DNA of 64,000 nucleotides. Origin: Sphingobacterium sp. lm-10. GTDB taxonomy: Bacteria > Bacteroidota > Bacteroidia > Sphingobacteriales > Sphingobacteriaceae. The notes beneath the pieces are model-generated. The model was given only the letters and a program-made list of their open reading frames with translations. It did no database searches and was not told where the DNA came from. The position numbers and the translations under genes are program-made. The stretch is from the NCBI RefSeq assembly GCF_023554555.1, contig NZ_JAMJWC010000001.1:372001-436000 (forward strand), written 5' to 3'. This document shows, one piece after another, positions 1-64,000 of this stretch. Within the stretch, counting starts at the first letter, position 1. The number at the start of each line of letters is the position of its first letter.

Positions 1-2
1 GA

Positions 3-404
3 CAGGATGGCGGTAGCGGTACACTATTGGATTATTCGCGATTGGATGGCTCGCTATCTGCTATGGCCACCTACATCACTCGGAAGAATCAACACGTACA
101 TCTCAGTTTGATGGGTTTAGCGGGCAAACCGCTTAGCATGAATTGGTCGGTGCCCGAAATCAATGAAAACATGTTTCACCGATACGTGTATTTTCACGAT
201 GTCACATACTATCAAGCGAATACACAAGGTGCACGGGTGGAATTAGGTTTTAGACAACACTTGAAACGTAAAGATTTTGTACGCCTGCTAGCCACTTGGC
301 AAACGATATCGGCAAGTGATTTGCCTGATTTGGGCAGGCAGACGGCTACCTTGCCGGGCTCCAAAAGGAACTATTTTGCCCTAAGCTTGGCTTACGGTTT
401 TTAA
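3..404 (+). CDS. Outer-membrane beta-barrel protein, C-terminal fragment (gene cut by window edge)
   Basis: The reading frame is open to the left edge, so only the last ~133 residues are present. They alternate polar and hydrophobic residues in strand-like runs (for example ALSLAYGF at the end), and the chain ends in an aromatic Phe, as expected for an outer-membrane barrel substrate of the BAM machinery. The stop lies 12 nt before the di-haem peroxidase gene, so the two are probably co-transcribed. From the pairing I suspect a barrel of the kind found beside MauG proteins in Bacteroidota (DUF6850-like), but this is inference from context and not a domain match. A TTG codon at 27 is not the true start. 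Confidence 0.6.
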   Translation, partial: QDGGSGTLLDYSRLDGSLSAMATYITRKNQHVHLSLMGLAGKPLSMNWSVPEINENMFHRYVYFHDVTYYQANTQGARVELGFRQHLKRKDFVRLLATWQTISASDLPDLGRQTATLPGSKRNYFALSLAYGF

Positions 405-416
405 ATTTTTGATGTG

Positions 417-1574
417 ATGTGGAGTTTGAATAAACGCTTTATCGTCATTTTGTTGTTGTTATCACTGGCACCGGCAGCGGTGGTACTTTCTAGCTTTTTC
501 TCTGAACCAGAATATACATTAGCACAATTACGCGAGCTATATAGTAGTGGAGATGTCAACCAATGGCCTTTGCCGCATATTGATGAAAGCGTGAAGCCTA
601 ATTTCGCAGATATTGGCGTTTTGGGCAAAGTAAGATATCCGATTGATAATCCATTTACAGAGGCCAAGTCCCAATTGGGGAAGCTTTTATTCTTTGATAG
701 ACGATTGTCCGCTTCCAAGCAGATTTCTTGCGCGAGCTGCCACGATCCGCAGCTGGGATTTGGCGATGGTAAGAGTTTGGCGCATGGACATGATCGCCAA
801 GTCGGCAAGCGCAATGCAATGACTTTATACAATGTAGGCCATTATACTTCTTGGATGTGGGATGGCCGTGCGACTTCTTTAGAAGAGCAAGTCTTGATGC
901 CGATTCAGGATCATGTGGAGATGAATATGAACCTGGATTCTATGCTACAGCATATTGACGAGATTAAAGGTTATCGCGCTTATTTTCTGAAGGCTTATGG
1001 TAATGAAGAGGTGAGCATACTCCGTGTGCAGCGGGCATTAGCCACGTATTTGCGTACCATCACGAGTTATCCAACCCGTTTTGATCGCTTCATCGGCGGA
1101 AATAAGGAAGCGCTTAATGATCAAGAATTGTTGGGTTTAAATCTATTTCGTACCAAAGCCCGTTGTATCAATTGCCACAATACGCCTTTGTTTTCAGATA
1201 ATCAATTTCATAATGATGGGCAAGCCTTATATGGTACCCGACAGGAAGATCTCGGACATTATTATGTATCAGGCAAACAGGAAGATGTGGGCGCATTTCG
1301 TACACCATCGTTGCGCAATGTAACGCTAACAGGTCCTTGGATGCACCACGGCAACTTCCCAACATTACGCGATGTGGTGGAGTTATATAATCTTGGCAAT
1401 CCAGCACCCATACAGCGTCGGGTGGTGGTCGATGAAAACCTACGTCCAATACCTTCTCCATTATTAAAAAAATTAGATCTATCCTCTGAAGAAGTGGAGG
1501 CTATAATATCCTTTATGCAGGCATTAAGTGCCCCCGTACAGCAAAGACTAATTACTCCAAAATTACCTCTTTAA
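417..1574 (+). CDS. Di-haem cytochrome c peroxidase / MauG family protein
   Basis: The 385-aa protein has an N-terminal hydrophobic export or anchor segment (about residues 8-28) and two CxxCH haem c attachment sites: CASCH at residues 105-109 and CINCH at 250-254. The motif spacing and the conserved context (KLLFFDRRLS before the first haem, APVR/FRTPSLRNV near the C-terminus) are those of bacterial di-haem peroxidases, which reduce hydrogen peroxide or oxidise protein substrates in the periplasm. I start at the ATG at 417; a GTG lies one codon upstream. It follows the barrel gene by 12 nt. Family assignment is firm. Whether it is a peroxidase or a MauG-type oxidase of a partner protein cannot be told from sequence. 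Confidence 0.9.
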   Translation: MWSLNKRFIVILLLLSLAPAAVVLSSFFSEPEYTLAQLRELYSSGDVNQWPLPHIDESVKPNFADIGVLGKVRYPIDNPFTEAKSQLGKLLFFDRRLSASKQISCASCHDPQLGFGDGKSLAHGHDRQVGKRNAMTLYNVGHYTSWMWDGRATSLEEQVLMPIQDHVEMNMNLDSMLQHIDEIKGYRAYFLKAYGNEEVSILRVQRALATYLRTITSYPTRFDRFIGGNKEALNDQELLGLNLFRTKARCINCHNTPLFSDNQFHNDGQALYGTRQEDLGHYYVSGKQEDVGAFRTPSLRNVTLTGPWMHHGNFPTLRDVVELYNLGNPAPIQRRVVVDENLRPIPSPLLKKLDLSSEEVEAIISFMQALSAPVQQRLITPKLPL

Positions 1575-1648
1575 AAGTTGCTAAGTTTAGCCATGATATC
1601 CGAGTGATGGATCCCACACTTCGAAAACGTGTTGGTCATTAGATTGCT

Positions 1649-1656
1649 TATATTTG
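1649..1656 (+). promoter_or_regulatory. Candidate Bacteroidota -7 promoter element upstream of the RNA helicase
   Basis: TATATTTG fits the TAnnTTTG -7 consensus of the Bacteroidota housekeeping sigma factor. It would give a leader of roughly 135 nt before the helicase start, and long leaders are common for RNA helicase genes. I do not see a clean -33 TTG at the usual spacing, so the call rests on one element. Confidence 0.4.
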
Positions 1657-1798
1657 CAGGGATTTTTGTTCTTATGGATCAGCACGCTGATGAAATACAA
1701 TAGCTATCTTATACGGTTTGGTTTATTGGATATTTTCTTCAAGATATCTGATTTGCCTACATCGATCCTAATTATTTATATTTTTTATAAAAAACCAT

Positions 1799-2938
1799 AT
1801 GTCTTTCGAATCTTTAGGTTTGTCACCTGCGCTATTAAAATTATTGGCGCATCAGCAATACACCCATCCCACTAAGATCCAGGAAACTGCTATTCCTGCC
1901 ATCTTAAATAAAGAAGATGTTCTTGGGATCGCCAAAACAGGATCTGGAAAGACCATTTCTTATGTATTACCACTCTTGATGAATCTGGAGGGAAATCTGG
2001 ATGTAAAGAATCGTCATGCGAATATGCTGATATTGGTACCTACTAGAGAACTGGCTGAGCAGGTGAATACGGTATTTAAAATCTTTAGCTCAGCCTTAGC
2101 ACATCCAGTAAAAACCGTTGCGGTTTACGGGGGCGTTTCTATTAATCCGCAGATGAAGGGTATGCAGGGTGTAAATGTACTTATTGCTACACCGGGCAGG
2201 CTTTTAGAACTTTTGGACAACAATGCAGTACATCTTTCTAGTATTACTACTTTGGTGTTGGACGAGGCCGATAAAATGTTGAATCTAGGATTTAAAGATC
2301 AAATGAATAAGATTTTAAACTATCTACCGGCGAAGCGACAAAATATACTTTTGTCTGCTACCCTAAGTTCTGATTTACAAAGCATCCAGCAGATAGTATT
2401 GTCTAATCCAACAGTAATTAAGATTGAGGAGGATAAAGATTCTTTAGAACTGATTAAACAAACGGCCTATCTTATGCCGTCTGAGAAAAAAGGCCCCTAT
2501 TTGCGCCAGCTTATTCAGCAAAAAGAAATGAACCAGGTATTGGTTTTTGCTTCTTCAGTTTATCAGGTTGACGCCATCGTTAACAAATTGAAAAAGAATG
2601 GTATTGATGCAAAAGCGATCCACAGCAAGAAAAGCCAAGGTGCTAGAACGGAATCATTGGCTCAGTTCAAATCTGGAAATCTAAGAGTGTTGGTTGCAAC
2701 CGACTTAATGGCTAGAGGAATAGATATCAACTTCCTTCCCTTCGTCATCAATTATGAATTGCCTCGGTCTCCAAAAGATTATATTCACCGCATCGGACGG
2801 ACTGGTCGAGCAGAGCAACATGGAGAAGCAATCGCACTGCTAACGCAACATGAACTACAGCATTTTGAGGTTATTCAGAAAAAAATGGGAAAAAGGGTAG
2901 AATTAATTGATATCGAAAGACCGATTAAATCAAACTAA
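1799..2938 (+). CDS. DEAD-box ATP-dependent RNA helicase (RhlE-like)
   Basis: The 379-aa protein is a minimal two-domain superfamily 2 helicase with little C-terminal tail. Visible motifs in order are the Q motif region near residues 25-30, Walker A AKTGSGKT (45-52), PTREL (81-85), TPGR (131-134), DEAD (155-158), SAT (186-188), ARGID (306-310) and HRIGRTGR (331-338). All catalytic motifs are intact, so it should unwind RNA duplexes using ATP, in ribosome assembly or mRNA turnover. The lack of a basic C-terminal extension resembles RhlE-type proteins. It stands alone, convergent with the phosphoesterase gene. The start at 1799 leads straight into the usual F-x(n)-GLS beginning of the family. 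Confidence 0.92.
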   Translation: MSFESLGLSPALLKLLAHQQYTHPTKIQETAIPAILNKEDVLGIAKTGSGKTISYVLPLLMNLEGNLDVKNRHANMLILVPTRELAEQVNTVFKIFSSALAHPVKTVAVYGGVSINPQMKGMQGVNVLIATPGRLLELLDNNAVHLSSITTLVLDEADKMLNLGFKDQMNKILNYLPAKRQNILLSATLSSDLQSIQQIVLSNPTVIKIEEDKDSLELIKQTAYLMPSEKKGPYLRQLIQQKEMNQVLVFASSVYQVDAIVNKLKKNGIDAKAIHSKKSQGARTESLAQFKSGNLRVLVATDLMARGIDINFLPFVINYELPRSPKDYIHRIGRTGRAEQHGEAIALLTQHELQHFEVIQKKMGKRVELIDIERPIKSN

Positions 2939-3344
2939 GCTGTCGTTGACGCTACCGAAAAACAGGTTACATGATTTATCACATAGCAATAATTAATTGG
3001 CATTATTTTACAAGATCATATAACCCCCACATAACCTGTAATGGTAAGGCTTCACTGTTTTTTTAAGAAATTTATATTGTAATCTTCCCTAAAAACAGCT
3101 ATAGTTATTTGTGTAGATTTATAATAGCTTGTATTCATTCCTCCTTTCAAGCTTTCGATCGTGATTCATGAATGTTTTGTTGAAATTCCAGCGAAGAGGG
3201 TACAAATAGATTAAAGTTCTTTTTGCATGCTAATTCAAACTATAACCTCTTCTAAAATTAATCACCGTTTATCAAACCCAATTATGAAAAATGTAGAAAT
3301 GACAGAAGCTATTGGCGCGTAACCCGCAGCTTCCTGTCATTCGG
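2939..3344. other. Convergent intergenic region
   Basis: This 406-bp AT-rich stretch lies between the ends of the helicase and the phosphoesterase genes. The only structure I can support is the hairpin at 3298-3341. A 12-codon ORF (3284-3322, plus strand) overlaps the hairpin and is not credible as a gene. Nothing else was recognised. Confidence 0.5.
3298..3341 (-). terminator. Stem-loop just after the phosphoesterase stop codon
   Basis: AATGACAGAAGCT (3298-3310) pairs with AGCTTCCTGTCATT (3328-3341) with a single bulged base around a 17-nt loop. It sits 3 nt beyond the stop codon at 3345 of the minus-strand gene, where a terminator would be expected, and may serve the convergent helicase too. 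The run of T after the stem on the minus strand is weak. Confidence 0.55.
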
Positions 3345-5327
3345 CTATCGCATCGAATAGGTAAATGTTTTTGGCCGTTCCATGGATTCGCTATATGTGT
3401 TGCCAAACCGATCGGTGACCTTGATTTGCAAAGTGGTATTCGCTGCTGAAGTCTTTACTTTAAACATGTGTGAGGTATTTGCCGCATCGAAGGTCGGTGT
3501 TGCATTCACATTGAGGCGACGCATAGCATAAGAAATAATCTGAAGGGGATCATACGAAGAAACCCGTTGTACGGCTAGAGATCTGCCATTCTCCGTGACC
3601 GACACGGTCCACTTGGGATCGTAACCCCACACATTGATCAATACCTCATTGTTTTTATTGGCATTGGCAAAGTTGGCGGCATATTGGGGTACCAAGGCAC
3701 GAAATGTGGCATTGGCGGCTGGCGCATGTGTGGCTGCCGTAATTTGCACTTCATTCAGGTCATACGAGCGGAATTGGTATTCGGGCGCATAGCCGATGGA
3801 CTTGTATTTCCAGGCGATATCGCTACCGTTCATCTCCCATATGCCATACCCACCCGGACTACCATCAGGCGCAATGTGATTGTCGGAATAGCCCGGCCGG
3901 CCGGTCCACCACCAAGTTCCCGACAGCGCGGCGATGTTATGCTCCATCAATTTATCATTGCGTAGTACGCGGTAGTTTACATGCGTATGGCCAGTAAGAA
4001 CGTGCACTTCATCGTACCGATCGAGCAAGGAAATGAGCTGCTGCGCATTGCTGGTGCGGAAGTTGGGCGTGTTGCCCTGCTCCGTAGGAGCATGGTGCAA
4101 TTGGATGTGTGTCGAGAGAACAATAGGTGTGGTGGTGGATACCGATGCAAGATCTTTAGCGAGCCACTCCAATTGGTTTTCCGTGATTTTGGCGTTGTAA
4201 TTTCGGCTTCCAACCGTGCCGAATGTGCCTCCATCATTGATGTACTCGATATTATCGAGTACGACATAATGTACCTTCCCGAGATTGAATGAGTAGTAGG
4301 TTGGGCCGAGAATTCTCCGGTAGGCGTTTTCGGCCATCCAATCGTTAGAAAAATAAGGATCATTATCGTGGTTGCCGATCGTATTGAATACAGGAGCCTG
4401 TAGGTTGCTCATCTGCTGGACATACTCAGGAAGCATAAAACTATTGCTGTACCAGTAAGTTTCCCAAGTCTGATCACCTAAAGTCAAAGCATAGACCTGT
4501 TTTCCTTCCGATTTCAGGCGAGCGATCTGCTGATTGACATCTGACATAAAACCACTTTGAAATTGACTCAAATCGCTGTTTCTGTTCGCAAGATGCATAT
4601 CGGCCAGTGCCAAGATCACATGATTTTCATTGTTCATGGCTTTTAATTCAAAGTCGCGGGTGTCGATTATTTCGGGATTAGACATTACAAATTGATAGAA
4701 TTTTGGAGCCTGATTTACCGTTTCGGTTACTTCGTGGTTTGCGGGAATCGAAATGAAAACATATCCAGTCCGCTTGGTTGAGCTAAGGTAGTATACGCCC
4801 TGTGCGTCAGTGACAGTTACGTCGTACCCATCAGAAACCACCACATTAGCAAGCCCTTGCCCAGCAATATGGACGATGCCCTTAATATTTTTCCCATCTT
4901 GGTTTGGAATGTCTGCACGAAGCACATAGTTGAACTGCGCGCTACCTATGGGATAGGGTGTGTTGCCGCGCAGGACGCTTAAGCGGTAATTGATTGGTTT
5001 TAAGTCGGTGGGGAAGGTGACCCGGCCATCTAAAATAGCCACCGTTACACTTTGTTGCCCTTGTTCTACGGGCTCCAATTGCAAGATGTCTCCCTGCTGG
5101 TAGCCTGTGCCCGGAAGGGATATCGCTTTGCCACGCTCAATATCCCATACTGCCGCAATCGAGGCCTTAAAATCAATGCCATTAGGGTTTTCTTCTGTCG
5201 ATATCTCCTCATTAATCGGCTCGAGCTTGTTCTTGCTACAGGAGTTGGCCAATAGCGTCAGTAGAACAAGAAGGCTCAAGACCCGGCTGAATGTGCGGTA
5301 GTTCGCGGGAAAGTTTGGTTTATTCAT
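3345..5327 (-). CDS. Calcineurin-like metallophosphoesterase lipoprotein
   Basis: The 660-aa protein has a lipoprotein signal ending in LLANSC with lipid Cys30, so it should be anchored to the periplasmic or outer-surface membrane. An N-terminal Ig-like region (about 140-230) of the metallophosphatase-N type precedes a dinuclear-metal phosphoesterase core: D243-x-H245, G284-D285, G318-N-H-D321, H407 and G446-H-T-H449. These cover the metal ligands of the fold. A C-terminal domain of ~170 residues follows, as in other Bacteroidota calcineurin-like proteins. It is the last gene of the sigma/FecR/SusCD locus, which implies it acts on the imported compound, presumably a phosphoester. The exact substrate cannot be read. 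Confidence 0.88.
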   Translation of the reverse strand: MNKPNFPANYRTFSRVLSLLVLLTLLANSCSKNKLEPINEEISTEENPNGIDFKASIAAVWDIERGKAISLPGTGYQQGDILQLEPVEQGQQSVTVAILDGRVTFPTDLKPINYRLSVLRGNTPYPIGSAQFNYVLRADIPNQDGKNIKGIVHIAGQGLANVVVSDGYDVTVTDAQGVYYLSSTKRTGYVFISIPANHEVTETVNQAPKFYQFVMSNPEIIDTRDFELKAMNNENHVILALADMHLANRNSDLSQFQSGFMSDVNQQIARLKSEGKQVYALTLGDQTWETYWYSNSFMLPEYVQQMSNLQAPVFNTIGNHDNDPYFSNDWMAENAYRRILGPTYYSFNLGKVHYVVLDNIEYINDGGTFGTVGSRNYNAKITENQLEWLAKDLASVSTTTPIVLSTHIQLHHAPTEQGNTPNFRTSNAQQLISLLDRYDEVHVLTGHTHVNYRVLRNDKLMEHNIAALSGTWWWTGRPGYSDNHIAPDGSPGGYGIWEMNGSDIAWKYKSIGYAPEYQFRSYDLNEVQITAATHAPAANATFRALVPQYAANFANANKNNEVLINVWGYDPKWTVSVTENGRSLAVQRVSSYDPLQIISYAMRRLNVNATPTFDAANTSHMFKVKTSAANTTLQIKVTDRFGNTYSESMERPKTFTYSMR

Positions 5328-5383
5328 GTGCGTTGTTATCGTATTATGATTGTATCTAAAAACGATGCATGCTCAAAAAAAAA

Positions 5384-5470
5384 CGTCAGCGCGAGGAGGT
5401 TAAGACAGAGCGATCTATATTGGTATAGTTTAAGATCGCTTCGTTGTCATTCTTCCGCCTCGCGATGACG
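5384..5470. repeat. REP-like imperfect palindromic repeat
   Basis: CGTCAGCGCGAGGAGG (5384-5399) and CCGCCTCGCGATGACG (5455-5470) are complementary at 14 of 16 positions, and an inner pair AGCGATCT (5409-5416) / AGATCGCT (5433-5440) is perfect. The arms resemble the widespread dispersed palindrome beginning CGTCATTGCGAGG, seen in many bacterial genomes. It lies between the DUF5689 gene and the phosphoesterase gene. I found no second copy in this window, so dispersal is not shown here. Confidence 0.6.
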
Positions 5471-5506
5471 ATGATAATGGACTAGTTAGACACGCTCCAT
5501 TTTATT

Positions 5507-7054
5507 TTAATCCACTTGTTGGGTCACGCCTGTTCCGGTAGATAGTACACTGGCAGGTGCCTGTTTGCTTAGCGGCTGTGGGTAATAGCTTCTCGCTACC
5601 TCCCAAGTACGGGTGGTGGCATTGAATACACCGCCGAGCTTGATGAAGAAACCAACATTAGCCGGTACAAAGTGTGGAACGCGATATTGATTGCTGCCCA
5701 TAGAGAAGAATGGCTGTGGCGCCAAAGTCTCGGGATGAAAACGATTGTAATGATCATTGTTCGGGATTCGGTATCCAAGATTTGCGACCGAGTCAATGAC
5801 GGTGGCCGTACCTAAGCCTCCAAACATCACTACATCTAGTGGTACCGAAGCTTCGTTGATATTGGTGCCTACAAATAGCGCCATACCACTTGCATTACCG
5901 CTATTCGCCAAGATGTTTGCATTGGCATCCCCCAATCCATCACCCCCAGAAGAAGTGTACGGAATAGCCCGCACCCAATTTAACTCAGCTAATGTTGTGG
6001 AGTTTGCACCACTAATGCGTTTTTGATGTCCACCGACATAAAAGAATTCCCCTTTCTTGACCGATCCTTCTGTCAAATTGAATTTTAGGGTACGCGCACC
6101 ACCGGTAGACCATCCTGCGCCCGGTGCGGCACCGGCATTGGGTTGGTTTGCTCCGGCATTGTTGGTCGTGACCACCGCAAAAGGAATTTCAGCAAAGTTG
6201 ATATCGGCATTGGCCATCAATTGAATATACTCATAGTTGCCATCACCACCTTCTGGATCTGGGCAGTACCCTGTAAAGATCAATGGCATATCACCAAGGT
6301 CTCCCGGAATGACCGGATCAGAAGTATCTTCGATATGTGCTTCTGAAAATGGCCATACCGCCATCAATCCATCTGCATCGCCTAACAATATACCTTTTAC
6401 ATTCAGATTGCGTGGTACAGGCAGTGTGGCATAGTTTGCCGTAGGCAATGTTCGGATTACAAGAGTATCCGCGCCGTTGATTATTTTCTTTGCGCCCACG
6501 AAGCTGTCTCCTCCCACTGGGGTAGGAACTACTTCTGCGCCACCGATCTGCACAAATGTGCCTTCGTATTCATGCGGACGTTGGTTGATCGCCGATGCAG
6601 ATACTTGTCTGATCGCTACGGTCGGCACATGGGCGACTACTTCAAGGTCGCCTGTGCGTAGTCCGTCTAGGTACAAGAATGTTTCGCGGCGTAGCGTCTT
6701 GCCACTGATGTTAATGCGTAGGGAGTCGCCAATGCGGTAATCTGTGACACCGTCGCCGACCTTTAGCGCGATGCCGTGCAATTTATTGCCTCGTTGCAGC
6801 TGTTGTACAATTAGCATGCCTTCGGGAACATTGCCCGATTGTACATCCGATATCACCACACCGGTGGTCCATTGTGCTTCATTCACAGATTCAACAGTAA
6901 CCTCCACGTCATTGCCTTTATGAACGGCGCGGAGATCTTGGATGGTGATATAGGGGCTAAGTGTCCCCAATATATGATCCCTGTTTTCGCAGGCGGTAAA
7001 TACCGTGATCAATCCCAGTGCGATGAATAGAATGCTATAGCTTAACTTTTTCAT
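5507..7054 (-). CDS. DUF5689-type surface lipoprotein of the SusCD locus
   Basis: This 515-aa protein starts with a lipoprotein signal (VFTAC, lipid Cys22). Residues ~35-245 look like the OB-fold-like DUF5689 domain, with the typical theme of a GDSLRI segment followed by an EGTFVQI segment. A C-terminal lamin-tail-like region (about 255-510) contains strands and several Gly/Asn-rich loops. Such proteins are usually encoded beside SusC/SusD and are taken to be accessory surface proteins that bind the ligand. It sits 31 nt downstream of susD in the same direction. No catalytic motif is visible. The domain name is from memory of the family. Confidence 0.7.
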   Translation of the reverse strand: MKKLSYSILFIALGLITVFTACENRDHILGTLSPYITIQDLRAVHKGNDVEVTVESVNEAQWTTGVVISDVQSGNVPEGMLIVQQLQRGNKLHGIALKVGDGVTDYRIGDSLRINISGKTLRRETFLYLDGLRTGDLEVVAHVPTVAIRQVSASAINQRPHEYEGTFVQIGGAEVVPTPVGGDSFVGAKKIINGADTLVIRTLPTANYATLPVPRNLNVKGILLGDADGLMAVWPFSEAHIEDTSDPVIPGDLGDMPLIFTGYCPDPEGGDGNYEYIQLMANADINFAEIPFAVVTTNNAGANQPNAGAAPGAGWSTGGARTLKFNLTEGSVKKGEFFYVGGHQKRISGANSTTLAELNWVRAIPYTSSGGDGLGDANANILANSGNASGMALFVGTNINEASVPLDVVMFGGLGTATVIDSVANLGYRIPNNDHYNRFHPETLAPQPFFSMGSNQYRVPHFVPANVGFFIKLGGVFNATTRTWEVARSYYPQPLSKQAPASVLSTGTGVTQQVD

Positions 7055-7085
7055 TTTCTAAGTTGGATTATTAGTGCGTATTCGA

Positions 7086-8540
7086 TTAGGGTTTCTGCCA
7101 CCATACCGGTGTATTGATATTATCCGGCCCTTGCGCGGCTACTGCTTGTTGGTAATTTGCTCGGTTGGCATTTTGCACGTATACCGGGTAATTGAGTCGT
7201 ACGGGCATTTTTCCCCCGTTAAGATGTCCCGATCCAATTGGGAGCACGGGGTGACCCGTACGGCGGTATTCAAACCAAGATTGCATATCTGTAAAGAACA
7301 GTGCATAGTATTTTTGCAAATGGATAAGCTCCATTTTCTGAAACTCATCGAAACTATCATCCCAGCTAGTCAGCTCGGTGGATAGGTAGAACGAGGGTAC
7401 TTGGTGTCCCCATAGTTGGATTCCGGCTATAGTACCGCGCTCGTAGTATTCTCGGGCTGAGCCAGTGGAAATGTATCCTTTAATAGCTGCTTCTGCTAAG
7501 ATGAACTGTAGTTCGCCGTAATTCAAGATGTTGCCCAACAAGGGATGGGACATTAGGCCAGTGCTTAACGCAGACCCTTGTACCGGAGGCTGGCCGATCG
7601 GGTATCCACTTGGTACGCCAAAATAATCTCCATTGGCGAGTGATGCCCAAGTTACGATGCGTGGATCACTGCGCTCATTGAGTTTGTCGATAAAGAAGCT
7701 GGCTGATCTTGGGCCATACCAATCGGCATTTCGCCAAGTAGCGAAAGGGGATACGTAGGGTGATATACCCGTCCACATTAAGATAGCAGAGTCATCATTA
7801 CTTTGCATAATAGGGTATCGGATGGGATCGTCTTCGACGATTTTTTTGATGATAGCAGCAGTATTGAGTTCTGTTTTATGCGCTAGGCGCAGCGCCAATC
7901 GTAGGTACAGGGAATTTCCAAAAAGGCGCCATTTGTACATGTGCCCATTAAAAACGGGATCTGCATCTGCATTTATTCTTTTTTCAAAACTTAGACCATT
8001 CAGCAAGGTATTGGCCTCTTCCAGCTTCTCAAAGAGCGATACATAGATCGCTTCCTGCCTGTCGAATGCGGGTTGTACGTAGTTTGAATCACGGCCTAAC
8101 AACGCTTGGGAATAGGGGATGTCGCCATAGATATCCGTCAGGATGGAAAATAGCCATACTTCTGAAATCTGCGCTATCGCTTTGTATTCCGGTTGATTGA
8201 GCTCATCTGCATACTCATAGATATCACGAAAGTTGCGCAGTTGCACATAGAGGTTATTCCACATATGATCTGCTTCGTTGGTGCGGATATCGTACCTAAA
8301 TATGCGTCCGTCCCCGTCACCCATATTCACTGTCACCTGCATTAGCTCGTTGGTGATACGCTGGCTACGGCTCATGTTGGCACTCACCGATTTCGTTAAA
8401 GCAGGAGCGAGAAGGTTCTCGGGTTGCACTCGCGGGCTCGTATTTGGATTGGTGTTGATTTCTTGAAAATCGGTGTTGCACGAGGTAAAGATAGCCGAGC
8501 AAACGACTCCTAGAAATAGTATTGTTTTAAGATTTTTCAT
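7086..8540 (-). CDS. SusD/RagB-family nutrient-binding outer-membrane lipoprotein
   Basis: A 484-aa SusD homologue of the SusD-like_2 subgroup. I choose the ATG at 8540 because it gives a clean lipoprotein signal (IFTSC, lipid Cys21) and a 13-nt gap from susC; an upstream ATG at 8564 would overlap susC. Helix-rich TPR-like repeats and the typical AEVWLFSILTDIYGDIPYSQ-type segment are present (here QISEVWLFSILTDIYGDIPY, residues ~108-127). The protein caps the SusC channel and binds substrate at the cell surface. The ligand is unknown, but the downstream phosphoesterase suggests a phosphorylated compound. Confidence 0.9.
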   Translation of the reverse strand: MKNLKTILFLGVVCSAIFTSCNTDFQEINTNPNTSPRVQPENLLAPALTKSVSANMSRSQRITNELMQVTVNMGDGDGRIFRYDIRTNEADHMWNNLYVQLRNFRDIYEYADELNQPEYKAIAQISEVWLFSILTDIYGDIPYSQALLGRDSNYVQPAFDRQEAIYVSLFEKLEEANTLLNGLSFEKRINADADPVFNGHMYKWRLFGNSLYLRLALRLAHKTELNTAAIIKKIVEDDPIRYPIMQSNDDSAILMWTGISPYVSPFATWRNADWYGPRSASFFIDKLNERSDPRIVTWASLANGDYFGVPSGYPIGQPPVQGSALSTGLMSHPLLGNILNYGELQFILAEAAIKGYISTGSAREYYERGTIAGIQLWGHQVPSFYLSTELTSWDDSFDEFQKMELIHLQKYYALFFTDMQSWFEYRRTGHPVLPIGSGHLNGGKMPVRLNYPVYVQNANRANYQQAVAAQGPDNINTPVWWQKP

Positions 8541-8553
8541 TGTTAGGATGATA

Positions 8554-11500
8554 TTAAAGGCCAATAACTAGGTTGACGCCAAAAGTTCGCGTGGTCGGGA
8601 ATTGCCCAAGCTCAAAGCCACGGGTGATGTCGCCATTGCCAAGGGTACCAAACTCAGGATCGAAGGCCGGCCAGCTTGACCAGATAAAGAGATCGCGTCC
8701 GAATGCGCCTATCGTGGCACGCTGTAATCCTAGCTTGGCTAGTGTCGCGGGCTTCAAACTGTAATCGATGCGGAATTCTCTGAATTTTAGGAAGTCGGTC
8801 GAATAACTTGTTCCCTCGACATTGTCGCGGCCTAGGTGTGCATTATAATAATCCCATACATTGGTGGCAATCACATCGTTTGGTCTGTGGCTACCATCTG
8901 CATTTTCGATAACACCGTTGCCGATAATCCCGTTGTAACGTCCCGGTAGCGTATTGGTTGTTTTACCCTGCTCACTATTGACAGCGGCGGTTAACGAATA
9001 GCCAACTGCACCAAACTGTGCATCGAACAAAAATCCAACACGGAATTGCTTATAACGAAATTCGTTGTACAGACCTAAGCGAAAAGCAGGGTTGGCTTGG
9101 CCGATGTATTGTACCGAATCGGTTAATTGAGGAATACCATTTTCATAGATGATCTGTCCATCCGGTGCACGTTGATAACCGCGACCCCACAACTCATCCA
9201 TACGACCACCCACGCGAGCCACCATCATACCGCGACTTCCGGGTCCGTTTTGTAAGATCATTTCTTGTTGGTTGTCCGTGAGTTCCAAAACCTTATTCTT
9301 ATTGGTACTAAAGGTGGGACTGATGGTCCAGATGAGGCCATCTTTCTTTTGAATTGGGATAATGGACGCTTCTAATTCAAATCCACTGTTACGAATACCT
9401 CCCGCATTAATCAATACGTTATTCGCGCCGGAGGCGCGGTCGATTACAGCTACCAAATGCTGATTGGTGGTTGTTGCGGTATAGTAGGTCGCATTCAACG
9501 TAAACCTATTTCTGAACAAGTTAAGGTCTGTTCCGAGCTCATAGCTGACGGTCTTAAGCGGCTGCAACTGTAGATTAGGAAGCGAGGTAGGGTTTGATCT
9601 TCCTCCCGGAAAGGTAGGGTCTACATTATAGGTGTATGAGGTACGATAGGGGACCATCGAGCCGCTACCGACTTCGGCGATAGATCCGCGGAACTTTACC
9701 ATGGAGAACTGCGCAGGCAAATTGACCATGTCGGAAAGTACGTAACTCAAATTGACAGACGGGTAGCTAAAAGGTTTGCCTTTGTTGGTGGGCGAAGCTA
9801 AGGCACTGTTCCAGTCGGTACGAAACGATAGATCGGCAAATAAGTAATCGCGGAATGCCACCGTACCAAATGCATACACACTGTTGAGTACGAGTTCACT
9901 GCGAAATGGTGTGCTTACGATGATACCTGCAGGGTTACCCATGTTGAAGATGCCCGGATAAGCGAGTGAATCGGCAGAATTGCGCTCTAGCGCATTTTCA
10001 TTGCGTAGTGAGCTACCGCCACCGGTGATTCTTATTTTCAAGTCATCGTTAATATCCTTCTTATACGTCAGCATCAATTCGGAATTGGTCTCCGTATTGT
10101 TGATGGCTTGGGTACGAAACATTCCTTTTTTGAATTTTTCGGTGTCGTATGGTCGCTGTTGGCTGCGTCTTTCGGCGTTTAAGTCCATGGTGGTACGCAC
10201 CAAAACATCCCATTCGTCCGAGAACTTATACGTAGCTTCAATATTACCGGTGAGGCCATGTCGCTTGTTCTTGTTGAGCATTTCATAGGCGATCAGATAA
10301 GGGTTGTCGACCAGACTGCTGTACGGGTAGTTTTGCACGAGACCTTCCGATCCATGTCTCCAATAATCTTCCAACCAGCTTAGCTGCGCATTGGGTTGCC
10401 AAAATGCATTCCAATACATAAACGATTGGTTATTGTATCCCGATGTTGGCAGGTTGTCACTACGGTTCTGTCGGTAATTGATGCGGGTCTGGATACGTAG
10501 TTTATCTGTGACCTGATGGGCTGCAGTTAATGATACGTTGTTTCGTTCGTACCCAGTATTTGGGATGATCCATTTATTCCGTAGATCCGTAAAAGAGAAA
10601 CGTACTTGCGTACGTGCATTTCCTCCATCCAAGCTAATGGAATTGGTGAATGTAGTTCCTGTTTCGAAAAACTTTTTACGCTCACCGGGGAATGCTTCCC
10701 AAAGGGTGCGTTGTGTGGCGCGGGTTTGTGTGACAGGGTCATATTGGAAATAGGATTGACCATCAAATTTTGGTCCCCAAGCAGAGCTTGTGCTGCGGGT
10801 ACTTGGCCCATCTATCCCGTCGTTAAAGGAATAATAGCGAACGCCCTCAGTCCCTTGTCCATATTCATACTGGTAATCCGGCCACCGGGATACGGATTCG
10901 ATCACCGCATTGGAAGATACCGTGACACCGATACCTTTGTTGATTTGTCCGGATTTTGTGGTGATGACAATTGCGCCATTAGCACCACGCTGTCCATAGA
11001 GAGCCGTTGCATTGGCACCTTTTAGCACCGTAAGGGACGCAATGTCTTCGGGATTGATATCGTTGATCCCTGTTCCAAAATCCACGGGTGAGTCGCCTCC
11101 CAAATAGGCGCCATGACCTTGGCCTACCTGGTTGCCGCTACTGTTGTTAATAACTACGCCGTCTACAATGATCAACGCTTGGTTGTCGCCTGTTAAGTTG
11201 TTTTCGCCGCGGAGGATAATTTTGTTAGATCCCGCAGGTCCTGCTCCCGAGCGCACGAGATTAACACCAGCAACGCGTCCTGACAGCGCTTCTGTCCAAT
11301 TGTTAGGCATGGTTTCGGTGATTTTATCTCCTTTTAGTTCGGTAGCGGCATAGCCTAGCGACTTTTGCTGGCGTGAGATGCCTAGCGCGGTCACAACCAC
11401 CTCAGCTACTTCATCCATCGCTGGCACTAATTGAAAACTTAAAGTCATGGTTTCACCCTCCTGTACGAGAACCTGGTTTTTGCTCGTCGTTTCAAACGAA

Positions 11501-12024
11501 ATGTAGCTCGCGGTGACGGTGTAAGAGCCCGGGCGTACCGAAAACGTAAATCGACCATCGTTGTTAGTGTTGGTAGTTCTGTTCAGCTCCGTTATTCGCA
11601 CTGTTGCTGAAGGCAAAGGCTCCCCGTTCTCATCCAATACAACACCCGTAAGCACACCCGGTCGTTGTGCTTTTTTCAGGATGATGGTGCCATTGTCTTT
11701 TTCTTCGAAGACCACAGTTGTACCGGCAAATAGGTTTTGAAGTACGTGTTCGATGGAAGTCGTTTTGAAGGATTTATTGGCCACCGTTTTGGACGAAAGT
11801 TCCAAGAGCCTGTCATCAAATGCAATATCCAGATTTTGCTCTTTTTCGAGCTTCTTGATGGCTGCATAGAGCGTCATATCGGCTGCTGTAAAATTAATTT
11901 TTCGTTGATGGATTTGACCCATCAGCGGGCCGGCCAATAGGAGTTGGCCTACGGTTGTCCCTAATAGGCAGAGCATAATTGTCGCACGCATAATAATTCG
12001 TATGAACAATAGATTTATATTCAT
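8554..12024 (-). CDS. SusC/RagA-family TonB-dependent transporter with STN signalling domain
   Basis: The 1156-aa protein has a signal peptide, an N-terminal STN (secretin/TonB short N-terminal) domain at about 45-115, a carboxypeptidase-regulatory-like beta domain (~124-205), a plug domain (~215-360) and a 22-strand-type barrel to the C-terminus. The STN domain is the part that contacts a FecR-type anti-sigma factor, and fecR and an ECF sigma gene lie immediately upstream, so this transporter should both import its ligand and signal its presence. Length is normal for SusC. The plug contains the usual DGVxIxxS and LKGANATALYGxRGANG motifs. The substrate is not identifiable. Confidence 0.93.
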   Translation of the reverse strand: MNINLLFIRIIMRATIMLCLLGTTVGQLLLAGPLMGQIHQRKINFTAADMTLYAAIKKLEKEQNLDIAFDDRLLELSSKTVANKSFKTTSIEHVLQNLFAGTTVVFEEKDNGTIILKKAQRPGVLTGVVLDENGEPLPSATVRITELNRTTNTNNDGRFTFSVRPGSYTVTASYISFETTSKNQVLVQEGETMTLSFQLVPAMDEVAEVVVTALGISRQQKSLGYAATELKGDKITETMPNNWTEALSGRVAGVNLVRSGAGPAGSNKIILRGENNLTGDNQALIIVDGVVINNSSGNQVGQGHGAYLGGDSPVDFGTGINDINPEDIASLTVLKGANATALYGQRGANGAIVITTKSGQINKGIGVTVSSNAVIESVSRWPDYQYEYGQGTEGVRYYSFNDGIDGPSTRSTSSAWGPKFDGQSYFQYDPVTQTRATQRTLWEAFPGERKKFFETGTTFTNSISLDGGNARTQVRFSFTDLRNKWIIPNTGYERNNVSLTAAHQVTDKLRIQTRINYRQNRSDNLPTSGYNNQSFMYWNAFWQPNAQLSWLEDYWRHGSEGLVQNYPYSSLVDNPYLIAYEMLNKNKRHGLTGNIEATYKFSDEWDVLVRTTMDLNAERRSQQRPYDTEKFKKGMFRTQAINNTETNSELMLTYKKDINDDLKIRITGGGSSLRNENALERNSADSLAYPGIFNMGNPAGIIVSTPFRSELVLNSVYAFGTVAFRDYLFADLSFRTDWNSALASPTNKGKPFSYPSVNLSYVLSDMVNLPAQFSMVKFRGSIAEVGSGSMVPYRTSYTYNVDPTFPGGRSNPTSLPNLQLQPLKTVSYELGTDLNLFRNRFTLNATYYTATTTNQHLVAVIDRASGANNVLINAGGIRNSGFELEASIIPIQKKDGLIWTISPTFSTNKNKVLELTDNQQEMILQNGPGSRGMMVARVGGRMDELWGRGYQRAPDGQIIYENGIPQLTDSVQYIGQANPAFRLGLYNEFRYKQFRVGFLFDAQFGAVGYSLTAAVNSEQGKTTNTLPGRYNGIIGNGVIENADGSHRPNDVIATNVWDYYNAHLGRDNVEGTSYSTDFLKFREFRIDYSLKPATLAKLGLQRATIGAFGRDLFIWSSWPAFDPEFGTLGNGDITRGFELGQFPTTRTFGVNLVIGL

Positions 12025-12101
12025 TATTTTTATAGTCTTAGTAATTCAAAAAAGCTAAGTGGCCGGGTATTGGGTCTCAAGCAAGGCCGGGCCAATGTAT
12101 G

Positions 12102-12133
12102 TTGCGGACGGCGCCTGTGGGTGCCGCACGCAA
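12102..12133. repeat. GC-rich stem-loop between fecR and susC
   Basis: TTGCG (12102-12106) pairs with CGCAA (12129-12133), and inner CGGC/GCCG and CC/GG pairs close around a TGTG loop, with two internal mismatch sites. It lies in the 118-bp gap after fecR, ahead of susC in the direction of transcription. It could lower or stabilise read-through from the regulatory genes into the transport genes. No T run follows on the minus strand. Confidence 0.45.
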
Positions 12134-12142
12134 TAGTTTGGT

Positions 12143-13099
12143 TTAGTATAGAATTAGTTCATCGCCGACCCTCCTGTATTTTAATCGATGTATACTGCAT
12201 ATTTTTTCCATATTTTCGCTGAGTGGACGATTCGCATAGAGTGTCAGATCATACGAATACGCCTGATTTGTATTTACTGGTTTCTTGACAACTACTCCGT
12301 GCATATTTTTGATCACTTGCGCCATTTCTTCAAAACTGGCCTGTGCCAGCACCACTTTTCCTTCTCGCCAAGAACCTTTGTTTGAGTCTTCGTAAAGGGC
12401 ATACGTACCCTTTTCTTTCACAAAAACGAGAGATTGTCCATGGGATAGTTTTTCTAGAGGAACACCATTCTTTTCCACCATCACAGCACCGCGATCCACG
12501 CTCACATTGATCGTCTGTAATCCTGCATAGCCATTTATGTTAAAGGCTGTTCCAAGTACTTTCACTTTCAGGTCATCCAGCTCCACGATAAATGGTTTGG
12601 AAGGCTGGTGTGCGACGTCGAAGAAGGCTTCTCCCGATAAGCGTACGATACGGTTACTGTCACCGTAGTTGGCCAAAACCTGTATAGTGGAATTGGCATT
12701 CAGCCAAACCTGTGTGCTATCGGGCAGTACCAACATCTTACGTTCTTTGGTTCCGGTGCTGCTTTGAAATTTGGGTAGGGTAGCTTGCTGTATGCTGCTG
12801 CGAAAGGTTAGGATGTCCTGATTAATCGTGATTCCTAATACGAGCAGTACCGCGGCAGCGCTGATCATCGGAAGCAGGTAGCGTTGTTTGAATGTGCGTT
12901 TCGGTAGAGGTGGGCCGATCTGTATGCCAGACCAGATCTGCGAGCGGATATGTGCTTTTTGTATGCTATTTACTAATGGATCTTGCTCCTCATTTTTTGA
13001 GAAGGAAGCGTACCAAGTCTCGATGAGTTGTCGTTCGGCTTCCGAAGCTTGGCCAGATTGGTGCTTATCGAGCAGTTCTTTGAGTTTTCTTAATTCCAC
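12143..13099 (-). CDS. FecR-family anti-sigma factor
   Basis: The 318-aa protein has a cytoplasmic N-terminal anti-sigma region (1-70), one membrane segment at about 74-93, a periplasmic FecR domain (~105-200, including the conserved GEAFFDVAH and LGTAFNI segments) and a C-terminal DUF4974-like domain (~245-318). It should hold the adjacent ECF sigma factor inactive until the STN domain of the SusC transporter signals ligand. It lies 70 nt downstream of the sigma gene and upstream of susC. Confidence 0.92.
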   Translation of the reverse strand: MELRKLKELLDKHQSGQASEAERQLIETWYASFSKNEEQDPLVNSIQKAHIRSQIWSGIQIGPPLPKRTFKQRYLLPMISAAAVLLVLGITINQDILTFRSSIQQATLPKFQSSTGTKERKMLVLPDSTQVWLNANSTIQVLANYGDSNRIVRLSGEAFFDVAHQPSKPFIVELDDLKVKVLGTAFNINGYAGLQTINVSVDRGAVMVEKNGVPLEKLSHGQSLVFVKEKGTYALYEDSNKGSWREGKVVLAQASFEEMAQVIKNMHGVVVKKPVNTNQAYSYDLTLYANRPLSENMEKICSIHRLKYRRVGDELILY

Positions 13100-13169
13100 T
13101 TGATGTTGTTTTCACCCCTATAGTGCAGCGAAAGCGGAATAAGTACCTCAAGAAATCGTTAAGTTGGTA

Positions 13170-13763
13170 TTAAATATTTGTTAAAGCCAAGATAGAGGCA
13201 TACAGACTGGTTGAAACCTCGGGATGCTTCTTGATTAAGATATCTTTGAGTTGTTTCAAGGCTATGGTGGTATTGTTTTTAACCGTTTGAGTCGAGAGCC
13301 CAAGGGCTTCTGCTATCTCGGCTATGGTGAAGTTTTGCATGCGCAAGAGCATAATATCCCGCATATTCTTGGGGAAATGATGAATTGCTTGCTGCACAGT
13401 ATGTTGAATTTCTTTCGCTGTAATGGCATCGAGCACGCCTTCTTCAAAAACAGTCATCTGTCGCAGCAGGTGATTCACTGTTTCTTGATGGAGGTTACTT
13501 TTGGTGTAATGTCGGATTACTTTATTCTTGAGCGCACCAGCTAGGTATGCTTTGATGGAAACCTGTATCGTCACGGTTTCGCGATTCTGCCAGAAGGATG
13601 TGAAAATTTCTTGCACAAGATCTTGTGCATCATCATGATTTTTGAGGCGAAAGTATGCTTCCCGGTAAAGATATTCCCAGTGCGTGTTGAAAAAATGGGC
13701 AAAGGCTTCTTCATTCCCCGCCCGAATGGCTTGCATAAGTTGATTTTCGGGTAAAGTCTCCAT
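13170..13763 (-). CDS. ECF-type RNA polymerase sigma factor (FecI-like)
   Basis: A 197-aa sigma-70 family protein with region 2 (about residues 12-80, including DAQDLVQEIFTSFW) and region 4 (about 120-180, with the HTH core AEIAEALGLSTQTVKNN). Regions 1 and 3 are absent, as in ECF sigmas. With the fecR and STN-bearing susC genes downstream it forms a complete cell-surface signalling cascade that should switch on its own locus. The ATG at 13763 gives the usual short N-terminus. Confidence 0.93.
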   Translation of the reverse strand: METLPENQLMQAIRAGNEEAFAHFFNTHWEYLYREAYFRLKNHDDAQDLVQEIFTSFWQNRETVTIQVSIKAYLAGALKNKVIRHYTKSNLHQETVNHLLRQMTVFEEGVLDAITAKEIQHTVQQAIHHFPKNMRDIMLLRMQNFTIAEIAEALGLSTQTVKNNTTIALKQLKDILIKKHPEVSTSLYASILALTNI

Positions 13764-14195
13764 ATTTTACGTTGGCCGTTGGATAGACAAAGATAAAAAG
13801 CCTATATTAACTTAATGTTATACTAGCGTAATAGAGAAACAGAGCGCTTCTACTTGTATATTTCTCTTATTTATATACGTTGAAATTTTCTCTGAGGTTA
13901 CGTCTCTGATCCGGGTTGAATCATATGCTAATCTAGTATTCGGTTCGCTATATTGGTAAGTGTGACCTACTCAAAGAAAACAAGACTTTTTAAAAGTAGA
14001 AATTTCGGGGTTGAATCATCAACTTTAAATAGGAATAAAGAAGATAGAAAAATTGCGTAGGTACAGATTTCTACTTGCTTTTATCGCGTCCATCAATTCG
14101 CTCCCACGTAGATCCCCTGTTGTCGTCGCTTTAATACGAGGTAGGGAAATAATGCGATTTATTTAATGGTTAAAAAATCACAATCTCTTCCTTTA
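13764..14195. other. Intergenic region upstream of the sigma factor gene
   Basis: This 432-bp AT-rich stretch separates the end of the response regulator gene (stop at 14196) from the sigma gene start. It holds the candidate sigma-gene promoter at 13788-13795. I see no ORF of merit, repeat or clear terminator in the rest. Confidence 0.45.
13788..13795 (-). promoter_or_regulatory. Candidate -7 element for the sigma/fecR genes
   Basis: On the minus strand the bases read TATCTTTG, an exact fit to TAnnTTTG, 25 nt upstream of the sigma start codon. A -33 TTG at standard spacing is not evident. Confidence 0.45.
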
Positions 14196-14915
14196 TTAGC
14201 GCTTATACTGTCGTGATGGAATCCATTTAAGATCAGGAACAAATATTTCGTTGGCCAATGCATATATGACTAAACCCACCGTGTTTTTCAATCCCGTTTT
14301 ATCCAGTATTCGTTGTCGATGACTTTCAATGGTACGTTTGCTCAGAAACAGCTGATCCGCAATCTCCTGATTCGTAAATTCTTGACAGATCAGTACGACG
14401 ATTTCGATTTCTCGTTTTGTCAGGAGACTGGCTGGCTGCAAGGATACGTGCTTTTTTTGTGGATTGGATAAATACGAACGGAGCAAATGATATTCTGACG
14501 GAGAGAAGTATATTCCTGTCGTATAAACGGTTTCCAATGCTTTTTCCAGTTCTTTCAGTTCGATGACCTTTGGCAAAAATCCGGATACACCAATCTTGAT
14601 CATGTGTCCGATCAAATTAGCCTTATAATGTGAGGAAAGTATGAGTATCTTAACTAAAGGAAAACGAGGTATCAATTCTTCTACCAATTGCAGACCAGAT
14701 ATTGGTTTCATCTCTATATCTAAAAGAAGGATGTCTGGAAGTTTTTCCGGAGACATTTTGCTAAGATCATTAACCACTTCGTCTGATTTTATGTTTTTAT
14801 AGACGGTGCTACAGGTAGAAATTCCTTCGATCAATAGCGTCAATCCTTCTACAAAGAGAGACTCATCGTCTACTATACCTATTTTAATTTCCTTTTGTTG
14901 GTATGTCTTAGTCAT
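14196..14915 (-). CDS. NarL/LuxR-type response regulator
   Basis: A 239-aa two-domain regulator. The receiver domain has the acidic pocket D16-D17, the phospho-acceptor D66 (LLLDIEM) and the Lys in FLPK (about 115). The C-terminal LuxR-type HTH (about 165-225) carries LTKREIEIV and NQEIADQLFLSKRTIESHR. It overlaps the histidine kinase gene by 8 nt, so the two form a cognate pair. The unit is divergent from the 17464-47091 array, which makes that array a likely target, though this is inferred from position only. Confidence 0.92.
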   Translation of the reverse strand: MTKTYQQKEIKIGIVDDESLFVEGLTLLIEGISTCSTVYKNIKSDEVVNDLSKMSPEKLPDILLLDIEMKPISGLQLVEELIPRFPLVKILILSSHYKANLIGHMIKIGVSGFLPKVIELKELEKALETVYTTGIYFSPSEYHLLRSYLSNPQKKHVSLQPASLLTKREIEIVVLICQEFTNQEIADQLFLSKRTIESHRQRILDKTGLKNTVGLVIYALANEIFVPDLKWIPSRQYKR

Positions 14916-15711
14916 TGGTGTTTCCGTTTTTCATTTCGTTAGAAAATAGTAATATTAAACGTGTACCCTTATCATGGCTGGATTTAATTTTTCCGAGTCC
15001 ACCGATTGATTTAGTTCTGGAAAGCATATTATGGAGACCCATGCCAGCTCTTGCTGTGGTGTCAAATCCGATTCCGTCATCATTTAATAGAAATGATAAT
15101 CCTTTTGGGCTATTTCTGACGTGTATCTCAAGGTGAGAGGCAGCTGCATGCTTTATCGAATTGCTGATGAACTCTTGTATGATCCGGTATATCTGTACCT
15201 CAAATGTAACGGAACGTTTTTTATAGGAATGGTACATATATAGGGTAATCGTATACACTTCAGCGCACTGCGCCATTAACTCCTCAATAGTAAGTATAAG
15301 GCCGAAATGCTCTAAATTAGCAGGGTATAGACGATGTGCTAAAATTCGGGTCGACTCTATGATTTTGCTGGTGTTTTGATATAGTTTTTCTAATTGATCA
15401 TCAGCGTGTGTATCCTGCATATTGTGAATGACTAGCAACAACATCTGGAGCTGATTTCCTATATCATCATGTAGGTTTTTTGCAATACTTTTACGTTCGG
15501 CTTCTTGGGTTTTTATAGCAATTCTCTTCGATAATTTTTCGAATTGCAATTCTTGATTATGACGTAGTTCCTGCTGTTGTTGTATTCTTTTCAGGTACTT
15601 TGAGTAGATCAGCGTAGCAAATGTTGCGACAGAAATGGCCAACAACAACAAAAGAACGACCTGATGGACATCTAATAGGATTTGCGCAAGCTGTAAAAAT
15701 GGTAGATGCAT
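14908..15711 (-). CDS. Membrane-anchored histidine kinase of the HisKA_3 type
   Basis: The 267-aa kinase has a single N-terminal membrane helix (about residues 17-38), a short coiled-coil linker, the HisKA_3 dimerisation segment with phospho-acceptor His81 in AKNLHDDIGNQ, and an ATPase domain with N-box ISNSIKHAA and G-box DDGIGFD. It has no sizeable sensor domain of its own. The gene overlaps the preceding membrane-protein gene by 40 nt, so the polytopic partner may act as the sensor. NarL/LuxR-type regulators are the usual partners of HisKA_3 kinases. Confidence 0.9.
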   Translation of the reverse strand: MHLPFLQLAQILLDVHQVVLLLLLAISVATFATLIYSKYLKRIQQQQELRHNQELQFEKLSKRIAIKTQEAERKSIAKNLHDDIGNQLQMLLLVIHNMQDTHADDQLEKLYQNTSKIIESTRILAHRLYPANLEHFGLILTIEELMAQCAEVYTITLYMYHSYKKRSVTFEVQIYRIIQEFISNSIKHAAASHLEIHVRNSPKGLSFLLNDDGIGFDTTARAGMGLHNMLSRTKSIGGLGKIKSSHDKGTRLILLFSNEMKNGNTND

Positions 15712-16307
15712 GTGGCGTACAATATGGTAGATAGTAAGTTATTTATACCCCATAGCAAAGCGGCATTTTCAATATGGATATTTGGTAGTTGTTCCATAAT
15801 CAGAAAAAGAATAGTCGATACGAAATAATAGAGCAGTAACGCATAGTGAACCGTCAACGTACCGTGTTTATCAAACCGCAGGTTAATACCACGGACCAAA
15901 TTGAGCCCGATAAAGGAAACGATAACGATGTGTGACAGCGGCTTCATCCATTTGGTCCAATATATAGGATGCCATAAGAAATCGATTACGGATATGGTGA
16001 GCATGAAGAGGAATAGTACGATAGATACGTATAACATCCTGCTCCAATTATGGTGAATGCGCGCAAGAAAATTGGTCAGTAAGAGCAGTTCAAAGGAAAT
16101 GAAAAGATTAAATAAAAATAAGGTACTATCTACCTTATAAACATATATCAGCAGTTTGGACATGATTTCTGCTATGCATAAAAAAAGTAGGTAGTACCTC
16201 AGACTTCTCGTGGTTAACGGGAAGCCACTATGGAGCTTGAAACTCGTTAAGCAAGCGAGAAGTAAAGCAATGTTGGATAATGCAATTGTCAGATAGAACA
16301 ATGTCAT
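15672..16307 (-). CDS. Polytopic inner-membrane protein, possible sensor partner of the kinase
   Basis: The 211-aa sequence is dominated by hydrophobic stretches, about six or seven predicted membrane helices (for example near 4-20, 37-56, 64-80, 92-110, 122-138, 152-170, 185-203). I do not recognise a named family. It lies between the unknown 249-aa gene (4-nt ATGA-type overlap) and the histidine kinase (40-nt overlap), so translation is probably coupled. Because the kinase lacks a sensor domain, this protein is a natural candidate for signal detection. That role is inference. Confidence 0.7.
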   Translation of the reverse strand: MTLFYLTIALSNIALLLACLTSFKLHSGFPLTTRSLRYYLLFLCIAEIMSKLLIYVYKVDSTLFLFNLFISFELLLLTNFLARIHHNWSRMLYVSIVLFLFMLTISVIDFLWHPIYWTKWMKPLSHIVIVSFIGLNLVRGINLRFDKHGTLTVHYALLLYYFVSTILFLIMEQLPNIHIENAALLWGINNLLSTILYATCIYHFYSLRKSY

Positions 16308-17053
16308 GATTTCTCATCGAACAATAAATAGCCTTTAGTGGTTGCGCAAAATGGTGGACAAGGCTGCGACCAATTGTAAGCATTGCTATCTATACTCTCC
16401 AGTTGTATGTTTTCCGATAGACCGCTTTGATGTTGTAGAAATATTATTGTCGGTACTTCTTCGGAAAATACATCAGATTTTTTGAAACCAAATAAACCAA
16501 ATACTTTTTCGTTGCCGGATCCTAAGTCTTCCAGGGGTATGTCAAACACATTGAAGATGGTCTTTCCGGCAAACTCTTTCAATTGCTTATAAAGCCAATC
16601 TGACGAATACCTGCGCCAATCTGCGATTTCGTGAATGAGTGTCCTTTGTGATGAAATATTGTGATTGAATAATGGTATTTCTTCGTGATATGTGCGAGAT
16701 ATAACCTGGAGGTCTGGCGAGAGGACAGATTTATACATAGACACCTTTGTTTCTTTTTCGACCAAAGTAAGGTTATCGGTGAAGGCTTGTAATTTAGTGT
16801 AAGCATATTCTTCCAAGTCGAGCTCCCGATCATCCTGACCCAAGGGGAATAACATCAGAATGATTTGATCCTCGAGCTTTCCCATATAGGCGTGAAAGTG
16901 TGTTGTCTCATTGTATTTCCGCAACCATTTTATTTCTGATTCCAAAAATATAAAACCATAATTGGGGGGGATCATCTCAAGAAATTTAGCACTGTTCTTT
17001 TTAGAAGATAACCAACTTTGAAGTGCCTTTTTGCATTGTTCTTTTGGTAGCAT
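16304..17053 (-). CDS. Unknown soluble protein, first gene of the two-component unit
   Basis: A 249-aa protein without signal peptide or membrane helix. It is mixed alpha/beta by appearance, rich in aromatic residues, with a Cys pair near the end (PCPPFC). I do not recognise the family. Its stop codon overlaps the start of the membrane-protein gene, so it belongs to the four-gene unit that ends with the response regulator. It could be a ligand- or partner-binding regulator for the divergent array, but nothing in the sequence shows this. Confidence 0.7.
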   Translation of the reverse strand: MLPKEQCKKALQSWLSSKKNSAKFLEMIPPNYGFIFLESEIKWLRKYNETTHFHAYMGKLEDQIILMLFPLGQDDRELDLEEYAYTKLQAFTDNLTLVEKETKVSMYKSVLSPDLQVISRTYHEEIPLFNHNISSQRTLIHEIADWRRYSSDWLYKQLKEFAGKTIFNVFDIPLEDLGSGNEKVFGLFGFKKSDVFSEEVPTIIFLQHQSGLSENIQLESIDSNAYNWSQPCPPFCATTKGYLLFDEKS

Positions 17054-17463
17054 AGGTAAATAATTGAATGTTAGTAAATATAATTAATTGTGGTGTATAT
17101 CCCAATTTTCGAACATGATACGTCGATTTTTTTCTCATTTTTCGGAAATATGAACTTATCTGCGTACGCCATTCGGTATAAATACGCAATCACATTTTTA
17201 CGTTTTTACACGCTATTTTCACCTACCAGAGTTGCCTAATTTTAGGTATCAAATGGTGGCCAGACACCATTATAAAAAAAGCAGGCAATACCAATGAACT
17301 AAACGAGTAGCATTGAGAAACTAAATTATGGCTATGACTAAGAAAAAAAAATCCTTCATCCATTGTATTATTCACCGTTCGGGGTATTTACAAGCCACTT
17401 AACCATGTCAGTTCTAAAATTTTTTAGAAATAAAAAAATCTAAATCATAAAATCAATTTTCAT
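17054..17463. promoter_or_regulatory. Divergent control region between the two-component unit and the giant-gene array
   Basis: This 410-bp AT-rich region must hold the promoters for both directions. Visible elements are an inverted repeat AATGGTG/CACCATT (17252-17258 and 17265-17271) followed by an A run, and a perfect palindrome TTCTAAAA-TT-TTTTAGAA at 17412-17429, 34 nt before the first array gene. A 24-codon ORF at 17328-17402 is present but weak. I find no exact TAnnTTTG element ahead of the array, which may mean it depends on an activator or another sigma factor. Confidence 0.5.
17412..17429. promoter_or_regulatory. Perfect 8+2+8 palindrome before the array
   Basis: TTCTAAAA, a TT spacer and TTTTAGAA form an exact dyad ending 34 nt upstream of the first ATG. 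It could be an operator for the adjacent response regulator or a hairpin in the leader RNA. AT-rich dyads also arise by chance. Confidence 0.4.
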
Positions 17464-18054
17464 ATGAAGAATCTAGAAGATCACCACAAAAAAAATTTCA
17501 TTGAAGTTAATGAGCGTTTGGGATTAGCGCCCGACGAATACATGTTTAAAATGTCGCATGGCGCATTTGAAAACGATACGGTTGTATTTGCAGATGACCT
17601 ATCAAATGGACATATCATCGGCAAATCTATATCCGTTGCTTCTATAGCGGAATTGAAGCGGTTATCGGGCGTACCTAATGATGGGGAAGACGATCATGTT
17701 GTATATCCTGTAAAAGGGATGCTGGGTAGTAGCGCTAATGAAGCAGCAATTACTAAGCAAAACATTACAGAGGACATGAAGAATGAAATGACAAAAGCGG
17801 CTAGTGCTTATGTTCTTGGAGATCCGGAAAAGGTTAGGGAATATGAAGACCTTATCAATAAGTTGATGTTTCCGGGAAAGGCCTTGGTTTTTTCTGCAGA
17901 AGATTTATACATAAAAAGTGGGCAGACATGTGTTTTAGGTAAGAGCGGAGATACAGAGCTTTACAATTTTGGAACCATTACCATTGAACAAGGCGGACAG
18001 ATACAAGTTGTCGGAAACACCCAAGTAACCTGCCAAATATTTACCCAACTATAA
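17464..18054 (+). CDS. Unknown 196-aa protein opening the array
   Basis: This soluble protein has an acidic, helix-prone first half (about residues 1-125) and a C-terminal ~55 residues of short regular strands (LYIKSGQTCVLGKSGDT, then TITIEQGGQIQVVG) that look like a small beta-helix or beta-sandwich. Two Cys residues occur in that tail. There is no signal peptide. I do not recognise the family. It is the first gene of the plus-strand array and is followed 24 nt later by the first Gly-rich gene. The strand-rich tail recalls the strands flanking the Gly-rich segments of the next two proteins. Confidence 0.7.
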   Translation: MKNLEDHHKKNFIEVNERLGLAPDEYMFKMSHGAFENDTVVFADDLSNGHIIGKSISVASIAELKRLSGVPNDGEDDHVVYPVKGMLGSSANEAAITKQNITEDMKNEMTKAASAYVLGDPEKVREYEDLINKLMFPGKALVFSAEDLYIKSGQTCVLGKSGDTELYNFGTITIEQGGQIQVVGNTQVTCQIFTQL

Positions 18055-18078
18055 TAATTGATCTTAAAAAGAAAGAAC

Positions 18079-18735
18079 ATGGCAACATCGATAGATTTTT
18101 TTCCAAAACCATATGATAGTCCTGCTCCTAAGGGTACGGATGCGACTAAAGCGGGTAAAGGTACTCCTGGCAAAGACGGTACATACACCTACAATTCTTC
18201 TAACTGTAATTACGATTGCAGCAGCGCTCCTACCAACGGAGATACCGGTGGTGATGGACAAACCGGGGGTAAAGGTACAGATGGCGCCGATGGTATTGCA
18301 GGACCAATTTGTCCATGGACGCTAAGAGACATTGTTGGCGACTTGATCATCAATGCTGGTGGCGGTGATGGTCAGACAGGCGGTAATGGCGGCACAGGTG
18401 GTGATGGCGGTGATGGTGGCGATGCAGGAGTTTTGAATCCGAACAACTACAATATCGGCAATTCTTGTACTGTAGCAAAGCAGGGGCCTCAAGGTAAAGG
18501 TGGTCAAGGTGGTCTTGGTGGAAATGCTGGTAACGGGGGCCCCGGCGCACAGATTATTATCTACTACGATAAAATGCCGGGTAATATTACGACCAACATC
18601 GCATCAGGACAACCGGGTAATCCAGGCACTGGGGGTAACCCGGGTAATTCAACTTCTGGTAATCTTGGCCCTGGCGAAAATGGTACTAAAGGAAAGCCGG
18701 GGTCTGTATCAACAATTACACTGTTGCCTCAGTAA
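18079..18735 (+). CDS. Gly-rich repeat protein 1 (GGx type)
   Basis: The 218-aa protein consists of Gly-rich stretches interrupted by short non-repetitive segments. The motif is mostly GGxGGx, with some collagen-like GxxGxx at the ends, which suggests polyglycine-II-type packing more than a classical collagen triple helix. Two islands carry Cys (NCNYDC near residue 43, and single Cys further on). The start is taken as the ATG at 18079 after an A/G-rich stretch; an upstream TTG at 18058 is unlikely. No signal peptide is present. It is paralogous to the next gene. Its role may be structural; this is inference. Confidence 0.75.
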   Translation: MATSIDFFPKPYDSPAPKGTDATKAGKGTPGKDGTYTYNSSNCNYDCSSAPTNGDTGGDGQTGGKGTDGADGIAGPICPWTLRDIVGDLIINAGGGDGQTGGNGGTGGDGGDGGDAGVLNPNNYNIGNSCTVAKQGPQGKGGQGGLGGNAGNGGPGAQIIIYYDKMPGNITTNIASGQPGNPGTGGNPGNSTSGNLGPGENGTKGKPGSVSTITLLPQ

Positions 18736-18821
18736 AATTTTTCCATTTTATAAACGCATTGCTGAGCGTGCTGTAGAAGTGCGCAACAGTACTTTTTTAG
18801 ACGAACGTAAATCAGCCTATT

Positions 18822-19565
18822 ATGGTAAGTGATACAACATATAATACCATCTATATTTTTATTAAAAATGGGGAAGATGGGAAAGATGGCGCTATTGGAC
18901 TCAATGGGGTAAATAATAAGGACAATAATACCGGACAAAATGGAAAAGACGGTTCTCGTAAGGTTTGGAGATGCTCCTGTGCAACAAACGGAACTCAAGG
19001 AGCGCACGGAGATTATGGTGAAAAGGGTGATGATGGTACTACAGGAGAAGATGCTCCTTCATTTATGTTAACTGTGACCGATTTTAGTATACCCTCGGGT
19101 TTTAATATCCTTAGCCAGGGCGGAAATGGGGGTAAAGGTGGTGACGGTGGCAAAGGTGGCAACGGAGACATTGGAGGCAATGCCGGAACAAATAACAAAA
19201 AATGTCTTGACAGTGGTGACTGTCCTCCGGGATTGGGGGGGCTAGGCGGCGATGGAGGTCAAGGCGGATTAGGTGGCAATGGCTTCAAAGGTAGCAATGG
19301 TGGTGACATCACGTTGTTCTACTATAACTACAACCCAGACATCAGTAAAATAGGGATAGTAAGCAATCCTGGTACCGGTGGTAAAGGTGGGAATGGTGGT
19401 GAGGGTGGCGTAGGCGGTGCTGGAGGCACCAATGAACCGCCACCAGGAAGTCAACCTTCCAATGCAGGAAAAGGGAAAACCGGGATTAATCCAGGTGGAG
19501 GATCCTTAGCAGATAATGGATTACATGGCACAGTCATCTTTAAACAGATAAAAAAACAGCCATGA
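18822..19565 (+). CDS. Gly-rich repeat protein 2 (paralogue of the preceding gene)
   Basis: The 247-aa protein has the same layout as its neighbour: an N-terminal strand region with GxxGxx repeats, a Cys island (RCSC), a long GGxGGx block, a second Cys island (KKCLDSGDC), another GGx block, a strand segment (DITLFYYNYNPD) aligned with IIIYYDKMPG of protein 1, and the shared continuation NPGTGGxxGN. It is soluble with no signal peptide. The stop codon overlaps the start of the lipase-like gene (ATGA), indicating coupled translation. Function unknown; likely structural. Confidence 0.75.
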   Translation: MVSDTTYNTIYIFIKNGEDGKDGAIGLNGVNNKDNNTGQNGKDGSRKVWRCSCATNGTQGAHGDYGEKGDDGTTGEDAPSFMLTVTDFSIPSGFNILSQGGNGGKGGDGGKGGNGDIGGNAGTNNKKCLDSGDCPPGLGGLGGDGGQGGLGGNGFKGSNGGDITLFYYNYNPDISKIGIVSNPGTGGKGGNGGEGGVGGAGGTNEPPPGSQPSNAGKGKTGINPGGGSLADNGLHGTVIFKQIKKQP

Positions 19566-21145
19566 GCAACACAGTTACATCTTCATTAAAGATACTTCTG
19601 GAACAGCTTGCTTCACAGGCAAACCTTCCATCACTTACCACTTCCGGCCCGGTACTTCCAGACGGATGGGTTGTACTGACCATTCTGGATAGTAAACCGT
19701 CCAGGCCTTACGTACCGATACAGGGTATATTGGCTGCTGGTCCTAATGAAGATGGCGACTTAGTGCTTGTCTTATCATTTGGGATGCTGTGGAGCAATTT
19801 TTATAAAAATAATACGACAGGTTATCCGCTTGCGCCAAATGATTTCACGCGGCTGTCCTCCGATATTATCGGCAAAACTGCACCATCGAAAGCTATGGTA
19901 ATGACGGTGTTCGCAGATGCCTATAGCAAATCACGAAATGATATCTGGAATGTACTCGGCTTTATAACAGAAGACTATTCGGCCTGTCCTCTATACACCA
20001 CAGGCATGGGCTTAGCGGCGCCTGTCGCGCAGCTGTGTGCTATGGATATGCGCGCGGAAAATACAGGCCCATTAAAACAAGATGCACCTAAAATGCTGGA
20101 CGAAGGGTGTGTCTTCTCTGCACCAAAATTTGCAAAACCTGATTTTGTAAGCTATTATAATTTACAGATCACCAAGAACAAATTTCCTGCTCAATGTACG
20201 GTATGGGCAGCTTCACAGGGATTAATCGTCGATTTCTTTCCCTTAAATGGTGATTGTGGGTACTTAGGAGAATTAAAGTACATGGATACCGTGTCCATAC
20301 CTAAGTATGATGTTCCCTGGTGGGAGCGGAGTGATGTGTATTACCTACAGCAACTGGGAGGTGAGCCGACCAAAAACTCGGTTATCCCTGTTACATTTTC
20401 TACGTTACCGACAGACTTTTCACGTAACCTTTCCTATACCTTATCTCTGATGGTCGCAGCGACTTATCAAAGGGCTCAACACCCTGATTCTTTGGTGATA
20501 AATATTGCACCTTATGAGGTTTATAAAACCATAACAAGTGCCGCTGCGTTTGCGACAATTTTCCAGAGTCCGGATTCTGTGGTGGTTGCTTTCAGGGGTA
20601 GTATCAGCTTTCAGGAGTTTTATACCTACAATTGCAAGTCTACTTACGCTTCTTTAAGTTTCATTGATAATTCATCTGTATATGTACATGCGGGGGCCGC
20701 AGCAATCTATAACCTCCCCGTAGAAGGTGCTTCCACAACTGTACCAACTACATTGGCGGAAGCGATAATAGCGGAGCTAAAAACCATAGCACCAAATAAA
20801 AATGTGTATCTAACTGGGCATGACATCGGTGGTGCGGTGGCAAGTATTGCCGCTACAGACTATGCGCTTAACGATTGTGGTTTTCAACTCAAAGCATTGT
20901 ACACCTTTGGAAGTACTTTACTTTCCACGATTTCTTTTAAGACTCTCTTTGATGCACATGTTGGCTCCAAAAGCTATCAGTTAGTGAGGCTTCAGGACAA
21001 ATTGCACAATGCAATCCAGGCACTAGGATATTTTACTATAATGAACCCCATAACGATGAATGGACAACTGGAAATAGAGGAGTCTACCTATCATTCCTTA
21101 ACAGGTTACATCGGGTTATTAAATCCAAATGGCATTCGAATATGA
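19562..21145 (+). CDS. Class-3-lipase-like alpha/beta hydrolase with Asp in the nucleophile position
   Basis: The 527-aa protein has a C-terminal half (about residues 285-527) resembling lipase class 3: VVVAFRGS (near 342-349) matches the oxyanion-loop strand, and VYLTGHDIGGAVAS (415-428) matches the nucleophile elbow. The expected Ser of GHSxGG is Asp421 (codon GAC at 20822-20824). A C-terminal His in YHSLTGY could be the catalytic His. Asp at this site occurs in epoxide hydrolases and haloalkane dehalogenases, so it may be a changed enzyme or a non-catalytic binding protein. The N-terminal ~280 residues are unrecognised. No signal peptide is seen. It is translationally coupled to the Gly-rich gene. 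Confidence 0.75.
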   Translation: MSNTVTSSLKILLEQLASQANLPSLTTSGPVLPDGWVVLTILDSKPSRPYVPIQGILAAGPNEDGDLVLVLSFGMLWSNFYKNNTTGYPLAPNDFTRLSSDIIGKTAPSKAMVMTVFADAYSKSRNDIWNVLGFITEDYSACPLYTTGMGLAAPVAQLCAMDMRAENTGPLKQDAPKMLDEGCVFSAPKFAKPDFVSYYNLQITKNKFPAQCTVWAASQGLIVDFFPLNGDCGYLGELKYMDTVSIPKYDVPWWERSDVYYLQQLGGEPTKNSVIPVTFSTLPTDFSRNLSYTLSLMVAATYQRAQHPDSLVINIAPYEVYKTITSAAAFATIFQSPDSVVVAFRGSISFQEFYTYNCKSTYASLSFIDNSSVYVHAGAAAIYNLPVEGASTTVPTTLAEAIIAELKTIAPNKNVYLTGHDIGGAVASIAATDYALNDCGFQLKALYTFGSTLLSTISFKTLFDAHVGSKSYQLVRLQDKLHNAIQALGYFTIMNPITMNGQLEIEESTYHSLTGYIGLLNPNGIRI

Positions 21146-21174
21146 CGCCTATAGCACATTAAGTTTTATCTATC

Positions 21175-24100
21175 ATGAAAAACAGCACTTACAACGATAC
21201 CCATACATTTACCGAAGATGCTTTTGATGCCAATAATGACGTGTCTTTTTCGGAGCTTGATCCTATATTGGGAAGTTTGGGCGAAATGGTTGGCCTTCTT
21301 GACAAGGAAAATGGAGAAAGTGAAGTCTATCATCTCAACAATGCCTGGTTTAAAGACCCTATAGAAAATACGAAAAGTGGATTTACCGAAAAGTCTGCAC
21401 ATTTTGGAGATCTGCTCGGGCAACTATTAGGTAAAGTAGGGGGCAACGCATTGGGAATTCCGGTGATAGATCCTTCATTGTTAGGCACCTGGTATCCGGT
21501 GAAGTATGATGATAAGCTTACAGGGCTGTATTTTGTGACCTATGAGAGAGGAACGGAAACGGTTTTAGGCTTTGGTGTTTTACATAGTTGGACAGTTACT
21601 TCTGATAATCCATTAATAAAAGTGAATGTATGGGGTCAGATACCTTTTTTGAGAATAGATAAAGGCCAGGTAAACATCACTTTCGATACGCCGGGTTATC
21701 CTATCAATTTTGGAATTGCGGTAGAGGGCGCTAAAGAAGATAGCCCTTTAGTAGCCATTAATGATGTTTCCTTCAATGCTGTAAAAGTAAACGCAGGGAT
21801 TGATTTCGCTGCTGACATTCCTTTTCAGTTATCTGTTCAGGTGCTTGCATTAAAGCTTGCCGGAGATAAAAAGCCAAGCGACCGGACTTTAGCAGACCTC
21901 GAAGCGATAACGGGACAACAGATACTGGAAACAGTATCCAGTCTATTTGTCGGTGCTTTAAGTAAGGTGTTTGATACGCAGCAAACAAGGATAAGTTATT
22001 TTCCGCCTCTATTGGGATTGAGCTCTATCGTGCCAAATTCTGACGAAAAATTACCGACACTTGAGTGGTACGAACTGTTTAAAATTGCTTCTAAACCAGC
22101 CGATTATCCCAACGGTGCTGCGACTCCGTTTATCAATTGGTTCAATACCATAAGTGCTAATCCAGCACAGTTAAAAACATGGCTTTCCTGCCTGGGAGGT
22201 TTTATCGGCGTTACACCAGTGCAAGCTACAGGAGCCGGCACCAGAAATGATCCATTCCAGATTTCATTAGTCAGTGTGAATGAAATAGGAAAATTAAACT
22301 TTACAGTAGGAACAAATGTAGTTGAGGAAGGTATTCGATATTTTTATCCGGGAATATCATTTGAAGGAAAAGATATTGTATTGGGGGATTCGGATATTGC
22401 GCTGAATCTGGAGGCTGATCTGGAGCTGGCACAATTCCAGCTTAACGGTAAAGATGCTAAGGCGGCTCCGACCATTAATTTCCAATTGAAATGCGACCTG
22501 CATAACAAAAATGAGGAGCAGCCTTTATGTGAATTTGATGATCATGAAACCGGGAGGTACTGTTTTGGAAATCTCGAAGGCGGAATGTCATTCGGCATAT
22601 CGGGCCGCGTAATTCCTTATTTCAGACTAAATAAGGTGGATACACCATCCAGCTCTTTTGAGACGATTGACTTGCTTTCTCCTTCACAATTGGCAAATGC
22701 CGGAGCATCCGTATTAAGTGATGGTATTAAGACATTGTTAGGAGTAACATCAAAGGAAACCAATACATTTTCCAATAACGTTGCATCACTTATAGGAGTA
22801 ACAGTGCCCCATAGCGCAGGTACGCTCTGGCCAGATAAACTAGCCGCTCCATTCGATGCGACGCAAATGATTGACTCCATTACGAATCCGATAGGAGCAT
22901 GGGCAGACTATTATTTGAAGGCACTGCGGTATGCTCCATTGGTGAACGGGAAGAAAGCATTTACCTATATCGTGCAGGATTTTGCGCAAATGCTGAATGC
23001 TGGAATAGGAGTCGAAACGATAACAGTTACGGGTGACGGCACGCAAGATGCTCCCTGGAAAGCGGGTATATCACTTACCGATGTTTCCTTACCAGCCTAT
23101 CTTACCGCCTATCAGGTAGCTGTAGGCAAAGACGCCGTACGTCTTGTCTTGGGATTATCCCTGGAGCCGGAACTAACTTTGCTTGAAACCAAGGTTGTAC
23201 CAGCCATAGTACTTGATTTTGTAAGCGTTGATTTTCCATCGCCCGATAATCCAAATCAAGCAGTTGTAGCCGATTGGCTTCCGCTGATCGCTGCCAAATT
23301 AACCTTGCCCGACGGATTTGACACTCCGGAGGTTGCCGGTATATCCATTAGCGTCAAGAAATCGCAGTTGTCTGCCACGTGGAGCAGATTTGGCGGTTGG
23401 AACTGGTCTTTATTTGTTAATAAGCCGTCTTTAAAATTAGATGGAGAGGATCTGGCTTTAGGTCAGGATCTTAATTTCAATGACCAAAGTGCACTGGAAG
23501 ACCTCGTAATAAACGGTGTGGCTACTTTTGGGCCTTTTCTGACGGGAGCATTAGGAGCTTTCCTAATGCGAAGCAATACTAGAGCGGGATTATTAACGAC
23601 TGGTGCTTTTGGCCTATTAACCGATCTGTCAAAATCACCTATTTTTCCGAAAGGATTTAAATGGGATGGTTTTACACAGTTTAAGATTGCCGATTTTCAT
23701 CAACCATGGACTGCAATCAGAAATCAGTTCATATCCAATTTTGATTCCGAGCAGAAAGCAAAAAGCTTGCTGGCACTTTTATCTTGGACGATAAATTCTG
23801 ATTTGGAAACTCCCCCAACAATAGGCGGGAGTGGCAGCTTTATTGATCCCTATAAAACGCCACTACCTCAGGGATTTGAACTGCCCGTATGGTATGATGC
23901 CGGCACCAACATTATTGGTACAGGTATAGGGCGCAATGATAGCTATCACTATAAAAAGTCAGCGCTTAATTTTCAGTTTGACCTTGAAACAAGATTAAAT
24001 GCCATCGAATATTCCTTAGCCAATGAAGAGTTTGTAAATGCCAATAACTGTCCGTCTTTTAGCCTTTTAGGCACGCTATCCAATCCGGATGGACCCTTAG

Positions 24101-27100
24101 TAGATTTGCCGCTTGATGCTGGTCGTGTTGGTAAAGTGATATTGGGTCTAAATCTAAGCATGACAGATGCTGTCATCAAATTTGAACCTGTCGTAACGAT
24201 GCTTGATGTTACGCTGGCAGGACAGAAGAAAAGAGATTCCTTAACCCTTAATGACATCTTAAGTCCTGATTTTGCTGCCAGCCTTCAGCAATCTTTTTAC
24301 ACTATTTTAAATCAGGCTGTACAGGCGGCCGCAGGCCAGGTTAAAGATGTGCCCGGCTTTAAAACGACTTATGAGCTTCTATCTTTATTAGGGCTTGTAA
24401 CTACGAGAAACAAAGAAAATGATCCTTATGCTATCAATGTTGACGGATGGAACGGACTTTTGGCGAATTTTGATACGTATATAGAAAATCAACTTTCGTC
24501 CTTGCTGACCAATGTCGATGCAAGAAAACAGCTATTCGGTTTCTTAGAGAATATTTTTGATATCTCTATTCCGCAATTCCCAAAACCACTGTTAGATCTC
24601 CTGCATGGCTTAGGCATCTGTGGCCCTTCAGAGCAGGGGTATCCTCTGTATCCTAAAGCATTACTGGAGATATGCTCAAGCCCTGTAGACAGTATCCGTT
24701 CGCGCTTTGAAGATTTATTCTCTAATACGACATCGCTGACCGCATTGGCAAAGGAGCTGGTACAAGATATCCCACCGACGCAATGGGGCAGTTTTACATT
24801 CAGCACCAATAGCAGTGGCGTAGTCACTTTATCTGTATTGCCGAAAGATGCATGGAAGCTAGGTACCTTTGCGGAATTCAGTGGAAGTTTTAGCCTTGAT
24901 CTTATTAACTCATCGCTGATATTGACCTTAGACGGATACTGCCCGGTGTTGGGCTTATCATTAAGTAACACGATAAATTTAAAATATCCGGTAAGCCAGG
25001 ACACTATATTCACTTCCAAAATAACTTGGGGAGACGGTAGCAAACCTGCTGCCGACCCATTACAATTATACCCATTCAACGGACAGGATTTTGTAGATCA
25101 GCTGTCTAAAATTGCTCCGGCCTATGTACTGAACGTACTTCTAAATGCCGTATTGGAAGACAGTTTATTGAATAAATATCCATTCTTGCAACAGGTGTTT
25201 AGTGGGCTCGGTCTCGCTACAAAAGTAGATTCTTCTCAGAAAGCCGGACTCGTTATGGCAGCAAACGGGCAGGAGTGGAGCATGCAATCTCTTTTAGGAA
25301 TCTTGAAAGATCCGCTGCCGTGGTTGCTGTCAGATAGTGTTTTGGGGCACGACGGTAGATTTAATGTGGGCGCGCTTGTACATTTACTGAGCAATCTTCC
25401 AAAAGTATCAACAGAGAGTGGCATTATGGTAACTCCACTTGAAAACGGTGCGAAAATCTCTGGTCTGCCATATGGACTAGGCATAGACCTTACAGGGGAG
25501 AATGGCGTAGCCTCGTTCCTGTTTGGCACCAAGAAAATAGATATTGCAGATGGCACGGCGGTGCTAGACAATCTAAGGCTTAAGGTCGATCTCGATGCCA
25601 ACTTCCAACCGGCATTTGCAGGTGCTCTCGATATTTCTACCACAAAAGCTGATTTTCCATTTTACCTATCTGCAGGTTTCGATAAGCAGTTTCTGCTGAA
25701 GATATCCAGAGGAACTCCGGATAAACCGGAAGGACTAGACCTACAGCTGCTTCCGTTTTTAGGATGGGGCAATATCGCAGGACAGGCAGCAGGCCTAGCG
25801 GCTGCAACGCTAGTAAAAGACCTTACTCCTAAGTTGCTGAAAGCATTATCTGAAACTAAAGCAAAACCATTTATTGATAAATTGACTGGTTTTGCAACAG
25901 CTGTAGACGTAAACGATCTTGTTACCGCATTATTAAAGATACTCACTCCACAAAATTTCCGGGATAAAACCCAAACAGAGCTTTTTGCCATGGTAGAGGA
26001 AGCAGGGTTAAGCTGGCTTAGAGGCAGATTTAATCCTGATAATGCGGCCACAACTGCTGATGCCGTTAAAGCGTTGCTGGACGGTGTTGTGCCCGGCGAA
26101 CTCACCACCAACAAAGGGATGATATTGTTCAAACCGGGTGAAAATTTCCCGGTACTAAAAGCAGGTTTAAACGATAAGAATCTACTAGGACTATGGGCAG
26201 GGCTTGAACTCCCTAAGCTAGAAATAGTAGACATTAATATAGCGGATGCCGGTGCCGGAATTGATATTAACACTGGGGAATTCGATTTTAATTTCGGATT
26301 AGACATCATGATTCCGGTAGAAGGAGCGTCCGGACCATCGCTTAACCTGCACTATGTATCAGCAGATGGCTTTGTGTTAAACATAGATCCGCTAACTAGT
26401 AAGACAGAAACAGGAATGGTCAATTCGTCCTTGAAGCGACAGCTCCTTCCTGAATTTTTTCCAGGACCCAATTCGTTGTCAGACAAGATGAGCGAATGGA
26501 TATTTAGCGTGTTTAAAAACGTAGTGCCTCGCTATATATCGGCACTTATACTCAATCAGGAGAGCGTACATGCCTGGCTGGAAGCGCCGGTTATAAGTAC
26601 AGGATCTGGCGCGCCTTCTCCGGCATTGCTCCTAGAGGCCACCTCACTCATCGTAAGTAGTGGAGCAACAGAAAAGAAATATTACCTCAACTCATTTGAT
26701 AACCTTTTAAATATTACACCAGAGGCTTTCTTTGGCAATTTGCTCCAAACTTTAATGCAAAATGAAATCACGCTATTGAACTTTGGTGAAGGTAAAAAAT
26801 CAAGTATTAAAATTGGTCCTGATCCAAATCACCAAGGAAATTACGGACTGCATCTCTTTGCGCCAAATTTAAAAATTGATGCAATACCGAACATTGTATT
26901 GCAACTGGGTGATGAAGACGACGAATGGATAAAAGGCAGTGGTGGAGATAAACTATCTAATCCCGGAATTGGCATATACCTGCCGATCAAATCGGACGCT
27001 GAAACAAAGGGACTGTCCGCCGATTTCACAAGAATCAATCTGGTATTTAATAATGTAGGCTTTGATATAGTGGGCACCAAGGGCAAACCATTGGTCGATT

Positions 27101-30100
27101 TCAGCCGGTTTGTCATCAATGCTATCAAGCCACGTGTATTGTTTGATCTGAATCTTAACGGAGGTAGCCCCGAGATTACATTTGGCGCGGCGGCTACGCT
27201 GGAAGACATCGGTATTTCACTGGCACCGTCCAATATGGTATCCGGAGCAGAAGGCAATCCCATTGCAAGCAACTTATTGGGTTCCGGCGATAAGGAGAAT
27301 GAAAATAATCCCGCTACCAATCCTACTTTTTCCGTAACAGCCGGGTATACCAAAAATGTATACGTCAATCTGAAAAGCAATACCGGTGATGGTACGCAGG
27401 TGATACTTCCTGTCCAAAGATCATTTGGTCCATTGTATGTGGATAGCCTTGGGTTGGGCTGGGATGCAAAAAGCTTGGAGAGATACCTGCATTTTCTATT
27501 CTCAGGAAGCGTGGAACTGGCAGGATTAAAAGCTACGCTTATTGGCTTGGATGTGGGATTACCTACAAATACCCCAGCCGATTTTAAAGCCTATACATTA
27601 GACCTTCAGGGCTTGGACATCAGCTTTGATGGAGGTAGCGTGAGCCTCGATGCCGGATTACTAAAGCAGACAGAACCGTTTTTATGTTATAATGGTACAG
27701 CAGTCATCAAAGGAGGATCATTCTCTTTGATGGCGTTGGGTTCCTATGCCGAGATACCCGTATCCAGCCAACCGAATGCTGCTACTGCGCCATCATTATT
27801 TGTTTTCGGAGTATTAAATGCACCATTGGGTGGTCCACCGGCATTCTTTATTACAGGAGTTGCCGCCGGCTTTAGTTACAACCGCTCTATCATGATACCC
27901 TCGATAGAGAAAGTACAGGAGTTCCCACTGGTTAGAGGAGTTGTAGAAGGTAGCTTTACCAGTAATGACCCAGTGGAGGCGCTTAAAAGCCTTTCCGAGA
28001 TCGTTAAACCTGAAATAGGACAGTACTGGGTCGCCGCCGGATTGAAATTCAAATCTTTTGAGTTGGTGAATACCGTGGCCTTGCTGTTTCTGAGCTTTGG
28101 TAAAGAATGGGATATCAATCTGCTTGGTTTGAGTTATGCCACATTACCACCGGAAGTGCCGGAGATCGCGATTGCTTATTTTGAGCTTGCTATAAAAGCA
28201 TCCTTCAAGCCCACCGAGGGAATAATTTCTGCTGAGGCAAGATTAACACCAAATTCTTATGTGCTTACCAAAGATTGTAAAGTAACCGGCGGATTTGCAT
28301 TTTACCTATGGTATAAAGATATAACAACGGACGACTACAAAATAGCTGCCGGAGATTTTGTGATCACTCTCGGAGGGTATCATCCGGCATTTAGTAAGCC
28401 TGTGTACTACCCTGATGTACCACGCCTTGGTATGCAGTGGAAAATGGATATACCAGTAGGTAAGATCAGCATTGTTGGAGGAGCCTACTTCGCACTTTGC
28501 CCTACAGCAATTATGGCGGGTGGTTACCTGAATGTGAGCTATGAACTAGGACCTTTAAGTGCCTGGCTGAACGCTTATGCCAATTTCCTGATAGAGTGGA
28601 AACCATTTTATTTTAATGTAGGTATTGGTATTACCATAGGAGTTGCTTTTGGCACGACCATAGCGGGCGTATCTGTCACGCTTAAAGCAGAATTGGGTGC
28701 CAAACTTTATCTGGAAGGTCCACCAACACATGGGTTTATTGAGGTTAATTGGTATGTGATTTCCTTTACCATACCTATCGGATCGGGTGATACCAATAAA
28801 GACAATCAACTTACCTGGGAGTTGTTCGAGAAGAGTTTTCTGCCAGCCAACGCCAAGTCAGACGATAGATCAGCACATCAAAGCTTCATTGTCGATAGCT
28901 TTAAAGCTGAAGGAACTCAACAGGAAGTGGTCAAGTGGACTGCTCAAAAAGGTATGCTGAGTACAAATACCAATAGCGAAATATGGTTGGTAAATCCTGT
29001 TCCCTTTTCTGTATCTGTACAGTCGGTAATTCCCACCAATCTGGTCACGGTTAGCGGTTCTGATGTTAAAATAATCGGAAAACCTGTAGGAATACGTCCG
29101 ATGGGTTACATCAACAACCTTGATGCTCCCTTTACGATTGCCATTGTAGACGAAGGAGGAAACGAAATTGATCTGAAGAAAAACGAAATTACGCTGACCG
29201 CTATAACTAATGGAGCACCATCGGCATTATGGTCGAAAGAAATGCTCGACAAAAAGCAGGCACCGGATGCATCAACCATGCTTATTGAAGGGGCATTATT
29301 TGGGTTAACACTTGCCGCAGATCATTATAAAATCCCCAAAAACTTACCTGCTTTTGATTTGAGCAACCTGGAATACGACGATAATCCGTACAGACTGCTT
29401 CCATATGCACTTGTGCCTTCCTATCCTGCAGCATCTTTGTATCCGGATCAGAACAGGTCGTACACGATTATCAAACGATCCGTCATGAATAGTGAGGTAA
29501 TCGCTAAACGTGAAGGCGTATTTAAAGCGCTTAGGGCAAGTGAGATCAACGCTCCTGCAAATCCGGATTTATCGGTCATGGCATTTAGTGCAGAAATGAT
29601 ACTTCAGGATCTTCCTGTAATTGCAAGGATTGGAGTTTACCAAAATGGTGGGCAGGTGGTCGGTGGTAATGCTCTTCCAAAAGTGACGAGGATTAAAAAA
29701 GTCATATCTAAGAAGAAAGAGATCGGACAGCCACGCCTGCACGCGGTAGTAAAAAGATACAACAGCAGGGCGGTGATCAGGGGTTTGCGGGATGCTACAT
29801 TAAGTGACTTGCCCACTTACAATACCTTAGTGAGAGCAAGTTGGTCCGACAAGAAGGAGGTTCCGCTTACAGATAACCTACCATCTCCTAATTTCATTAC
29901 CGTACACGATGGAGGTGTAGCTATATGGGAAGTAGACGAGAAGAGCCTTGTTACCGTCAATAACGATGGAGATCTTCCCGTTCTGGTATTCTCATTCAAT
30001 AAGTATAGAGAGATCACCGAAATGAAATTCTTCGAATCAGGAACTACCTACACACTTCCTGCTTTTACGGCGCAGGTGGTGATACAAGGCTATGGACAGC

Positions 30101-30693
30101 ATATTGAAAATGCCGTTGGCTGGCAGAGCAACACGTTGCTCTCCAAAGTCAATTCAGTATGGGCACTCACAGACAGGGCGCTGATAAGGGTACAGAACAG
30201 CCAGCGCATAACCGTTCCGGGAACTGGCAAGCAAATGGGGCTTATAGATACCTGCTATATGCTTGAAAACAATATGGTGCAAGGTTTAAATGGTCTGGAA
30301 CCGGGCTGGATACAGTCGCTATTTCCGATAACATGCAAGTACATTGCGGTACTTACTGAAAGCGTGATTGAGGGCGATACCGATCTCTTAACCACCATAA
30401 CAGCCGGCGAAATTCCTCAAAAGGCGGGACTTACTATTCCGTTGAAAACCCACATACACGAGGGCAAGACCACGTTGATCTACGCCGTGCCTGAAACCAA
30501 GGATACCGATACGTATTATGGCGTAGTGACCAAGCCGGGCAGTAGTGACTTAAGCATCATCGGTATGTACGGAATTAATAACCTAGAAGAATTTTCGGGA
30601 AATCTTTGGAACAGCTTATCGCTTGAATACGGAGCCATAGACCTGGAAGCCGAAAACAACAAATCATGTACTTTAAATGTAACGGCTAAATAA
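21175..30693 (+). CDS. Giant 3172-aa protein with tandem modules and a DUF6603-like region
   Basis: There is no signal peptide and no obvious membrane helix. The first ~1900 residues alternate long amphipathic strands (such as LNLEADLELAQFQL) with helical stretches, and a recurring Gly-rich/Asp-Pro junction marks modules: TGAGTRNDPF (352-361), TGDGTQDAPW (619-628), GGSGSFIDPY (884-893) and NDPY (1082-1085). Residues about 2090-2540 resemble DUF6603 as I remember it, including GLGWD (2093) and GVLNAPLGGPPAFFITG (from 2212). A distinct C-terminal region of ~630 residues follows. The gene is intact over 9.5 kb with no frameshift. Stacked amphipathic strands could form a hydrophobic groove or shell; that is speculation. 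Function unknown. Confidence 0.8.
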   Translation: MKNSTYNDTHTFTEDAFDANNDVSFSELDPILGSLGEMVGLLDKENGESEVYHLNNAWFKDPIENTKSGFTEKSAHFGDLLGQLLGKVGGNALGIPVIDPSLLGTWYPVKYDDKLTGLYFVTYERGTETVLGFGVLHSWTVTSDNPLIKVNVWGQIPFLRIDKGQVNITFDTPGYPINFGIAVEGAKEDSPLVAINDVSFNAVKVNAGIDFAADIPFQLSVQVLALKLAGDKKPSDRTLADLEAITGQQILETVSSLFVGALSKVFDTQQTRISYFPPLLGLSSIVPNSDEKLPTLEWYELFKIASKPADYPNGAATPFINWFNTISANPAQLKTWLSCLGGFIGVTPVQATGAGTRNDPFQISLVSVNEIGKLNFTVGTNVVEEGIRYFYPGISFEGKDIVLGDSDIALNLEADLELAQFQLNGKDAKAAPTINFQLKCDLHNKNEEQPLCEFDDHETGRYCFGNLEGGMSFGISGRVIPYFRLNKVDTPSSSFETIDLLSPSQLANAGASVLSDGIKTLLGVTSKETNTFSNNVASLIGVTVPHSAGTLWPDKLAAPFDATQMIDSITNPIGAWADYYLKALRYAPLVNGKKAFTYIVQDFAQMLNAGIGVETITVTGDGTQDAPWKAGISLTDVSLPAYLTAYQVAVGKDAVRLVLGLSLEPELTLLETKVVPAIVLDFVSVDFPSPDNPNQAVVADWLPLIAAKLTLPDGFDTPEVAGISISVKKSQLSATWSRFGGWNWSLFVNKPSLKLDGEDLALGQDLNFNDQSALEDLVINGVATFGPFLTGALGAFLMRSNTRAGLLTTGAFGLLTDLSKSPIFPKGFKWDGFTQFKIADFHQPWTAIRNQFISNFDSEQKAKSLLALLSWTINSDLETPPTIGGSGSFIDPYKTPLPQGFELPVWYDAGTNIIGTGIGRNDSYHYKKSALNFQFDLETRLNAIEYSLANEEFVNANNCPSFSLLGTLSNPDGPLVDLPLDAGRVGKVILGLNLSMTDAVIKFEPVVTMLDVTLAGQKKRDSLTLNDILSPDFAASLQQSFYTILNQAVQAAAGQVKDVPGFKTTYELLSLLGLVTTRNKENDPYAINVDGWNGLLANFDTYIENQLSSLLTNVDARKQLFGFLENIFDISIPQFPKPLLDLLHGLGICGPSEQGYPLYPKALLEICSSPVDSIRSRFEDLFSNTTSLTALAKELVQDIPPTQWGSFTFSTNSSGVVTLSVLPKDAWKLGTFAEFSGSFSLDLINSSLILTLDGYCPVLGLSLSNTINLKYPVSQDTIFTSKITWGDGSKPAADPLQLYPFNGQDFVDQLSKIAPAYVLNVLLNAVLEDSLLNKYPFLQQVFSGLGLATKVDSSQKAGLVMAANGQEWSMQSLLGILKDPLPWLLSDSVLGHDGRFNVGALVHLLSNLPKVSTESGIMVTPLENGAKISGLPYGLGIDLTGENGVASFLFGTKKIDIADGTAVLDNLRLKVDLDANFQPAFAGALDISTTKADFPFYLSAGFDKQFLLKISRGTPDKPEGLDLQLLPFLGWGNIAGQAAGLAAATLVKDLTPKLLKALSETKAKPFIDKLTGFATAVDVNDLVTALLKILTPQNFRDKTQTELFAMVEEAGLSWLRGRFNPDNAATTADAVKALLDGVVPGELTTNKGMILFKPGENFPVLKAGLNDKNLLGLWAGLELPKLEIVDINIADAGAGIDINTGEFDFNFGLDIMIPVEGASGPSLNLHYVSADGFVLNIDPLTSKTETGMVNSSLKRQLLPEFFPGPNSLSDKMSEWIFSVFKNVVPRYISALILNQESVHAWLEAPVISTGSGAPSPALLLEATSLIVSSGATEKKYYLNSFDNLLNITPEAFFGNLLQTLMQNEITLLNFGEGKKSSIKIGPDPNHQGNYGLHLFAPNLKIDAIPNIVLQLGDEDDEWIKGSGGDKLSNPGIGIYLPIKSDAETKGLSADFTRINLVFNNVGFDIVGTKGKPLVDFSRFVINAIKPRVLFDLNLNGGSPEITFGAAATLEDIGISLAPSNMVSGAEGNPIASNLLGSGDKENENNPATNPTFSVTAGYTKNVYVNLKSNTGDGTQVILPVQRSFGPLYVDSLGLGWDAKSLERYLHFLFSGSVELAGLKATLIGLDVGLPTNTPADFKAYTLDLQGLDISFDGGSVSLDAGLLKQTEPFLCYNGTAVIKGGSFSLMALGSYAEIPVSSQPNAATAPSLFVFGVLNAPLGGPPAFFITGVAAGFSYNRSIMIPSIEKVQEFPLVRGVVEGSFTSNDPVEALKSLSEIVKPEIGQYWVAAGLKFKSFELVNTVALLFLSFGKEWDINLLGLSYATLPPEVPEIAIAYFELAIKASFKPTEGIISAEARLTPNSYVLTKDCKVTGGFAFYLWYKDITTDDYKIAAGDFVITLGGYHPAFSKPVYYPDVPRLGMQWKMDIPVGKISIVGGAYFALCPTAIMAGGYLNVSYELGPLSAWLNAYANFLIEWKPFYFNVGIGITIGVAFGTTIAGVSVTLKAELGAKLYLEGPPTHGFIEVNWYVISFTIPIGSGDTNKDNQLTWELFEKSFLPANAKSDDRSAHQSFIVDSFKAEGTQQEVVKWTAQKGMLSTNTNSEIWLVNPVPFSVSVQSVIPTNLVTVSGSDVKIIGKPVGIRPMGYINNLDAPFTIAIVDEGGNEIDLKKNEITLTAITNGAPSALWSKEMLDKKQAPDASTMLIEGALFGLTLAADHYKIPKNLPAFDLSNLEYDDNPYRLLPYALVPSYPAASLYPDQNRSYTIIKRSVMNSEVIAKREGVFKALRASEINAPANPDLSVMAFSAEMILQDLPVIARIGVYQNGGQVVGGNALPKVTRIKKVISKKKEIGQPRLHAVVKRYNSRAVIRGLRDATLSDLPTYNTLVRASWSDKKEVPLTDNLPSPNFITVHDGGVAIWEVDEKSLVTVNNDGDLPVLVFSFNKYREITEMKFFESGTTYTLPAFTAQVVIQGYGQHIENAVGWQSNTLLSKVNSVWALTDRALIRVQNSQRITVPGTGKQMGLIDTCYMLENNMVQGLNGLEPGWIQSLFPITCKYIAVLTESVIEGDTDLLTTITAGEIPQKAGLTIPLKTHIHEGKTTLIYAVPETKDTDTYYGVVTKPGSSDLSIIGMYGINNLEEFSGNLWNSLSLEYGAIDLEAENNKSCTLNVTAK

Positions 30694-30699
30694 TTAACA

Positions 30700-32199
30700 A
30701 TGAGCACAAGTATAATTACACAACCGGATACCATAGCAGCAGGACAAATTCGTTTTTACGACTATATCCAGCCGCCCTTACCTGCCGGACAGTATATCCT
30801 AAAGGCCAAGCAAGAGGTAATAGGAGTGACCGATAACGAGAATCCATTATATCTGGCAGATCAGCCGCTGTTGGTCGACGGCCCCCGCTTTATGATAGAT
30901 CCGGGTACGATACATAGTTTATTTCCGCCGGCAAATATGCAGGGTAATTATGATAACTCACTGCCCAACATGGTTTTTAGCAATTTTGCGCTACCCTGGT
31001 CCCGCGAAATAAATCCATCGGTCTCTGCAGAAGAAAAAAAGCGGAGGTTGAAAAATGCAGCAGAAAATCCAACAGAAATAAATCAGATCCCATGGATCGG
31101 CCTGCTTACCATTTATGAAAACGATATAACGTCTGGAAAGCTGTCAAAGCCCGAAACAATGACTGTTGCAGAAATGCTTACTCCCAAGGATAGTGTGTTA
31201 CTGCCCGTGCTCGGAAGTGTGATCAACGAATCAGCCTCGTTAACAGCAATAGATGTAGATCTTACTTATTTTCAATCTATAGCCCCAACTTGTGAAGAAT
31301 TACCTTATCTGGCTCATGCAAGAGGTGTCAATACAGGAGGAAAGGTGTTGCTGGGCATGGACGACGACGGCTGTTTTTCGGTGGTTATAGGCAACAGGTT
31401 GCCTATGGCAGGAGCAAAGAATTATGTCTATTTAGTTTCTTACGAAGGACATCAAAATCATTTGCCTCCCAACAAAATAGCAGGTTATGACAAGATAAGG
31501 CTGGTAGTATTGGGATCATGGCAGTTTACCTGTAATGAAGCAAGAGCCAGCTTTAAGGTGCTGATGAATGATTTATGTGAAAAAGGCCGAGGAGGTGTAA
31601 CACTGTTACAACTGCCTAAAAATGAAGAAACAAATACAAATGCACTGGCTAAGGAAGCTTTAGAAATAAGTTATGTGCCGCTGCAAAACAACCTGCGTGA
31701 AGGAGAAACATCTACCTCCTGGTATCGGGGGCCAATCGTGGCTGCGCCAACGAAGCGAAGCTTTACTTATGGTCCGTATTGGTACAGTGACCACGCCATA
31801 CATTACGATCCAGAGTATGGGTTATTTAATCACGCGTACAGTGCCGCCTGGCAAATAGGACGTTTATTGGCTCTGTCGGACGGTTCTTTTGCTAACGGAC
31901 TCTTCAACTGGCGTAATAATTACCTGAAAGGAATCACTCAAAAGGCTAAAAATAGAAAGCTGCAGGCAAAAGCTAATGCCATCGGGTCCAAGAAAGCGGA
32001 AGACTTGACCATGGTAACAGGTACTTTAAGCCTGTTTACAGATAAATTCAGGAACATCTCTTGGCCGGTTTTTGAAACACGCAAAGAAAAACTATTAGGC
32101 GATCACTTACCTGGGGTACTTGATGATCGTGAAATGGAGGATATTATAGCGAATGATGGCGATCTCCTTCTGGAATTGGTTAAAAAAATAAAAAGTTAA
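30700..32199 (+). CDS. Unknown 499-aa protein
   Basis: A soluble protein without signal peptide, starting 6 nt after the giant gene's stop codon. The first ~100 residues are strand-rich and Pro-containing (IRFYDYIQPPLPAGQY). The centre is mixed, and the last third is helical with a Lys-rich stretch. A segment near residue 345 (TSWYRGPIVAAP) followed by an Asp/His-rich aromatic run is distinctive. I do not recognise the family. The spacing implies an obligate partner of the 3172-aa protein. A resemblance to sheath- or baseplate-type proteins crossed my mind but is not supported by a motif. Confidence 0.65.
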   Translation: MSTSIITQPDTIAAGQIRFYDYIQPPLPAGQYILKAKQEVIGVTDNENPLYLADQPLLVDGPRFMIDPGTIHSLFPPANMQGNYDNSLPNMVFSNFALPWSREINPSVSAEEKKRRLKNAAENPTEINQIPWIGLLTIYENDITSGKLSKPETMTVAEMLTPKDSVLLPVLGSVINESASLTAIDVDLTYFQSIAPTCEELPYLAHARGVNTGGKVLLGMDDDGCFSVVIGNRLPMAGAKNYVYLVSYEGHQNHLPPNKIAGYDKIRLVVLGSWQFTCNEARASFKVLMNDLCEKGRGGVTLLQLPKNEETNTNALAKEALEISYVPLQNNLREGETSTSWYRGPIVAAPTKRSFTYGPYWYSDHAIHYDPEYGLFNHAYSAAWQIGRLLALSDGSFANGLFNWRNNYLKGITQKAKNRKLQAKANAIGSKKAEDLTMVTGTLSLFTDKFRNISWPVFETRKEKLLGDHLPGVLDDREMEDIIANDGDLLLELVKKIKS

Positions 32200-32203
32200 G
32201 CGT

Positions 32204-33118
32204 ATGAAATCCTGGGGAAATAGAAAATCGCTACATGAGTCTGTGGTGAAAAATATGAGAGATATTTCAGCTTCTAATAAGGAAGAAAATAAACCTATGT
32301 TACCTGATAACCTCGCAGAATGGCTAGCACAGCTTACACTCTTGTATGGTGTACCAACGGAGTATCTAATTCCAGACCCGAGGCTGCTGCCCTCAGAGTC
32401 CATTCGCTTCTTTTTCCTGGACAGAAACTGGCTTGACCGATTGGTGGATGGCGCACTAAGCGTAGGTGTACTTTCCACCAAGGAAGCTGTATTTAGCGAA
32501 ACCTTTTTTGAACAAATATACAGCCAGGTGGATCTGGCACAGCTAAAATTACGATCTACACTTCGCAATGAGTCTGCAAATATCGCTACGACAGGTGGTA
32601 CAATCTCTGGATTTATTTTTCGTTCGCAGGTGGTGTCAGGCTGGCCGGGATTGGAGATAAATGCTTACAAAGGTGCTACTCCGCTAAAGATCTTAAGGAT
32701 GGACAGACTCTCGCCGGGAGTGTTGCTATGTCTGTTTTATGATATGCCCGATCAAGTTGACTTCTCTGAACCAGCTGAAGGACTTCACTTTGGAATTACC
32801 AGAGACATAAAATCTCCAGATTTTGCCGTTTCCCTACGTGGTTTGGGGTATGGCAACTATGCGGCGGGACAGCAGATCATTGGAGCAGAAGCTAAGGGGC
32901 AGTTGAGAAAAAATGGCGCGGAGGGCGTGGTAGATATCGCCGGACTTGCGGCCTCTATGCAACAAGAATTGAATGCAATAAAGGCTCTCGAAGGAGAGTT
33001 GCGCCCTGGCGGTTTTGCTATCCAGCTTACTCAGGGAGCCGGGAGGCAATCTTATAGGATAAAGGATGAGAAGGGTAAGCATTATCCCACATGTACATTT
33101 ACAATTAACAGCTTATAA
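32204..33118 (+). CDS. Unknown 304-aa protein
   Basis: The gene starts 4 nt after the preceding stop. The N-terminal third is helical with the memorable run FFFLDRNWLDRLVDGALSVG near residue 68-87. The rest is predicted beta with a Gly-rich end. There is no signal peptide. I do not recognise a named domain. Tight spacing with the 499-aa and 1324-aa genes suggests the three products act together. The start at 32204 is the first ATG after the upstream stop. Confidence 0.65.
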   Translation: MKSWGNRKSLHESVVKNMRDISASNKEENKPMLPDNLAEWLAQLTLLYGVPTEYLIPDPRLLPSESIRFFFLDRNWLDRLVDGALSVGVLSTKEAVFSETFFEQIYSQVDLAQLKLRSTLRNESANIATTGGTISGFIFRSQVVSGWPGLEINAYKGATPLKILRMDRLSPGVLLCLFYDMPDQVDFSEPAEGLHFGITRDIKSPDFAVSLRGLGYGNYAAGQQIIGAEAKGQLRKNGAEGVVDIAGLAASMQQELNAIKALEGELRPGGFAIQLTQGAGRQSYRIKDEKGKHYPTCTFTINSL

Positions 33119-33129
33119 ACGACAAAGCG

Positions 33130-36100
33130 ATGTCAGATACGAAACTTTCACCAGTATGGCCAGGGCCTTGTGTTTTGGTACCTATGGCTACAGATGTTTT
33201 ACTGATCGGTAATATCGACTATCAGTCAAAAACAAAATGGTCCAGTTTAAAGGACAACTATTACAATCTGTATATGTTGCAGTCGCCGGATCAGCCCGCT
33301 CCATTTGGAGAGAAGAAATGTCCAGAACCCGGTGTACACCTGATGTGGACACTTCCGTACAGCATGCGTAAAGGCAGTCAGAATAATGAAACCCATGAAG
33401 TGACTTTCCCTAACGCGCCTAATAGATGGCTGGTAACGAGATTTGAGTACCCTCGTGCAATTAACGATACGATTCCCGATGGGACACCAATAAAAGTGAG
33501 TCCTGTCGTGCAGGACAATGGAGTCAACATTGTTATGAGTGATGCACTTTATCCTATTGAAGATGCACCTGGTAATTATAACCAATATCCATACCCGGAA
33601 GATACTGAAGGGCTACCCGTAAGAGGTATAGGCAAAACGTTTATTTTAAAAGACTGGACGGGTGAGGCTACAGCAGGGAAATCCTTCCTTCAGGCCGTCG
33701 GACCCGGAGATGTTTCCTGGTCGGTAGCTTATGATAATATTACCAATGTTTTTTCCCTACATGATACGCCTGATCCATCAAACGCCATATTTACCTATTC
33801 TATTATAGGTTGGTATGCTAATCTGGATGATGATATATTGACAGACCTGCCGGTAAATAATGAGGAAATATGGGAAACAGCAATAAGAGAAAAATACCTC
33901 TGGACGGTAGGTGATGGTACTGCCGACGTGGAGGATGCCATTCATGCATGGTTGGATTGGCAGAAAGCGCATGGATTGGTAGGGGATTTCGATCCGTCAC
34001 AAATCAATTTACCAGAACAGGCAAAAAACGCTATTATAGCCTGGTATAACTGGCAACAATCGCATGGCGATAAAGCAGCTCCTTTGTCACTGCCTACACA
34101 GACCATTTGCCATTCTATGGTTGCCAATGTTATTTGGGAAGGATATGATACATCCTACGGATCGGGTGCTCCAGGTGGGGGAACTCAGTTTCCAGATGTT
34201 GCTATAGGTAGTAATGCTATTGAGGCTATATCAGCCTACATGGCCAATAAAGTAGCCAAAGAGTATAAGCAGGAGTCTTTTGTTTTCGAGATAGAACGGG
34301 CTTTGGAAGCATTTCAGAGAGATTTGATCTTCGATCTGGATAATGATCCCGTCAATGTGGAGACCCAACTGCATAATTCAAGATTTGAAACAACGTATGC
34401 CGGGCAGGAATGGATCGTCGTTAATGCAGAACAAGGTGAAAATAATAAAGCCGAAACAGGTGGCCAGCAGACAGTACATCTTGATGAAACGCAAACTAAG
34501 TTTTTAATTGCCCTTAATACACTACAGTCTGAAGTGAATGACCTTTATCGGCTTATCATCAGTCAGAGGACAGAGTTATTTGCACTTAGCCTGAAAAAAA
34601 ATTATGCAGGAAGGAGAGTGCCCAACTTGGTCAAGGAAAGCCTTCAGGCTATATCAACAAACTTAAATGCGAATATTGATGGGTATAAAACCAAGCAGGA
34701 ACAAGCCACTAATGATGCAAAAGCTTATCAGGACTCTCTTGGGTCAGAATATGTAGTCAAGGCGGTTGACCTGGTTGCTTTTGCGGCTCCAAACGATCCG
34801 GTTATTATGGTGGCCGGCATAGGGCAGGATACCAAGCTTTCGGACCCAACCGAATATCAGGATGGGAGTTTCTTACGAGTGAGGGTAACAGGCCAAACCG
34901 TTTCGGCCATTGATATAAGTTATAAAGTGAGTGATAGTGTACAGACACAAAACATTGGCGCTGCTGAAATTCTACATGCTGTATCCATGCCATCATGGAA
35001 TGTCATTCCTAAAGAGGTAATGGATTTATGGGTGGAGTCTTTATTAATGGACCAAAGCTGTGCTCGTCTTCTTGCTACCATATTCTTCAACAAATGTGGT
35101 GTAATTAAGCCTGACAATAGCCAGATTAATCCGCTGGCAGAACAGGTCAGGAAACAACAAACGGTTGTCTGGAACGATCCCAGAACATTCGAATGCCATG
35201 TACAGACTCTGGCCGACGTCGCCAAATTTACAGGTGTGATTCCATCCGAAATTGGGGTGGCTTACCGGATCAAACAGCCTTGGAGTCCGGTATATATGGA
35301 TTGGAAGATACGCTGGCTACCAACCTCATTAGACGATACAAAGGAGCTGCTGGAGTGGCGCCTTGGAGATATAGATTATGAATGGCAGGGTAGTGAGATT
35401 ACACCTATACAAAACTTTCCGCCATTTATGGGCAGGGCAATCCTCAATGCGGAAACGTCCAAACTAATTCAGGGAAAATTCGAAACATTTACCGCCGATT
35501 CTAATTATGATACTTCAAACATACCCTACTACATCAAGGAAGATCTAAAAATCGTAGCCAAAGAAATAGCAAAAATAGACATCTTAACACAGGCGATGAA
35601 TGGATTGACCAAGCAGTTGACCACCTCATTTATTGCGATGAATACTTATCCTACAGACGCTGATGTGGTCGATTTGTTAGGAGATTCAAACTATAACTTC
35701 AGGCCGGTTACGGGGAGTATGAATGCGGCAAGTCCCCAACCATTTTTCCCTATTCCCGCGGGGCATTTCGAAGTGTTGGATATTTGGGTTGTAGATGCTT
35801 TCGGACAGATATTACAGGGCGGACAGCAGAGTCCCATTCCAGATGTTAACTGGTCTGAAAGCCTTACAACGATAAGCCCGGCCTACCATGGAGCCACAAA
35901 AAACTTTGGTCAGCTTCCGCCTAGATTGGCACAACCCGCTAAGGTAAATCTCCAACTACTACAAAATGATGATGACAACATTAAAAGCAACTCATCGGAC
36001 CTTACAAGCCCAATATGTGGTTGGGTAATGCCTAATCATCTGGATAATTCATTGATAGTCTTTAATGCGGAAGGGGAAAATATGGGAGCTGTCATTAAGG

Positions 36101-37104
36101 TAGGACATGAAGGAGATAGCGGCGACAGGACGGCAAGTTTTACCATAAGATGGGATGCGGTGCCAGGTAGTGATGCCGCTTTAGGCGCGCCACCCGAATT
36201 TTTTAACAAACATCTTCAGGCTTTTATAATCAGGCTATTAGCCACTGCGCCCAATGGGTCTGGTGCTTATGACGACTTTATGGCTTCTATTGACGATTCA
36301 CTGTGGACAATGAGCAACTTGGGTAATCAAAATGGAAATCTTTCCATACTTCTGGGAAGGCCTCTGGCTCTGGTAAGAGGCGAAATAGCCATGGCACTCT
36401 CGGGTATGCCGGCATTCAACCAAAGCTGGATGGAGACGGGTAAGTATTATAACCAATCGGGAACCTACAAGTTGGAATTACCTGATTTCTGTCAGGTGCC
36501 ATTTACCGTAAGGGTGGGCGATAGCCATGCGGAAAGTAATGGTGTTTTAGGTTATTTCCAGGAGGATAATTATGATACTTTTTACTCAGTGTATGGCGCA
36601 AATGGGCAAACTGTCAGGATAAACGAGGCTTTCTCCAAGGCTAATAACCTGCAAACAAAAATTTCGGACCTCATTGATGATGGCAGAGAGGTGAGGTACA
36701 AAACCAATTATGTAAAGGCTAAACATGTGGTGCAGCTTGCCGCAAATGAAAAGCCAGTGAAGCTTACCCTGCTTATAGATCCTTCAGGCAATATTCCTGT
36801 CATTTCGGGTAGCCTCCCATCGCTTACCATAAACTTGCCAAATGGGCCGGTGGCTACAGCATTAAACAATCTGAAAGCGACATTTAGAGCTGGTCCGCTG
36901 CTTTTAGATCCCTTAAAAATAAAAATGCCAACTCCAGCAGAAGTAAAGGGAAAATGGTCATGGATGGCAAGAAAAGATGTCACTACCTGGAATGAAGAGG
37001 TAGCAATATCGTCATCTACACCTGTGGCTACACTACATACAACACCTCCATCACTTATTGAGGGGTGGATCGTACTATCAGGATCTCATGCAACAGATAA
37101 CTAA
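33130..37104 (+). CDS. Unknown 1324-aa protein with coiled-coil-like middle
   Basis: A large soluble protein lacking signal peptide and membrane helices. The N-terminus has the conserved-looking motifs PGVHLMWTLP (near residue 70) and NAPNRWLVTRFEYP (near 97), which I recall loosely from uncharacterised large actinobacterial and myxobacterial proteins. The middle (about 375-550) is helical and heptad-like (LNTLQSEVNDLYRLIISQR). The C-terminal ~600 residues are strand-rich. No enzyme motif is visible. It lies 11 nt after the 304-aa gene. Likely a structural or scaffold component of the same assembly, by inference. Confidence 0.65.
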   Translation: MSDTKLSPVWPGPCVLVPMATDVLLIGNIDYQSKTKWSSLKDNYYNLYMLQSPDQPAPFGEKKCPEPGVHLMWTLPYSMRKGSQNNETHEVTFPNAPNRWLVTRFEYPRAINDTIPDGTPIKVSPVVQDNGVNIVMSDALYPIEDAPGNYNQYPYPEDTEGLPVRGIGKTFILKDWTGEATAGKSFLQAVGPGDVSWSVAYDNITNVFSLHDTPDPSNAIFTYSIIGWYANLDDDILTDLPVNNEEIWETAIREKYLWTVGDGTADVEDAIHAWLDWQKAHGLVGDFDPSQINLPEQAKNAIIAWYNWQQSHGDKAAPLSLPTQTICHSMVANVIWEGYDTSYGSGAPGGGTQFPDVAIGSNAIEAISAYMANKVAKEYKQESFVFEIERALEAFQRDLIFDLDNDPVNVETQLHNSRFETTYAGQEWIVVNAEQGENNKAETGGQQTVHLDETQTKFLIALNTLQSEVNDLYRLIISQRTELFALSLKKNYAGRRVPNLVKESLQAISTNLNANIDGYKTKQEQATNDAKAYQDSLGSEYVVKAVDLVAFAAPNDPVIMVAGIGQDTKLSDPTEYQDGSFLRVRVTGQTVSAIDISYKVSDSVQTQNIGAAEILHAVSMPSWNVIPKEVMDLWVESLLMDQSCARLLATIFFNKCGVIKPDNSQINPLAEQVRKQQTVVWNDPRTFECHVQTLADVAKFTGVIPSEIGVAYRIKQPWSPVYMDWKIRWLPTSLDDTKELLEWRLGDIDYEWQGSEITPIQNFPPFMGRAILNAETSKLIQGKFETFTADSNYDTSNIPYYIKEDLKIVAKEIAKIDILTQAMNGLTKQLTTSFIAMNTYPTDADVVDLLGDSNYNFRPVTGSMNAASPQPFFPIPAGHFEVLDIWVVDAFGQILQGGQQSPIPDVNWSESLTTISPAYHGATKNFGQLPPRLAQPAKVNLQLLQNDDDNIKSNSSDLTSPICGWVMPNHLDNSLIVFNAEGENMGAVIKVGHEGDSGDRTASFTIRWDAVPGSDAALGAPPEFFNKHLQAFIIRLLATAPNGSGAYDDFMASIDDSLWTMSNLGNQNGNLSILLGRPLALVRGEIAMALSGMPAFNQSWMETGKYYNQSGTYKLELPDFCQVPFTVRVGDSHAESNGVLGYFQEDNYDTFYSVYGANGQTVRINEAFSKANNLQTKISDLIDDGREVRYKTNYVKAKHVVQLAANEKPVKLTLLIDPSGNIPVISGSLPSLTINLPNGPVATALNNLKATFRAGPLLLDPLKIKMPTPAEVKGKWSWMARKDVTTWNEEVAISSSTPVATLHTTPPSLIEGWIVLSGSHATDN

Positions 37105-37120
37105 CTTAAGTAAAGAAACC

Positions 37121-38548
37121 ATGGCGAATACCACTATTTTAGAGTACTCATTCCTGCCAAATGAAGTATTTATAAGTACTTCTGTAGATATAAGGATGAT
37201 CATTAAAAATCCGCAGAATGGAAGCCTGATAAAATTTAAAGGTGGTCGCGACGGAGATAGCATACAGGTTTATTTTCCTCTGGGCAAAGGGGCGACAGAT
37301 CTGGTCGAAAATCTTGATTTTAAAACCAGGGTGCCAGCAGGCACGACCTGTGAAAAATCGTCTTTTGGAGATTATTACACACTTAATTTCACCAATAATA
37401 CAACGAAATTGCAGCCTGGAGAACAATTGGAAATCATTTTTCTTCAGGTACCTGTTAACTCACAATACAAAGACGCTACGCCAGCGGTGATCAAAATAGA
37501 AGAAGGGATAGGCGAGTACGATGGAGACGCATTTATCAATATCGCTAAGAAGCCCAATGATACTTTTGAGGTAATAGCCTGGGTCAGTCCTTCTACCATC
37601 GGATTAAACCAGTTTGCCACGCTATATTGGCAGTCAGTTGGAGGTACAAAAGTGGTTATTGGGCCATTTAAAGATGGCGATAAAACTTTTAAAGTAGATG
37701 GGCCGCCCCCCAGTCCAGGCAATTTTAAGATCAATATACCGTCAACAACCGAGTCACAACGAACATATACACTAACCCTGTATACTTCGGATCAGCAACA
37801 TACCGCGGTACCGGTAACCCTGACACAAAACCCACCACTCATCACGGCATTTACAAGTGATAAGAGCGGCTTAATATCGGTGGATGATGCTATGGTATTA
37901 GACTGGTTCTACCTTTGGGGCGGATCCTCCGCAATAAATTCAAATTCGGGATTGCAGCTCAATAATCCCCGACCGGAGATTACCGTAAATCCAGGAAAAG
38001 ATCTGGCGCAATTCTATAAAGGTAATTATGAAAATATGCCTTCATCGATTTATTATGAGCTTTATGTTAATGGATTTCAAACACCCGCAAAGAGAAGAGT
38101 TGAGATAGGGTTACTTCCGGTAAAGTTATTATACTTTAAATATACCAGTCAGGATGCAAGTGGTGGCCTGAGCGGAATTGATTATCAGTTTGATACTCCG
38201 GAATGGAAAGGTTTTAAACTGGATATTGAAGGAAATAATCTGGCAACACTCACCTTATATCAACCCGGAAGCACAAAAGAAGTTTATTATCTGGGGGCAG
38301 ATGACACCATTCATCCACAGATACAATTTTTCACGTATAAAAGCAAAGGGAGTGGTGTTTACGAGTTGTCGTGGATAACCGCTAATCTTGACGAGCTTAC
38401 TTTGGATCCGAGCGGAGATGATATCCCAGTAGCTCAGATCGAATCCGGTACAAAGGATGTTAGTCTTACCGCTTCGGCTACATTCACACTAAAAGGAACT
38501 GCTAAAAACGGATCGATAATAACAAGCCAATTACATGTAATTATTTAG
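37121..38548 (+). CDS. 475-aa beta-rich protein with Ig-like repeats
   Basis: I start at the ATG at 37121, preceded by TAAAGAAA; the TTG at 37058 would overlap the previous gene by 47 nt. The product is almost all strands. The segment ATLYWQSVGGTKVVIGP (about 170-186) followed by YTLTLYTSDQQHTAVPVTL resembles the bacterial Ig-like pattern, and a weaker second copy follows (MVLDWFYLWGGSSAINS). There is no signal peptide, which is unusual for Ig-like proteins. It ends 2 nt before the polyketide synthase gene. Probably a binding or structural subunit. Confidence 0.65.
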   Translation: MANTTILEYSFLPNEVFISTSVDIRMIIKNPQNGSLIKFKGGRDGDSIQVYFPLGKGATDLVENLDFKTRVPAGTTCEKSSFGDYYTLNFTNNTTKLQPGEQLEIIFLQVPVNSQYKDATPAVIKIEEGIGEYDGDAFINIAKKPNDTFEVIAWVSPSTIGLNQFATLYWQSVGGTKVVIGPFKDGDKTFKVDGPPPSPGNFKINIPSTTESQRTYTLTLYTSDQQHTAVPVTLTQNPPLITAFTSDKSGLISVDDAMVLDWFYLWGGSSAINSNSGLQLNNPRPEITVNPGKDLAQFYKGNYENMPSSIYYELYVNGFQTPAKRRVEIGLLPVKLLYFKYTSQDASGGLSGIDYQFDTPEWKGFKLDIEGNNLATLTLYQPGSTKEVYYLGADDTIHPQIQFFTYKSKGSGVYELSWITANLDELTLDPSGDDIPVAQIESGTKDVSLTASATFTLKGTAKNGSIITSQLHVII

Positions 38549-38550
38549 CT

Positions 38551-41500
38551 ATGGATAATAAAATGACTGTCGTTGATCTGGTGCTGCGCTATCCAGAAGA
38601 AAAAGGGGACGAAACAACGCTAATCTTTCTGGATGCCTATGGCAATGAAAAAAAGCAATTCACCAGTAGAAGCCTCAAAGAAAGCTGTCTTCAGGCAGCG
38701 TATAACCTCTCTTCGGATATCACTCCCAAAGATATTACGCTTTTGATTGCTGAAGATGAGTCCGACTTTGTGCTGGCTTTTTTCGGATGTATCATGGCTG
38801 GAGGCATTCCTGCTCCGCTTGCTCCGGTACGAAAGTCCAGGAATAAGCACGGTTATGAAAGCATTTTGGAAATTTTAAAACGCGGTCAGGCCAAGAACGT
38901 GGTGATCGATGAGATTCATCATCAGCCTCTCGAAGAAGTGCTGCGCCAAGAAAGTGTATCTGGAGTTAAGGTGATTTCTGTCGATTCCATTAAAACCCAA
39001 CCCGCAACTGCTGTTACATTACCTCAGTTACAACCCCATGATATTGCCTATATCCAATACACCTCCGGTTCTACGTCCGCTCCAAAAGGGGTGGTACTAA
39101 GGCATAAGAGTGTCATGAACCACGTTGCGAAGATGTATCGTGTATTCCAGCGAGAAGAAAGCCTTAGGCTGGTAGGCTGGATTCCGTTTCATCATGATAT
39201 GGGACTGGTAGGTCACTTATTTTCCATATTATACGAATCAGGATTTGGGGTTATTTTGTCACCTTACACGTTTATATCTTCACCGCATTTATGGTTGGAG
39301 GCTATCGATAAATATGCCGCAAATACGTCGGCAGCACCTACTTTTAGTTTCGAGCACTGCGTCCGCAAAGTAGATGATAGCAAAATTTTTGACCTAAGCA
39401 CCTGGAAATATGCATATGTAGGATCGGAAACCGTATCGGTATCCATTCTGGACGATTTCTATCATAAATTTAAGTCAGCAGGGTTTAGTAGGAATACCTT
39501 TAAGCCCGTTTATGGTCTTGCCGAAGCCACATTGCTCGTGGCAGGAGGCCGGCATGGATTGGAAGAAGTAGAGCAGCATATTTTCTGGAGAGATCTCGGT
39601 GAGCACAAAAAGAGATCAATAATGCCTTATCTTATTGATGAGGAAGATGTGGTTAAAATAGTTGATAATCAAACTGGTAAGCAATGTATTGAAAGTGAAG
39701 TAGGGGAGATATGGATCGAAGGTCCATCTAATTCCAGTGGGTATTTAGGCGAGATCTTGGATGAACGCAATATCGTGAAAACAGGTGATACCGGTTTTGT
39801 ACGTAATGGTTATCTATACATAACAGGACGCCTAAAACAGGTGATTGTTATTCGTGGTGTAAACTATGCCGCTGAAGACCTGGAAGCCTGCGCACGCCAC
39901 TTCCTTTCCAATGTACGAACGAATGATCATACACTCTGTGTTTCGCACATAGACGGATCGAAAGAAGAGTTTTTTGTTTTTCAGGAAGTGCACCGGCATA
40001 CAAACAATAGTGAGCTGGATAAACTCGCATCACAAATTAATTCCAATCTTGCCGAAGGCTATGGTATATTACCGAACCGAATCATCTTTCTGGCACAAGG
40101 ACTGATACCTAAAACCGGTAATTATAAGATTGCCAGAGGAGAATGCCTGACACAATATTTGTCGGGCAAAATGCAGATTATGTATACCGTTGCTGGAGAG
40201 GTTATTGAAAAAGATATTGCTCAAGACGATCCTGTGGTCGTTGTCGGTATGGCTTGTCGTTTCCCCGGTGGGGTAGACAGCCCAGAAAAATACTGGGAAT
40301 TATTGTCCGAAGGAATTGATGCAGTAACCGAAGTGCCACCGAGCAGATGGAACAATGATTTGTTTTATGAGGATAAGGTTGCTGTACCGGGTAAGGTGAA
40401 TACCAAATGGGCTGGATTTATTGATGGCATTGACCAGTTTGATCCGGCACATTTTGAGATTTCGACGGTCGAGGCGCCCGAGATAGACCCGCAACAAAGG
40501 TTGCTTATGGAGACTTCGTGGAGACTATTAGAAAATAGTGGCGTAAAGAAGGCCGATATTTCGGGATCAGACACCGGCGTTTTTATTGGAATGTCTACCA
40601 ACGACTACCTCTACATGAAAATAAAGCTTAGCCCGGGTATGGATGGGTTTAATGCTTATACAGGTCTGGGGAATTCCAATAGTGTAGCGGCCAACCGACT
40701 TTCATATTATTATGATTTTAAGGGCCCTAGTTTAGCCGTCGACACCGCTTGTTCATCTTCATTAACAGCATTACATCTTGCGGCACAGGCTATTATAAAT
40801 GGCAACTGTACGCAAGCAATAACAGGTGGTGTAAATGCCATTTTATCACCGGGTCCTACCATCACGCTGTCTCAGTTTGGCATGATGTCTCCCGAAGGCA
40901 GATGCAAAACATTTGATGCCAGCGCCGATGGTTATGTGAGAGCAGAAGGTTGTGGGTTGGTGATGCTCAAGAGGAAGTCGGCTGCGGTAAAAGAGGGCAA
41001 TAAGATACTCGCCGTGCTGTCCGCCTCTTCTGTAGGCCAGGATGGACGCAGCCAAGGTATTACGTTTCCAAACGGAAAATCGCAATACCAACTGATTAAA
41101 AACACCCTTAAAATTGCGGGACTAAAAGGTAGTGATATCAGCTATGTGGAAGCGCATGGTACAGGCACGGCATCTGGTGATCCTATTGAAATGGAACAGG
41201 TAAGAAAACTCTATGGAGTAGGAAATAAAACCTGTTATGTAGGCTCCGTAAAGGCAAACATAGGCCACCTGGAAGCAGGGGCTGGAATTGCCAGCGTCAT
41301 TAAGGCGGTTTTGATGCTACAACACAGACAAATTCCGCCACAAATAAACCTTAAAAGTATTAATCCAAAAATTCAATTAGATAATACCAGACTAAAGATT
41401 ACCAAAGAGTTGGCAGATTGGAACATCGATAACGAAACCCGAAGAGCTGCTATCAGTTCGTTTGGTTTCGGTGGTTCCTTAGCCCATGCTATCTTATCAG

Positions 41501-44500
41501 CTCCCGACGTGATCGAAGCCGTTCATGAACCTTCATCTTATCAGTTTGCCCCAAGGCCGTTTGTATTTTCTGCTACAACAAGTCAGGGTGTTACTGATCA
41601 GGCTAAGATCCTTAATGAATGGCTTGACACCGCTCATGGACTTACTATCGAAGATATATGCTATACCCAGGCTATGGCAAGATCCGACCTGAAATACCGT
41701 CACTGTGTGGTGGTCAACTCCAGACAGACACTAAAAGAAAAGCTAGAAGGCTTTATCAATTCGGGCGAGGCGGGATCCAAACCAATATCCTTAACAGATA
41801 CTTGTTTCCTTTTTACAGGACAGGGCGAGCATTATCTACATATGGGAAGATTGCTCTATCTAAGGTTTCCGGTGTTTAAAGCAGCTTTTGATCGATGTGC
41901 ACAGGTTATAGATACGACGTTAGGCGATGGTTTTAGCTTAAATCATATCGCTTTTGAGGAAAGAGATACATTATTTTGGCTCGACAAATATATGCAGCCT
42001 ATCCTTTTTGCTGTGCAGTATTCTTTAGGAATACTATGGCAGGAATGTGGGGTAATGCCTTCGCATTTGTTAGGGCATAGTTTAGGCGAGTATGCAGCAG
42101 CATGTCTGGCTGGATGTTTTGAGCCGGAGACAGGTATGGCCATTTTACTTAAAAGAGCGAGCCTGATTGATACACTGGACAACAATGGGATGATGGTTAC
42201 CATTTTTGCAGATGCTGAAGAGATCAGCAAAATAATGGATCACGATAAAGTGAGGATAGCGGCCATCAACAGTAAAAAGAAAACGGTTGTTTCGGGTGAA
42301 GTACCCGCCGTCGCACAACTATTGGAACATTATAAGCAGTTGGGAATAGAAACATATCATTTGAAAACATCTCATGCTTTCCATAGCCATTTGATGAAGC
42401 CTATAGCGCAGGAATTTGGAGAATATCTTCAGCAGTTTAGCTTCAAACGCCCCGAAAAGAGATGGATTTCTTCATTAAGAGCAAAAGTGATGAATGAAGC
42501 ACCAGATTCCAGGTACTGGGTAGAACATCTGATAAACAAGGTTGATTTTAAGAGTGCCGCCGCGTTGCTTCCCCAAAATAGTCGACTCAATTTTGTCGAG
42601 ATTGGTCCCGGAGCCAGTACATTGGTGGCGGTAAATGACTCACTAAACCTGACAGATTCTTTGCTTCTACGCTCTTTGAACGTCAAGAAAGGTGAGCGTA
42701 CAGAAGATTATTTCTTCTACGATTCGGTCTGTAAATTATACCAGTCTGGAATAAACATCAAGTGGGATGCCATATTGGAAGGCTATGCGTATCCTAATCG
42801 TTTGCCGGGGCAAAAATTTATGCATAAATCGTATTGGATGGCGGGTATTAACGCCGAAAGGCTATCAGAGTTTGCAAATCCTTCGACCGGAGCAACTGTT
42901 TACAGGAATGCTGAAAAATGGTTAGACACGGATATTTATAATCTTAGCTGGAAAGAAACTTCGGCACCAACACAGGTACCGCTGTCAAAAGAGTTAAATT
43001 GGATACTCATCGGTGAATCCGGAAATTTGACGGAAAATTTGCTTCAGGATTTAAAAGCACATAAAAATAATGTTTACTGGATAAGGATAGAAACTGCAGA
43101 GCATACTTCCAGTAAATTAAAACCTGAATTCAGCCTTTCAGATAAAGCAAATGCGCTGGAATGGTCGGCCATTATGGATAAAATTATAAACCTGAAGAGC
43201 CGAGATAATAGCAGTGACTGGAAGCTTGTCTTTCTCACCCCGGGAGGACACTCTATACCCGAAGAATTTGACATTCCTAGCCTAGAGTATACCGTAAATT
43301 GTGGTAGCGGTGTACTTATCCCGTTGATGCAGGCGCTTAAAAGAAATGCCTTAGTCATGCCGGTATGGGTGCTTACTACACAATCACAATACATTGCCGA
43401 ACAGGATAGCGAGATCAACCTAGCACATGCTCCTGTGTGGGGTTTTTCAAAAACGCTCTTTCTGGAACACCCCGAATTAAGAGGCGGATTGATCGATATT
43501 GATTCCCAGACCTCATCACAAGTTATTTTAAATAAAGTGAATAATCCGGGTAGTGAGCGAAGTATTGCCATAAGACGGGACAAGCAGTATATTGAATATA
43601 TCGTTCGTGAAGAACAAGAAATAATCAAAGATCAGGTTGCTCTTCGCGCAGATGGTGCTTATGTAATTACCGGAGGTTTAGGTGGGCTGGGATTGAAGTG
43701 TGCCGAATGGGTAATAAACAAAGGAGGAAAGCATTTGGTATTAATCAGCCGGCGCGCATTGCCGGAGGCACATCTTTGGACGGTTATCGGCGAAGAAAAT
43801 CCCGATTATCAAATTATAAAACAGCTTTTAGTATTTCAGGATAAAGGCGCGCAGATTGAGGTAATTTCTCTAGACATTAGAGATGTCACGGGATTGGAAA
43901 AGTTAGTGGGGAACTTGGATAATAGGAGTGTTCCCCTTAGAGGAATCATTCATGCGGCTGGAGTAAACTGGTTTAGCAAAGTGATGGATCTAGACCAGGA
44001 GAATTTCCTTGAAACATTGAAGACAAAGGTCTCCTCTTCATGGGCACTACATCAGTTCAGCCTAACAATGGATTTAGATGTATTTATCCTGTTCTCCTCC
44101 GTATCGGCACTATGGGGATCGGTAGATTTAAGCCATTATACCGCCGCAAATCATTTCATGGATATGCTGAGCCTGCAACGACGGAGGCTTGGTCTCCCAT
44201 CGTTGTGTATAAACTGGGGGCCATGGGGAGAAGTGGGCATGAGTGCGGAAGAGCGGGAAACGGATCTTTTACATAAGCTCGGATTTCAATTAATGCAGCC
44301 AGATGCCGCATTGGCCGCTATGGAAAAAGCGTTGTCACTAGATAGGCCGCTTTCGCTCATCGCCGCTATTGATTGGCAGAAATTTGGGACATTTATCGAT
44401 TTTTCACTTCAACCATCCTTATTTGTAGAAGTATATTCTGCCGACAAATACGAGCAGAAAATCATTAGCGGTAGCATTAAGCTGATACAGGAAAGTAGTC

Positions 44501-45603
44501 CTGAAAAAGCCCGAGAGCTGATTGAAGGCGCGGTAAGGATTAAGCTGAGAAATGTGATGCTTATCGATTCCTTTGACAAGATTGAGGGTAATCAACGATT
44601 TAATTTTCTTGGTATGGATTCTCTAATGGCCATACATTTTGTGGTTGAATTGGAACAGTATTTTGGCTGCCAATTGCCCAATACGCTGGCGTACAATTAC
44701 CCAACGATAGATGCCGTAAGTGATCATATATTTTCGCTTATCTACCCGGAAATATCCAATAGAGTAGATAGTAGTGTCACAATTCCAGCTATAGAAGCGG
44801 CTGTCGCCAGGCAGGAAATTATCCCTGTTAAGGAAGAAGAGCCTGAGTTGCTGTTTAAGGTCATAAAAAAAGCAACCCAGCCGATTAAGCTCAAAATGTA
44901 TTGTTTTCCTTACTTGGGTACCGGTTCATCTGCTTACGAGAAATGGGCGGGTATGTTTGGCCATGACGTAGAGCTTATTGCTATACAGCCGCCGGGCAGG
45001 GAAGAGCGCAGCGATGTAAAGCCCTTTAATACCATGAGCGACCTGATGGACTCATTACTTTCCAATTTCGAAGAGCCGGAAGAAGACTATGTGTTTTTCG
45101 GTCATAGTTTTGGGGCACTTATGGCCTATGAGTTTTATACTCTATTGAAAACGCGTCATAGAAAGACGCCCTATAAGCTTTTTCTCTCTGCATGCGAAGC
45201 ACCATTAAACCCTTCCGAAAGTAGGCTACATGAGTTGTCCGATACGGAGTTTATTGAAGAGATGGTTGTAAAATACGAAAACTCACACGATGTGTTGGAA
45301 CGAAAAAAAGTGCTCACGAGCAATTCCTCGCTTGTTAGAGCAGATGTGCAGATATTAGAAACCTACGTGCCGGGAAAAGAGCTAGTAGATGTACCACTTA
45401 CTTTAATCGCGGGCGCAGATGATCAGATATCCGACCTGGAAAAAGTAAAAAGCTGGATAAATCTGGCAAACCATAATTTCTCTATTCACTTGATCAACGG
45501 TGGCCATGAATTGATTAAAAATAATAGTACTGAGCTGACCAATATAATAAAGGATGCTGTTAATTATCCATCTATTAATGGCTATCATCACTTAGAAAAT
45601 TAA
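38551..45603 (+). CDS. Polyketide synthase, FAAL-KS-AT-KR-ACP-TE
   Basis: The 2350-aa synthase has, in order: fatty acyl-AMP ligase (about 1-545, P-loop TSGSTSAPKG at 171-180, FHHDMGLVG); ketosynthase (~560-985) with Cys734, His869 and His906; acyltransferase with Ser1177 and HAFHSH (His1278), the malonyl-CoA signature; ketoreductase with GGLGGLG (1708-1714), Ser1849/1850 and Tyr1863; acyl carrier domain with Ser2024 (GMDSL); and a type-II-like thioesterase with Ser2186 (GHSFG) and His2319. All sites look active. It should activate a fatty acid, extend it by two carbons, reduce it to a 3-hydroxyacyl chain and release it. Trp1855 eight residues before the Tyr and absence of LDD suggest an A-type ketoreductase. 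No carrier domain lies between FAAL and KS. Confidence 0.93.
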   Translation: MDNKMTVVDLVLRYPEEKGDETTLIFLDAYGNEKKQFTSRSLKESCLQAAYNLSSDITPKDITLLIAEDESDFVLAFFGCIMAGGIPAPLAPVRKSRNKHGYESILEILKRGQAKNVVIDEIHHQPLEEVLRQESVSGVKVISVDSIKTQPATAVTLPQLQPHDIAYIQYTSGSTSAPKGVVLRHKSVMNHVAKMYRVFQREESLRLVGWIPFHHDMGLVGHLFSILYESGFGVILSPYTFISSPHLWLEAIDKYAANTSAAPTFSFEHCVRKVDDSKIFDLSTWKYAYVGSETVSVSILDDFYHKFKSAGFSRNTFKPVYGLAEATLLVAGGRHGLEEVEQHIFWRDLGEHKKRSIMPYLIDEEDVVKIVDNQTGKQCIESEVGEIWIEGPSNSSGYLGEILDERNIVKTGDTGFVRNGYLYITGRLKQVIVIRGVNYAAEDLEACARHFLSNVRTNDHTLCVSHIDGSKEEFFVFQEVHRHTNNSELDKLASQINSNLAEGYGILPNRIIFLAQGLIPKTGNYKIARGECLTQYLSGKMQIMYTVAGEVIEKDIAQDDPVVVVGMACRFPGGVDSPEKYWELLSEGIDAVTEVPPSRWNNDLFYEDKVAVPGKVNTKWAGFIDGIDQFDPAHFEISTVEAPEIDPQQRLLMETSWRLLENSGVKKADISGSDTGVFIGMSTNDYLYMKIKLSPGMDGFNAYTGLGNSNSVAANRLSYYYDFKGPSLAVDTACSSSLTALHLAAQAIINGNCTQAITGGVNAILSPGPTITLSQFGMMSPEGRCKTFDASADGYVRAEGCGLVMLKRKSAAVKEGNKILAVLSASSVGQDGRSQGITFPNGKSQYQLIKNTLKIAGLKGSDISYVEAHGTGTASGDPIEMEQVRKLYGVGNKTCYVGSVKANIGHLEAGAGIASVIKAVLMLQHRQIPPQINLKSINPKIQLDNTRLKITKELADWNIDNETRRAAISSFGFGGSLAHAILSAPDVIEAVHEPSSYQFAPRPFVFSATTSQGVTDQAKILNEWLDTAHGLTIEDICYTQAMARSDLKYRHCVVVNSRQTLKEKLEGFINSGEAGSKPISLTDTCFLFTGQGEHYLHMGRLLYLRFPVFKAAFDRCAQVIDTTLGDGFSLNHIAFEERDTLFWLDKYMQPILFAVQYSLGILWQECGVMPSHLLGHSLGEYAAACLAGCFEPETGMAILLKRASLIDTLDNNGMMVTIFADAEEISKIMDHDKVRIAAINSKKKTVVSGEVPAVAQLLEHYKQLGIETYHLKTSHAFHSHLMKPIAQEFGEYLQQFSFKRPEKRWISSLRAKVMNEAPDSRYWVEHLINKVDFKSAAALLPQNSRLNFVEIGPGASTLVAVNDSLNLTDSLLLRSLNVKKGERTEDYFFYDSVCKLYQSGINIKWDAILEGYAYPNRLPGQKFMHKSYWMAGINAERLSEFANPSTGATVYRNAEKWLDTDIYNLSWKETSAPTQVPLSKELNWILIGESGNLTENLLQDLKAHKNNVYWIRIETAEHTSSKLKPEFSLSDKANALEWSAIMDKIINLKSRDNSSDWKLVFLTPGGHSIPEEFDIPSLEYTVNCGSGVLIPLMQALKRNALVMPVWVLTTQSQYIAEQDSEINLAHAPVWGFSKTLFLEHPELRGGLIDIDSQTSSQVILNKVNNPGSERSIAIRRDKQYIEYIVREEQEIIKDQVALRADGAYVITGGLGGLGLKCAEWVINKGGKHLVLISRRALPEAHLWTVIGEENPDYQIIKQLLVFQDKGAQIEVISLDIRDVTGLEKLVGNLDNRSVPLRGIIHAAGVNWFSKVMDLDQENFLETLKTKVSSSWALHQFSLTMDLDVFILFSSVSALWGSVDLSHYTAANHFMDMLSLQRRRLGLPSLCINWGPWGEVGMSAEERETDLLHKLGFQLMQPDAALAAMEKALSLDRPLSLIAAIDWQKFGTFIDFSLQPSLFVEVYSADKYEQKIISGSIKLIQESSPEKARELIEGAVRIKLRNVMLIDSFDKIEGNQRFNFLGMDSLMAIHFVVELEQYFGCQLPNTLAYNYPTIDAVSDHIFSLIYPEISNRVDSSVTIPAIEAAVARQEIIPVKEEEPELLFKVIKKATQPIKLKMYCFPYLGTGSSAYEKWAGMFGHDVELIAIQPPGREERSDVKPFNTMSDLMDSLLSNFEEPEEDYVFFGHSFGALMAYEFYTLLKTRHRKTPYKLFLSACEAPLNPSESRLHELSDTEFIEEMVVKYENSHDVLERKKVLTSNSSLVRADVQILETYVPGKELVDVPLTLIAGADDQISDLEKVKSWINLANHNFSIHLINGGHELIKNNSTELTNIIKDAVNYPSINGYHHLEN

Positions 45604-45615
45604 CCACATTAGCTT

Positions 45616-46371
45616 ATGAAAACCGACAACAAACCATGGTATAACTTTGGCGGTGGCCGCTATATGGGCAGCGAACCTTTTTTTTATGAAAGGGAACGAT
45701 TGCCCTGGACAAAGATCATTGAAGATAACTGGGAAGTTATCAAAGATGAAGTTATAAGTCAGATGACGGAAAAGCCCAAGAACTTAAAACCTTATTTTAT
45801 CAATAAAAGCATGTCTTTCCCTCCAAAGAAATGGAAGACAATGGGCATTTATTTCTGGAAGTTTGTGATCCGCGAAAACTACAAAAAATGTCCGGAGACG
45901 ATAAAAGTATTACGGAAGATACCAGGGCTGACCTCGTTTTCATTAAGTGTGCTGGAACCCGGCTCTAACATCAACCCACATCAAGGCGATACAGATGCGA
46001 TCATCCGCTGCCATGTGGGGATTGATATTCCTGGTACGCTACCAGATTGTGGTTTTCAGGTTGGGAAGGAGATAAGACCTTGGCAAAACGGTGTGACGCT
46101 TCCTTTTTGTGATGCCCATACGCATACGGCATGGAATCACACCAACCAAAAGCGACTTATTCTTATCCTCGATGTCATGCGGGAAGAGTATGTTAAGGAG
46201 CAAAATGCGATCTGTGCGCATATTTTAGCTTCTTCCGCGATACAGATGATCTATCAAAAATATCCTTTTTTTAATAGCAGAAGCGGATATGTAAAAAAGG
46301 GAATGTACCACTTTATAAGAGTCTTTGTGTTGGGTTTACTCCCTATACAGAGGTTCGTTGCTTTTCTGTGA
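45616..46371 (+). CDS. Aspartyl/asparaginyl beta-hydroxylase family dioxygenase
   Basis: A 251-aa Fe(II)/2-oxoglutarate oxygenase of the PF05118 type. Visible sites are His122 in NPHQGD, the RCHVGI strand (131-136), His170 in THTAWNH and Arg180 for 2-oxoglutarate. The family hydroxylates Asp or Asn side chains in proteins, and some members act on amino acids or lipids. It lies 12 nt after the synthase, so a role on the synthase product, as in hydroxylation of lipid A or ornithine lipid acyl chains by related enzymes, is possible as well as protein hydroxylation of array products. The last 50 residues are an additional hydrophobic/basic tail. Confidence 0.88.
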   Translation: MKTDNKPWYNFGGGRYMGSEPFFYERERLPWTKIIEDNWEVIKDEVISQMTEKPKNLKPYFINKSMSFPPKKWKTMGIYFWKFVIRENYKKCPETIKVLRKIPGLTSFSLSVLEPGSNINPHQGDTDAIIRCHVGIDIPGTLPDCGFQVGKEIRPWQNGVTLPFCDAHTHTAWNHTNQKRLILILDVMREEYVKEQNAICAHILASSAIQMIYQKYPFFNSRSGYVKKGMYHFIRVFVLGLLPIQRFVAFL

Positions 46372-46431
46372 TAAGGTTCTAAAGTTGAGATGTAAGCATC
46401 CTATAAATAACTATACTTAAACAATAAGATT

Positions 46432-47091
46432 ATGAATGAAATTAAACACTTGGAACGTATAAAGACGTTTCTTCACGAGTTAGAGGCAGGGCGTATACAA
46501 TCCACAGGGGCGACTGTTGTCGATTTTGCCGGCGTTCTTTACAATGTGGACGGTAGTAGTGATGATCCAAAGAGAATTCCAGACCATAACGGAGAAAATT
46601 GGAAACCTTTACTGGTCGCTTTTGGAATAGATCACGATTGTTATGTAACAAATGCTGTTCCTGCACCAGGTGCAAGCCACCCTGCAGGATGGCTGGGAGG
46701 CCACATGACAACAAATGCTAATGGCCAGGTTGCCAACGGCGGAACCTGCTACCTCATGCCGTTATGTTCTTGGCACAACAGTACGTCGCGTAATGGTGTG
46801 GCGTTTGCGCATACGGAAACAAGAATGCTTGAACTCACAGGCTATAATCTCGGAGAACTTCCCGTCACCTTTGCGCTTCGTTTGCCAAGCGAAATGCCTT
46901 TTGCAGTATTATTTTACGAGAATGATGAATGGAAATTTAAAAACATTTCACACAATGAGGCCATTAAATTAAAATCAAGTGTCCATAAATTATCCTCCAT
47001 TCAACCAGTTGAGCACTATGTGCTCATCGAGAGAAAGTGGGATGATAGGACGACTTATCATGCTTTGGCTTCCACATTACCGGGAGCGTAA
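46432..47091 (+). CDS. Unknown protein with HNH-like Cys/His motif, last gene of the array
   Basis: The 219-aa protein has a conserved-looking centre: GGHMTTN (about 89-95), then CYLMPLCSWHN (about 105-115). The spacing of His, Cys-x5-Cys-x2-His resembles treble-clef or HNH-type folds in which a GGH or GAH is followed by a YxxPLCxxHN strand-loop. Metal binding is plausible; nuclease activity is not shown. No signal peptide is seen. It follows the hydroxylase after 60 nt in the same direction and is the last gene before a hairpin. Confidence 0.65.
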   Translation: MNEIKHLERIKTFLHELEAGRIQSTGATVVDFAGVLYNVDGSSDDPKRIPDHNGENWKPLLVAFGIDHDCYVTNAVPAPGASHPAGWLGGHMTTNANGQVANGGTCYLMPLCSWHNSTSRNGVAFAHTETRMLELTGYNLGELPVTFALRLPSEMPFAVLFYENDEWKFKNISHNEAIKLKSSVHKLSSIQPVEHYVLIERKWDDRTTYHALASTLPGA

Positions 47092-47528
47092 GTGTAGCTA
47101 ATGGCAACCTTTTCTATTCATGAACGGAAACTTATTATGCTGCGAGTGCTTCTCACTGCTCTTGCATTGCAGAAACTAGGTTACATGCGCCACATGAAGC
47201 ACGGTGTTTAATCACAGTTAACCTATCGAGAGTATTCTTTTAGCGGCAGTAACAAGGTAAACATCTTACTGCCGCTTCATAATAAATGGTAAACTCATTT
47301 TGCTTATATTAATAAGTTAGATATTATCATTTGTTCCTGTAACAATCCAACCGAATACACCTATATAATGATTACAACTGATTTCGGCAGCAAAATACCT
47401 TTTATTGTTCTGTGTACTTTGCTAATAACCTTCTGTGTTGCGCTCAGTAGCTTCTCACACGGTAAAAAATATGTTCACGTAACATCAGTTTGGAGGAAAG
47501 TTAAATTTCAATCAAACTCAATCTTTTT
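47092..47528. other. Convergent intergenic region at the end of the array
   Basis: This 437-bp region lies between the array's last gene and a minus-strand operon end. It holds the stem-loop at 47242-47276. A 36-codon ORF at 47101-47211 exists but has no support. Nothing else was recognised. Confidence 0.45.
47242..47276. terminator. Perfect 11-bp stem-loop between convergent operons
   Basis: AGCGGCAGTAA (47242-47252) pairs exactly with TTACTGCCGCT (47266-47276) around a 13-nt loop. Its site between two converging operon ends suggests a bidirectional terminator. Neither side has a strong T run. Confidence 0.55.
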
Positions 47529-47843
47529 TCAGAGGTAATTTCTTCTCCATTTTAACTTCTCATTTTGTCTAGCAATAATCAATCGTGCAATAATGTGTCC
47601 ATCTGTCTCTTGCTTGTCCGTATTATTTAACGCATTCCTTACTTTGCTTTCATCTACATCAACTCTATATAACAATGCTAGCAGCAGATTGACATTGGAA
47701 AGAATAAGTTCATCTATATGTTGCGCTAGTATATCCAATAACTCAGAAAATGCCGGACTATTGACCGAGGGAATGACATCTATAAATTTTAGCGACATTA
47801 ATAATTCTTCAAGGTTTTCCTGATGTGAGATGTTTGGGTTCAT
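47529..47843 (-). CDS. Small conserved-looking hypothetical protein
   Basis: The 104-aa product is helical and soluble (LILSNVNLLLALLYRVDVDE, then HIIARLIIARQNEKLKWR). I have an impression of similar short proteins in other Bacteroidota but cannot name a domain. It begins 13 nt after the phosphoglycerate mutase gene and is the last gene of the stress operon. Function unknown. Confidence 0.6.
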   Translation of the reverse strand: MNPNISHQENLEELLMSLKFIDVIPSVNSPAFSELLDILAQHIDELILSNVNLLLALLYRVDVDESKVRNALNNTDKQETDGHIIARLIIARQNEKLKWRRNYL

Positions 47844-47856
47844 GCCGTGTGTTTAT

Positions 47857-48465
47857 TTAATCTGGGGTTTTTATGGGAAAAATTAATAACTGCTCACCTG
47901 TTAAATCATAAATAATGGGCACACAGGTGGCGATTTCCCTTTCCAGAATTTCCGCAGGAGACAACTGCTCGATAAACATGACCAGGGCACGGAGACTATT
48001 GCCATGTGCTACGATCAGAATATTCTTGTTATTAATGAGTTGGGGCAAAATAAACGACCGGAAATAAGGAACCACACGGATATAAGTGTCTTTCAAACTC
48101 TCGCCACCGGGAGGCGCTACATCATACGATCGTCGCCAGATATGTATCTGCTCATCTCCAAATTTCTTGGCTGCTTCTGATTTATTTAGCCCTTCTAGAT
48201 CTCCATAAGATCTTTCATTGAGTGACTGATCCATGATGACAGGAATTTCCTCCCATCCGTTGGTTTTTTGGATAATCTGTAATGTGTGCTGCGCCCGAAT
48301 CAATTTAGAGGTAAATGCCACATCGATATGATCATCTCTGATCTGAGACGCCGCGATTCTGGCTTCTTCTCTGCCAGTATGCGTCAGATCTACATCTTTC
48401 CAGCCTGTAAAACGGTTGTGCAAATTCCATTGAGATTGTCCGTGTCGTACTAATATTAATTTCAT
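47857..48465 (-). CDS. gpmA: 2,3-bisphosphoglycerate-dependent phosphoglycerate mutase
   Basis: The 202-aa enzyme has the RHG signature LVRHGQSQWN with the phosphorylated His8, Glu84 in LNERSYG and His154 in VAHGNS. It interconverts 3- and 2-phosphoglycerate in glycolysis without a metal cofactor. The length is slightly shorter than the ~250 aa of the E. coli enzyme, the missing part being the C-terminal tail. It follows nrdA by 112 nt in the same direction. A metal-independent mutase in an operon of metal- and redox-stress genes fits a backup role for the Mn-dependent isoenzyme; that is inference. Confidence 0.9.
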   Translation of the reverse strand: MKLILVRHGQSQWNLHNRFTGWKDVDLTHTGREEARIAASQIRDDHIDVAFTSKLIRAQHTLQIIQKTNGWEEIPVIMDQSLNERSYGDLEGLNKSEAAKKFGDEQIHIWRRSYDVAPPGGESLKDTYIRVVPYFRSFILPQLINNKNILIVAHGNSLRALVMFIEQLSPAEILEREIATCVPIIYDLTGEQLLIFPIKTPD

Positions 48466-48577
48466 AACTAATTTCGGCTATTGCTGCACCTCTGATTCGA
48501 AGATTGTATCTGCGTATTTATATGACTGCTCATTTCCTTAATTTTTGTACTTCAATCGCTTATTCTTTCCGATCCTA

Positions 48578-50920
48578 TTAACTTCCACATGCGATGCATT
48601 CCTCGGAATTGTCCAAAGAGCAGGATATCTCAGCCTGTTTGTCTTCTGAAGAGAATGCCGTTTCAACGGTAAACTTGATGGCATCTACCGCTGCTTTAGT
48701 GCGCAAATAATACATTCCTGTTTTCAGTCCGCTTTTCCAAGTGTGGAAGTGCATAGAGGTCAATTTTGCGATATTCGGTTCTGCCATAAATAGATTTAAG
48801 GACTGTGATTGGCAGATAAAAGCACCCCTGTCTGCCGCCATATCAATAATGGTTTTCTGCTTTATTTCCCACACCGTTTTGTAAAGTGCTTTAAGGCTGT
48901 CTGGAATTTCTTTAATACGCTGTACCGATCCGTTTTCGGCGATCAGTTTGTTTTTCATAGCAGGATTCCACAGGTTAAGTTCGGTCAGATCTTTGAGCAG
49001 GTGCTTATTGACTACAACGAACTCTCCTGAAAGCACACGCCTGTTATAAACATTGCTTGTATAGGGTTCAAAGCATTCATTATTGCCTAATATCTGTGAG
49101 GTGGAGGCGGTAGGCATTGGTGCGATTAGTAATGAATTGCGAACGCCAAATTTTTTCACCTCTTCCCGCAATGCGTTCCAATTCCAGCGTTGGGACGGTT
49201 CAATATTCCAAAGATCAAATTGAAATTTCCCTTCTGACAGTGGCGAACCATTGAAGCTCTTATAAGCACCTTGTTCTCTCGCCAATTCCATCGAAGCCTC
49301 CATTGCCGCAAAGTATATTGTCTCAAAAATTTCGATATTCAACCGCTTCGCTTCTTCACTTTCAAAAGGCAATCGCAATAGGATAAACACATCCGCTAGC
49401 CCTTGTATTCCCAAGCCGATCGGACGATGACGGGAGTTGGAATTTTCAGTTTCAGGTATGGGATAATAATTGCCGTCTATGATCTTATTCAGATTCCGGG
49501 TAACGATTTTAGTGATCGCGTACAGTCTTTGGAAATCAAACCCATTTTCAATAACATAGCGAGGCAAGGCCAGTGAGGCAAGATTGCATACCGCTACCTC
49601 ATCGGCATTGGTATACTCCATGATCTCGGTGCACAGATTGGAACTGCGGATTACGCCGATGTTCTGTTGATTAGATTTTTTGTTAGCGGCGTCCTTGTAA
49701 CACATATATGGTGTACCTGTTTCAATCTGGGCTTGTAAGATGGCATTCCACAGCTCGCGGGCTTTTACCTGTTTGCGGTGGTACCTGCCATCAGATTCGT
49801 AATGCTGGTACAGTTCCTCAAAGGCATCACCATAAACATCATATAAGCCCGCAGCCTCGTTTGGGTCGAATAGCGACCAGCTGGCATTGGCTTCCACACG
49901 CTGCATAAACAGGTCAGGTATCCATAGGGCTGGGAAGAGATCTCTTGCTCGCATCTCCTCCTTTCCATGATTTTTACGAATATCCAAGAAATCAAATATA
50001 TCGGAATGCCATGGTTCGAGATATACTGCGATTGCTCCCTTGCGTTTGCCACCACCCTGATCTACATAACGTGCCGTATCGTTGAACACGCGTAACATTG
50101 GCAAGATACCGTTAGAAATACCACCCGTACCTTTGATATAGCTACCTGTCGCACGTATATTGTGTATGCTCAACCCGATTCCTCCGGCAGACTGTGAAAT
50201 CAAGGCACAGCGTTTCAGCGTGTCAAAAATGCCATTGATGCTGTCCTCGGTCATGCTCAACAGGAAGCAAGATGACATCTGCGGTTTGGGCGTACCCGAA
50301 TTGAATAGTGTCGGTGTAGCGTGAATAAACCATTTTTCGCTCATCAAATTGTAAGTCTCTATAGCAGCCTTGATGTCTTCCTTGTGAATACCCAGCGCCA
50401 CACGCATGAAAAGATGTTGTGGGCGTTCGGTCACGTCACCATTGGTACGGATCAGGTAAGAACGTTCCAAGGTCTTAAACCCAAAATAATCAAACCCGTA
50501 GTCCCTGTCGTAAATGATGCTGCCGTCTATCTCATCAGCATTTTTGCGAATAATCTCATAAACTTCTTTTGATAATAGGGGAGCAGGGTTGTGGGTAACA
50601 GGGTCGATATAGTCGTACAGCAATCTGGCCGTTTTGGAAAAGGATTTTAAGGTATTCTTGTGCAGGTTACTGACCGCAATACGAGCCGCCAGTACAGCAA
50701 AGTCAGGGTGTATCGTGGTATAAGCTGCAGCAGTCTCGGCAGCAAGGTTGTCCAGTTCGGTGGTGGTTACATCGTTGTAAATGCCCTGTATTACTTTTTT
50801 AGAAATTTCGATGACATCCTTTTCTGCTATGGAAAGTCCATAAATGAGCTTGTGTATGCGGGCGGTGATTTTATCAAAATGCACTGCCTCTTGTTTTCCG
50901 TTTCTTTTTATTACGAACAT
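48578..50920 (-). CDS. nrdA: Ribonucleoside-diphosphate reductase, class Ia large subunit
   Basis: The 780-aa subunit has an N-terminal ATP-cone (about 1-90, starting [16 protein letters not shown]) for allosteric activity control, which points to class Ia and not Ib. The active-site features include the SSCFLLSM and NLCTEI segments with the redox and radical cysteines, and the C-terminal redox tail ending CIACGS. With NrdB it makes dNDPs. It lies 12 nt downstream of the deformylase gene and in the same operon as nrdB. Confidence 0.95.
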
Positions 50921-50932
50921 CCTTAGTTTGCT

Positions 50933-51532
50933 TTATTTGTTTCTTTTCGGGTTGCCAAATTTCATCTCATATGCCACCCGCACTTTGCCGTTTGCCAATT
51001 GATGGAGTTTAGCTTCCATCAGTTGTTTACCTAATGGCTTTAGCCTATTCACATAGAGCAATCCTTGTATATGGTCGTATTCATGAGCGATAATCCGTGC
51101 CGTCATGCCAGTGAACTCCTTTTCTTTCTTTTCAAAATATTGGTTTTCATAAGTCACACGGATTGCCCAAGGCCGAATTACTTTTCCCGACAAAGTTGGG
51201 ACACTTAGGCAGCCTTCTACTTCTTCCCATTCCTCTTCCGAGTAGGAATTGATCTGAGCGTTGATAAATACCTCACGGATCCCCTCGTCACCAGGTGAGA
51301 AATAGAGTTTTCGCTGTTTTTCGCTCAACCCTAAATAGATAAGACGGCTATCTACTATAAACAGGCTGATTGACCGTCCAATTTGTGGCGCTGCCAAGCC
51401 ACAACCTGAAGCATCGCCCATGGTCTCCCACATATCAGCAACCAATTTGTCCAAGTTTGGATAAGTCTTATCTATTGTAAGCGTTCGTTTTTTTAGTACC
51501 GAACTACCATATCCGTATATTGCTAATCCCAT
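50933..51532 (-). CDS. def: Peptide deformylase
   Basis: The 199-aa form from the ATG at 51532 begins MGLAIYGYGS and carries the three deformylase motifs: GCGLAAPQIG (43-52), EGCLS (107-111, metal ligand Cys108) and HEYDH (150-154, metal-ligand His residues and Glu151). A longer reading to 51706 would overlap nrdB and add a sequence without family similarity. The enzyme removes formyl from nascent proteins and is Fe(II)-dependent in most bacteria. It is set between nrdB (25 nt) and nrdA (12 nt), an unusual place. Confidence 0.92.
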   Translation of the reverse strand: MGLAIYGYGSSVLKKRTLTIDKTYPNLDKLVADMWETMGDASGCGLAAPQIGRSISLFIVDSRLIYLGLSEKQRKLYFSPGDEGIREVFINAQINSYSEEEWEEVEGCLSVPTLSGKVIRPWAIRVTYENQYFEKKEKEFTGMTARIIAHEYDHIQGLLYVNRLKPLGKQLMEAKLHQLANGKVRVAYEMKFGNPKRNK

Positions 51533-51557
51533 ATCTGATCTACCTATATGATACTTT

Positions 51558-52529
51558 CTAAAACTCCTCATCCAACGAAAAGTCGTTGTTCCATTTCGCT
51601 CCCTGTACAACCCCTGTTTTCTGGTATTCGCCGACACGCCGTTCGAAGAAATTTGTCTTCCCTTGCAAGGAAATAAGTTCCATGAAATCGAAAGGATTGA
51701 TCGCATTCCAAACCTTTTTGCAACCTAATGCCACAAGTAATCTATCGGCAACAAATTCGATGTATTGGCACATCAGCTCGGCATTCATACCAATTAGGCG
51801 GACAGGCAGGGCATCGGTCACAAACTCCTTTTCGATGGCTACGGCATCTATAATGATTTCCTCAACAGTTTCTTCCTGCAATTTGTGTAGCAAATGACGG
51901 GTGTATAGCAGGCAGGCAAAATCACAGTGCAAACCCTCATCACGGCTAATCAATTCGTTAGAAAAAGTAAGTCCAGGCATCAGGCCCCTTTTCTTTAGCC
52001 AGAATATGGAACAGAAACTACCAGAAAAGAAAATACCTTCCACTGCAGCAAAGGCAATCAGCCTTTCGGCGAAACTGTTGCTTTCTATCCAGCGCAATGC
52101 CCAATCTGCCTTTTTGCCAACACAGGGTATCGTGTCGATGGCGCGGAGCAGGTGATCTTTTTCTTGTGCGTCCTTAATGTATGTGTCGATGAGCAGCGAA
52201 TACATTTCAGAATGGATATTTTCAATCATGATCTGAAAACCATAAAAACAACGGGCTTCTGGGTATTGAACTTCCTGTATGAAGTTGACTGCTAGGTTTT
52301 CGTTGACAATACCATCGCTCGCTGCAAAAAATGCCAACACGTGCGAGATGAAATAACGTTCATCCGTGTTAAGCTTATCTTGCCAATCGTTCATATCCGG
52401 CGACAAATCCACTTCTTCTACCGTCCAAAAACTCGCCTCTGCATTTTTATAGAATTGCCAAATGTCATCGTGATGAATAGGAAAAACGACAAACCGGTCT
52501 TTGTTTTCCTGTAAAATCGGTTCAATCAT
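51558..52529 (-). CDS. nrdB: Ribonucleoside-diphosphate reductase, small subunit
   Basis: The 323-aa protein shows every di-iron ligand at the spacing known from E. coli: Asp72, Glu103, His106, Glu164, Glu198 and His201, with the radical Tyr110 four residues after His106. The segment around 90-112 ([10 protein letters not shown], then NIHSEMYS) resembles the eukaryotic-type R2 subgroup. It generates the tyrosyl radical used by NrdA. It lies 15 nt after the peroxiredoxin gene. Confidence 0.95.
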
Positions 52530-52544
52530 CTTTAATCCTCCTTT

Positions 52545-53171
52545 TCATATAGCATTCTTTTCCTTTAATTTTGTCGTTACCGTCTGCTGCCCAGGTGTCC
52601 AGCCGCAACCTGTCAGTTCTTCCGTCTGTAAGGCATCCAATACTCGAAGTACTTCGTCCACGTTGCGGCCTACATTCATTGGGTAAACGCTGAGCCATTG
52701 GATGATGCCATTGGGGTCAATGATGAATGTTGCACGGTATGCCACTTTCTCATCAGCATCCAAGATTCCCATTTCTTCTGCTAGGGACTTGGAGGTGTCA
52801 GCCAACATCGGGATGCTCAATTTCGCCAGTCCGGGGTGGCTCTGTCTCCAACCGAGGTGTACAAATTCCGAGTCAGTCGATGCGCCGATTACCAATGCGT
52901 TTCGCGAAGTAAAATCCGCTGAACGTTCGTCAAATTCGATAATCTCCGTTGGGCAGACAAAGGTGAAGTCCTTCGGCCACCAGAACAGAATTGTCCACTT
53001 TTCCTGCTTTGACGCATAGGTATTGGTGATGTCTACTATCTCTATTCCATTCTCCTTTGTAAAAATGGCTTTCTTTGTAAATTCGGGCAATCTATTTCCG
53101 ATTGTCAAAGGGCCTTTTTGGACAAAGGTAGCCTGTTGTCCGGCAACTAACTTTTTTATTGATCCACACAT
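52545..53171 (-). CDS. Peroxiredoxin (AhpC/TSA-type, thiol peroxidase)
   Basis: A 208-aa peroxiredoxin with the peroxidatic Cys73 in DFTFVCPTEI and a candidate resolving Cys189 in LTGCGWTPG. The core motifs (LFWWPKDFTFVCP, GASTDSEFVHLGW) are typical of AhpC/Prx1. It reduces hydrogen peroxide and organic peroxides in the cytoplasm. It sits 7 nt after the TPR-like gene and 15 nt before nrdB. No AhpF-type reductase is encoded in the window. Confidence 0.92.
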   Translation of the reverse strand: MCGSIKKLVAGQQATFVQKGPLTIGNRLPEFTKKAIFTKENGIEIVDITNTYASKQEKWTILFWWPKDFTFVCPTEIIEFDERSADFTSRNALVIGASTDSEFVHLGWRQSHPGLAKLSIPMLADTSKSLAEEMGILDADEKVAYRATFIIDPNGIIQWLSVYPMNVGRNVDEVLRVLDALQTEELTGCGWTPGQQTVTTKLKEKNAI

Positions 53172-53178
53172 GTTTTTT

Positions 53179-53622
53179 CTATTTTTTTAAGATTTCATAT
53201 TCTGTTAACTCTTCTTTAAGCAATTGGAAATTAGCTTCCTGAGATTGCTTATCACTATGCTCTTGGCCAAATACCATCAAAGCTACACCGGCTCGTTTGA
53301 GCTCATTTCGAACCTCATCGCTACTAATATCACCGTCTTTCACCAGATACAATAGATAATATATTACTCTTGTCAGCATCCTTTCGGCATCCTCCAACCT
53401 ACAGAGTTCGATATACGTATTGGCGAGGTTATTACAGGAAATGACAAAGATTTGTATAGTGGGAATGTTGAATTCCAAACATTCTGAACGATGGTCATTT
53501 ATGACTTCTGCTCGATACAGGGCTTCCTGATAGTTAGAGAGCGCCTGTTCGAAATTTCCTGTATTGAAAAAATCGTTGGCCGAAACCGTCAGCGTTTTCC
53601 AATGTTGTTCAATATGTTTCAT
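53179..53622 (-). CDS. TPR-like protein of the stress operon
   Basis: The 147-aa product is all-helical. Residues ~10-40 form a clear TPR-like helix pair (NDFFNTGNFEQALSNYQEAL), with two more helical repeats behind (NLANTYIELCRLEDAERML). I take the ATG at 53622, which has a GGTGAAAG sequence just upstream; an ATG five codons earlier is possible. It ends 7 nt before the peroxiredoxin gene. Probably a small protein-interaction module, function unknown. Confidence 0.72.
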   Translation of the reverse strand: MKHIEQHWKTLTVSANDFFNTGNFEQALSNYQEALYRAEVINDHRSECLEFNIPTIQIFVISCNNLANTYIELCRLEDAERMLTRVIYYLLYLVKDGDISSDEVRNELKRAGVALMVFGQEHSDKQSQEANFQLLKEELTEYEILKK

Positions 53623-53706
53623 ACATCTTTCACCCATATATTCATCCTTTTCCTTATTCTAAAGTCCCATCTAGAAATGATGCTGTCCATCATATCGCCC
53701 GTTCCC

Positions 53707-54303
53707 TTACTTCAAATTTTTGTTGGCGAAATCCCAATTCACAATGTCCCAAAAGCCTTCTACGAATTTTGGACGGGCATTACGGTAGTCAATGTAATAG
53801 GCATGTTCCCATACATCGAGTGTCAATATTGGAGTTTTATTTTGGGTCAATGGCGTATAAGCATCTTTCATCGGAACGATCTCCAAAACGCCTCGCTCGT
53901 TTTGTGCCAACCATGCCCAACCCGCGCCAAAGAGCTTGACGGCCGTCTCTGAGAATCTGTTTTTGAAATCGACAAAACTGCCAAAATCACGATTTATCAA
54001 TTCTGCAATTTTTCCATCTGGCATCTTACCACCATCAGGAGATAGGCAATGCCAAAAAAAGCTATGATTCCAGTGCTGTGCGGCATTGTTGAACAGTGCC
54101 GCATTGCCTTCCTGAAAGCCTCTCTGAATGATGTCTTCGACACTCAATTCTCCAAGTGCTGTATCCTTTACCAATCCCTGAAGATTATTTACATAGGTAG
54201 CGTGATGCTTTCCATAATGGTAGTCAAAGGTCTCTTCGGTAATGATGGGAATTAAGGCTGTCCTCTCATAAGGTAACTCTGGTAATGTTAAATCAATTTT
54301 CAT
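53707..54303 (-). CDS. sodB: Superoxide dismutase, Fe-type
   Basis: The 198-aa enzyme has the metal ligands His29, His80, Asp163 and His167 at the standard spacing. The outer-sphere Gln is at residue 76 (NNAAQHWNH), the arrangement of iron and not manganese superoxide dismutases. No signal peptide is present, so it is cytoplasmic. It follows the small coiled-coil gene by 31 nt. Cambialistic metal use is possible in Bacteroidota and cannot be excluded. Confidence 0.94.
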   Translation of the reverse strand: MKIDLTLPELPYERTALIPIITEETFDYHYGKHHATYVNNLQGLVKDTALGELSVEDIIQRGFQEGNAALFNNAAQHWNHSFFWHCLSPDGGKMPDGKIAELINRDFGSFVDFKNRFSETAVKLFGAGWAWLAQNERGVLEIVPMKDAYTPLTQNKTPILTLDVWEHAYYIDYRNARPKFVEGFWDIVNWDFANKNLK

Positions 54304-54334
54304 TTTCTCTTCTTTATTATTGTTCGTTTTTTGC

Positions 54335-54508
54335 TCAGCTTAACAGTCGCACTTTTGTTTTCAGGACTTTTAATGCTCTTTTCAATTCGTTAATATTTTT
54401 AAGATGTAGTGTCGCCTTTCTCATATCCTTGCGCAACATATCCTGATCACGAATGCTGGTTTCCAATACCTTCTTTTCCCTTTCCAATAATTGAATTACG
54501 TATTCCAT
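54335..54508 (-). CDS. Small coiled-coil protein (57 aa) upstream of sodB
   Basis: The ORF runs from ATG at 54508 to TGA at 54335 and encodes a highly charged, helix-only product (starts MEYVIQLLEREKK, ends ALKVLKTKVRLLS) with heptad-like spacing of Leu and Ile. It is preceded by the candidate promoter at 54561-54568 and followed 31 nt later by sodB, so it appears to be the first gene of the operon. No known domain is recognised. Confidence 0.65.
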   Translation of the reverse strand: MEYVIQLLEREKKVLETSIRDQDMLRKDMRKATLHLKNINELKRALKVLKTKVRLLS

Positions 54509-54560
54509 AAATCATTTGCTTGTTATCTTATCCATACTGCATTATAGAAATTTAGTCTAG

Positions 54561-54568
54561 CAAAAATA
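54561..54568 (-). promoter_or_regulatory. Candidate -7 element of the sod-prx-nrd operon
   Basis: The minus strand reads TATTTTTG, an exact TAnnTTTG match 52 nt upstream of the 57-aa gene. One copy of TTTAGTCT (54551-54558) lies immediately downstream of it, near the expected transcription start. Confidence 0.45.
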
Positions 54569-54609
54569 ATAAGTTTTATCCATCTAATAATATAAATCTA
54601 AATTTATTT

Positions 54610-54623
54610 TTAGTCTTGACTAA
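54610..54623. promoter_or_regulatory. Candidate DtxR/MntR-family operator
   Basis: TTAGTC-TT-GACTAA is a perfect dyad of the form recognised by DtxR/IdeR/MntR-type regulators (TTAG...CTAA). It lies about 45 nt upstream of the operon's -7 element, and the sequence TTTAGTCT is repeated at 54551-54558. A DtxR-family regulator is encoded next door at 55172-55822. Confidence 0.5.
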
Positions 54624-55171
54624 CTTTTGTGTTTTTGCGTCGTGATATTACCACAGAAAAAAAGCCATTTCAAACACTTGTTTAGACTTGAGAACGCCAA
54701 ATGATAAGATGGATACCGATAAGATTAGCAGGTATTTCGAGATCGAAATACCCACTTTGAGCAGCAAGTTGAAGTGTCGTGCCGTAGAGGTCGTGTTAAC
54801 CATCGGAATTAAAAACCGATAATGCTTACTGAAATAGGTAGGGAAGGGGCTGTCTTTGTCGTCAGCGAAATGTGGTTTGCTGAACTTTACTTGATCCGAA
54901 GGATGTAATTTGACTGATATTCAATCCGCATAACAGCCGAGCAGATGGAACACATGAATTCCCCGCTATTCTTCACTAAGATCAATGAATATTAAATTAC
55001 TTAAGAAAGATTCGTACAGCTTTTAGGCACTTGGCAAGAGTGGAGAATAAATGAGGAAAGCAATGTCGAACTGAAGGGATGTAAGACTGTTGATAATTGG
55101 GAGTTTGATAGTGCAATAGACTTTTACAAGGTCTTTTTGTTTAGATATCACCAAATTTTGTTGTCTGTAAA

Positions 55172-55822
55172 CTAACGCACCAATAGCATATCACAGACTT
55201 TCTTACTGAGGCTTTCCTTTCTGCCAGAACTATAAACAATTTTCATTGTACCATCAAAGGACTCGATTTCCTCCACCTCTACGGTTTCACCCAGATAAAG
55301 TTCACGCGAATTCAAATAACTGAGAAAGTCAGATGATGATTGTCTCACAGCCATTAGCTTTGCTTTGTCGCCAATTTTACACTCGCTCAATGTTTTGTGT
55401 TGAATTCGTACAATTTTGCCATCTTTATCTGGTATAGGTGATCCATGGGGATCTACGGTCGGAAAGCCGAGAATCTCATCCATTTTGTCAAAAAAATCGG
55501 AAGCATGGATATGCTCAATTTGTTCCGCGATATTATGTACTTTTTCCCAACCGAAACCCATTTTCTCAACGAGGTACATCTCTGTCAAACGATGTTTTCG
55601 AATGATCAAAGCTGCTTCCCGCTTCCCATTTTCTGTTAGCTTGACCGGTTTGTAATTCTCATAATGTACTAGCCCCTTATCAGCGAATCGCTTCATCATA
55701 TTCGTAACGGAAGACATTTTGACATCGAGCAATTTCCCAATCTCCTTCAACTGAATAAGATCGTGCTCATTGGCAAGGTTAAAAAGTGATTTCAAATAAT
55801 TCTCTTCGGCAATGCTATACAT
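55172..55822 (-). CDS. DtxR/MntR-family metal-dependent transcriptional regulator
   Basis: The 216-aa regulator has an N-terminal winged helix (about 1-65: EENYLKSLFNL, then KMSSVTNMMKRFADKGLV), a dimerisation and metal-binding domain (~65-140, with HRLTEMYLVEKMGF and EQIEHIHASDFFDKMDE supplying His and Glu ligands), and a C-terminal FeoA/SH3-like domain (~145-216). Loaded with Mn(II) or Fe(II), such proteins repress transport or stress genes. It is isolated, upstream of the sod-prx-nrd operon in the same direction, with possible operators at both promoters. Confidence 0.9.
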   Translation of the reverse strand: MYSIAEENYLKSLFNLANEHDLIQLKEIGKLLDVKMSSVTNMMKRFADKGLVHYENYKPVKLTENGKREAALIIRKHRLTEMYLVEKMGFGWEKVHNIAEQIEHIHASDFFDKMDEILGFPTVDPHGSPIPDKDGKIVRIQHKTLSECKIGDKAKLMAVRQSSSDFLSYLNSRELYLGETVEVEEIESFDGTMKIVYSSGRKESLSKKVCDMLLVR

Positions 55823-56150
55823 ATATAAAAGGTATTGATAATTGAACTTTTTTAGAAGACAAAGCTAAATCTATTATTTAGTTAAACTTGAATTTAAATT
55901 TTTAAATATGCAAATATATAGGAAACTGTATTTGTTGCAATACACCTCCTTTTCTGCTATTACGACGAAATAGTGGTATGATAAAGTCATTTCATCCTTA
56001 CAAAATGTACGTTCGTCATTTGTTTTTCTGTCTACAATAACTTTTGTATTGTTTTGCATATCAATAAAATGCTGGTGTAAGCAGGATTGTTCTGCGTACT
56101 GAAGTTATTATTACATAGCACTTTATTACATATCGAAAATTAAATAGAAA
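55823..56150. other. Divergent intergenic region between the DtxR-family gene and virJ-like gene
   Basis: This 328-bp AT-rich stretch includes the candidate dtxR promoter and operator at 55851-55869 and a second minus-strand TATATTTG (55911-55918). No exact element was found for the plus-strand gene at 56151. Nothing else was recognised. Confidence 0.45.
55851..55869 (-). promoter_or_regulatory. Promoter with overlapping inverted repeat for the DtxR-family gene
   Basis: The minus strand reads TAGCTTTG at 55860-55867, an exact -7 match, 38 nt from the start codon. It is overlapped by TTTAG (55851-55855) and CTAAA (55865-55869) as an inverted pair with a 9-nt spacer, suggesting autoregulation. 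The spacer is longer than in usual DtxR boxes. Confidence 0.4.
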
Positions 56151-56840
56151 ATGCGTAATAATATAAGGGTTCTGATGGCAATTTTTTTTTACTGTTTGGT
56201 CGGACAAAAGCAAAGTTATGGTGAAACGCCTGACTATGTCATTCCGCAGATAAGTAGCGATGCGAATAAGAACACACTCATTGTGTTCATAACCGGAGAT
56301 GGTGGTTATACTAGTTTTAGTAAGGGTTTGTTGAAATATTTTAATCAGGATGGGTATAACCAAATAGTCTTTGATGCAAGGAAATATTTTTGGACGAAGA
56401 AAACACCTCAAGTAGCCAGCAGGGATTTTGAAAGGTACATCCAACTTTATTTGGCAAAATCTAAATGCGATAACATCTACTTGATCGGCCATTCATTTTC
56501 AGCAGGAATTTTACCGTTCATTATCAACAACTTTTCAAAGAGTTTGCAAAAAAAAATACGACATGCAACATTCCTTTCTCCAGATCGGTATGCGAGCCTA
56601 GAGGTAACATTTGCGACGATGCTTAATGTAAAACAAAAACCAAATGAGTTTGAGGTTATTCCGGAAGCATTAAAAATGAAATCTATCTCCTCTGCCTATA
56701 TCTTCTCTAGAGATGACGAAGAAGAGCGAGCAAGTCTATTTCAAAATGCCGGATTAAAGGTCACTCTCTTAGCGGGACCGCATACTTACAAGAGGGATTT
56801 CCAGGCGCTTTATAATGCCATAAAGCTTAATAATCTCTAG
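56151..56840 (+). CDS. VirJ/AcvB-family hydrolase
   Basis: A 229-aa alpha/beta hydrolase with a weak N-terminal export signal (residues 4-23). ITGDGG (47-52) matches the SGDGGW motif of the VirJ/AcvB family, and GHSFSAGILPF (113-123) is the nucleophile elbow with Ser115. In Agrobacterium and Rhizobium, AcvB hydrolyses lysyl-phosphatidylglycerol made by an MprF homologue. An MprF-like gene lies two genes downstream here, so the same lipid turnover pair is likely. Probably periplasmic. Confidence 0.8.
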   Translation: MRNNIRVLMAIFFYCLVGQKQSYGETPDYVIPQISSDANKNTLIVFITGDGGYTSFSKGLLKYFNQDGYNQIVFDARKYFWTKKTPQVASRDFERYIQLYLAKSKCDNIYLIGHSFSAGILPFIINNFSKSLQKKIRHATFLSPDRYASLEVTFATMLNVKQKPNEFEVIPEALKMKSISSAYIFSRDDEEERASLFQNAGLKVTLLAGPHTYKRDFQALYNAIKLNNL

Positions 56841-56890
56841 GCCACCAACACACTTAAGTAAATTATTTAAACATTCAAGCAAAATTTGTT

Positions 56891-59401
56891 ATGAAATATC
56901 TTTGCGCGCTTTTGTTTTTATTTTCTATGTCATTTTTATTTGCTCAAAATAAATTGACAGGGAAAGTTACTAGCATAAGCAGCGGTTTGCCAATTGCAGG
57001 AGTCGTTATTAGACATGTAGAGAGTAATGTGGCAACCAGTACTAATAGTAATGGAGAATTCATCATCTCTATTCCATCCAACGAAGGAACACTGTTAATT
57101 CAATCGCTTGGTTATGATGAGCAGTCTATTTCTTTGACTCAAGTAGATCAAGACAAAGCGATAGATATCTCGTTGTCTGAAAAGAGCACAGCTATTGAAG
57201 AAGTAGTGATTAGAGCTCCTAAAAGAAGACGTTACACTAATAAGAATAATGCTACGGTCGATTTTATTAGAAAAGTTATAGCAAAACGCGATGACAATAA
57301 TTCGCTCAAAACGTCTCACATACTATTTTCAGAATATGAGAAGCTATCGATGTCGTTAGGAATTGCAAACGAAAAAAGGGCAAATTCTAAGCTGCTTAAA
57401 AAATTCAGTTTTTTGGAGGCTGGTATTGATACGGTGAAGTTGCCCGGTCGATCACTCGTACCTATTTATATGAACGAGAAAATTGGAATAAGAACGGTTT
57501 CTCAAACCCACGACGAGCAGTATCAATTAATCGATGAAAAGCAATCTCGCGTAGACCAGTTTATCGACGAAGATGGTGTAGATGAGTACCTAGAGAAAAT
57601 CTATGGATCGAGTAATGTATATGAAAATGATATAGCTATTGGAAATAGGAGGTTTTTAAGCCCGATCGCTTCCTTGGGGCCATCTTTCTATAAATATTAT
57701 GAAGTAGATACCTTGAACGACACATCTCCAGCACGTTTAAAGATTCAGTTTGTACCCCGCAATCCAGAAGATGCATTATTTTCAGGATATCTATATATAG
57801 ATCTTGATGGCAGCTATGCTTTGAGCAAGGCCGAACTTACAATTAATGATGTAACCAACATTAATTGGGTTAAAAGCCTAGAGATGGAATATAACTACGC
57901 GAAAAATAAAGACAACAAGTACTTCTTAAATAAAAGTGTCGTTAAGATGGATCTTGGAGTATTCCGCAAAGGTATGGACCTCTTTGGTGAAAAAGTAATT
58001 ACTAGAACCATTGGTGACTCGCCAACAACTATATCAAATCCGTCACCTTATGCGCTTCAGTCAAAAGGGGAAAAAGGTCACTTAATAGATTGGGAGCAAG
58101 CGCGTCCAGAAAAACTTAGCAGTTTTGAAACTCAGGCATACAATAACATCGACAGTCTGAAAAATTCAAAGTCTTTCCGCAGAATAATGTCTATAAGTAG
58201 TATCATAACCTCAGGTTATGTCACTAAAGGATTGTTTGAAATTGGTCCAATTCCATCTTTTTATAGTTTTAACCCAATCGAGGGAAACCGTTTCAAATTT
58301 GGAGGCAACACTACCGATCAATTTAGTAAAAAACTAGTTCTTGATGGGTATGGCGCATACGGTACCAGAGATAAAAAATTTAAATATAATCTGGCAGCTA
58401 TCTACTCTTTAAACGGCGAATCGGTCTATAAATATCCGGTCAGTTCGATCTCTGTGGGTACATCAAGTGATATACAGATTCCCGGACAAGAGCTAAATTT
58501 TTTGGACAATGACAACTTTCTGTTATCATTTCGAAGAGGCCGAAATGATAGGATGATCTATCATCACAAAATATATACAGAATTACATCATGAGTTTGAT
58601 AATCATACTGCTTTCAAGTTAGGCCTTAAAAGGGAGACGCTGAATCCGGCAGGTCTTCTGAGATTTTATGAAAATAACAATGGAAGCTTAAATAATGAGA
58701 TCACGACTACAGCGATTACGGCTAGTTTTCGTTGGGCACCTGGAGAGAAAATTTATCAAGGGAAACGCTTTCGTCGCATAATCAACGTAGGAAAGCCTGT
58801 TATGTCAATTTCGGGAGAGATTGGTTTAAAGGGTCCATTTGGAAGTGACTACAATTACCAACGATTTATTGTCACCGCTAGTAAGAGATTTTTTATGTCT
58901 CAACTGGGATTTTCAGATGTGAATTTTGAGAGCGGTATTCAATTTGGCAAAGTCCCTTACCCATTAGCGATGATTCATAGAGCCAATCAAACGTATGCTT
59001 ATCAGGCCAACTCTTTCAACCTGATGAATAATATGGAATTTATGAGTGATCGTTATGCATCGTTACAAATACAACACGGTTTTAATGGATTTATTCTGAA
59101 TAAGATTCCATTGATTAATAAGCTTGATTTACGCGAATGGATATCCGTGAAAACTCTTTTTGGACATATAGATAAAGAAAATAGAGCCGCCGCTATTGGT
59201 GAATATTCACCCACTTCGAGGTTCCCAGGAGCAGTGCCTATGCTATACGGCTTAGATCGGGGGCCTTATATAGAAGGAAGTGTAGGACTGGGTAACATTT
59301 TCAAAGTGTTGCGTATCGATCTGGTTAGGCGATTCACTTACACAAATAATCCCATGGTTTCTAAATGGGGGATCAGAGCAAAAATAGGAATAGATTTTTA
59401 A
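56891..59401 (+). CDS. DUF5686-type outer-membrane protein with carboxypeptidase-regulatory-like domain
   Basis: The 836-aa protein has a signal peptide (1-18), a carboxypeptidase-regulatory-like beta domain (about 20-95, with GLPIAGVVIRH and NSNGEFIISIP), an intermediate region beginning VVIRAPKRRR, and a long strand-rich C-terminal barrel ending in aromatic Phe (GIDF). The layout is that of DUF5686 family proteins of Bacteroidota, whose role is unknown. It lies 50 nt after the VirJ-like gene and 8 nt before the MprF-like gene, so it probably belongs to the same operon. Confidence 0.8.
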   Translation: MKYLCALLFLFSMSFLFAQNKLTGKVTSISSGLPIAGVVIRHVESNVATSTNSNGEFIISIPSNEGTLLIQSLGYDEQSISLTQVDQDKAIDISLSEKSTAIEEVVIRAPKRRRYTNKNNATVDFIRKVIAKRDDNNSLKTSHILFSEYEKLSMSLGIANEKRANSKLLKKFSFLEAGIDTVKLPGRSLVPIYMNEKIGIRTVSQTHDEQYQLIDEKQSRVDQFIDEDGVDEYLEKIYGSSNVYENDIAIGNRRFLSPIASLGPSFYKYYEVDTLNDTSPARLKIQFVPRNPEDALFSGYLYIDLDGSYALSKAELTINDVTNINWVKSLEMEYNYAKNKDNKYFLNKSVVKMDLGVFRKGMDLFGEKVITRTIGDSPTTISNPSPYALQSKGEKGHLIDWEQARPEKLSSFETQAYNNIDSLKNSKSFRRIMSISSIITSGYVTKGLFEIGPIPSFYSFNPIEGNRFKFGGNTTDQFSKKLVLDGYGAYGTRDKKFKYNLAAIYSLNGESVYKYPVSSISVGTSSDIQIPGQELNFLDNDNFLLSFRRGRNDRMIYHHKIYTELHHEFDNHTAFKLGLKRETLNPAGLLRFYENNNGSLNNEITTTAITASFRWAPGEKIYQGKRFRRIINVGKPVMSISGEIGLKGPFGSDYNYQRFIVTASKRFFMSQLGFSDVNFESGIQFGKVPYPLAMIHRANQTYAYQANSFNLMNNMEFMSDRYASLQIQHGFNGFILNKIPLINKLDLREWISVKTLFGHIDKENRAAAIGEYSPTSRFPGAVPMLYGLDRGPYIEGSVGLGNIFKVLRIDLVRRFTYTNNPMVSKWGIRAKIGIDF

Positions 59402-59409
59402 ATACAGTT

Positions 59410-61998
59410 ATGAGTACATTACAATTATCAATCAATAAAAATAATAAGGTTTTATTTCAAGTGTTTTTGGGAATAATCTTGTTATTAGGCGGAATAGCTT
59501 TCTTTATGAATCAACGAACGGAGGTAATAGCCGCTGTGCAATTGATTAATCATACATCCTTCCGTTGGCTAGCTATTGGAGCCGTACTTTCAATAGCTTA
59601 TATAGTCGTGCACGGTCTTATATATCGCTGCAGTTTTAAAACACTTTCGTGCGACCTTTCTATGTCTGTGGCTTTAGAGTTGTTTCTTAAGCGAAATTTC
59701 GTTAGTGTTTTTCTTCCAGCGGGAGGATTTACTTCTATTGCCCTTTTTAGAAAGGAAATTGAAAAACAAGGAATATCCCGCCCAACTACAGATTTCGCCT
59801 CGGTGATCTATACGTTGCTTAATCTGTTGTCGATTACGGTATTAAGTTTTTTTGTATTGTTCTATTGGGGCATTCAAAATGCCAGCGAGTCCTTCCTAAT
59901 ATTTCTGGCAAGTTCGATAGGTTTTTGGGTTATTATAGCATGTTCCGCCGTCTCATTTTATAAAAAGGGTATATTATACAGGTTAACGGTAAAGTTTTTC
60001 CCATCTGCAGAATTGTTTCATAGTGAGCTTCTACGGCATAAGTTGTCAATGAAGCCGTTAATTATGGGTTTATTTTGGGCGCTTATTATCGAGTTGATAG
60101 GACTGTTACATCTATATGTGGCCATGTTTGCGCTTAATATTGAACCATCCTTTGATGCTTGTTTAATAGTTTATGCTGTGGCTACTTTATTTTATTGCTT
60201 TTCTCCTTTTTTAAAAGGGGTGGGTATTGTAGAAGTTTCAATGGTTCTTTTGCTTCATCGTTTTGGCTATTCTGAGCAACAAGCGATATCAATTTCGTTG
60301 CTTTATAGATTACTTGAATTTTGGGCGCCCTTGCTTATTGGGGGGATTACGTTTTTTATTCATAAGGATGGTCTTATTATCCGAACATTACCTGCGATCT
60401 TCATTTTTATATCTGGATTGCTATACATTATCTCTTCTATTATTCCATCTTATATTCCACATAGTCAATATATAATCGGAATATTTGACACCCTTGGCCA
60501 AGATCCTTCAAATGCATTGATTTTCCTGATTGGCATCGTCTGCATTATTTGTTCCGTTTTTATGATTCGCGGCTTACGCGCAGCCTGGTATTTCGGGCTA
60601 ATTTTTTGCTGCTTTATGGTTCTATTTGGTTTGATACAGGATACTGCTTATGTAGACAGTATAATAGCTTTTGGTATAAGTCTAATTCTGCTATGTTCTT
60701 ACAAGCATTATTTCGTTTCTAATAGGAAAATATTATCCATATCAAAACGTGGTCAATTTATTTTTCTTGTTTCCGGTGTCATACTCTACGGTATTGCTGG
60801 ATTTTGCTATCTGCAAATAGAGCATTTCTCCATGGACTTTTCAATTGAATCTGTGCTAAAAGCAACTTCTAAAGGTTTTATTTTACTAGATACTACAGCC
60901 GGTAATCCTAAGACATTGCTTGCGCACCTATTTTTATATTCACTTAATCTTTTTGGTGTATTAAGCATTTCCGCCATCTTATACTTTGTCTTCAAGCCAA
61001 TGTCTAGCCAGTGTTCAGAAAGTGAAACAAAAACAGCAGAGGCACAAGCGATACTAAATAGGTATGGAAGATCACCCGTTGATTACTTCAAAACTTATGG
61101 AGACAAAACGCTCTTTTTCAATGAAAGTAAGACCGGATTTATATCATACAAAGTCAGTATGGGCTTTGCAGTGGCTCTTGAAGGACCAGTTTGTGAGGAT
61201 GATCGAAATATTATCATGGATTTAATCCGATCATTCGAAGAGTATTGCCGAAAAAAAGGATTAAAAGTTACGTATTACAGGGTTGATCAACAACACCTTG
61301 AATTGTATCAGTCATTAGGCAAGAAACATTTTCTTATAGGAGAAGAAGCTATTGTCGATGTGCATAATTTCAATTTGCAAGGGAAAAAGCGAAAATCTTT
61401 GAGGAATGCCGTTAATAACATTGATAGGAAAGGCTATCGTTCCGAATGCTACCGCGCTCCACTATCAGATGAATTCATAGAAAGACTTCGGCTCGTTTCA
61501 GATAATTGGCTCATAGAGATGAAGCGAAGTGAACGCGTCTTTTCACAAGGTATGTTTGATCCCGAAAAAATACGAGATAATGATGTAATTACTTTGGAAG
61601 ATGCCGAAGGCAACGTTTTGGCATTTTTAAACATCATTCCAAACTACGCGCCAAGGGAAGCTACTTACGATTTGATCAGAAAGCTAGATATTGCACCAGG
61701 TGGAAATATGGATGTATTACTCCTACGATTCATGGATTACTGTCGGGATGAGGGGTATCAGATGTTAAATATGGGCTTAGCACCTCTCTCGGGATTTGAT
61801 AAAAAAAATGGGGTCATCGAATCCACAATTAGTTTTTTGTATAATAAAAATTCACACTTTAAAAGCACCAGGGGGCTTAGAGAATTTAAAGAAAAGTTTG
61901 AACCTCATTGGGTGGAAAAGTACATCGTTTACTCCTACGATATTGATCTACTTGCAGCTCCTCTAGTTCTAAGTAAAGTAATGAGAAACCGAAAGTGA
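59410..61998 (+). CDS. MprF-like aminoacyl-phosphatidylglycerol synthase
   Basis: The 862-aa protein has an N-terminal half of about 14 membrane helices (flippase-like domain, to ~535) and a soluble C-terminal DUF2156 GNAT-fold domain (about 550-860). This is the normal MprF arrangement and length. It transfers an amino acid, usually Lys or Ala, from tRNA to phosphatidylglycerol and flips the product, lowering membrane negative charge. I start at the ATG at 59410; an ATG at 59365 would overlap the upstream gene. Amino acid specificity cannot be read. Confidence 0.88.
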   Translation: MSTLQLSINKNNKVLFQVFLGIILLLGGIAFFMNQRTEVIAAVQLINHTSFRWLAIGAVLSIAYIVVHGLIYRCSFKTLSCDLSMSVALELFLKRNFVSVFLPAGGFTSIALFRKEIEKQGISRPTTDFASVIYTLLNLLSITVLSFFVLFYWGIQNASESFLIFLASSIGFWVIIACSAVSFYKKGILYRLTVKFFPSAELFHSELLRHKLSMKPLIMGLFWALIIELIGLLHLYVAMFALNIEPSFDACLIVYAVATLFYCFSPFLKGVGIVEVSMVLLLHRFGYSEQQAISISLLYRLLEFWAPLLIGGITFFIHKDGLIIRTLPAIFIFISGLLYIISSIIPSYIPHSQYIIGIFDTLGQDPSNALIFLIGIVCIICSVFMIRGLRAAWYFGLIFCCFMVLFGLIQDTAYVDSIIAFGISLILLCSYKHYFVSNRKILSISKRGQFIFLVSGVILYGIAGFCYLQIEHFSMDFSIESVLKATSKGFILLDTTAGNPKTLLAHLFLYSLNLFGVLSISAILYFVFKPMSSQCSESETKTAEAQAILNRYGRSPVDYFKTYGDKTLFFNESKTGFISYKVSMGFAVALEGPVCEDDRNIIMDLIRSFEEYCRKKGLKVTYYRVDQQHLELYQSLGKKHFLIGEEAIVDVHNFNLQGKKRKSLRNAVNNIDRKGYRSECYRAPLSDEFIERLRLVSDNWLIEMKRSERVFSQGMFDPEKIRDNDVITLEDAEGNVLAFLNIIPNYAPREATYDLIRKLDIAPGGNMDVLLLRFMDYCRDEGYQMLNMGLAPLSGFDKKNGVIESTISFLYNKNSHFKSTRGLREFKEKFEPHWVEKYIVYSYDIDLLAAPLVLSKVMRNRK

Positions 61999-62148
61999 TG
62001 ATAAAACGCTTATTCGCTCCCTTGCCTTTGATCTCTCAGGTAACTAAATAGTTGGCGGGATTAAGATAAGCCGGAAATCACATCCATCTCTCTGATGCAG
62101 AACAATTAAAACAGCTGCTGTTACAGTTAACTCTAACTTTATTTTAAT

Positions 62149-63561
62149 ATGAGAACAGGCTTAATGTATTTAATACTACGCTTAAGGATTGTTTTTGTTG
62201 CTATCCTTCTTGTAAACACGAGCACTTATGCACAATCGCTATCTAGCAAGAATGCGCCATTCTTACATCGAGATAGCTTAGCTGTAGAAAATATTGGAAA
62301 ATCTTTTTTTAAAAAAGACGCGGTAAGAATTGGTCTTACACCAACAATATTCTTCGCTGCGAGTGCTGCGACGTGGGGTAGTAGAGAGAATATAAGAGAA
62401 ATTCGTAATCGGTACATTCCTACTTTTGCAAATCATTATGATGATTATATGCAGTATATGCCAGCTCTTAGTGTTTATGCCCTAAACCTTTCCGGAGTAA
62501 AAGGCCGCAACAATCTTGGACGCGCTACGGTATCCTACGCTATGAGCGCTGCTATTATGGCGATTATTGTCAATTCGATAAAATATACTGCTAATGTAGA
62601 AAGACCAGATGCCTCTAGTGCCAACTCCTTTCCTTCTGGGCACACATCCAATGCATTTATGAATGCAACTTTTATGCATAAGGAGTACGGCCAAATAAGT
62701 CCTATGTACAGTGTTGCGGGTTATTCAATGAGTACTTTTACTGGTATTGGAAGGGGGCTTAACAACAGACATTGGATTTCGGATGTGCTGGCTGGAGCAG
62801 GTATTGGCATAATTTCTACACAACTCGGATATCTCTTTGTAAACAAGTTGTACAAGAATGATGGTGACCGCCCGAACAATTTCCATTTTGAAAACAAGAA
62901 CAATAACTTCTCTTATCTATCATTGAAAATGGGCTTCGCGTCCGCACGTAGAAATCTGATGGACGACCTCGATTTAGGGATTTACTCGCAGACCGGTTTT
63001 GAAGCAGGTCTGGATGGGGCGTATTATTTCAGCAAGAATGTGGGAGTGGGCGCCGATTTCTCCTTTTCGAGTTTTCCGATAAGTACAAGCAAAACAACCT
63101 TTATAGACCCAGAAATAGGCTCTGGGACATCCTCGATAATAACGCAATCTGTGGGTGTTTTGAATTTCACAATAGGACCCCATTACACCTACCAAATCTC
63201 TCCCAATTGGCTTGCACATGCCAAAGTAGGGGCGGGGGTAGCTGCTGGTGCTACCGGAAAAGTATCTTTTAAATTTGAGGATGACGATCACAACGTCTTA
63301 AACAATGAAATAGATTTACTCACTTATAAACCCTCTAGGTCTTTCAAAGTCAACGGTGGACTTAGTCTTACAAGAATGTTGAATGCGGAATTAGGAATTA
63401 CGCTCTACGCCGATTATCACCATTTGAGACCTGTTTTCACCTATACCATCTCAGACGACATCCAAGAACCCAGTCAAGAACCGTCATCAAGTTTACAATT
63501 TAGGAAAAAAAATAATATGGATTATTTTACTACTGGATTAAAGCTAACTGCATTTTTTTAG
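62149..63561 (+). CDS. PAP2-type lipid phosphatase fused to an outer-membrane barrel
   Basis: The 470-aa protein has a signal peptide (to about residue 29), a PAP2 acid phosphatase domain with K145-x6-R152-P, S163-G-H165 and GR202-x5-H208-x3-D212, and a C-terminal ~215-residue strand-rich region (from about 250) ending in Phe, resembling an 8-strand outer-membrane barrel. It may dephosphorylate lipid phosphates such as undecaprenyl pyrophosphate or phosphatidylglycerophosphate, placed at the outer membrane. It follows the MprF-like gene by 150 nt and may have its own promoter. Confidence 0.85.
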   Translation: MRTGLMYLILRLRIVFVAILLVNTSTYAQSLSSKNAPFLHRDSLAVENIGKSFFKKDAVRIGLTPTIFFAASAATWGSRENIREIRNRYIPTFANHYDDYMQYMPALSVYALNLSGVKGRNNLGRATVSYAMSAAIMAIIVNSIKYTANVERPDASSANSFPSGHTSNAFMNATFMHKEYGQISPMYSVAGYSMSTFTGIGRGLNNRHWISDVLAGAGIGIISTQLGYLFVNKLYKNDGDRPNNFHFENKNNNFSYLSLKMGFASARRNLMDDLDLGIYSQTGFEAGLDGAYYFSKNVGVGADFSFSSFPISTSKTTFIDPEIGSGTSSIITQSVGVLNFTIGPHYTYQISPNWLAHAKVGAGVAAGATGKVSFKFEDDDHNVLNNEIDLLTYKPSRSFKVNGGLSLTRMLNAELGITLYADYHHLRPVFTYTISDDIQEPSQEPSSSLQFRKKNNMDYFTTGLKLTAFF

Positions 63562-64000
63562 GTTTCAGCGATATATTTTATGCCTGAAAAAGTGATACTT
63601 CGAATACAAGTAAGTCGTAATATAAAGAAGTATTTTTCGAACAAACCCTACCGGCCATCTCGGCACCAATAACTAATTATCCATTCCAATACCCCCTCCA
63701 TTCTAATTTGTCTTATTGTCCTATGATTACGGCTTTTTGTGGGAACGTTAAAAGCTCAAGTGCAATACTTTTGTGCAGTAAATATATATGGGTGTTACAG
63801 AGAGTTAAATCCTCGGCTAATATTAGTAAATAAATAAGACAATAGTGATTAAGCCATGAAAAACGGAGTGTAGTTATATCACGATGTCTAATGCCTAAGC
63901 GCAGAGAGCAGTATCATAAGGTAATATAACAAGCTAAAAGAAAAAATTACTCTACCCGAATTTAGTATTATTTGAGTGAATGTTATGAAATTAAGTTTAC
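63562..64000. other. Intergenic region at the right edge, possible gene start
   Basis: This 439-bp AT-rich stretch contains one exact -7 element (TACTTTTG, 63766-63773). An ATG at 63985 begins MKLSL and runs off the window, so it could be the start of the next gene, but 16 bases are too few to judge. No repeat or RNA gene was recognised. Confidence 0.35.

What the first reader, a model, noticed from the sequence alone, without database searches (positions are those of the whole stretch)
17464..47091. Uncharacterised 11-gene array of giant soluble proteins and a lipid-making polyketide synthase
Eleven plus-strand genes with gaps of 2 to about 90 nt and overlapping stops encode two Gly-rich proteins, an altered lipase, proteins of 3172 and 1324 aa, a Ig-like protein, a FAAL-type synthase, a 2-oxoglutarate hydroxylase and unknowns. 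None shows a signal peptide or membrane helix. Large beta-rich proteins plus a hydroxy-fatty-acid synthase suggest an intracellular lipid-containing particle, inclusion or delivery device. Alternatively the giant proteins leave the cell through an unknown route. I know of no described system with this composition.
Basis: partly seen in the sequence, partly recalled or inferred. Interest (0 to 1): 0.85.

Follow-up and report, generated by a model that had tools for sequence, protein, structure and literature searches.

The report
Mobile giant-protein assembly with lipid synthase
A set of very large proteins of unknown function, with no export signal, travels as one gene package between distant bacteria; in this bacterium's branch it carries its own hydroxy-fatty-acid synthase, so it looks like an undescribed protein assembly that handles lipid.

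Summary
The array is real: 12 tightly packed plus-strand genes, of which the first 11 (17464-46371) appear to belong together. The core is a 3172-aa DUF6603 protein, two unknowns (499 and 304 aa) and a 1324-aa protein. It recurs in 72 of 80 related loci, in the same order and strand in 71, across at least six phyla. Beside it often lies a display-like protein whose N-terminal part is shared while its C-terminal end is swapped. In the window's branch, which spans three phyla, a FAAL-KS-AT-KR-ACP-TE synthase lies near the core in 15 of 18 genomes tested and an OlsC/LpxO-like hydroxylase beside it in 14. Structure prediction makes DUF6603 a long amphipathic beta-meander, weakly like outer-membrane barrels or the apoB belt, but without a signal peptide. 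A 1324-aa-family relative models confidently with no significant match in PDB or BFVD. No contractile or phage spike gene was found in the window's genome. Best reading, moderate confidence: a new cytoplasmically made assembly that carries or inserts into lipid and shows a swappable tip. Function and exit route are unproven.

The parts
17464..18054 (+). g1, 196 aa, unknown; hit in 11 of the 80 related loci; in one rearranged cluster it lies downstream of the core
18079..18735 (+). g2, Gly-rich protein (25% Gly); hit in 7 of 80 loci
18822..19565 (+). g3, Gly-rich collagen-like protein (28% Gly); hit in 5 of 80 loci
19562..21145 (+). g4, tandem alpha/beta-hydrolase (Lipase_3) without the nucleophile Ser in either copy
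21175..30693 (+). g5, giant 3172-aa scaffold protein (core)
21709..24561 (+). g5 residues 179-1129: four detectable repeats of about 262 aa
27412..28962 (+). g5 residues 2080-2596: DUF6603 domain, amphipathic beta-meander
30700..32199 (+). g6, 499 aa, core protein, no significant Pfam/NCBIfam/PHROG/PDB match
32204..33118 (+). g7, 304 aa, core protein, fused to g6 in 30 of 68 loci
33130..37104 (+). g8, 1324 aa, core protein with a central coiled-coil hairpin; no significant fold match for a relative's model
37121..38548 (+). g9, Ig-like protein; member of a family with shared N-part and swappable C-terminal ends
38551..45603 (+). g10, FAAL-KS-AT-KR-ACP-TE polyketide synthase, one ACP match only
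45616..46371 (+). g11, OlsC/LpxO-like acyl hydroxylase (Asp_Arg_Hydrox)
46432..47091 (+). g12, 219 aa, probably NOT part of the unit: no relative in 18 genomes with the cluster

Best explanation
The genes encode one multi-protein assembly made in the cytoplasm. Shown: a core of four proteins (DUF6603 giant, g6, g7, g8) inherited and transferred as a unit, often joined by a display-type protein (g9) with a common N-terminal part and exchangeable C-terminal ends. Shown for the window's branch: a dedicated synthase plus acyl hydroxylase is added. Predicted: the DUF6603 part is a long one-chain meander of alternating hydrophobic/polar strands. Inferred: this sheet holds acyl lipid, or lies on or inserts into a membrane; the repeats and g6-g8 form the body; g9 forms an exchangeable tip. 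In this branch the synthase makes a 3-hydroxy fatty acid, possibly further hydroxylated, that loads or modifies the assembly, and the nucleophile-less lipase binds it without cutting. With no export signal seen and no spike gene in the genome, the assembly either stays inside the cell or is freed by lysis.
For: Core in 72 of 80 loci, 71 in the same order and strand. g7 occurs in 9 of 395 genomes of the phylum, all 9 among the 17 with a DUF6603 match and beside that gene. Distance matrices correlate at r 0.90-0.96 over 42 rows, permutation maximum 0.23. Tree: a group of 16 rows (SH-aLRT 98) holds the window with Bacteroidota 10, Pseudomonadota 4, Acidobacteriota 1. Synthase near the core in 15 of 18 genomes, inverted in one and 8.4 kb away beyond relatives of g1 and g4 in another, so the set is kept although the order changes. 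DUF6603 strands: hydrophobicity alternation 2.56 against 1.20 +/- 0.18, 0 of 300 shuffles. Foldseek's matches with E up to 0.001 are outer-membrane barrel proteins (SprA, SlpA, LptD) and apoB100. Nucleophile Ser missing from the C-copy in 14 of 17 lipase-like proteins, window counted. For 34 g9-like proteins the N parts form 4 clusters and the C ends 16.
Against: Lipid binding is not shown. TM-scores to those ten matches are 0.07-0.17 by model length, and VIA alignments have rmsd of roughly 12-17 A, so only the strand pattern is shared. Strand alternation also occurs in ordinary beta-sandwiches, and the repeat part of the same model shows it too (1.87 against 1.12 +/- 0.20). pTM of the giant's model is 0.49. 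Of the 80 loci only 11 show a match to the synthase within the stretch held. 8 of 76 giants and 4 of 71 g8 relatives pass a lax N-terminal hydropathy mark. g6 and g7 were not folded, and only 1200 of 3172 residues of the giant were. No experiment supports a particle.
Confidence: 0.4

Rival explanations
1. A lysis-released toxin or delivery complex: the core is the vehicle, the gene slot before DUF6603 supplies an enzyme, the g9 slot supplies an exchangeable binding or effector end, and DUF6603 is the membrane-inserting pore.
For: Exchangeable C-terminal ends on a common N-part. Of 40 downstream proteins scanned 5 match Kelch and 4 phage Collar; Hint-type modules were located in 4 further downstream proteins, from L097, L100, L106 and L107. 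Of 53 upstream proteins 5 match metallo-beta-lactamase, 4 Exo_endo_phos and 2 Lipase_3; a subtilase sits upstream of a second-type cluster. No export signals seen.
Against: No known toxin domain was identified and no immunity gene was searched for; several enzyme matches are short or near the cut-off; the Hint proteins are not in the g9 family (absent from the list); Kelch and Collar are binding or fibre folds; the window's own lipase-like protein lacks its nucleophile.
Confidence: 0.3
2. A structural or storage body inside the cell (inclusion, spore- or resting-cell-related coat) in which the lipid is packing material.
For: No export signal seen; Gly-rich collagen-like partners; hosts include Streptomyces and Paenibacillus, which form spores (recalled).
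Against: Exchangeable tips suggest contact with varying partners; hosts such as Vibrio and Hahella make no spores (recalled).
Confidence: 0.15
3. An ordinary natural-product cluster (synthase, hydroxylase, lipase) that happens to sit beside an unrelated giant-gene operon.
For: g10 and g11 alone are standard lipid-biosynthesis enzymes; the core occurs without a synthase match in most of the 80 loci, within the flanks held.
Against: Synthase and hydroxylase stay with the core in 15 and 14 of 18 genomes over three phyla, also when inverted or rearranged.
Confidence: 0.1

Closest known systems
DUF6603 (Pfam PF20248)
   Same: g5 matches at 450.7 bits against a cut-off of 27
   Different: The family is only a name; no function. 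Here it sits in the C-terminal half of a 3172-aa protein with repeats.
Apolipoprotein B100 / large lipid-carrying beta-belts
   Same: Giant protein with a long amphipathic beta-sheet; apoB chains are in the Foldseek list (9bde E 8.2e-6). [quoted passage not shown]
   Different: TM-score about 0.1, no sequence relation found, no vitellogenin-type domain found by Pfam.
Outer-membrane beta-barrels (SprA, SlpA, LptD, OprD-type porins)
   Same: Same run of long hairpin strands (E 1.9e-6; Z up to 14.5)
   Different: No signal peptide seen; found in Streptomyces, Paenibacillus and Lachnospiraceae, which have no outer membrane (recalled); rmsd roughly 12-17 A.
Contractile injection systems (T6SS, eCIS, phage tails)
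   Same: Multi-gene, giant proteins, no signal peptides, Collar and S74-type end pieces in some loci
   Different: No sheath, tube or spike family in the cluster; no Phage_base_V gene in the window's genome.
FAAL-type I polyketide synthases
   Same: g10: FAAL, KS, AT, KR, ACP, TE
   Different: Only one ACP match, at the C-end; FAAL joins KS with no ACP match between them; tied to the giant core.
OlsC / LpxO acyl hydroxylases
   Same: g11 best NCBIfam hits (110.6 and 71 bits)
   Different: Below both curated cut-offs (450 and 500).

Membership tests
DUF6603 (PF20248) | Pfam match above gathering score | tested here: met
   450.7 bits against 27
Contractile injection system / T6SS / eCIS | baseplate spike gene (Phage_base_V) in the genome or beside the cluster | tested here: not met
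   0 matches in the window's genome, 98.39% complete. Of 24 genomes with DUF6603, 18 have one somewhere; by the places it is at least about 85 kb away where it shares a contig with DUF6603, and on another contig otherwise (several assemblies are fragmented)
Contractile injection system / phage tail | tail-protein sequence families in cluster proteins | tested here: not met
   no Pfam tail family in g1-g12 and no significant PHROG tail family in the 8 sequences scanned (seven whole proteins and g5 from residue 2076 on); no DUF6603 match in 50,697 phage records
Tc (ABC) toxin complex | TcA/TcB/TcC-type Pfam domains | tested here: not met
   no such family in g1-g9 at E up to 1 or g10-g12 at E up to 0.1
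Outer-membrane beta-barrel protein | Sec signal peptide | tested here: not met
   N-terminal 19-mers of the window's g5 reach only 0.90 (hydropathy scan, no predictor)
Outer-membrane beta-barrel protein | closed barrel fold | tested here: inconclusive
   Z up to 14.5 but rmsd roughly 12-17 A; coordinates not available
ApoB / large lipid transfer proteins | Vitellogenin-type N domain | tested here: not met
   only DUF6603 matched significantly in g5
ApoB / large lipid transfer proteins | amphipathic beta-belt that binds lipid | tested here: inconclusive
   strand alternation strong, Foldseek hits weak by TM; binding not testable here
Type I PKS with FAAL loading | FAAL, KS, AT, KR, ACP, TE domains | tested here: met
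Class 3 lipase | catalytic Ser in GxSxG | tested here: not met
   GHDIGG in the window; Ser in the C-copy of 3 of 17 proteins, window counted
Polymorphic toxin | constant N-part with exchangeable C-ends | tested here: met
   g9-like family: 4 against 16 clusters for the same 34 proteins
Polymorphic toxin | toxin domain and paired immunity gene | tested here: inconclusive
   Hint-type modules in 4 proteins outside the g9 family; no immunity gene search made

The most novel reading that the evidence does not exclude
A previously undescribed, horizontally mobile class of bacterial protein-lipid particle: a giant amphipathic beta-sheet scaffold is loaded with, or anchored by, a hydroxy-fatty acid made by its own synthase, and displays an exchangeable tip, so that it works as a lipoprotein-like carrier or delivery vehicle without any known secretion machine.
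Probability: 0.3. Interest if true: 0.93.

Novelty: categorically new. Interest (0 to 1): 0.78.

Why it matters
The core is present in at least six phyla, is inherited as a block, and for three of its four proteins no family model or solved relative was found here. If it forms a lipid-bearing particle, bacteria would have an apoB-like or lysis-released vehicle that I know of nowhere described. If it is a delivery system, its exchangeable tips would make it a natural platform. Either way, the conserved synthase gives a chemical handle that makes the question testable.

Tried and rejected
Phage or contractile-system origin: no DUF6603 match in 50,697 phage records; the viral-contig scan gave 11 pattern stretches and 0 relatives; no spike gene in the own genome, none near the core elsewhere by the places listed. 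PDB sequence searches with g5 and g8 and with profiles of g6, g7 and g8 gave only weak or coiled-coil hits. VIA-align for the g8 relative lists only coiled-coil hairpins (best Z 8.3, 98 residues), which I take as a common arrangement; its other parts were barely tested. A common N-terminal adaptor of the upstream slot was tested and not found: the g4 N-part matched its own relatives, its own C-half, two minus-strand lipase-like genes and one chance-level hit. Relation of the second-type clusters: only the 1070-aa protein relates to g6 (92.7% probability); the 1800-aa and 600-aa ones match nothing in g6-g9. That the giant's length is quantised by repeats is only loosely suggested by DUF start positions near 255, 520, 740-870, 1310 and 2080, with values between; repeats were detected by sequence only in the giants (28 proteins).

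Literature: no paper in the library holds 'DUF6603'. Searches returned no paper; others (8 papers; 8 listed of 65) listed nothing on this system by title. One search was a search on apoB; only PMC12419007 was opened (passages).

Limits of the samples: the 80 loci are the best of 159 found through one short peptide pattern, so they lean to relatives of the window. The 18 genomes are 18 of the 20 nearest loci L055-L074; L064 and L072 were left out. Searches scanned 53 of 56 and 40 of 41 flanking proteins over 130 aa, from loci outside the synthase-bearing branch, L055-L068 and L074 left out. The printed map stops at L110 through a script error; later loci were read. One search used the 42 rows (window included) with all four proteins alignable. 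In one search I dropped two g8 proteins and two copies of genomes seen twice. One search warns of long branches that meet.
Full report
Observation. The window (a genome whose family also holds a Mucilaginibacter MAG, hence probably Sphingobacteriaceae; inference) carries 12 plus-strand genes from 17464 to 47091 with gaps of -4 to 86 nt, given the starts chosen for g2 and g9. Pfam names four of them clearly: Lipase_3 (g4), DUF6603 (g5), a FAAL-KS-AT-KR-ACP-TE synthase (g10) and Asp_Arg_Hydrox (g11). For g6, g7, g8, g9 and g12 nothing significant is found in Pfam, PHROGs or NCBIfam. NCBIfam places g11 nearest to OlsC and LpxO, which hydroxylate lipid acyl chains, but below their cut-offs. No window protein shows a signal-like N-terminus in a hydropathy scan; the highest N-terminal 19-mer is 1.48, in g8. 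Among relatives, 8 of 76 giants and 4 of 71 g8 proteins pass a lax mark, and none of 68 g6 and 67 g7 proteins.

Is it a unit? DUF6603 is patchy: of 59 genomes searched only the window's own matches, none of 35 congeners, and 17 of 395 genomes of the phylum match. A scan of one genome per species confirmed 159 relatives; the best 80 were kept with their surroundings. g6, g7 and g8 are found in 78, 77 and 74 of these 80. All four are present in 72, in 71 of those in the same order and strand; of the eight others, three (L075, L080, L096) lie on contigs that end early. In reverse, g7 is found in 9 of 395 genomes of the phylum, all among the DUF6603 genomes and beside that gene. g6 and g7 are one fused protein in 30 of 68 loci where g6 was read as an ORF. 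Distance matrices of the four proteins correlate at 0.90-0.96 across 42 rows, permutation maximum 0.23. Among the first 20 neighbourhoods, from 16 genomes of the phylum and three plasmids, 12 have g6; in G119 and G362 g8 lies upstream of DUF6603, so the order is not fixed everywhere.

Horizontal movement. The DUF6603 tree puts the window in a group of 16 rows (SH-aLRT 98) with ten Bacteroidota, four Pseudomonadota (Hahella, Vibrio) and one Acidobacteriota. Over the domain the best match is Flavobacterium (82%); Parapedobacter, of the same family as the window if that placement is right, has 69%, Hahella 66%, and Mucilaginibacter, of that family too, only 42-45%. Plasmid records also carry the family: 9 of 72,556, with 7 covering at least 80% of the query.

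The branch-specific lipid module. In 15 of the 18 nearest genomes tested, the synthase (39-72% identical) lies 1.4 to 8.4 kb from the end of g8, and the hydroxylase (51-84%) lies next to it in 14. In the fifteenth the contig ends inside the synthase. In a Bryobacteraceae genome the pair is inverted. In a gammaproteobacterial MAG, g1 and g4 relatives lie between the core and the synthase. The same set in a different order argues for function and not only for shared descent. Three genomes (Janthinobacterium, Moorena, an Acidobacteriaceae) have the core, or in Moorena g5-g7, without a full-length synthase match. g12 has no relative in these 18 genomes, so the unit probably ends at 46371. The synthase has a single ACP match at its C-end and none between FAAL and KS. 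From established PKS logic it should make one reduced extension, a 3-hydroxy acyl chain, released by the TE; the hydroxylase could add a second hydroxyl. Both are inferences.

The lipase-like protein. g4 is a tandem duplication (hhalign 98.3%). In the C-copy the nucleophile Ser is replaced in 14 of 17 proteins (window counted) by Gly, Asp or Cys, while the later Asp and His columns are kept. In the window neither copy has the Ser; two Hahella rows have it in the N-copy instead, and L058 in both. This points to binding rather than hydrolysis in most members.

The display slot. The g9 profile, iterated, finds 60 proteins after two g8 proteins and two duplicate copies were dropped; many lie just after g8 (not counted). 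Of these, 34 have at least 60 further residues. Their N parts form 4 clusters (30 in one), their C ends 16. In one genome four tandem paralogues share 42-63% in the N part but have alignable C ends in only one of six pairs. Of 40 downstream proteins scanned, 5 match Kelch and 4 phage Collar. Hint-type modules were located in 4 downstream proteins of Lachnospiraceae-type loci, but these are not in the g9 family. Of 53 upstream proteins, 5 match metallo-beta-lactamase, 4 Exo_endo_phos and 2 Lipase_3. The upstream hits are partly short, and some listed upstream genes (histidine kinase, sigma factor, T9SS genes) are probably plain neighbours.

Structure. Residues 1481-2680 of the giant were modelled with 67 sequences: pLDDT 81.8, pTM 0.49. 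DUF6603 appears as about two dozen long hairpin strands. Strand alternation of hydrophobicity is 2.56 against 1.20 +/- 0.18 in shuffles, 0 of 300; the preceding part of the model shows it more weakly (1.87 against 1.12 +/- 0.20). Foldseek's ten matches with E up to 0.001 are outer-membrane barrel proteins (SprA, SlpA and its complexes, LptD) and apoB100, with TM-scores of 0.07-0.17 by model length. VIA-align gives Z up to 14.5 to porin-type chains, mostly over residues 661-1048, at rmsd of roughly 12-17 A, which I read as the same strand order with a different curvature. Since the family occurs in bacteria without an outer membrane and lacks an export signal here, it is not likely an outer-membrane protein. 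A hydrophobic face that meets lipid is the simplest alternative, but a folded soluble core is not excluded. The N-terminal half has four detectable repeats of about 262 aa. A g8 relative (1105 aa, L107) modelled with 47 sequences has pLDDT 82.5 and pTM 0.81 and no PDB or BFVD match with E up to 0.001 (best 0.44 and 0.19). Its central hairpin matches only coiled coils.

Mechanism. I commit at 0.4 to a cytoplasmically made assembly with a lipid-facing giant scaffold, a body of g6-g8 and an exchangeable g9 tip, with a branch-specific synthase that supplies its acyl partner. The strongest rival (0.3) is a lysis-released delivery complex; the two can merge, since a lipid-anchored vehicle may also deliver. 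No contractile spike gene was found in the window's genome. Of 24 DUF6603 genomes, 18 have one, at least about 85 kb away where it shares a contig with DUF6603 and otherwise on another contig (several assemblies are fragmented). So the known injection machines are unlikely to be the exit route here.

Novelty. No paper in the library names DUF6603, and no described system turned up in the searches made. I rate it categorically new with the reservation that g6 and g7 were not folded and AlphaFold DB could not be searched.

Noticed in passing
L039, L047, L034, L036, L038, L043, L045 (genomes G089, G134, G437, G265, G271, G424, G165): A second type of DUF6603 cluster in Bacteroidota: DUF6603 of about 1150 aa (2203 in one), a protein of 965-1161 aa whose N-part relates to g6, a 1512-2221-aa protein (coiled coil in the one scanned) and one of 568-644 aa, in 7 of 7 loci; a subtilase lies upstream in the one upstream gene scanned from three that cluster together.
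   Followed up: partly
window 14196-17053 (minus strand): A response regulator with a LuxR-type domain, a histidine kinase and two genes without Pfam match diverge from the array across a 410-bp AT-rich gap; a possible regulator.
   Followed up: no
window 38551-45603: The FAAL is joined straight to the KS with no ACP match between them, and the only ACP match is at the C-end, which is odd for FAAL loading.
   Followed up: no
L022 5445-11457: A Paenibacillus polymyxa plasmid with a DUF6603 cluster also has two genes annotated as baseplate protein V, a DUF4280 gene and a GH-E nuclease about 8-14 kb upstream.
   Followed up: partly
L085 3-7364 and L088 3-7346: In two Mucilaginibacter species a protein of about 2450 aa precedes the DUF6603 gene with a 313-315-aa gene between; the upstream set scanned (it held L085's but not L088's large protein) includes cadherin-like, MBG and CHU_C hits and two PorP/SprF (T9SS) hits.
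   Followed up: no
L024 258-6691: Four tandem g9-like paralogues with different C-terminal ends after one core.
   Followed up: partly
Streptomyces noursei genome of L123 (G480): Three DUF6603 loci in one chromosome; three other genomes of the samples (G119, G475, G476) have two.
   Followed up: no
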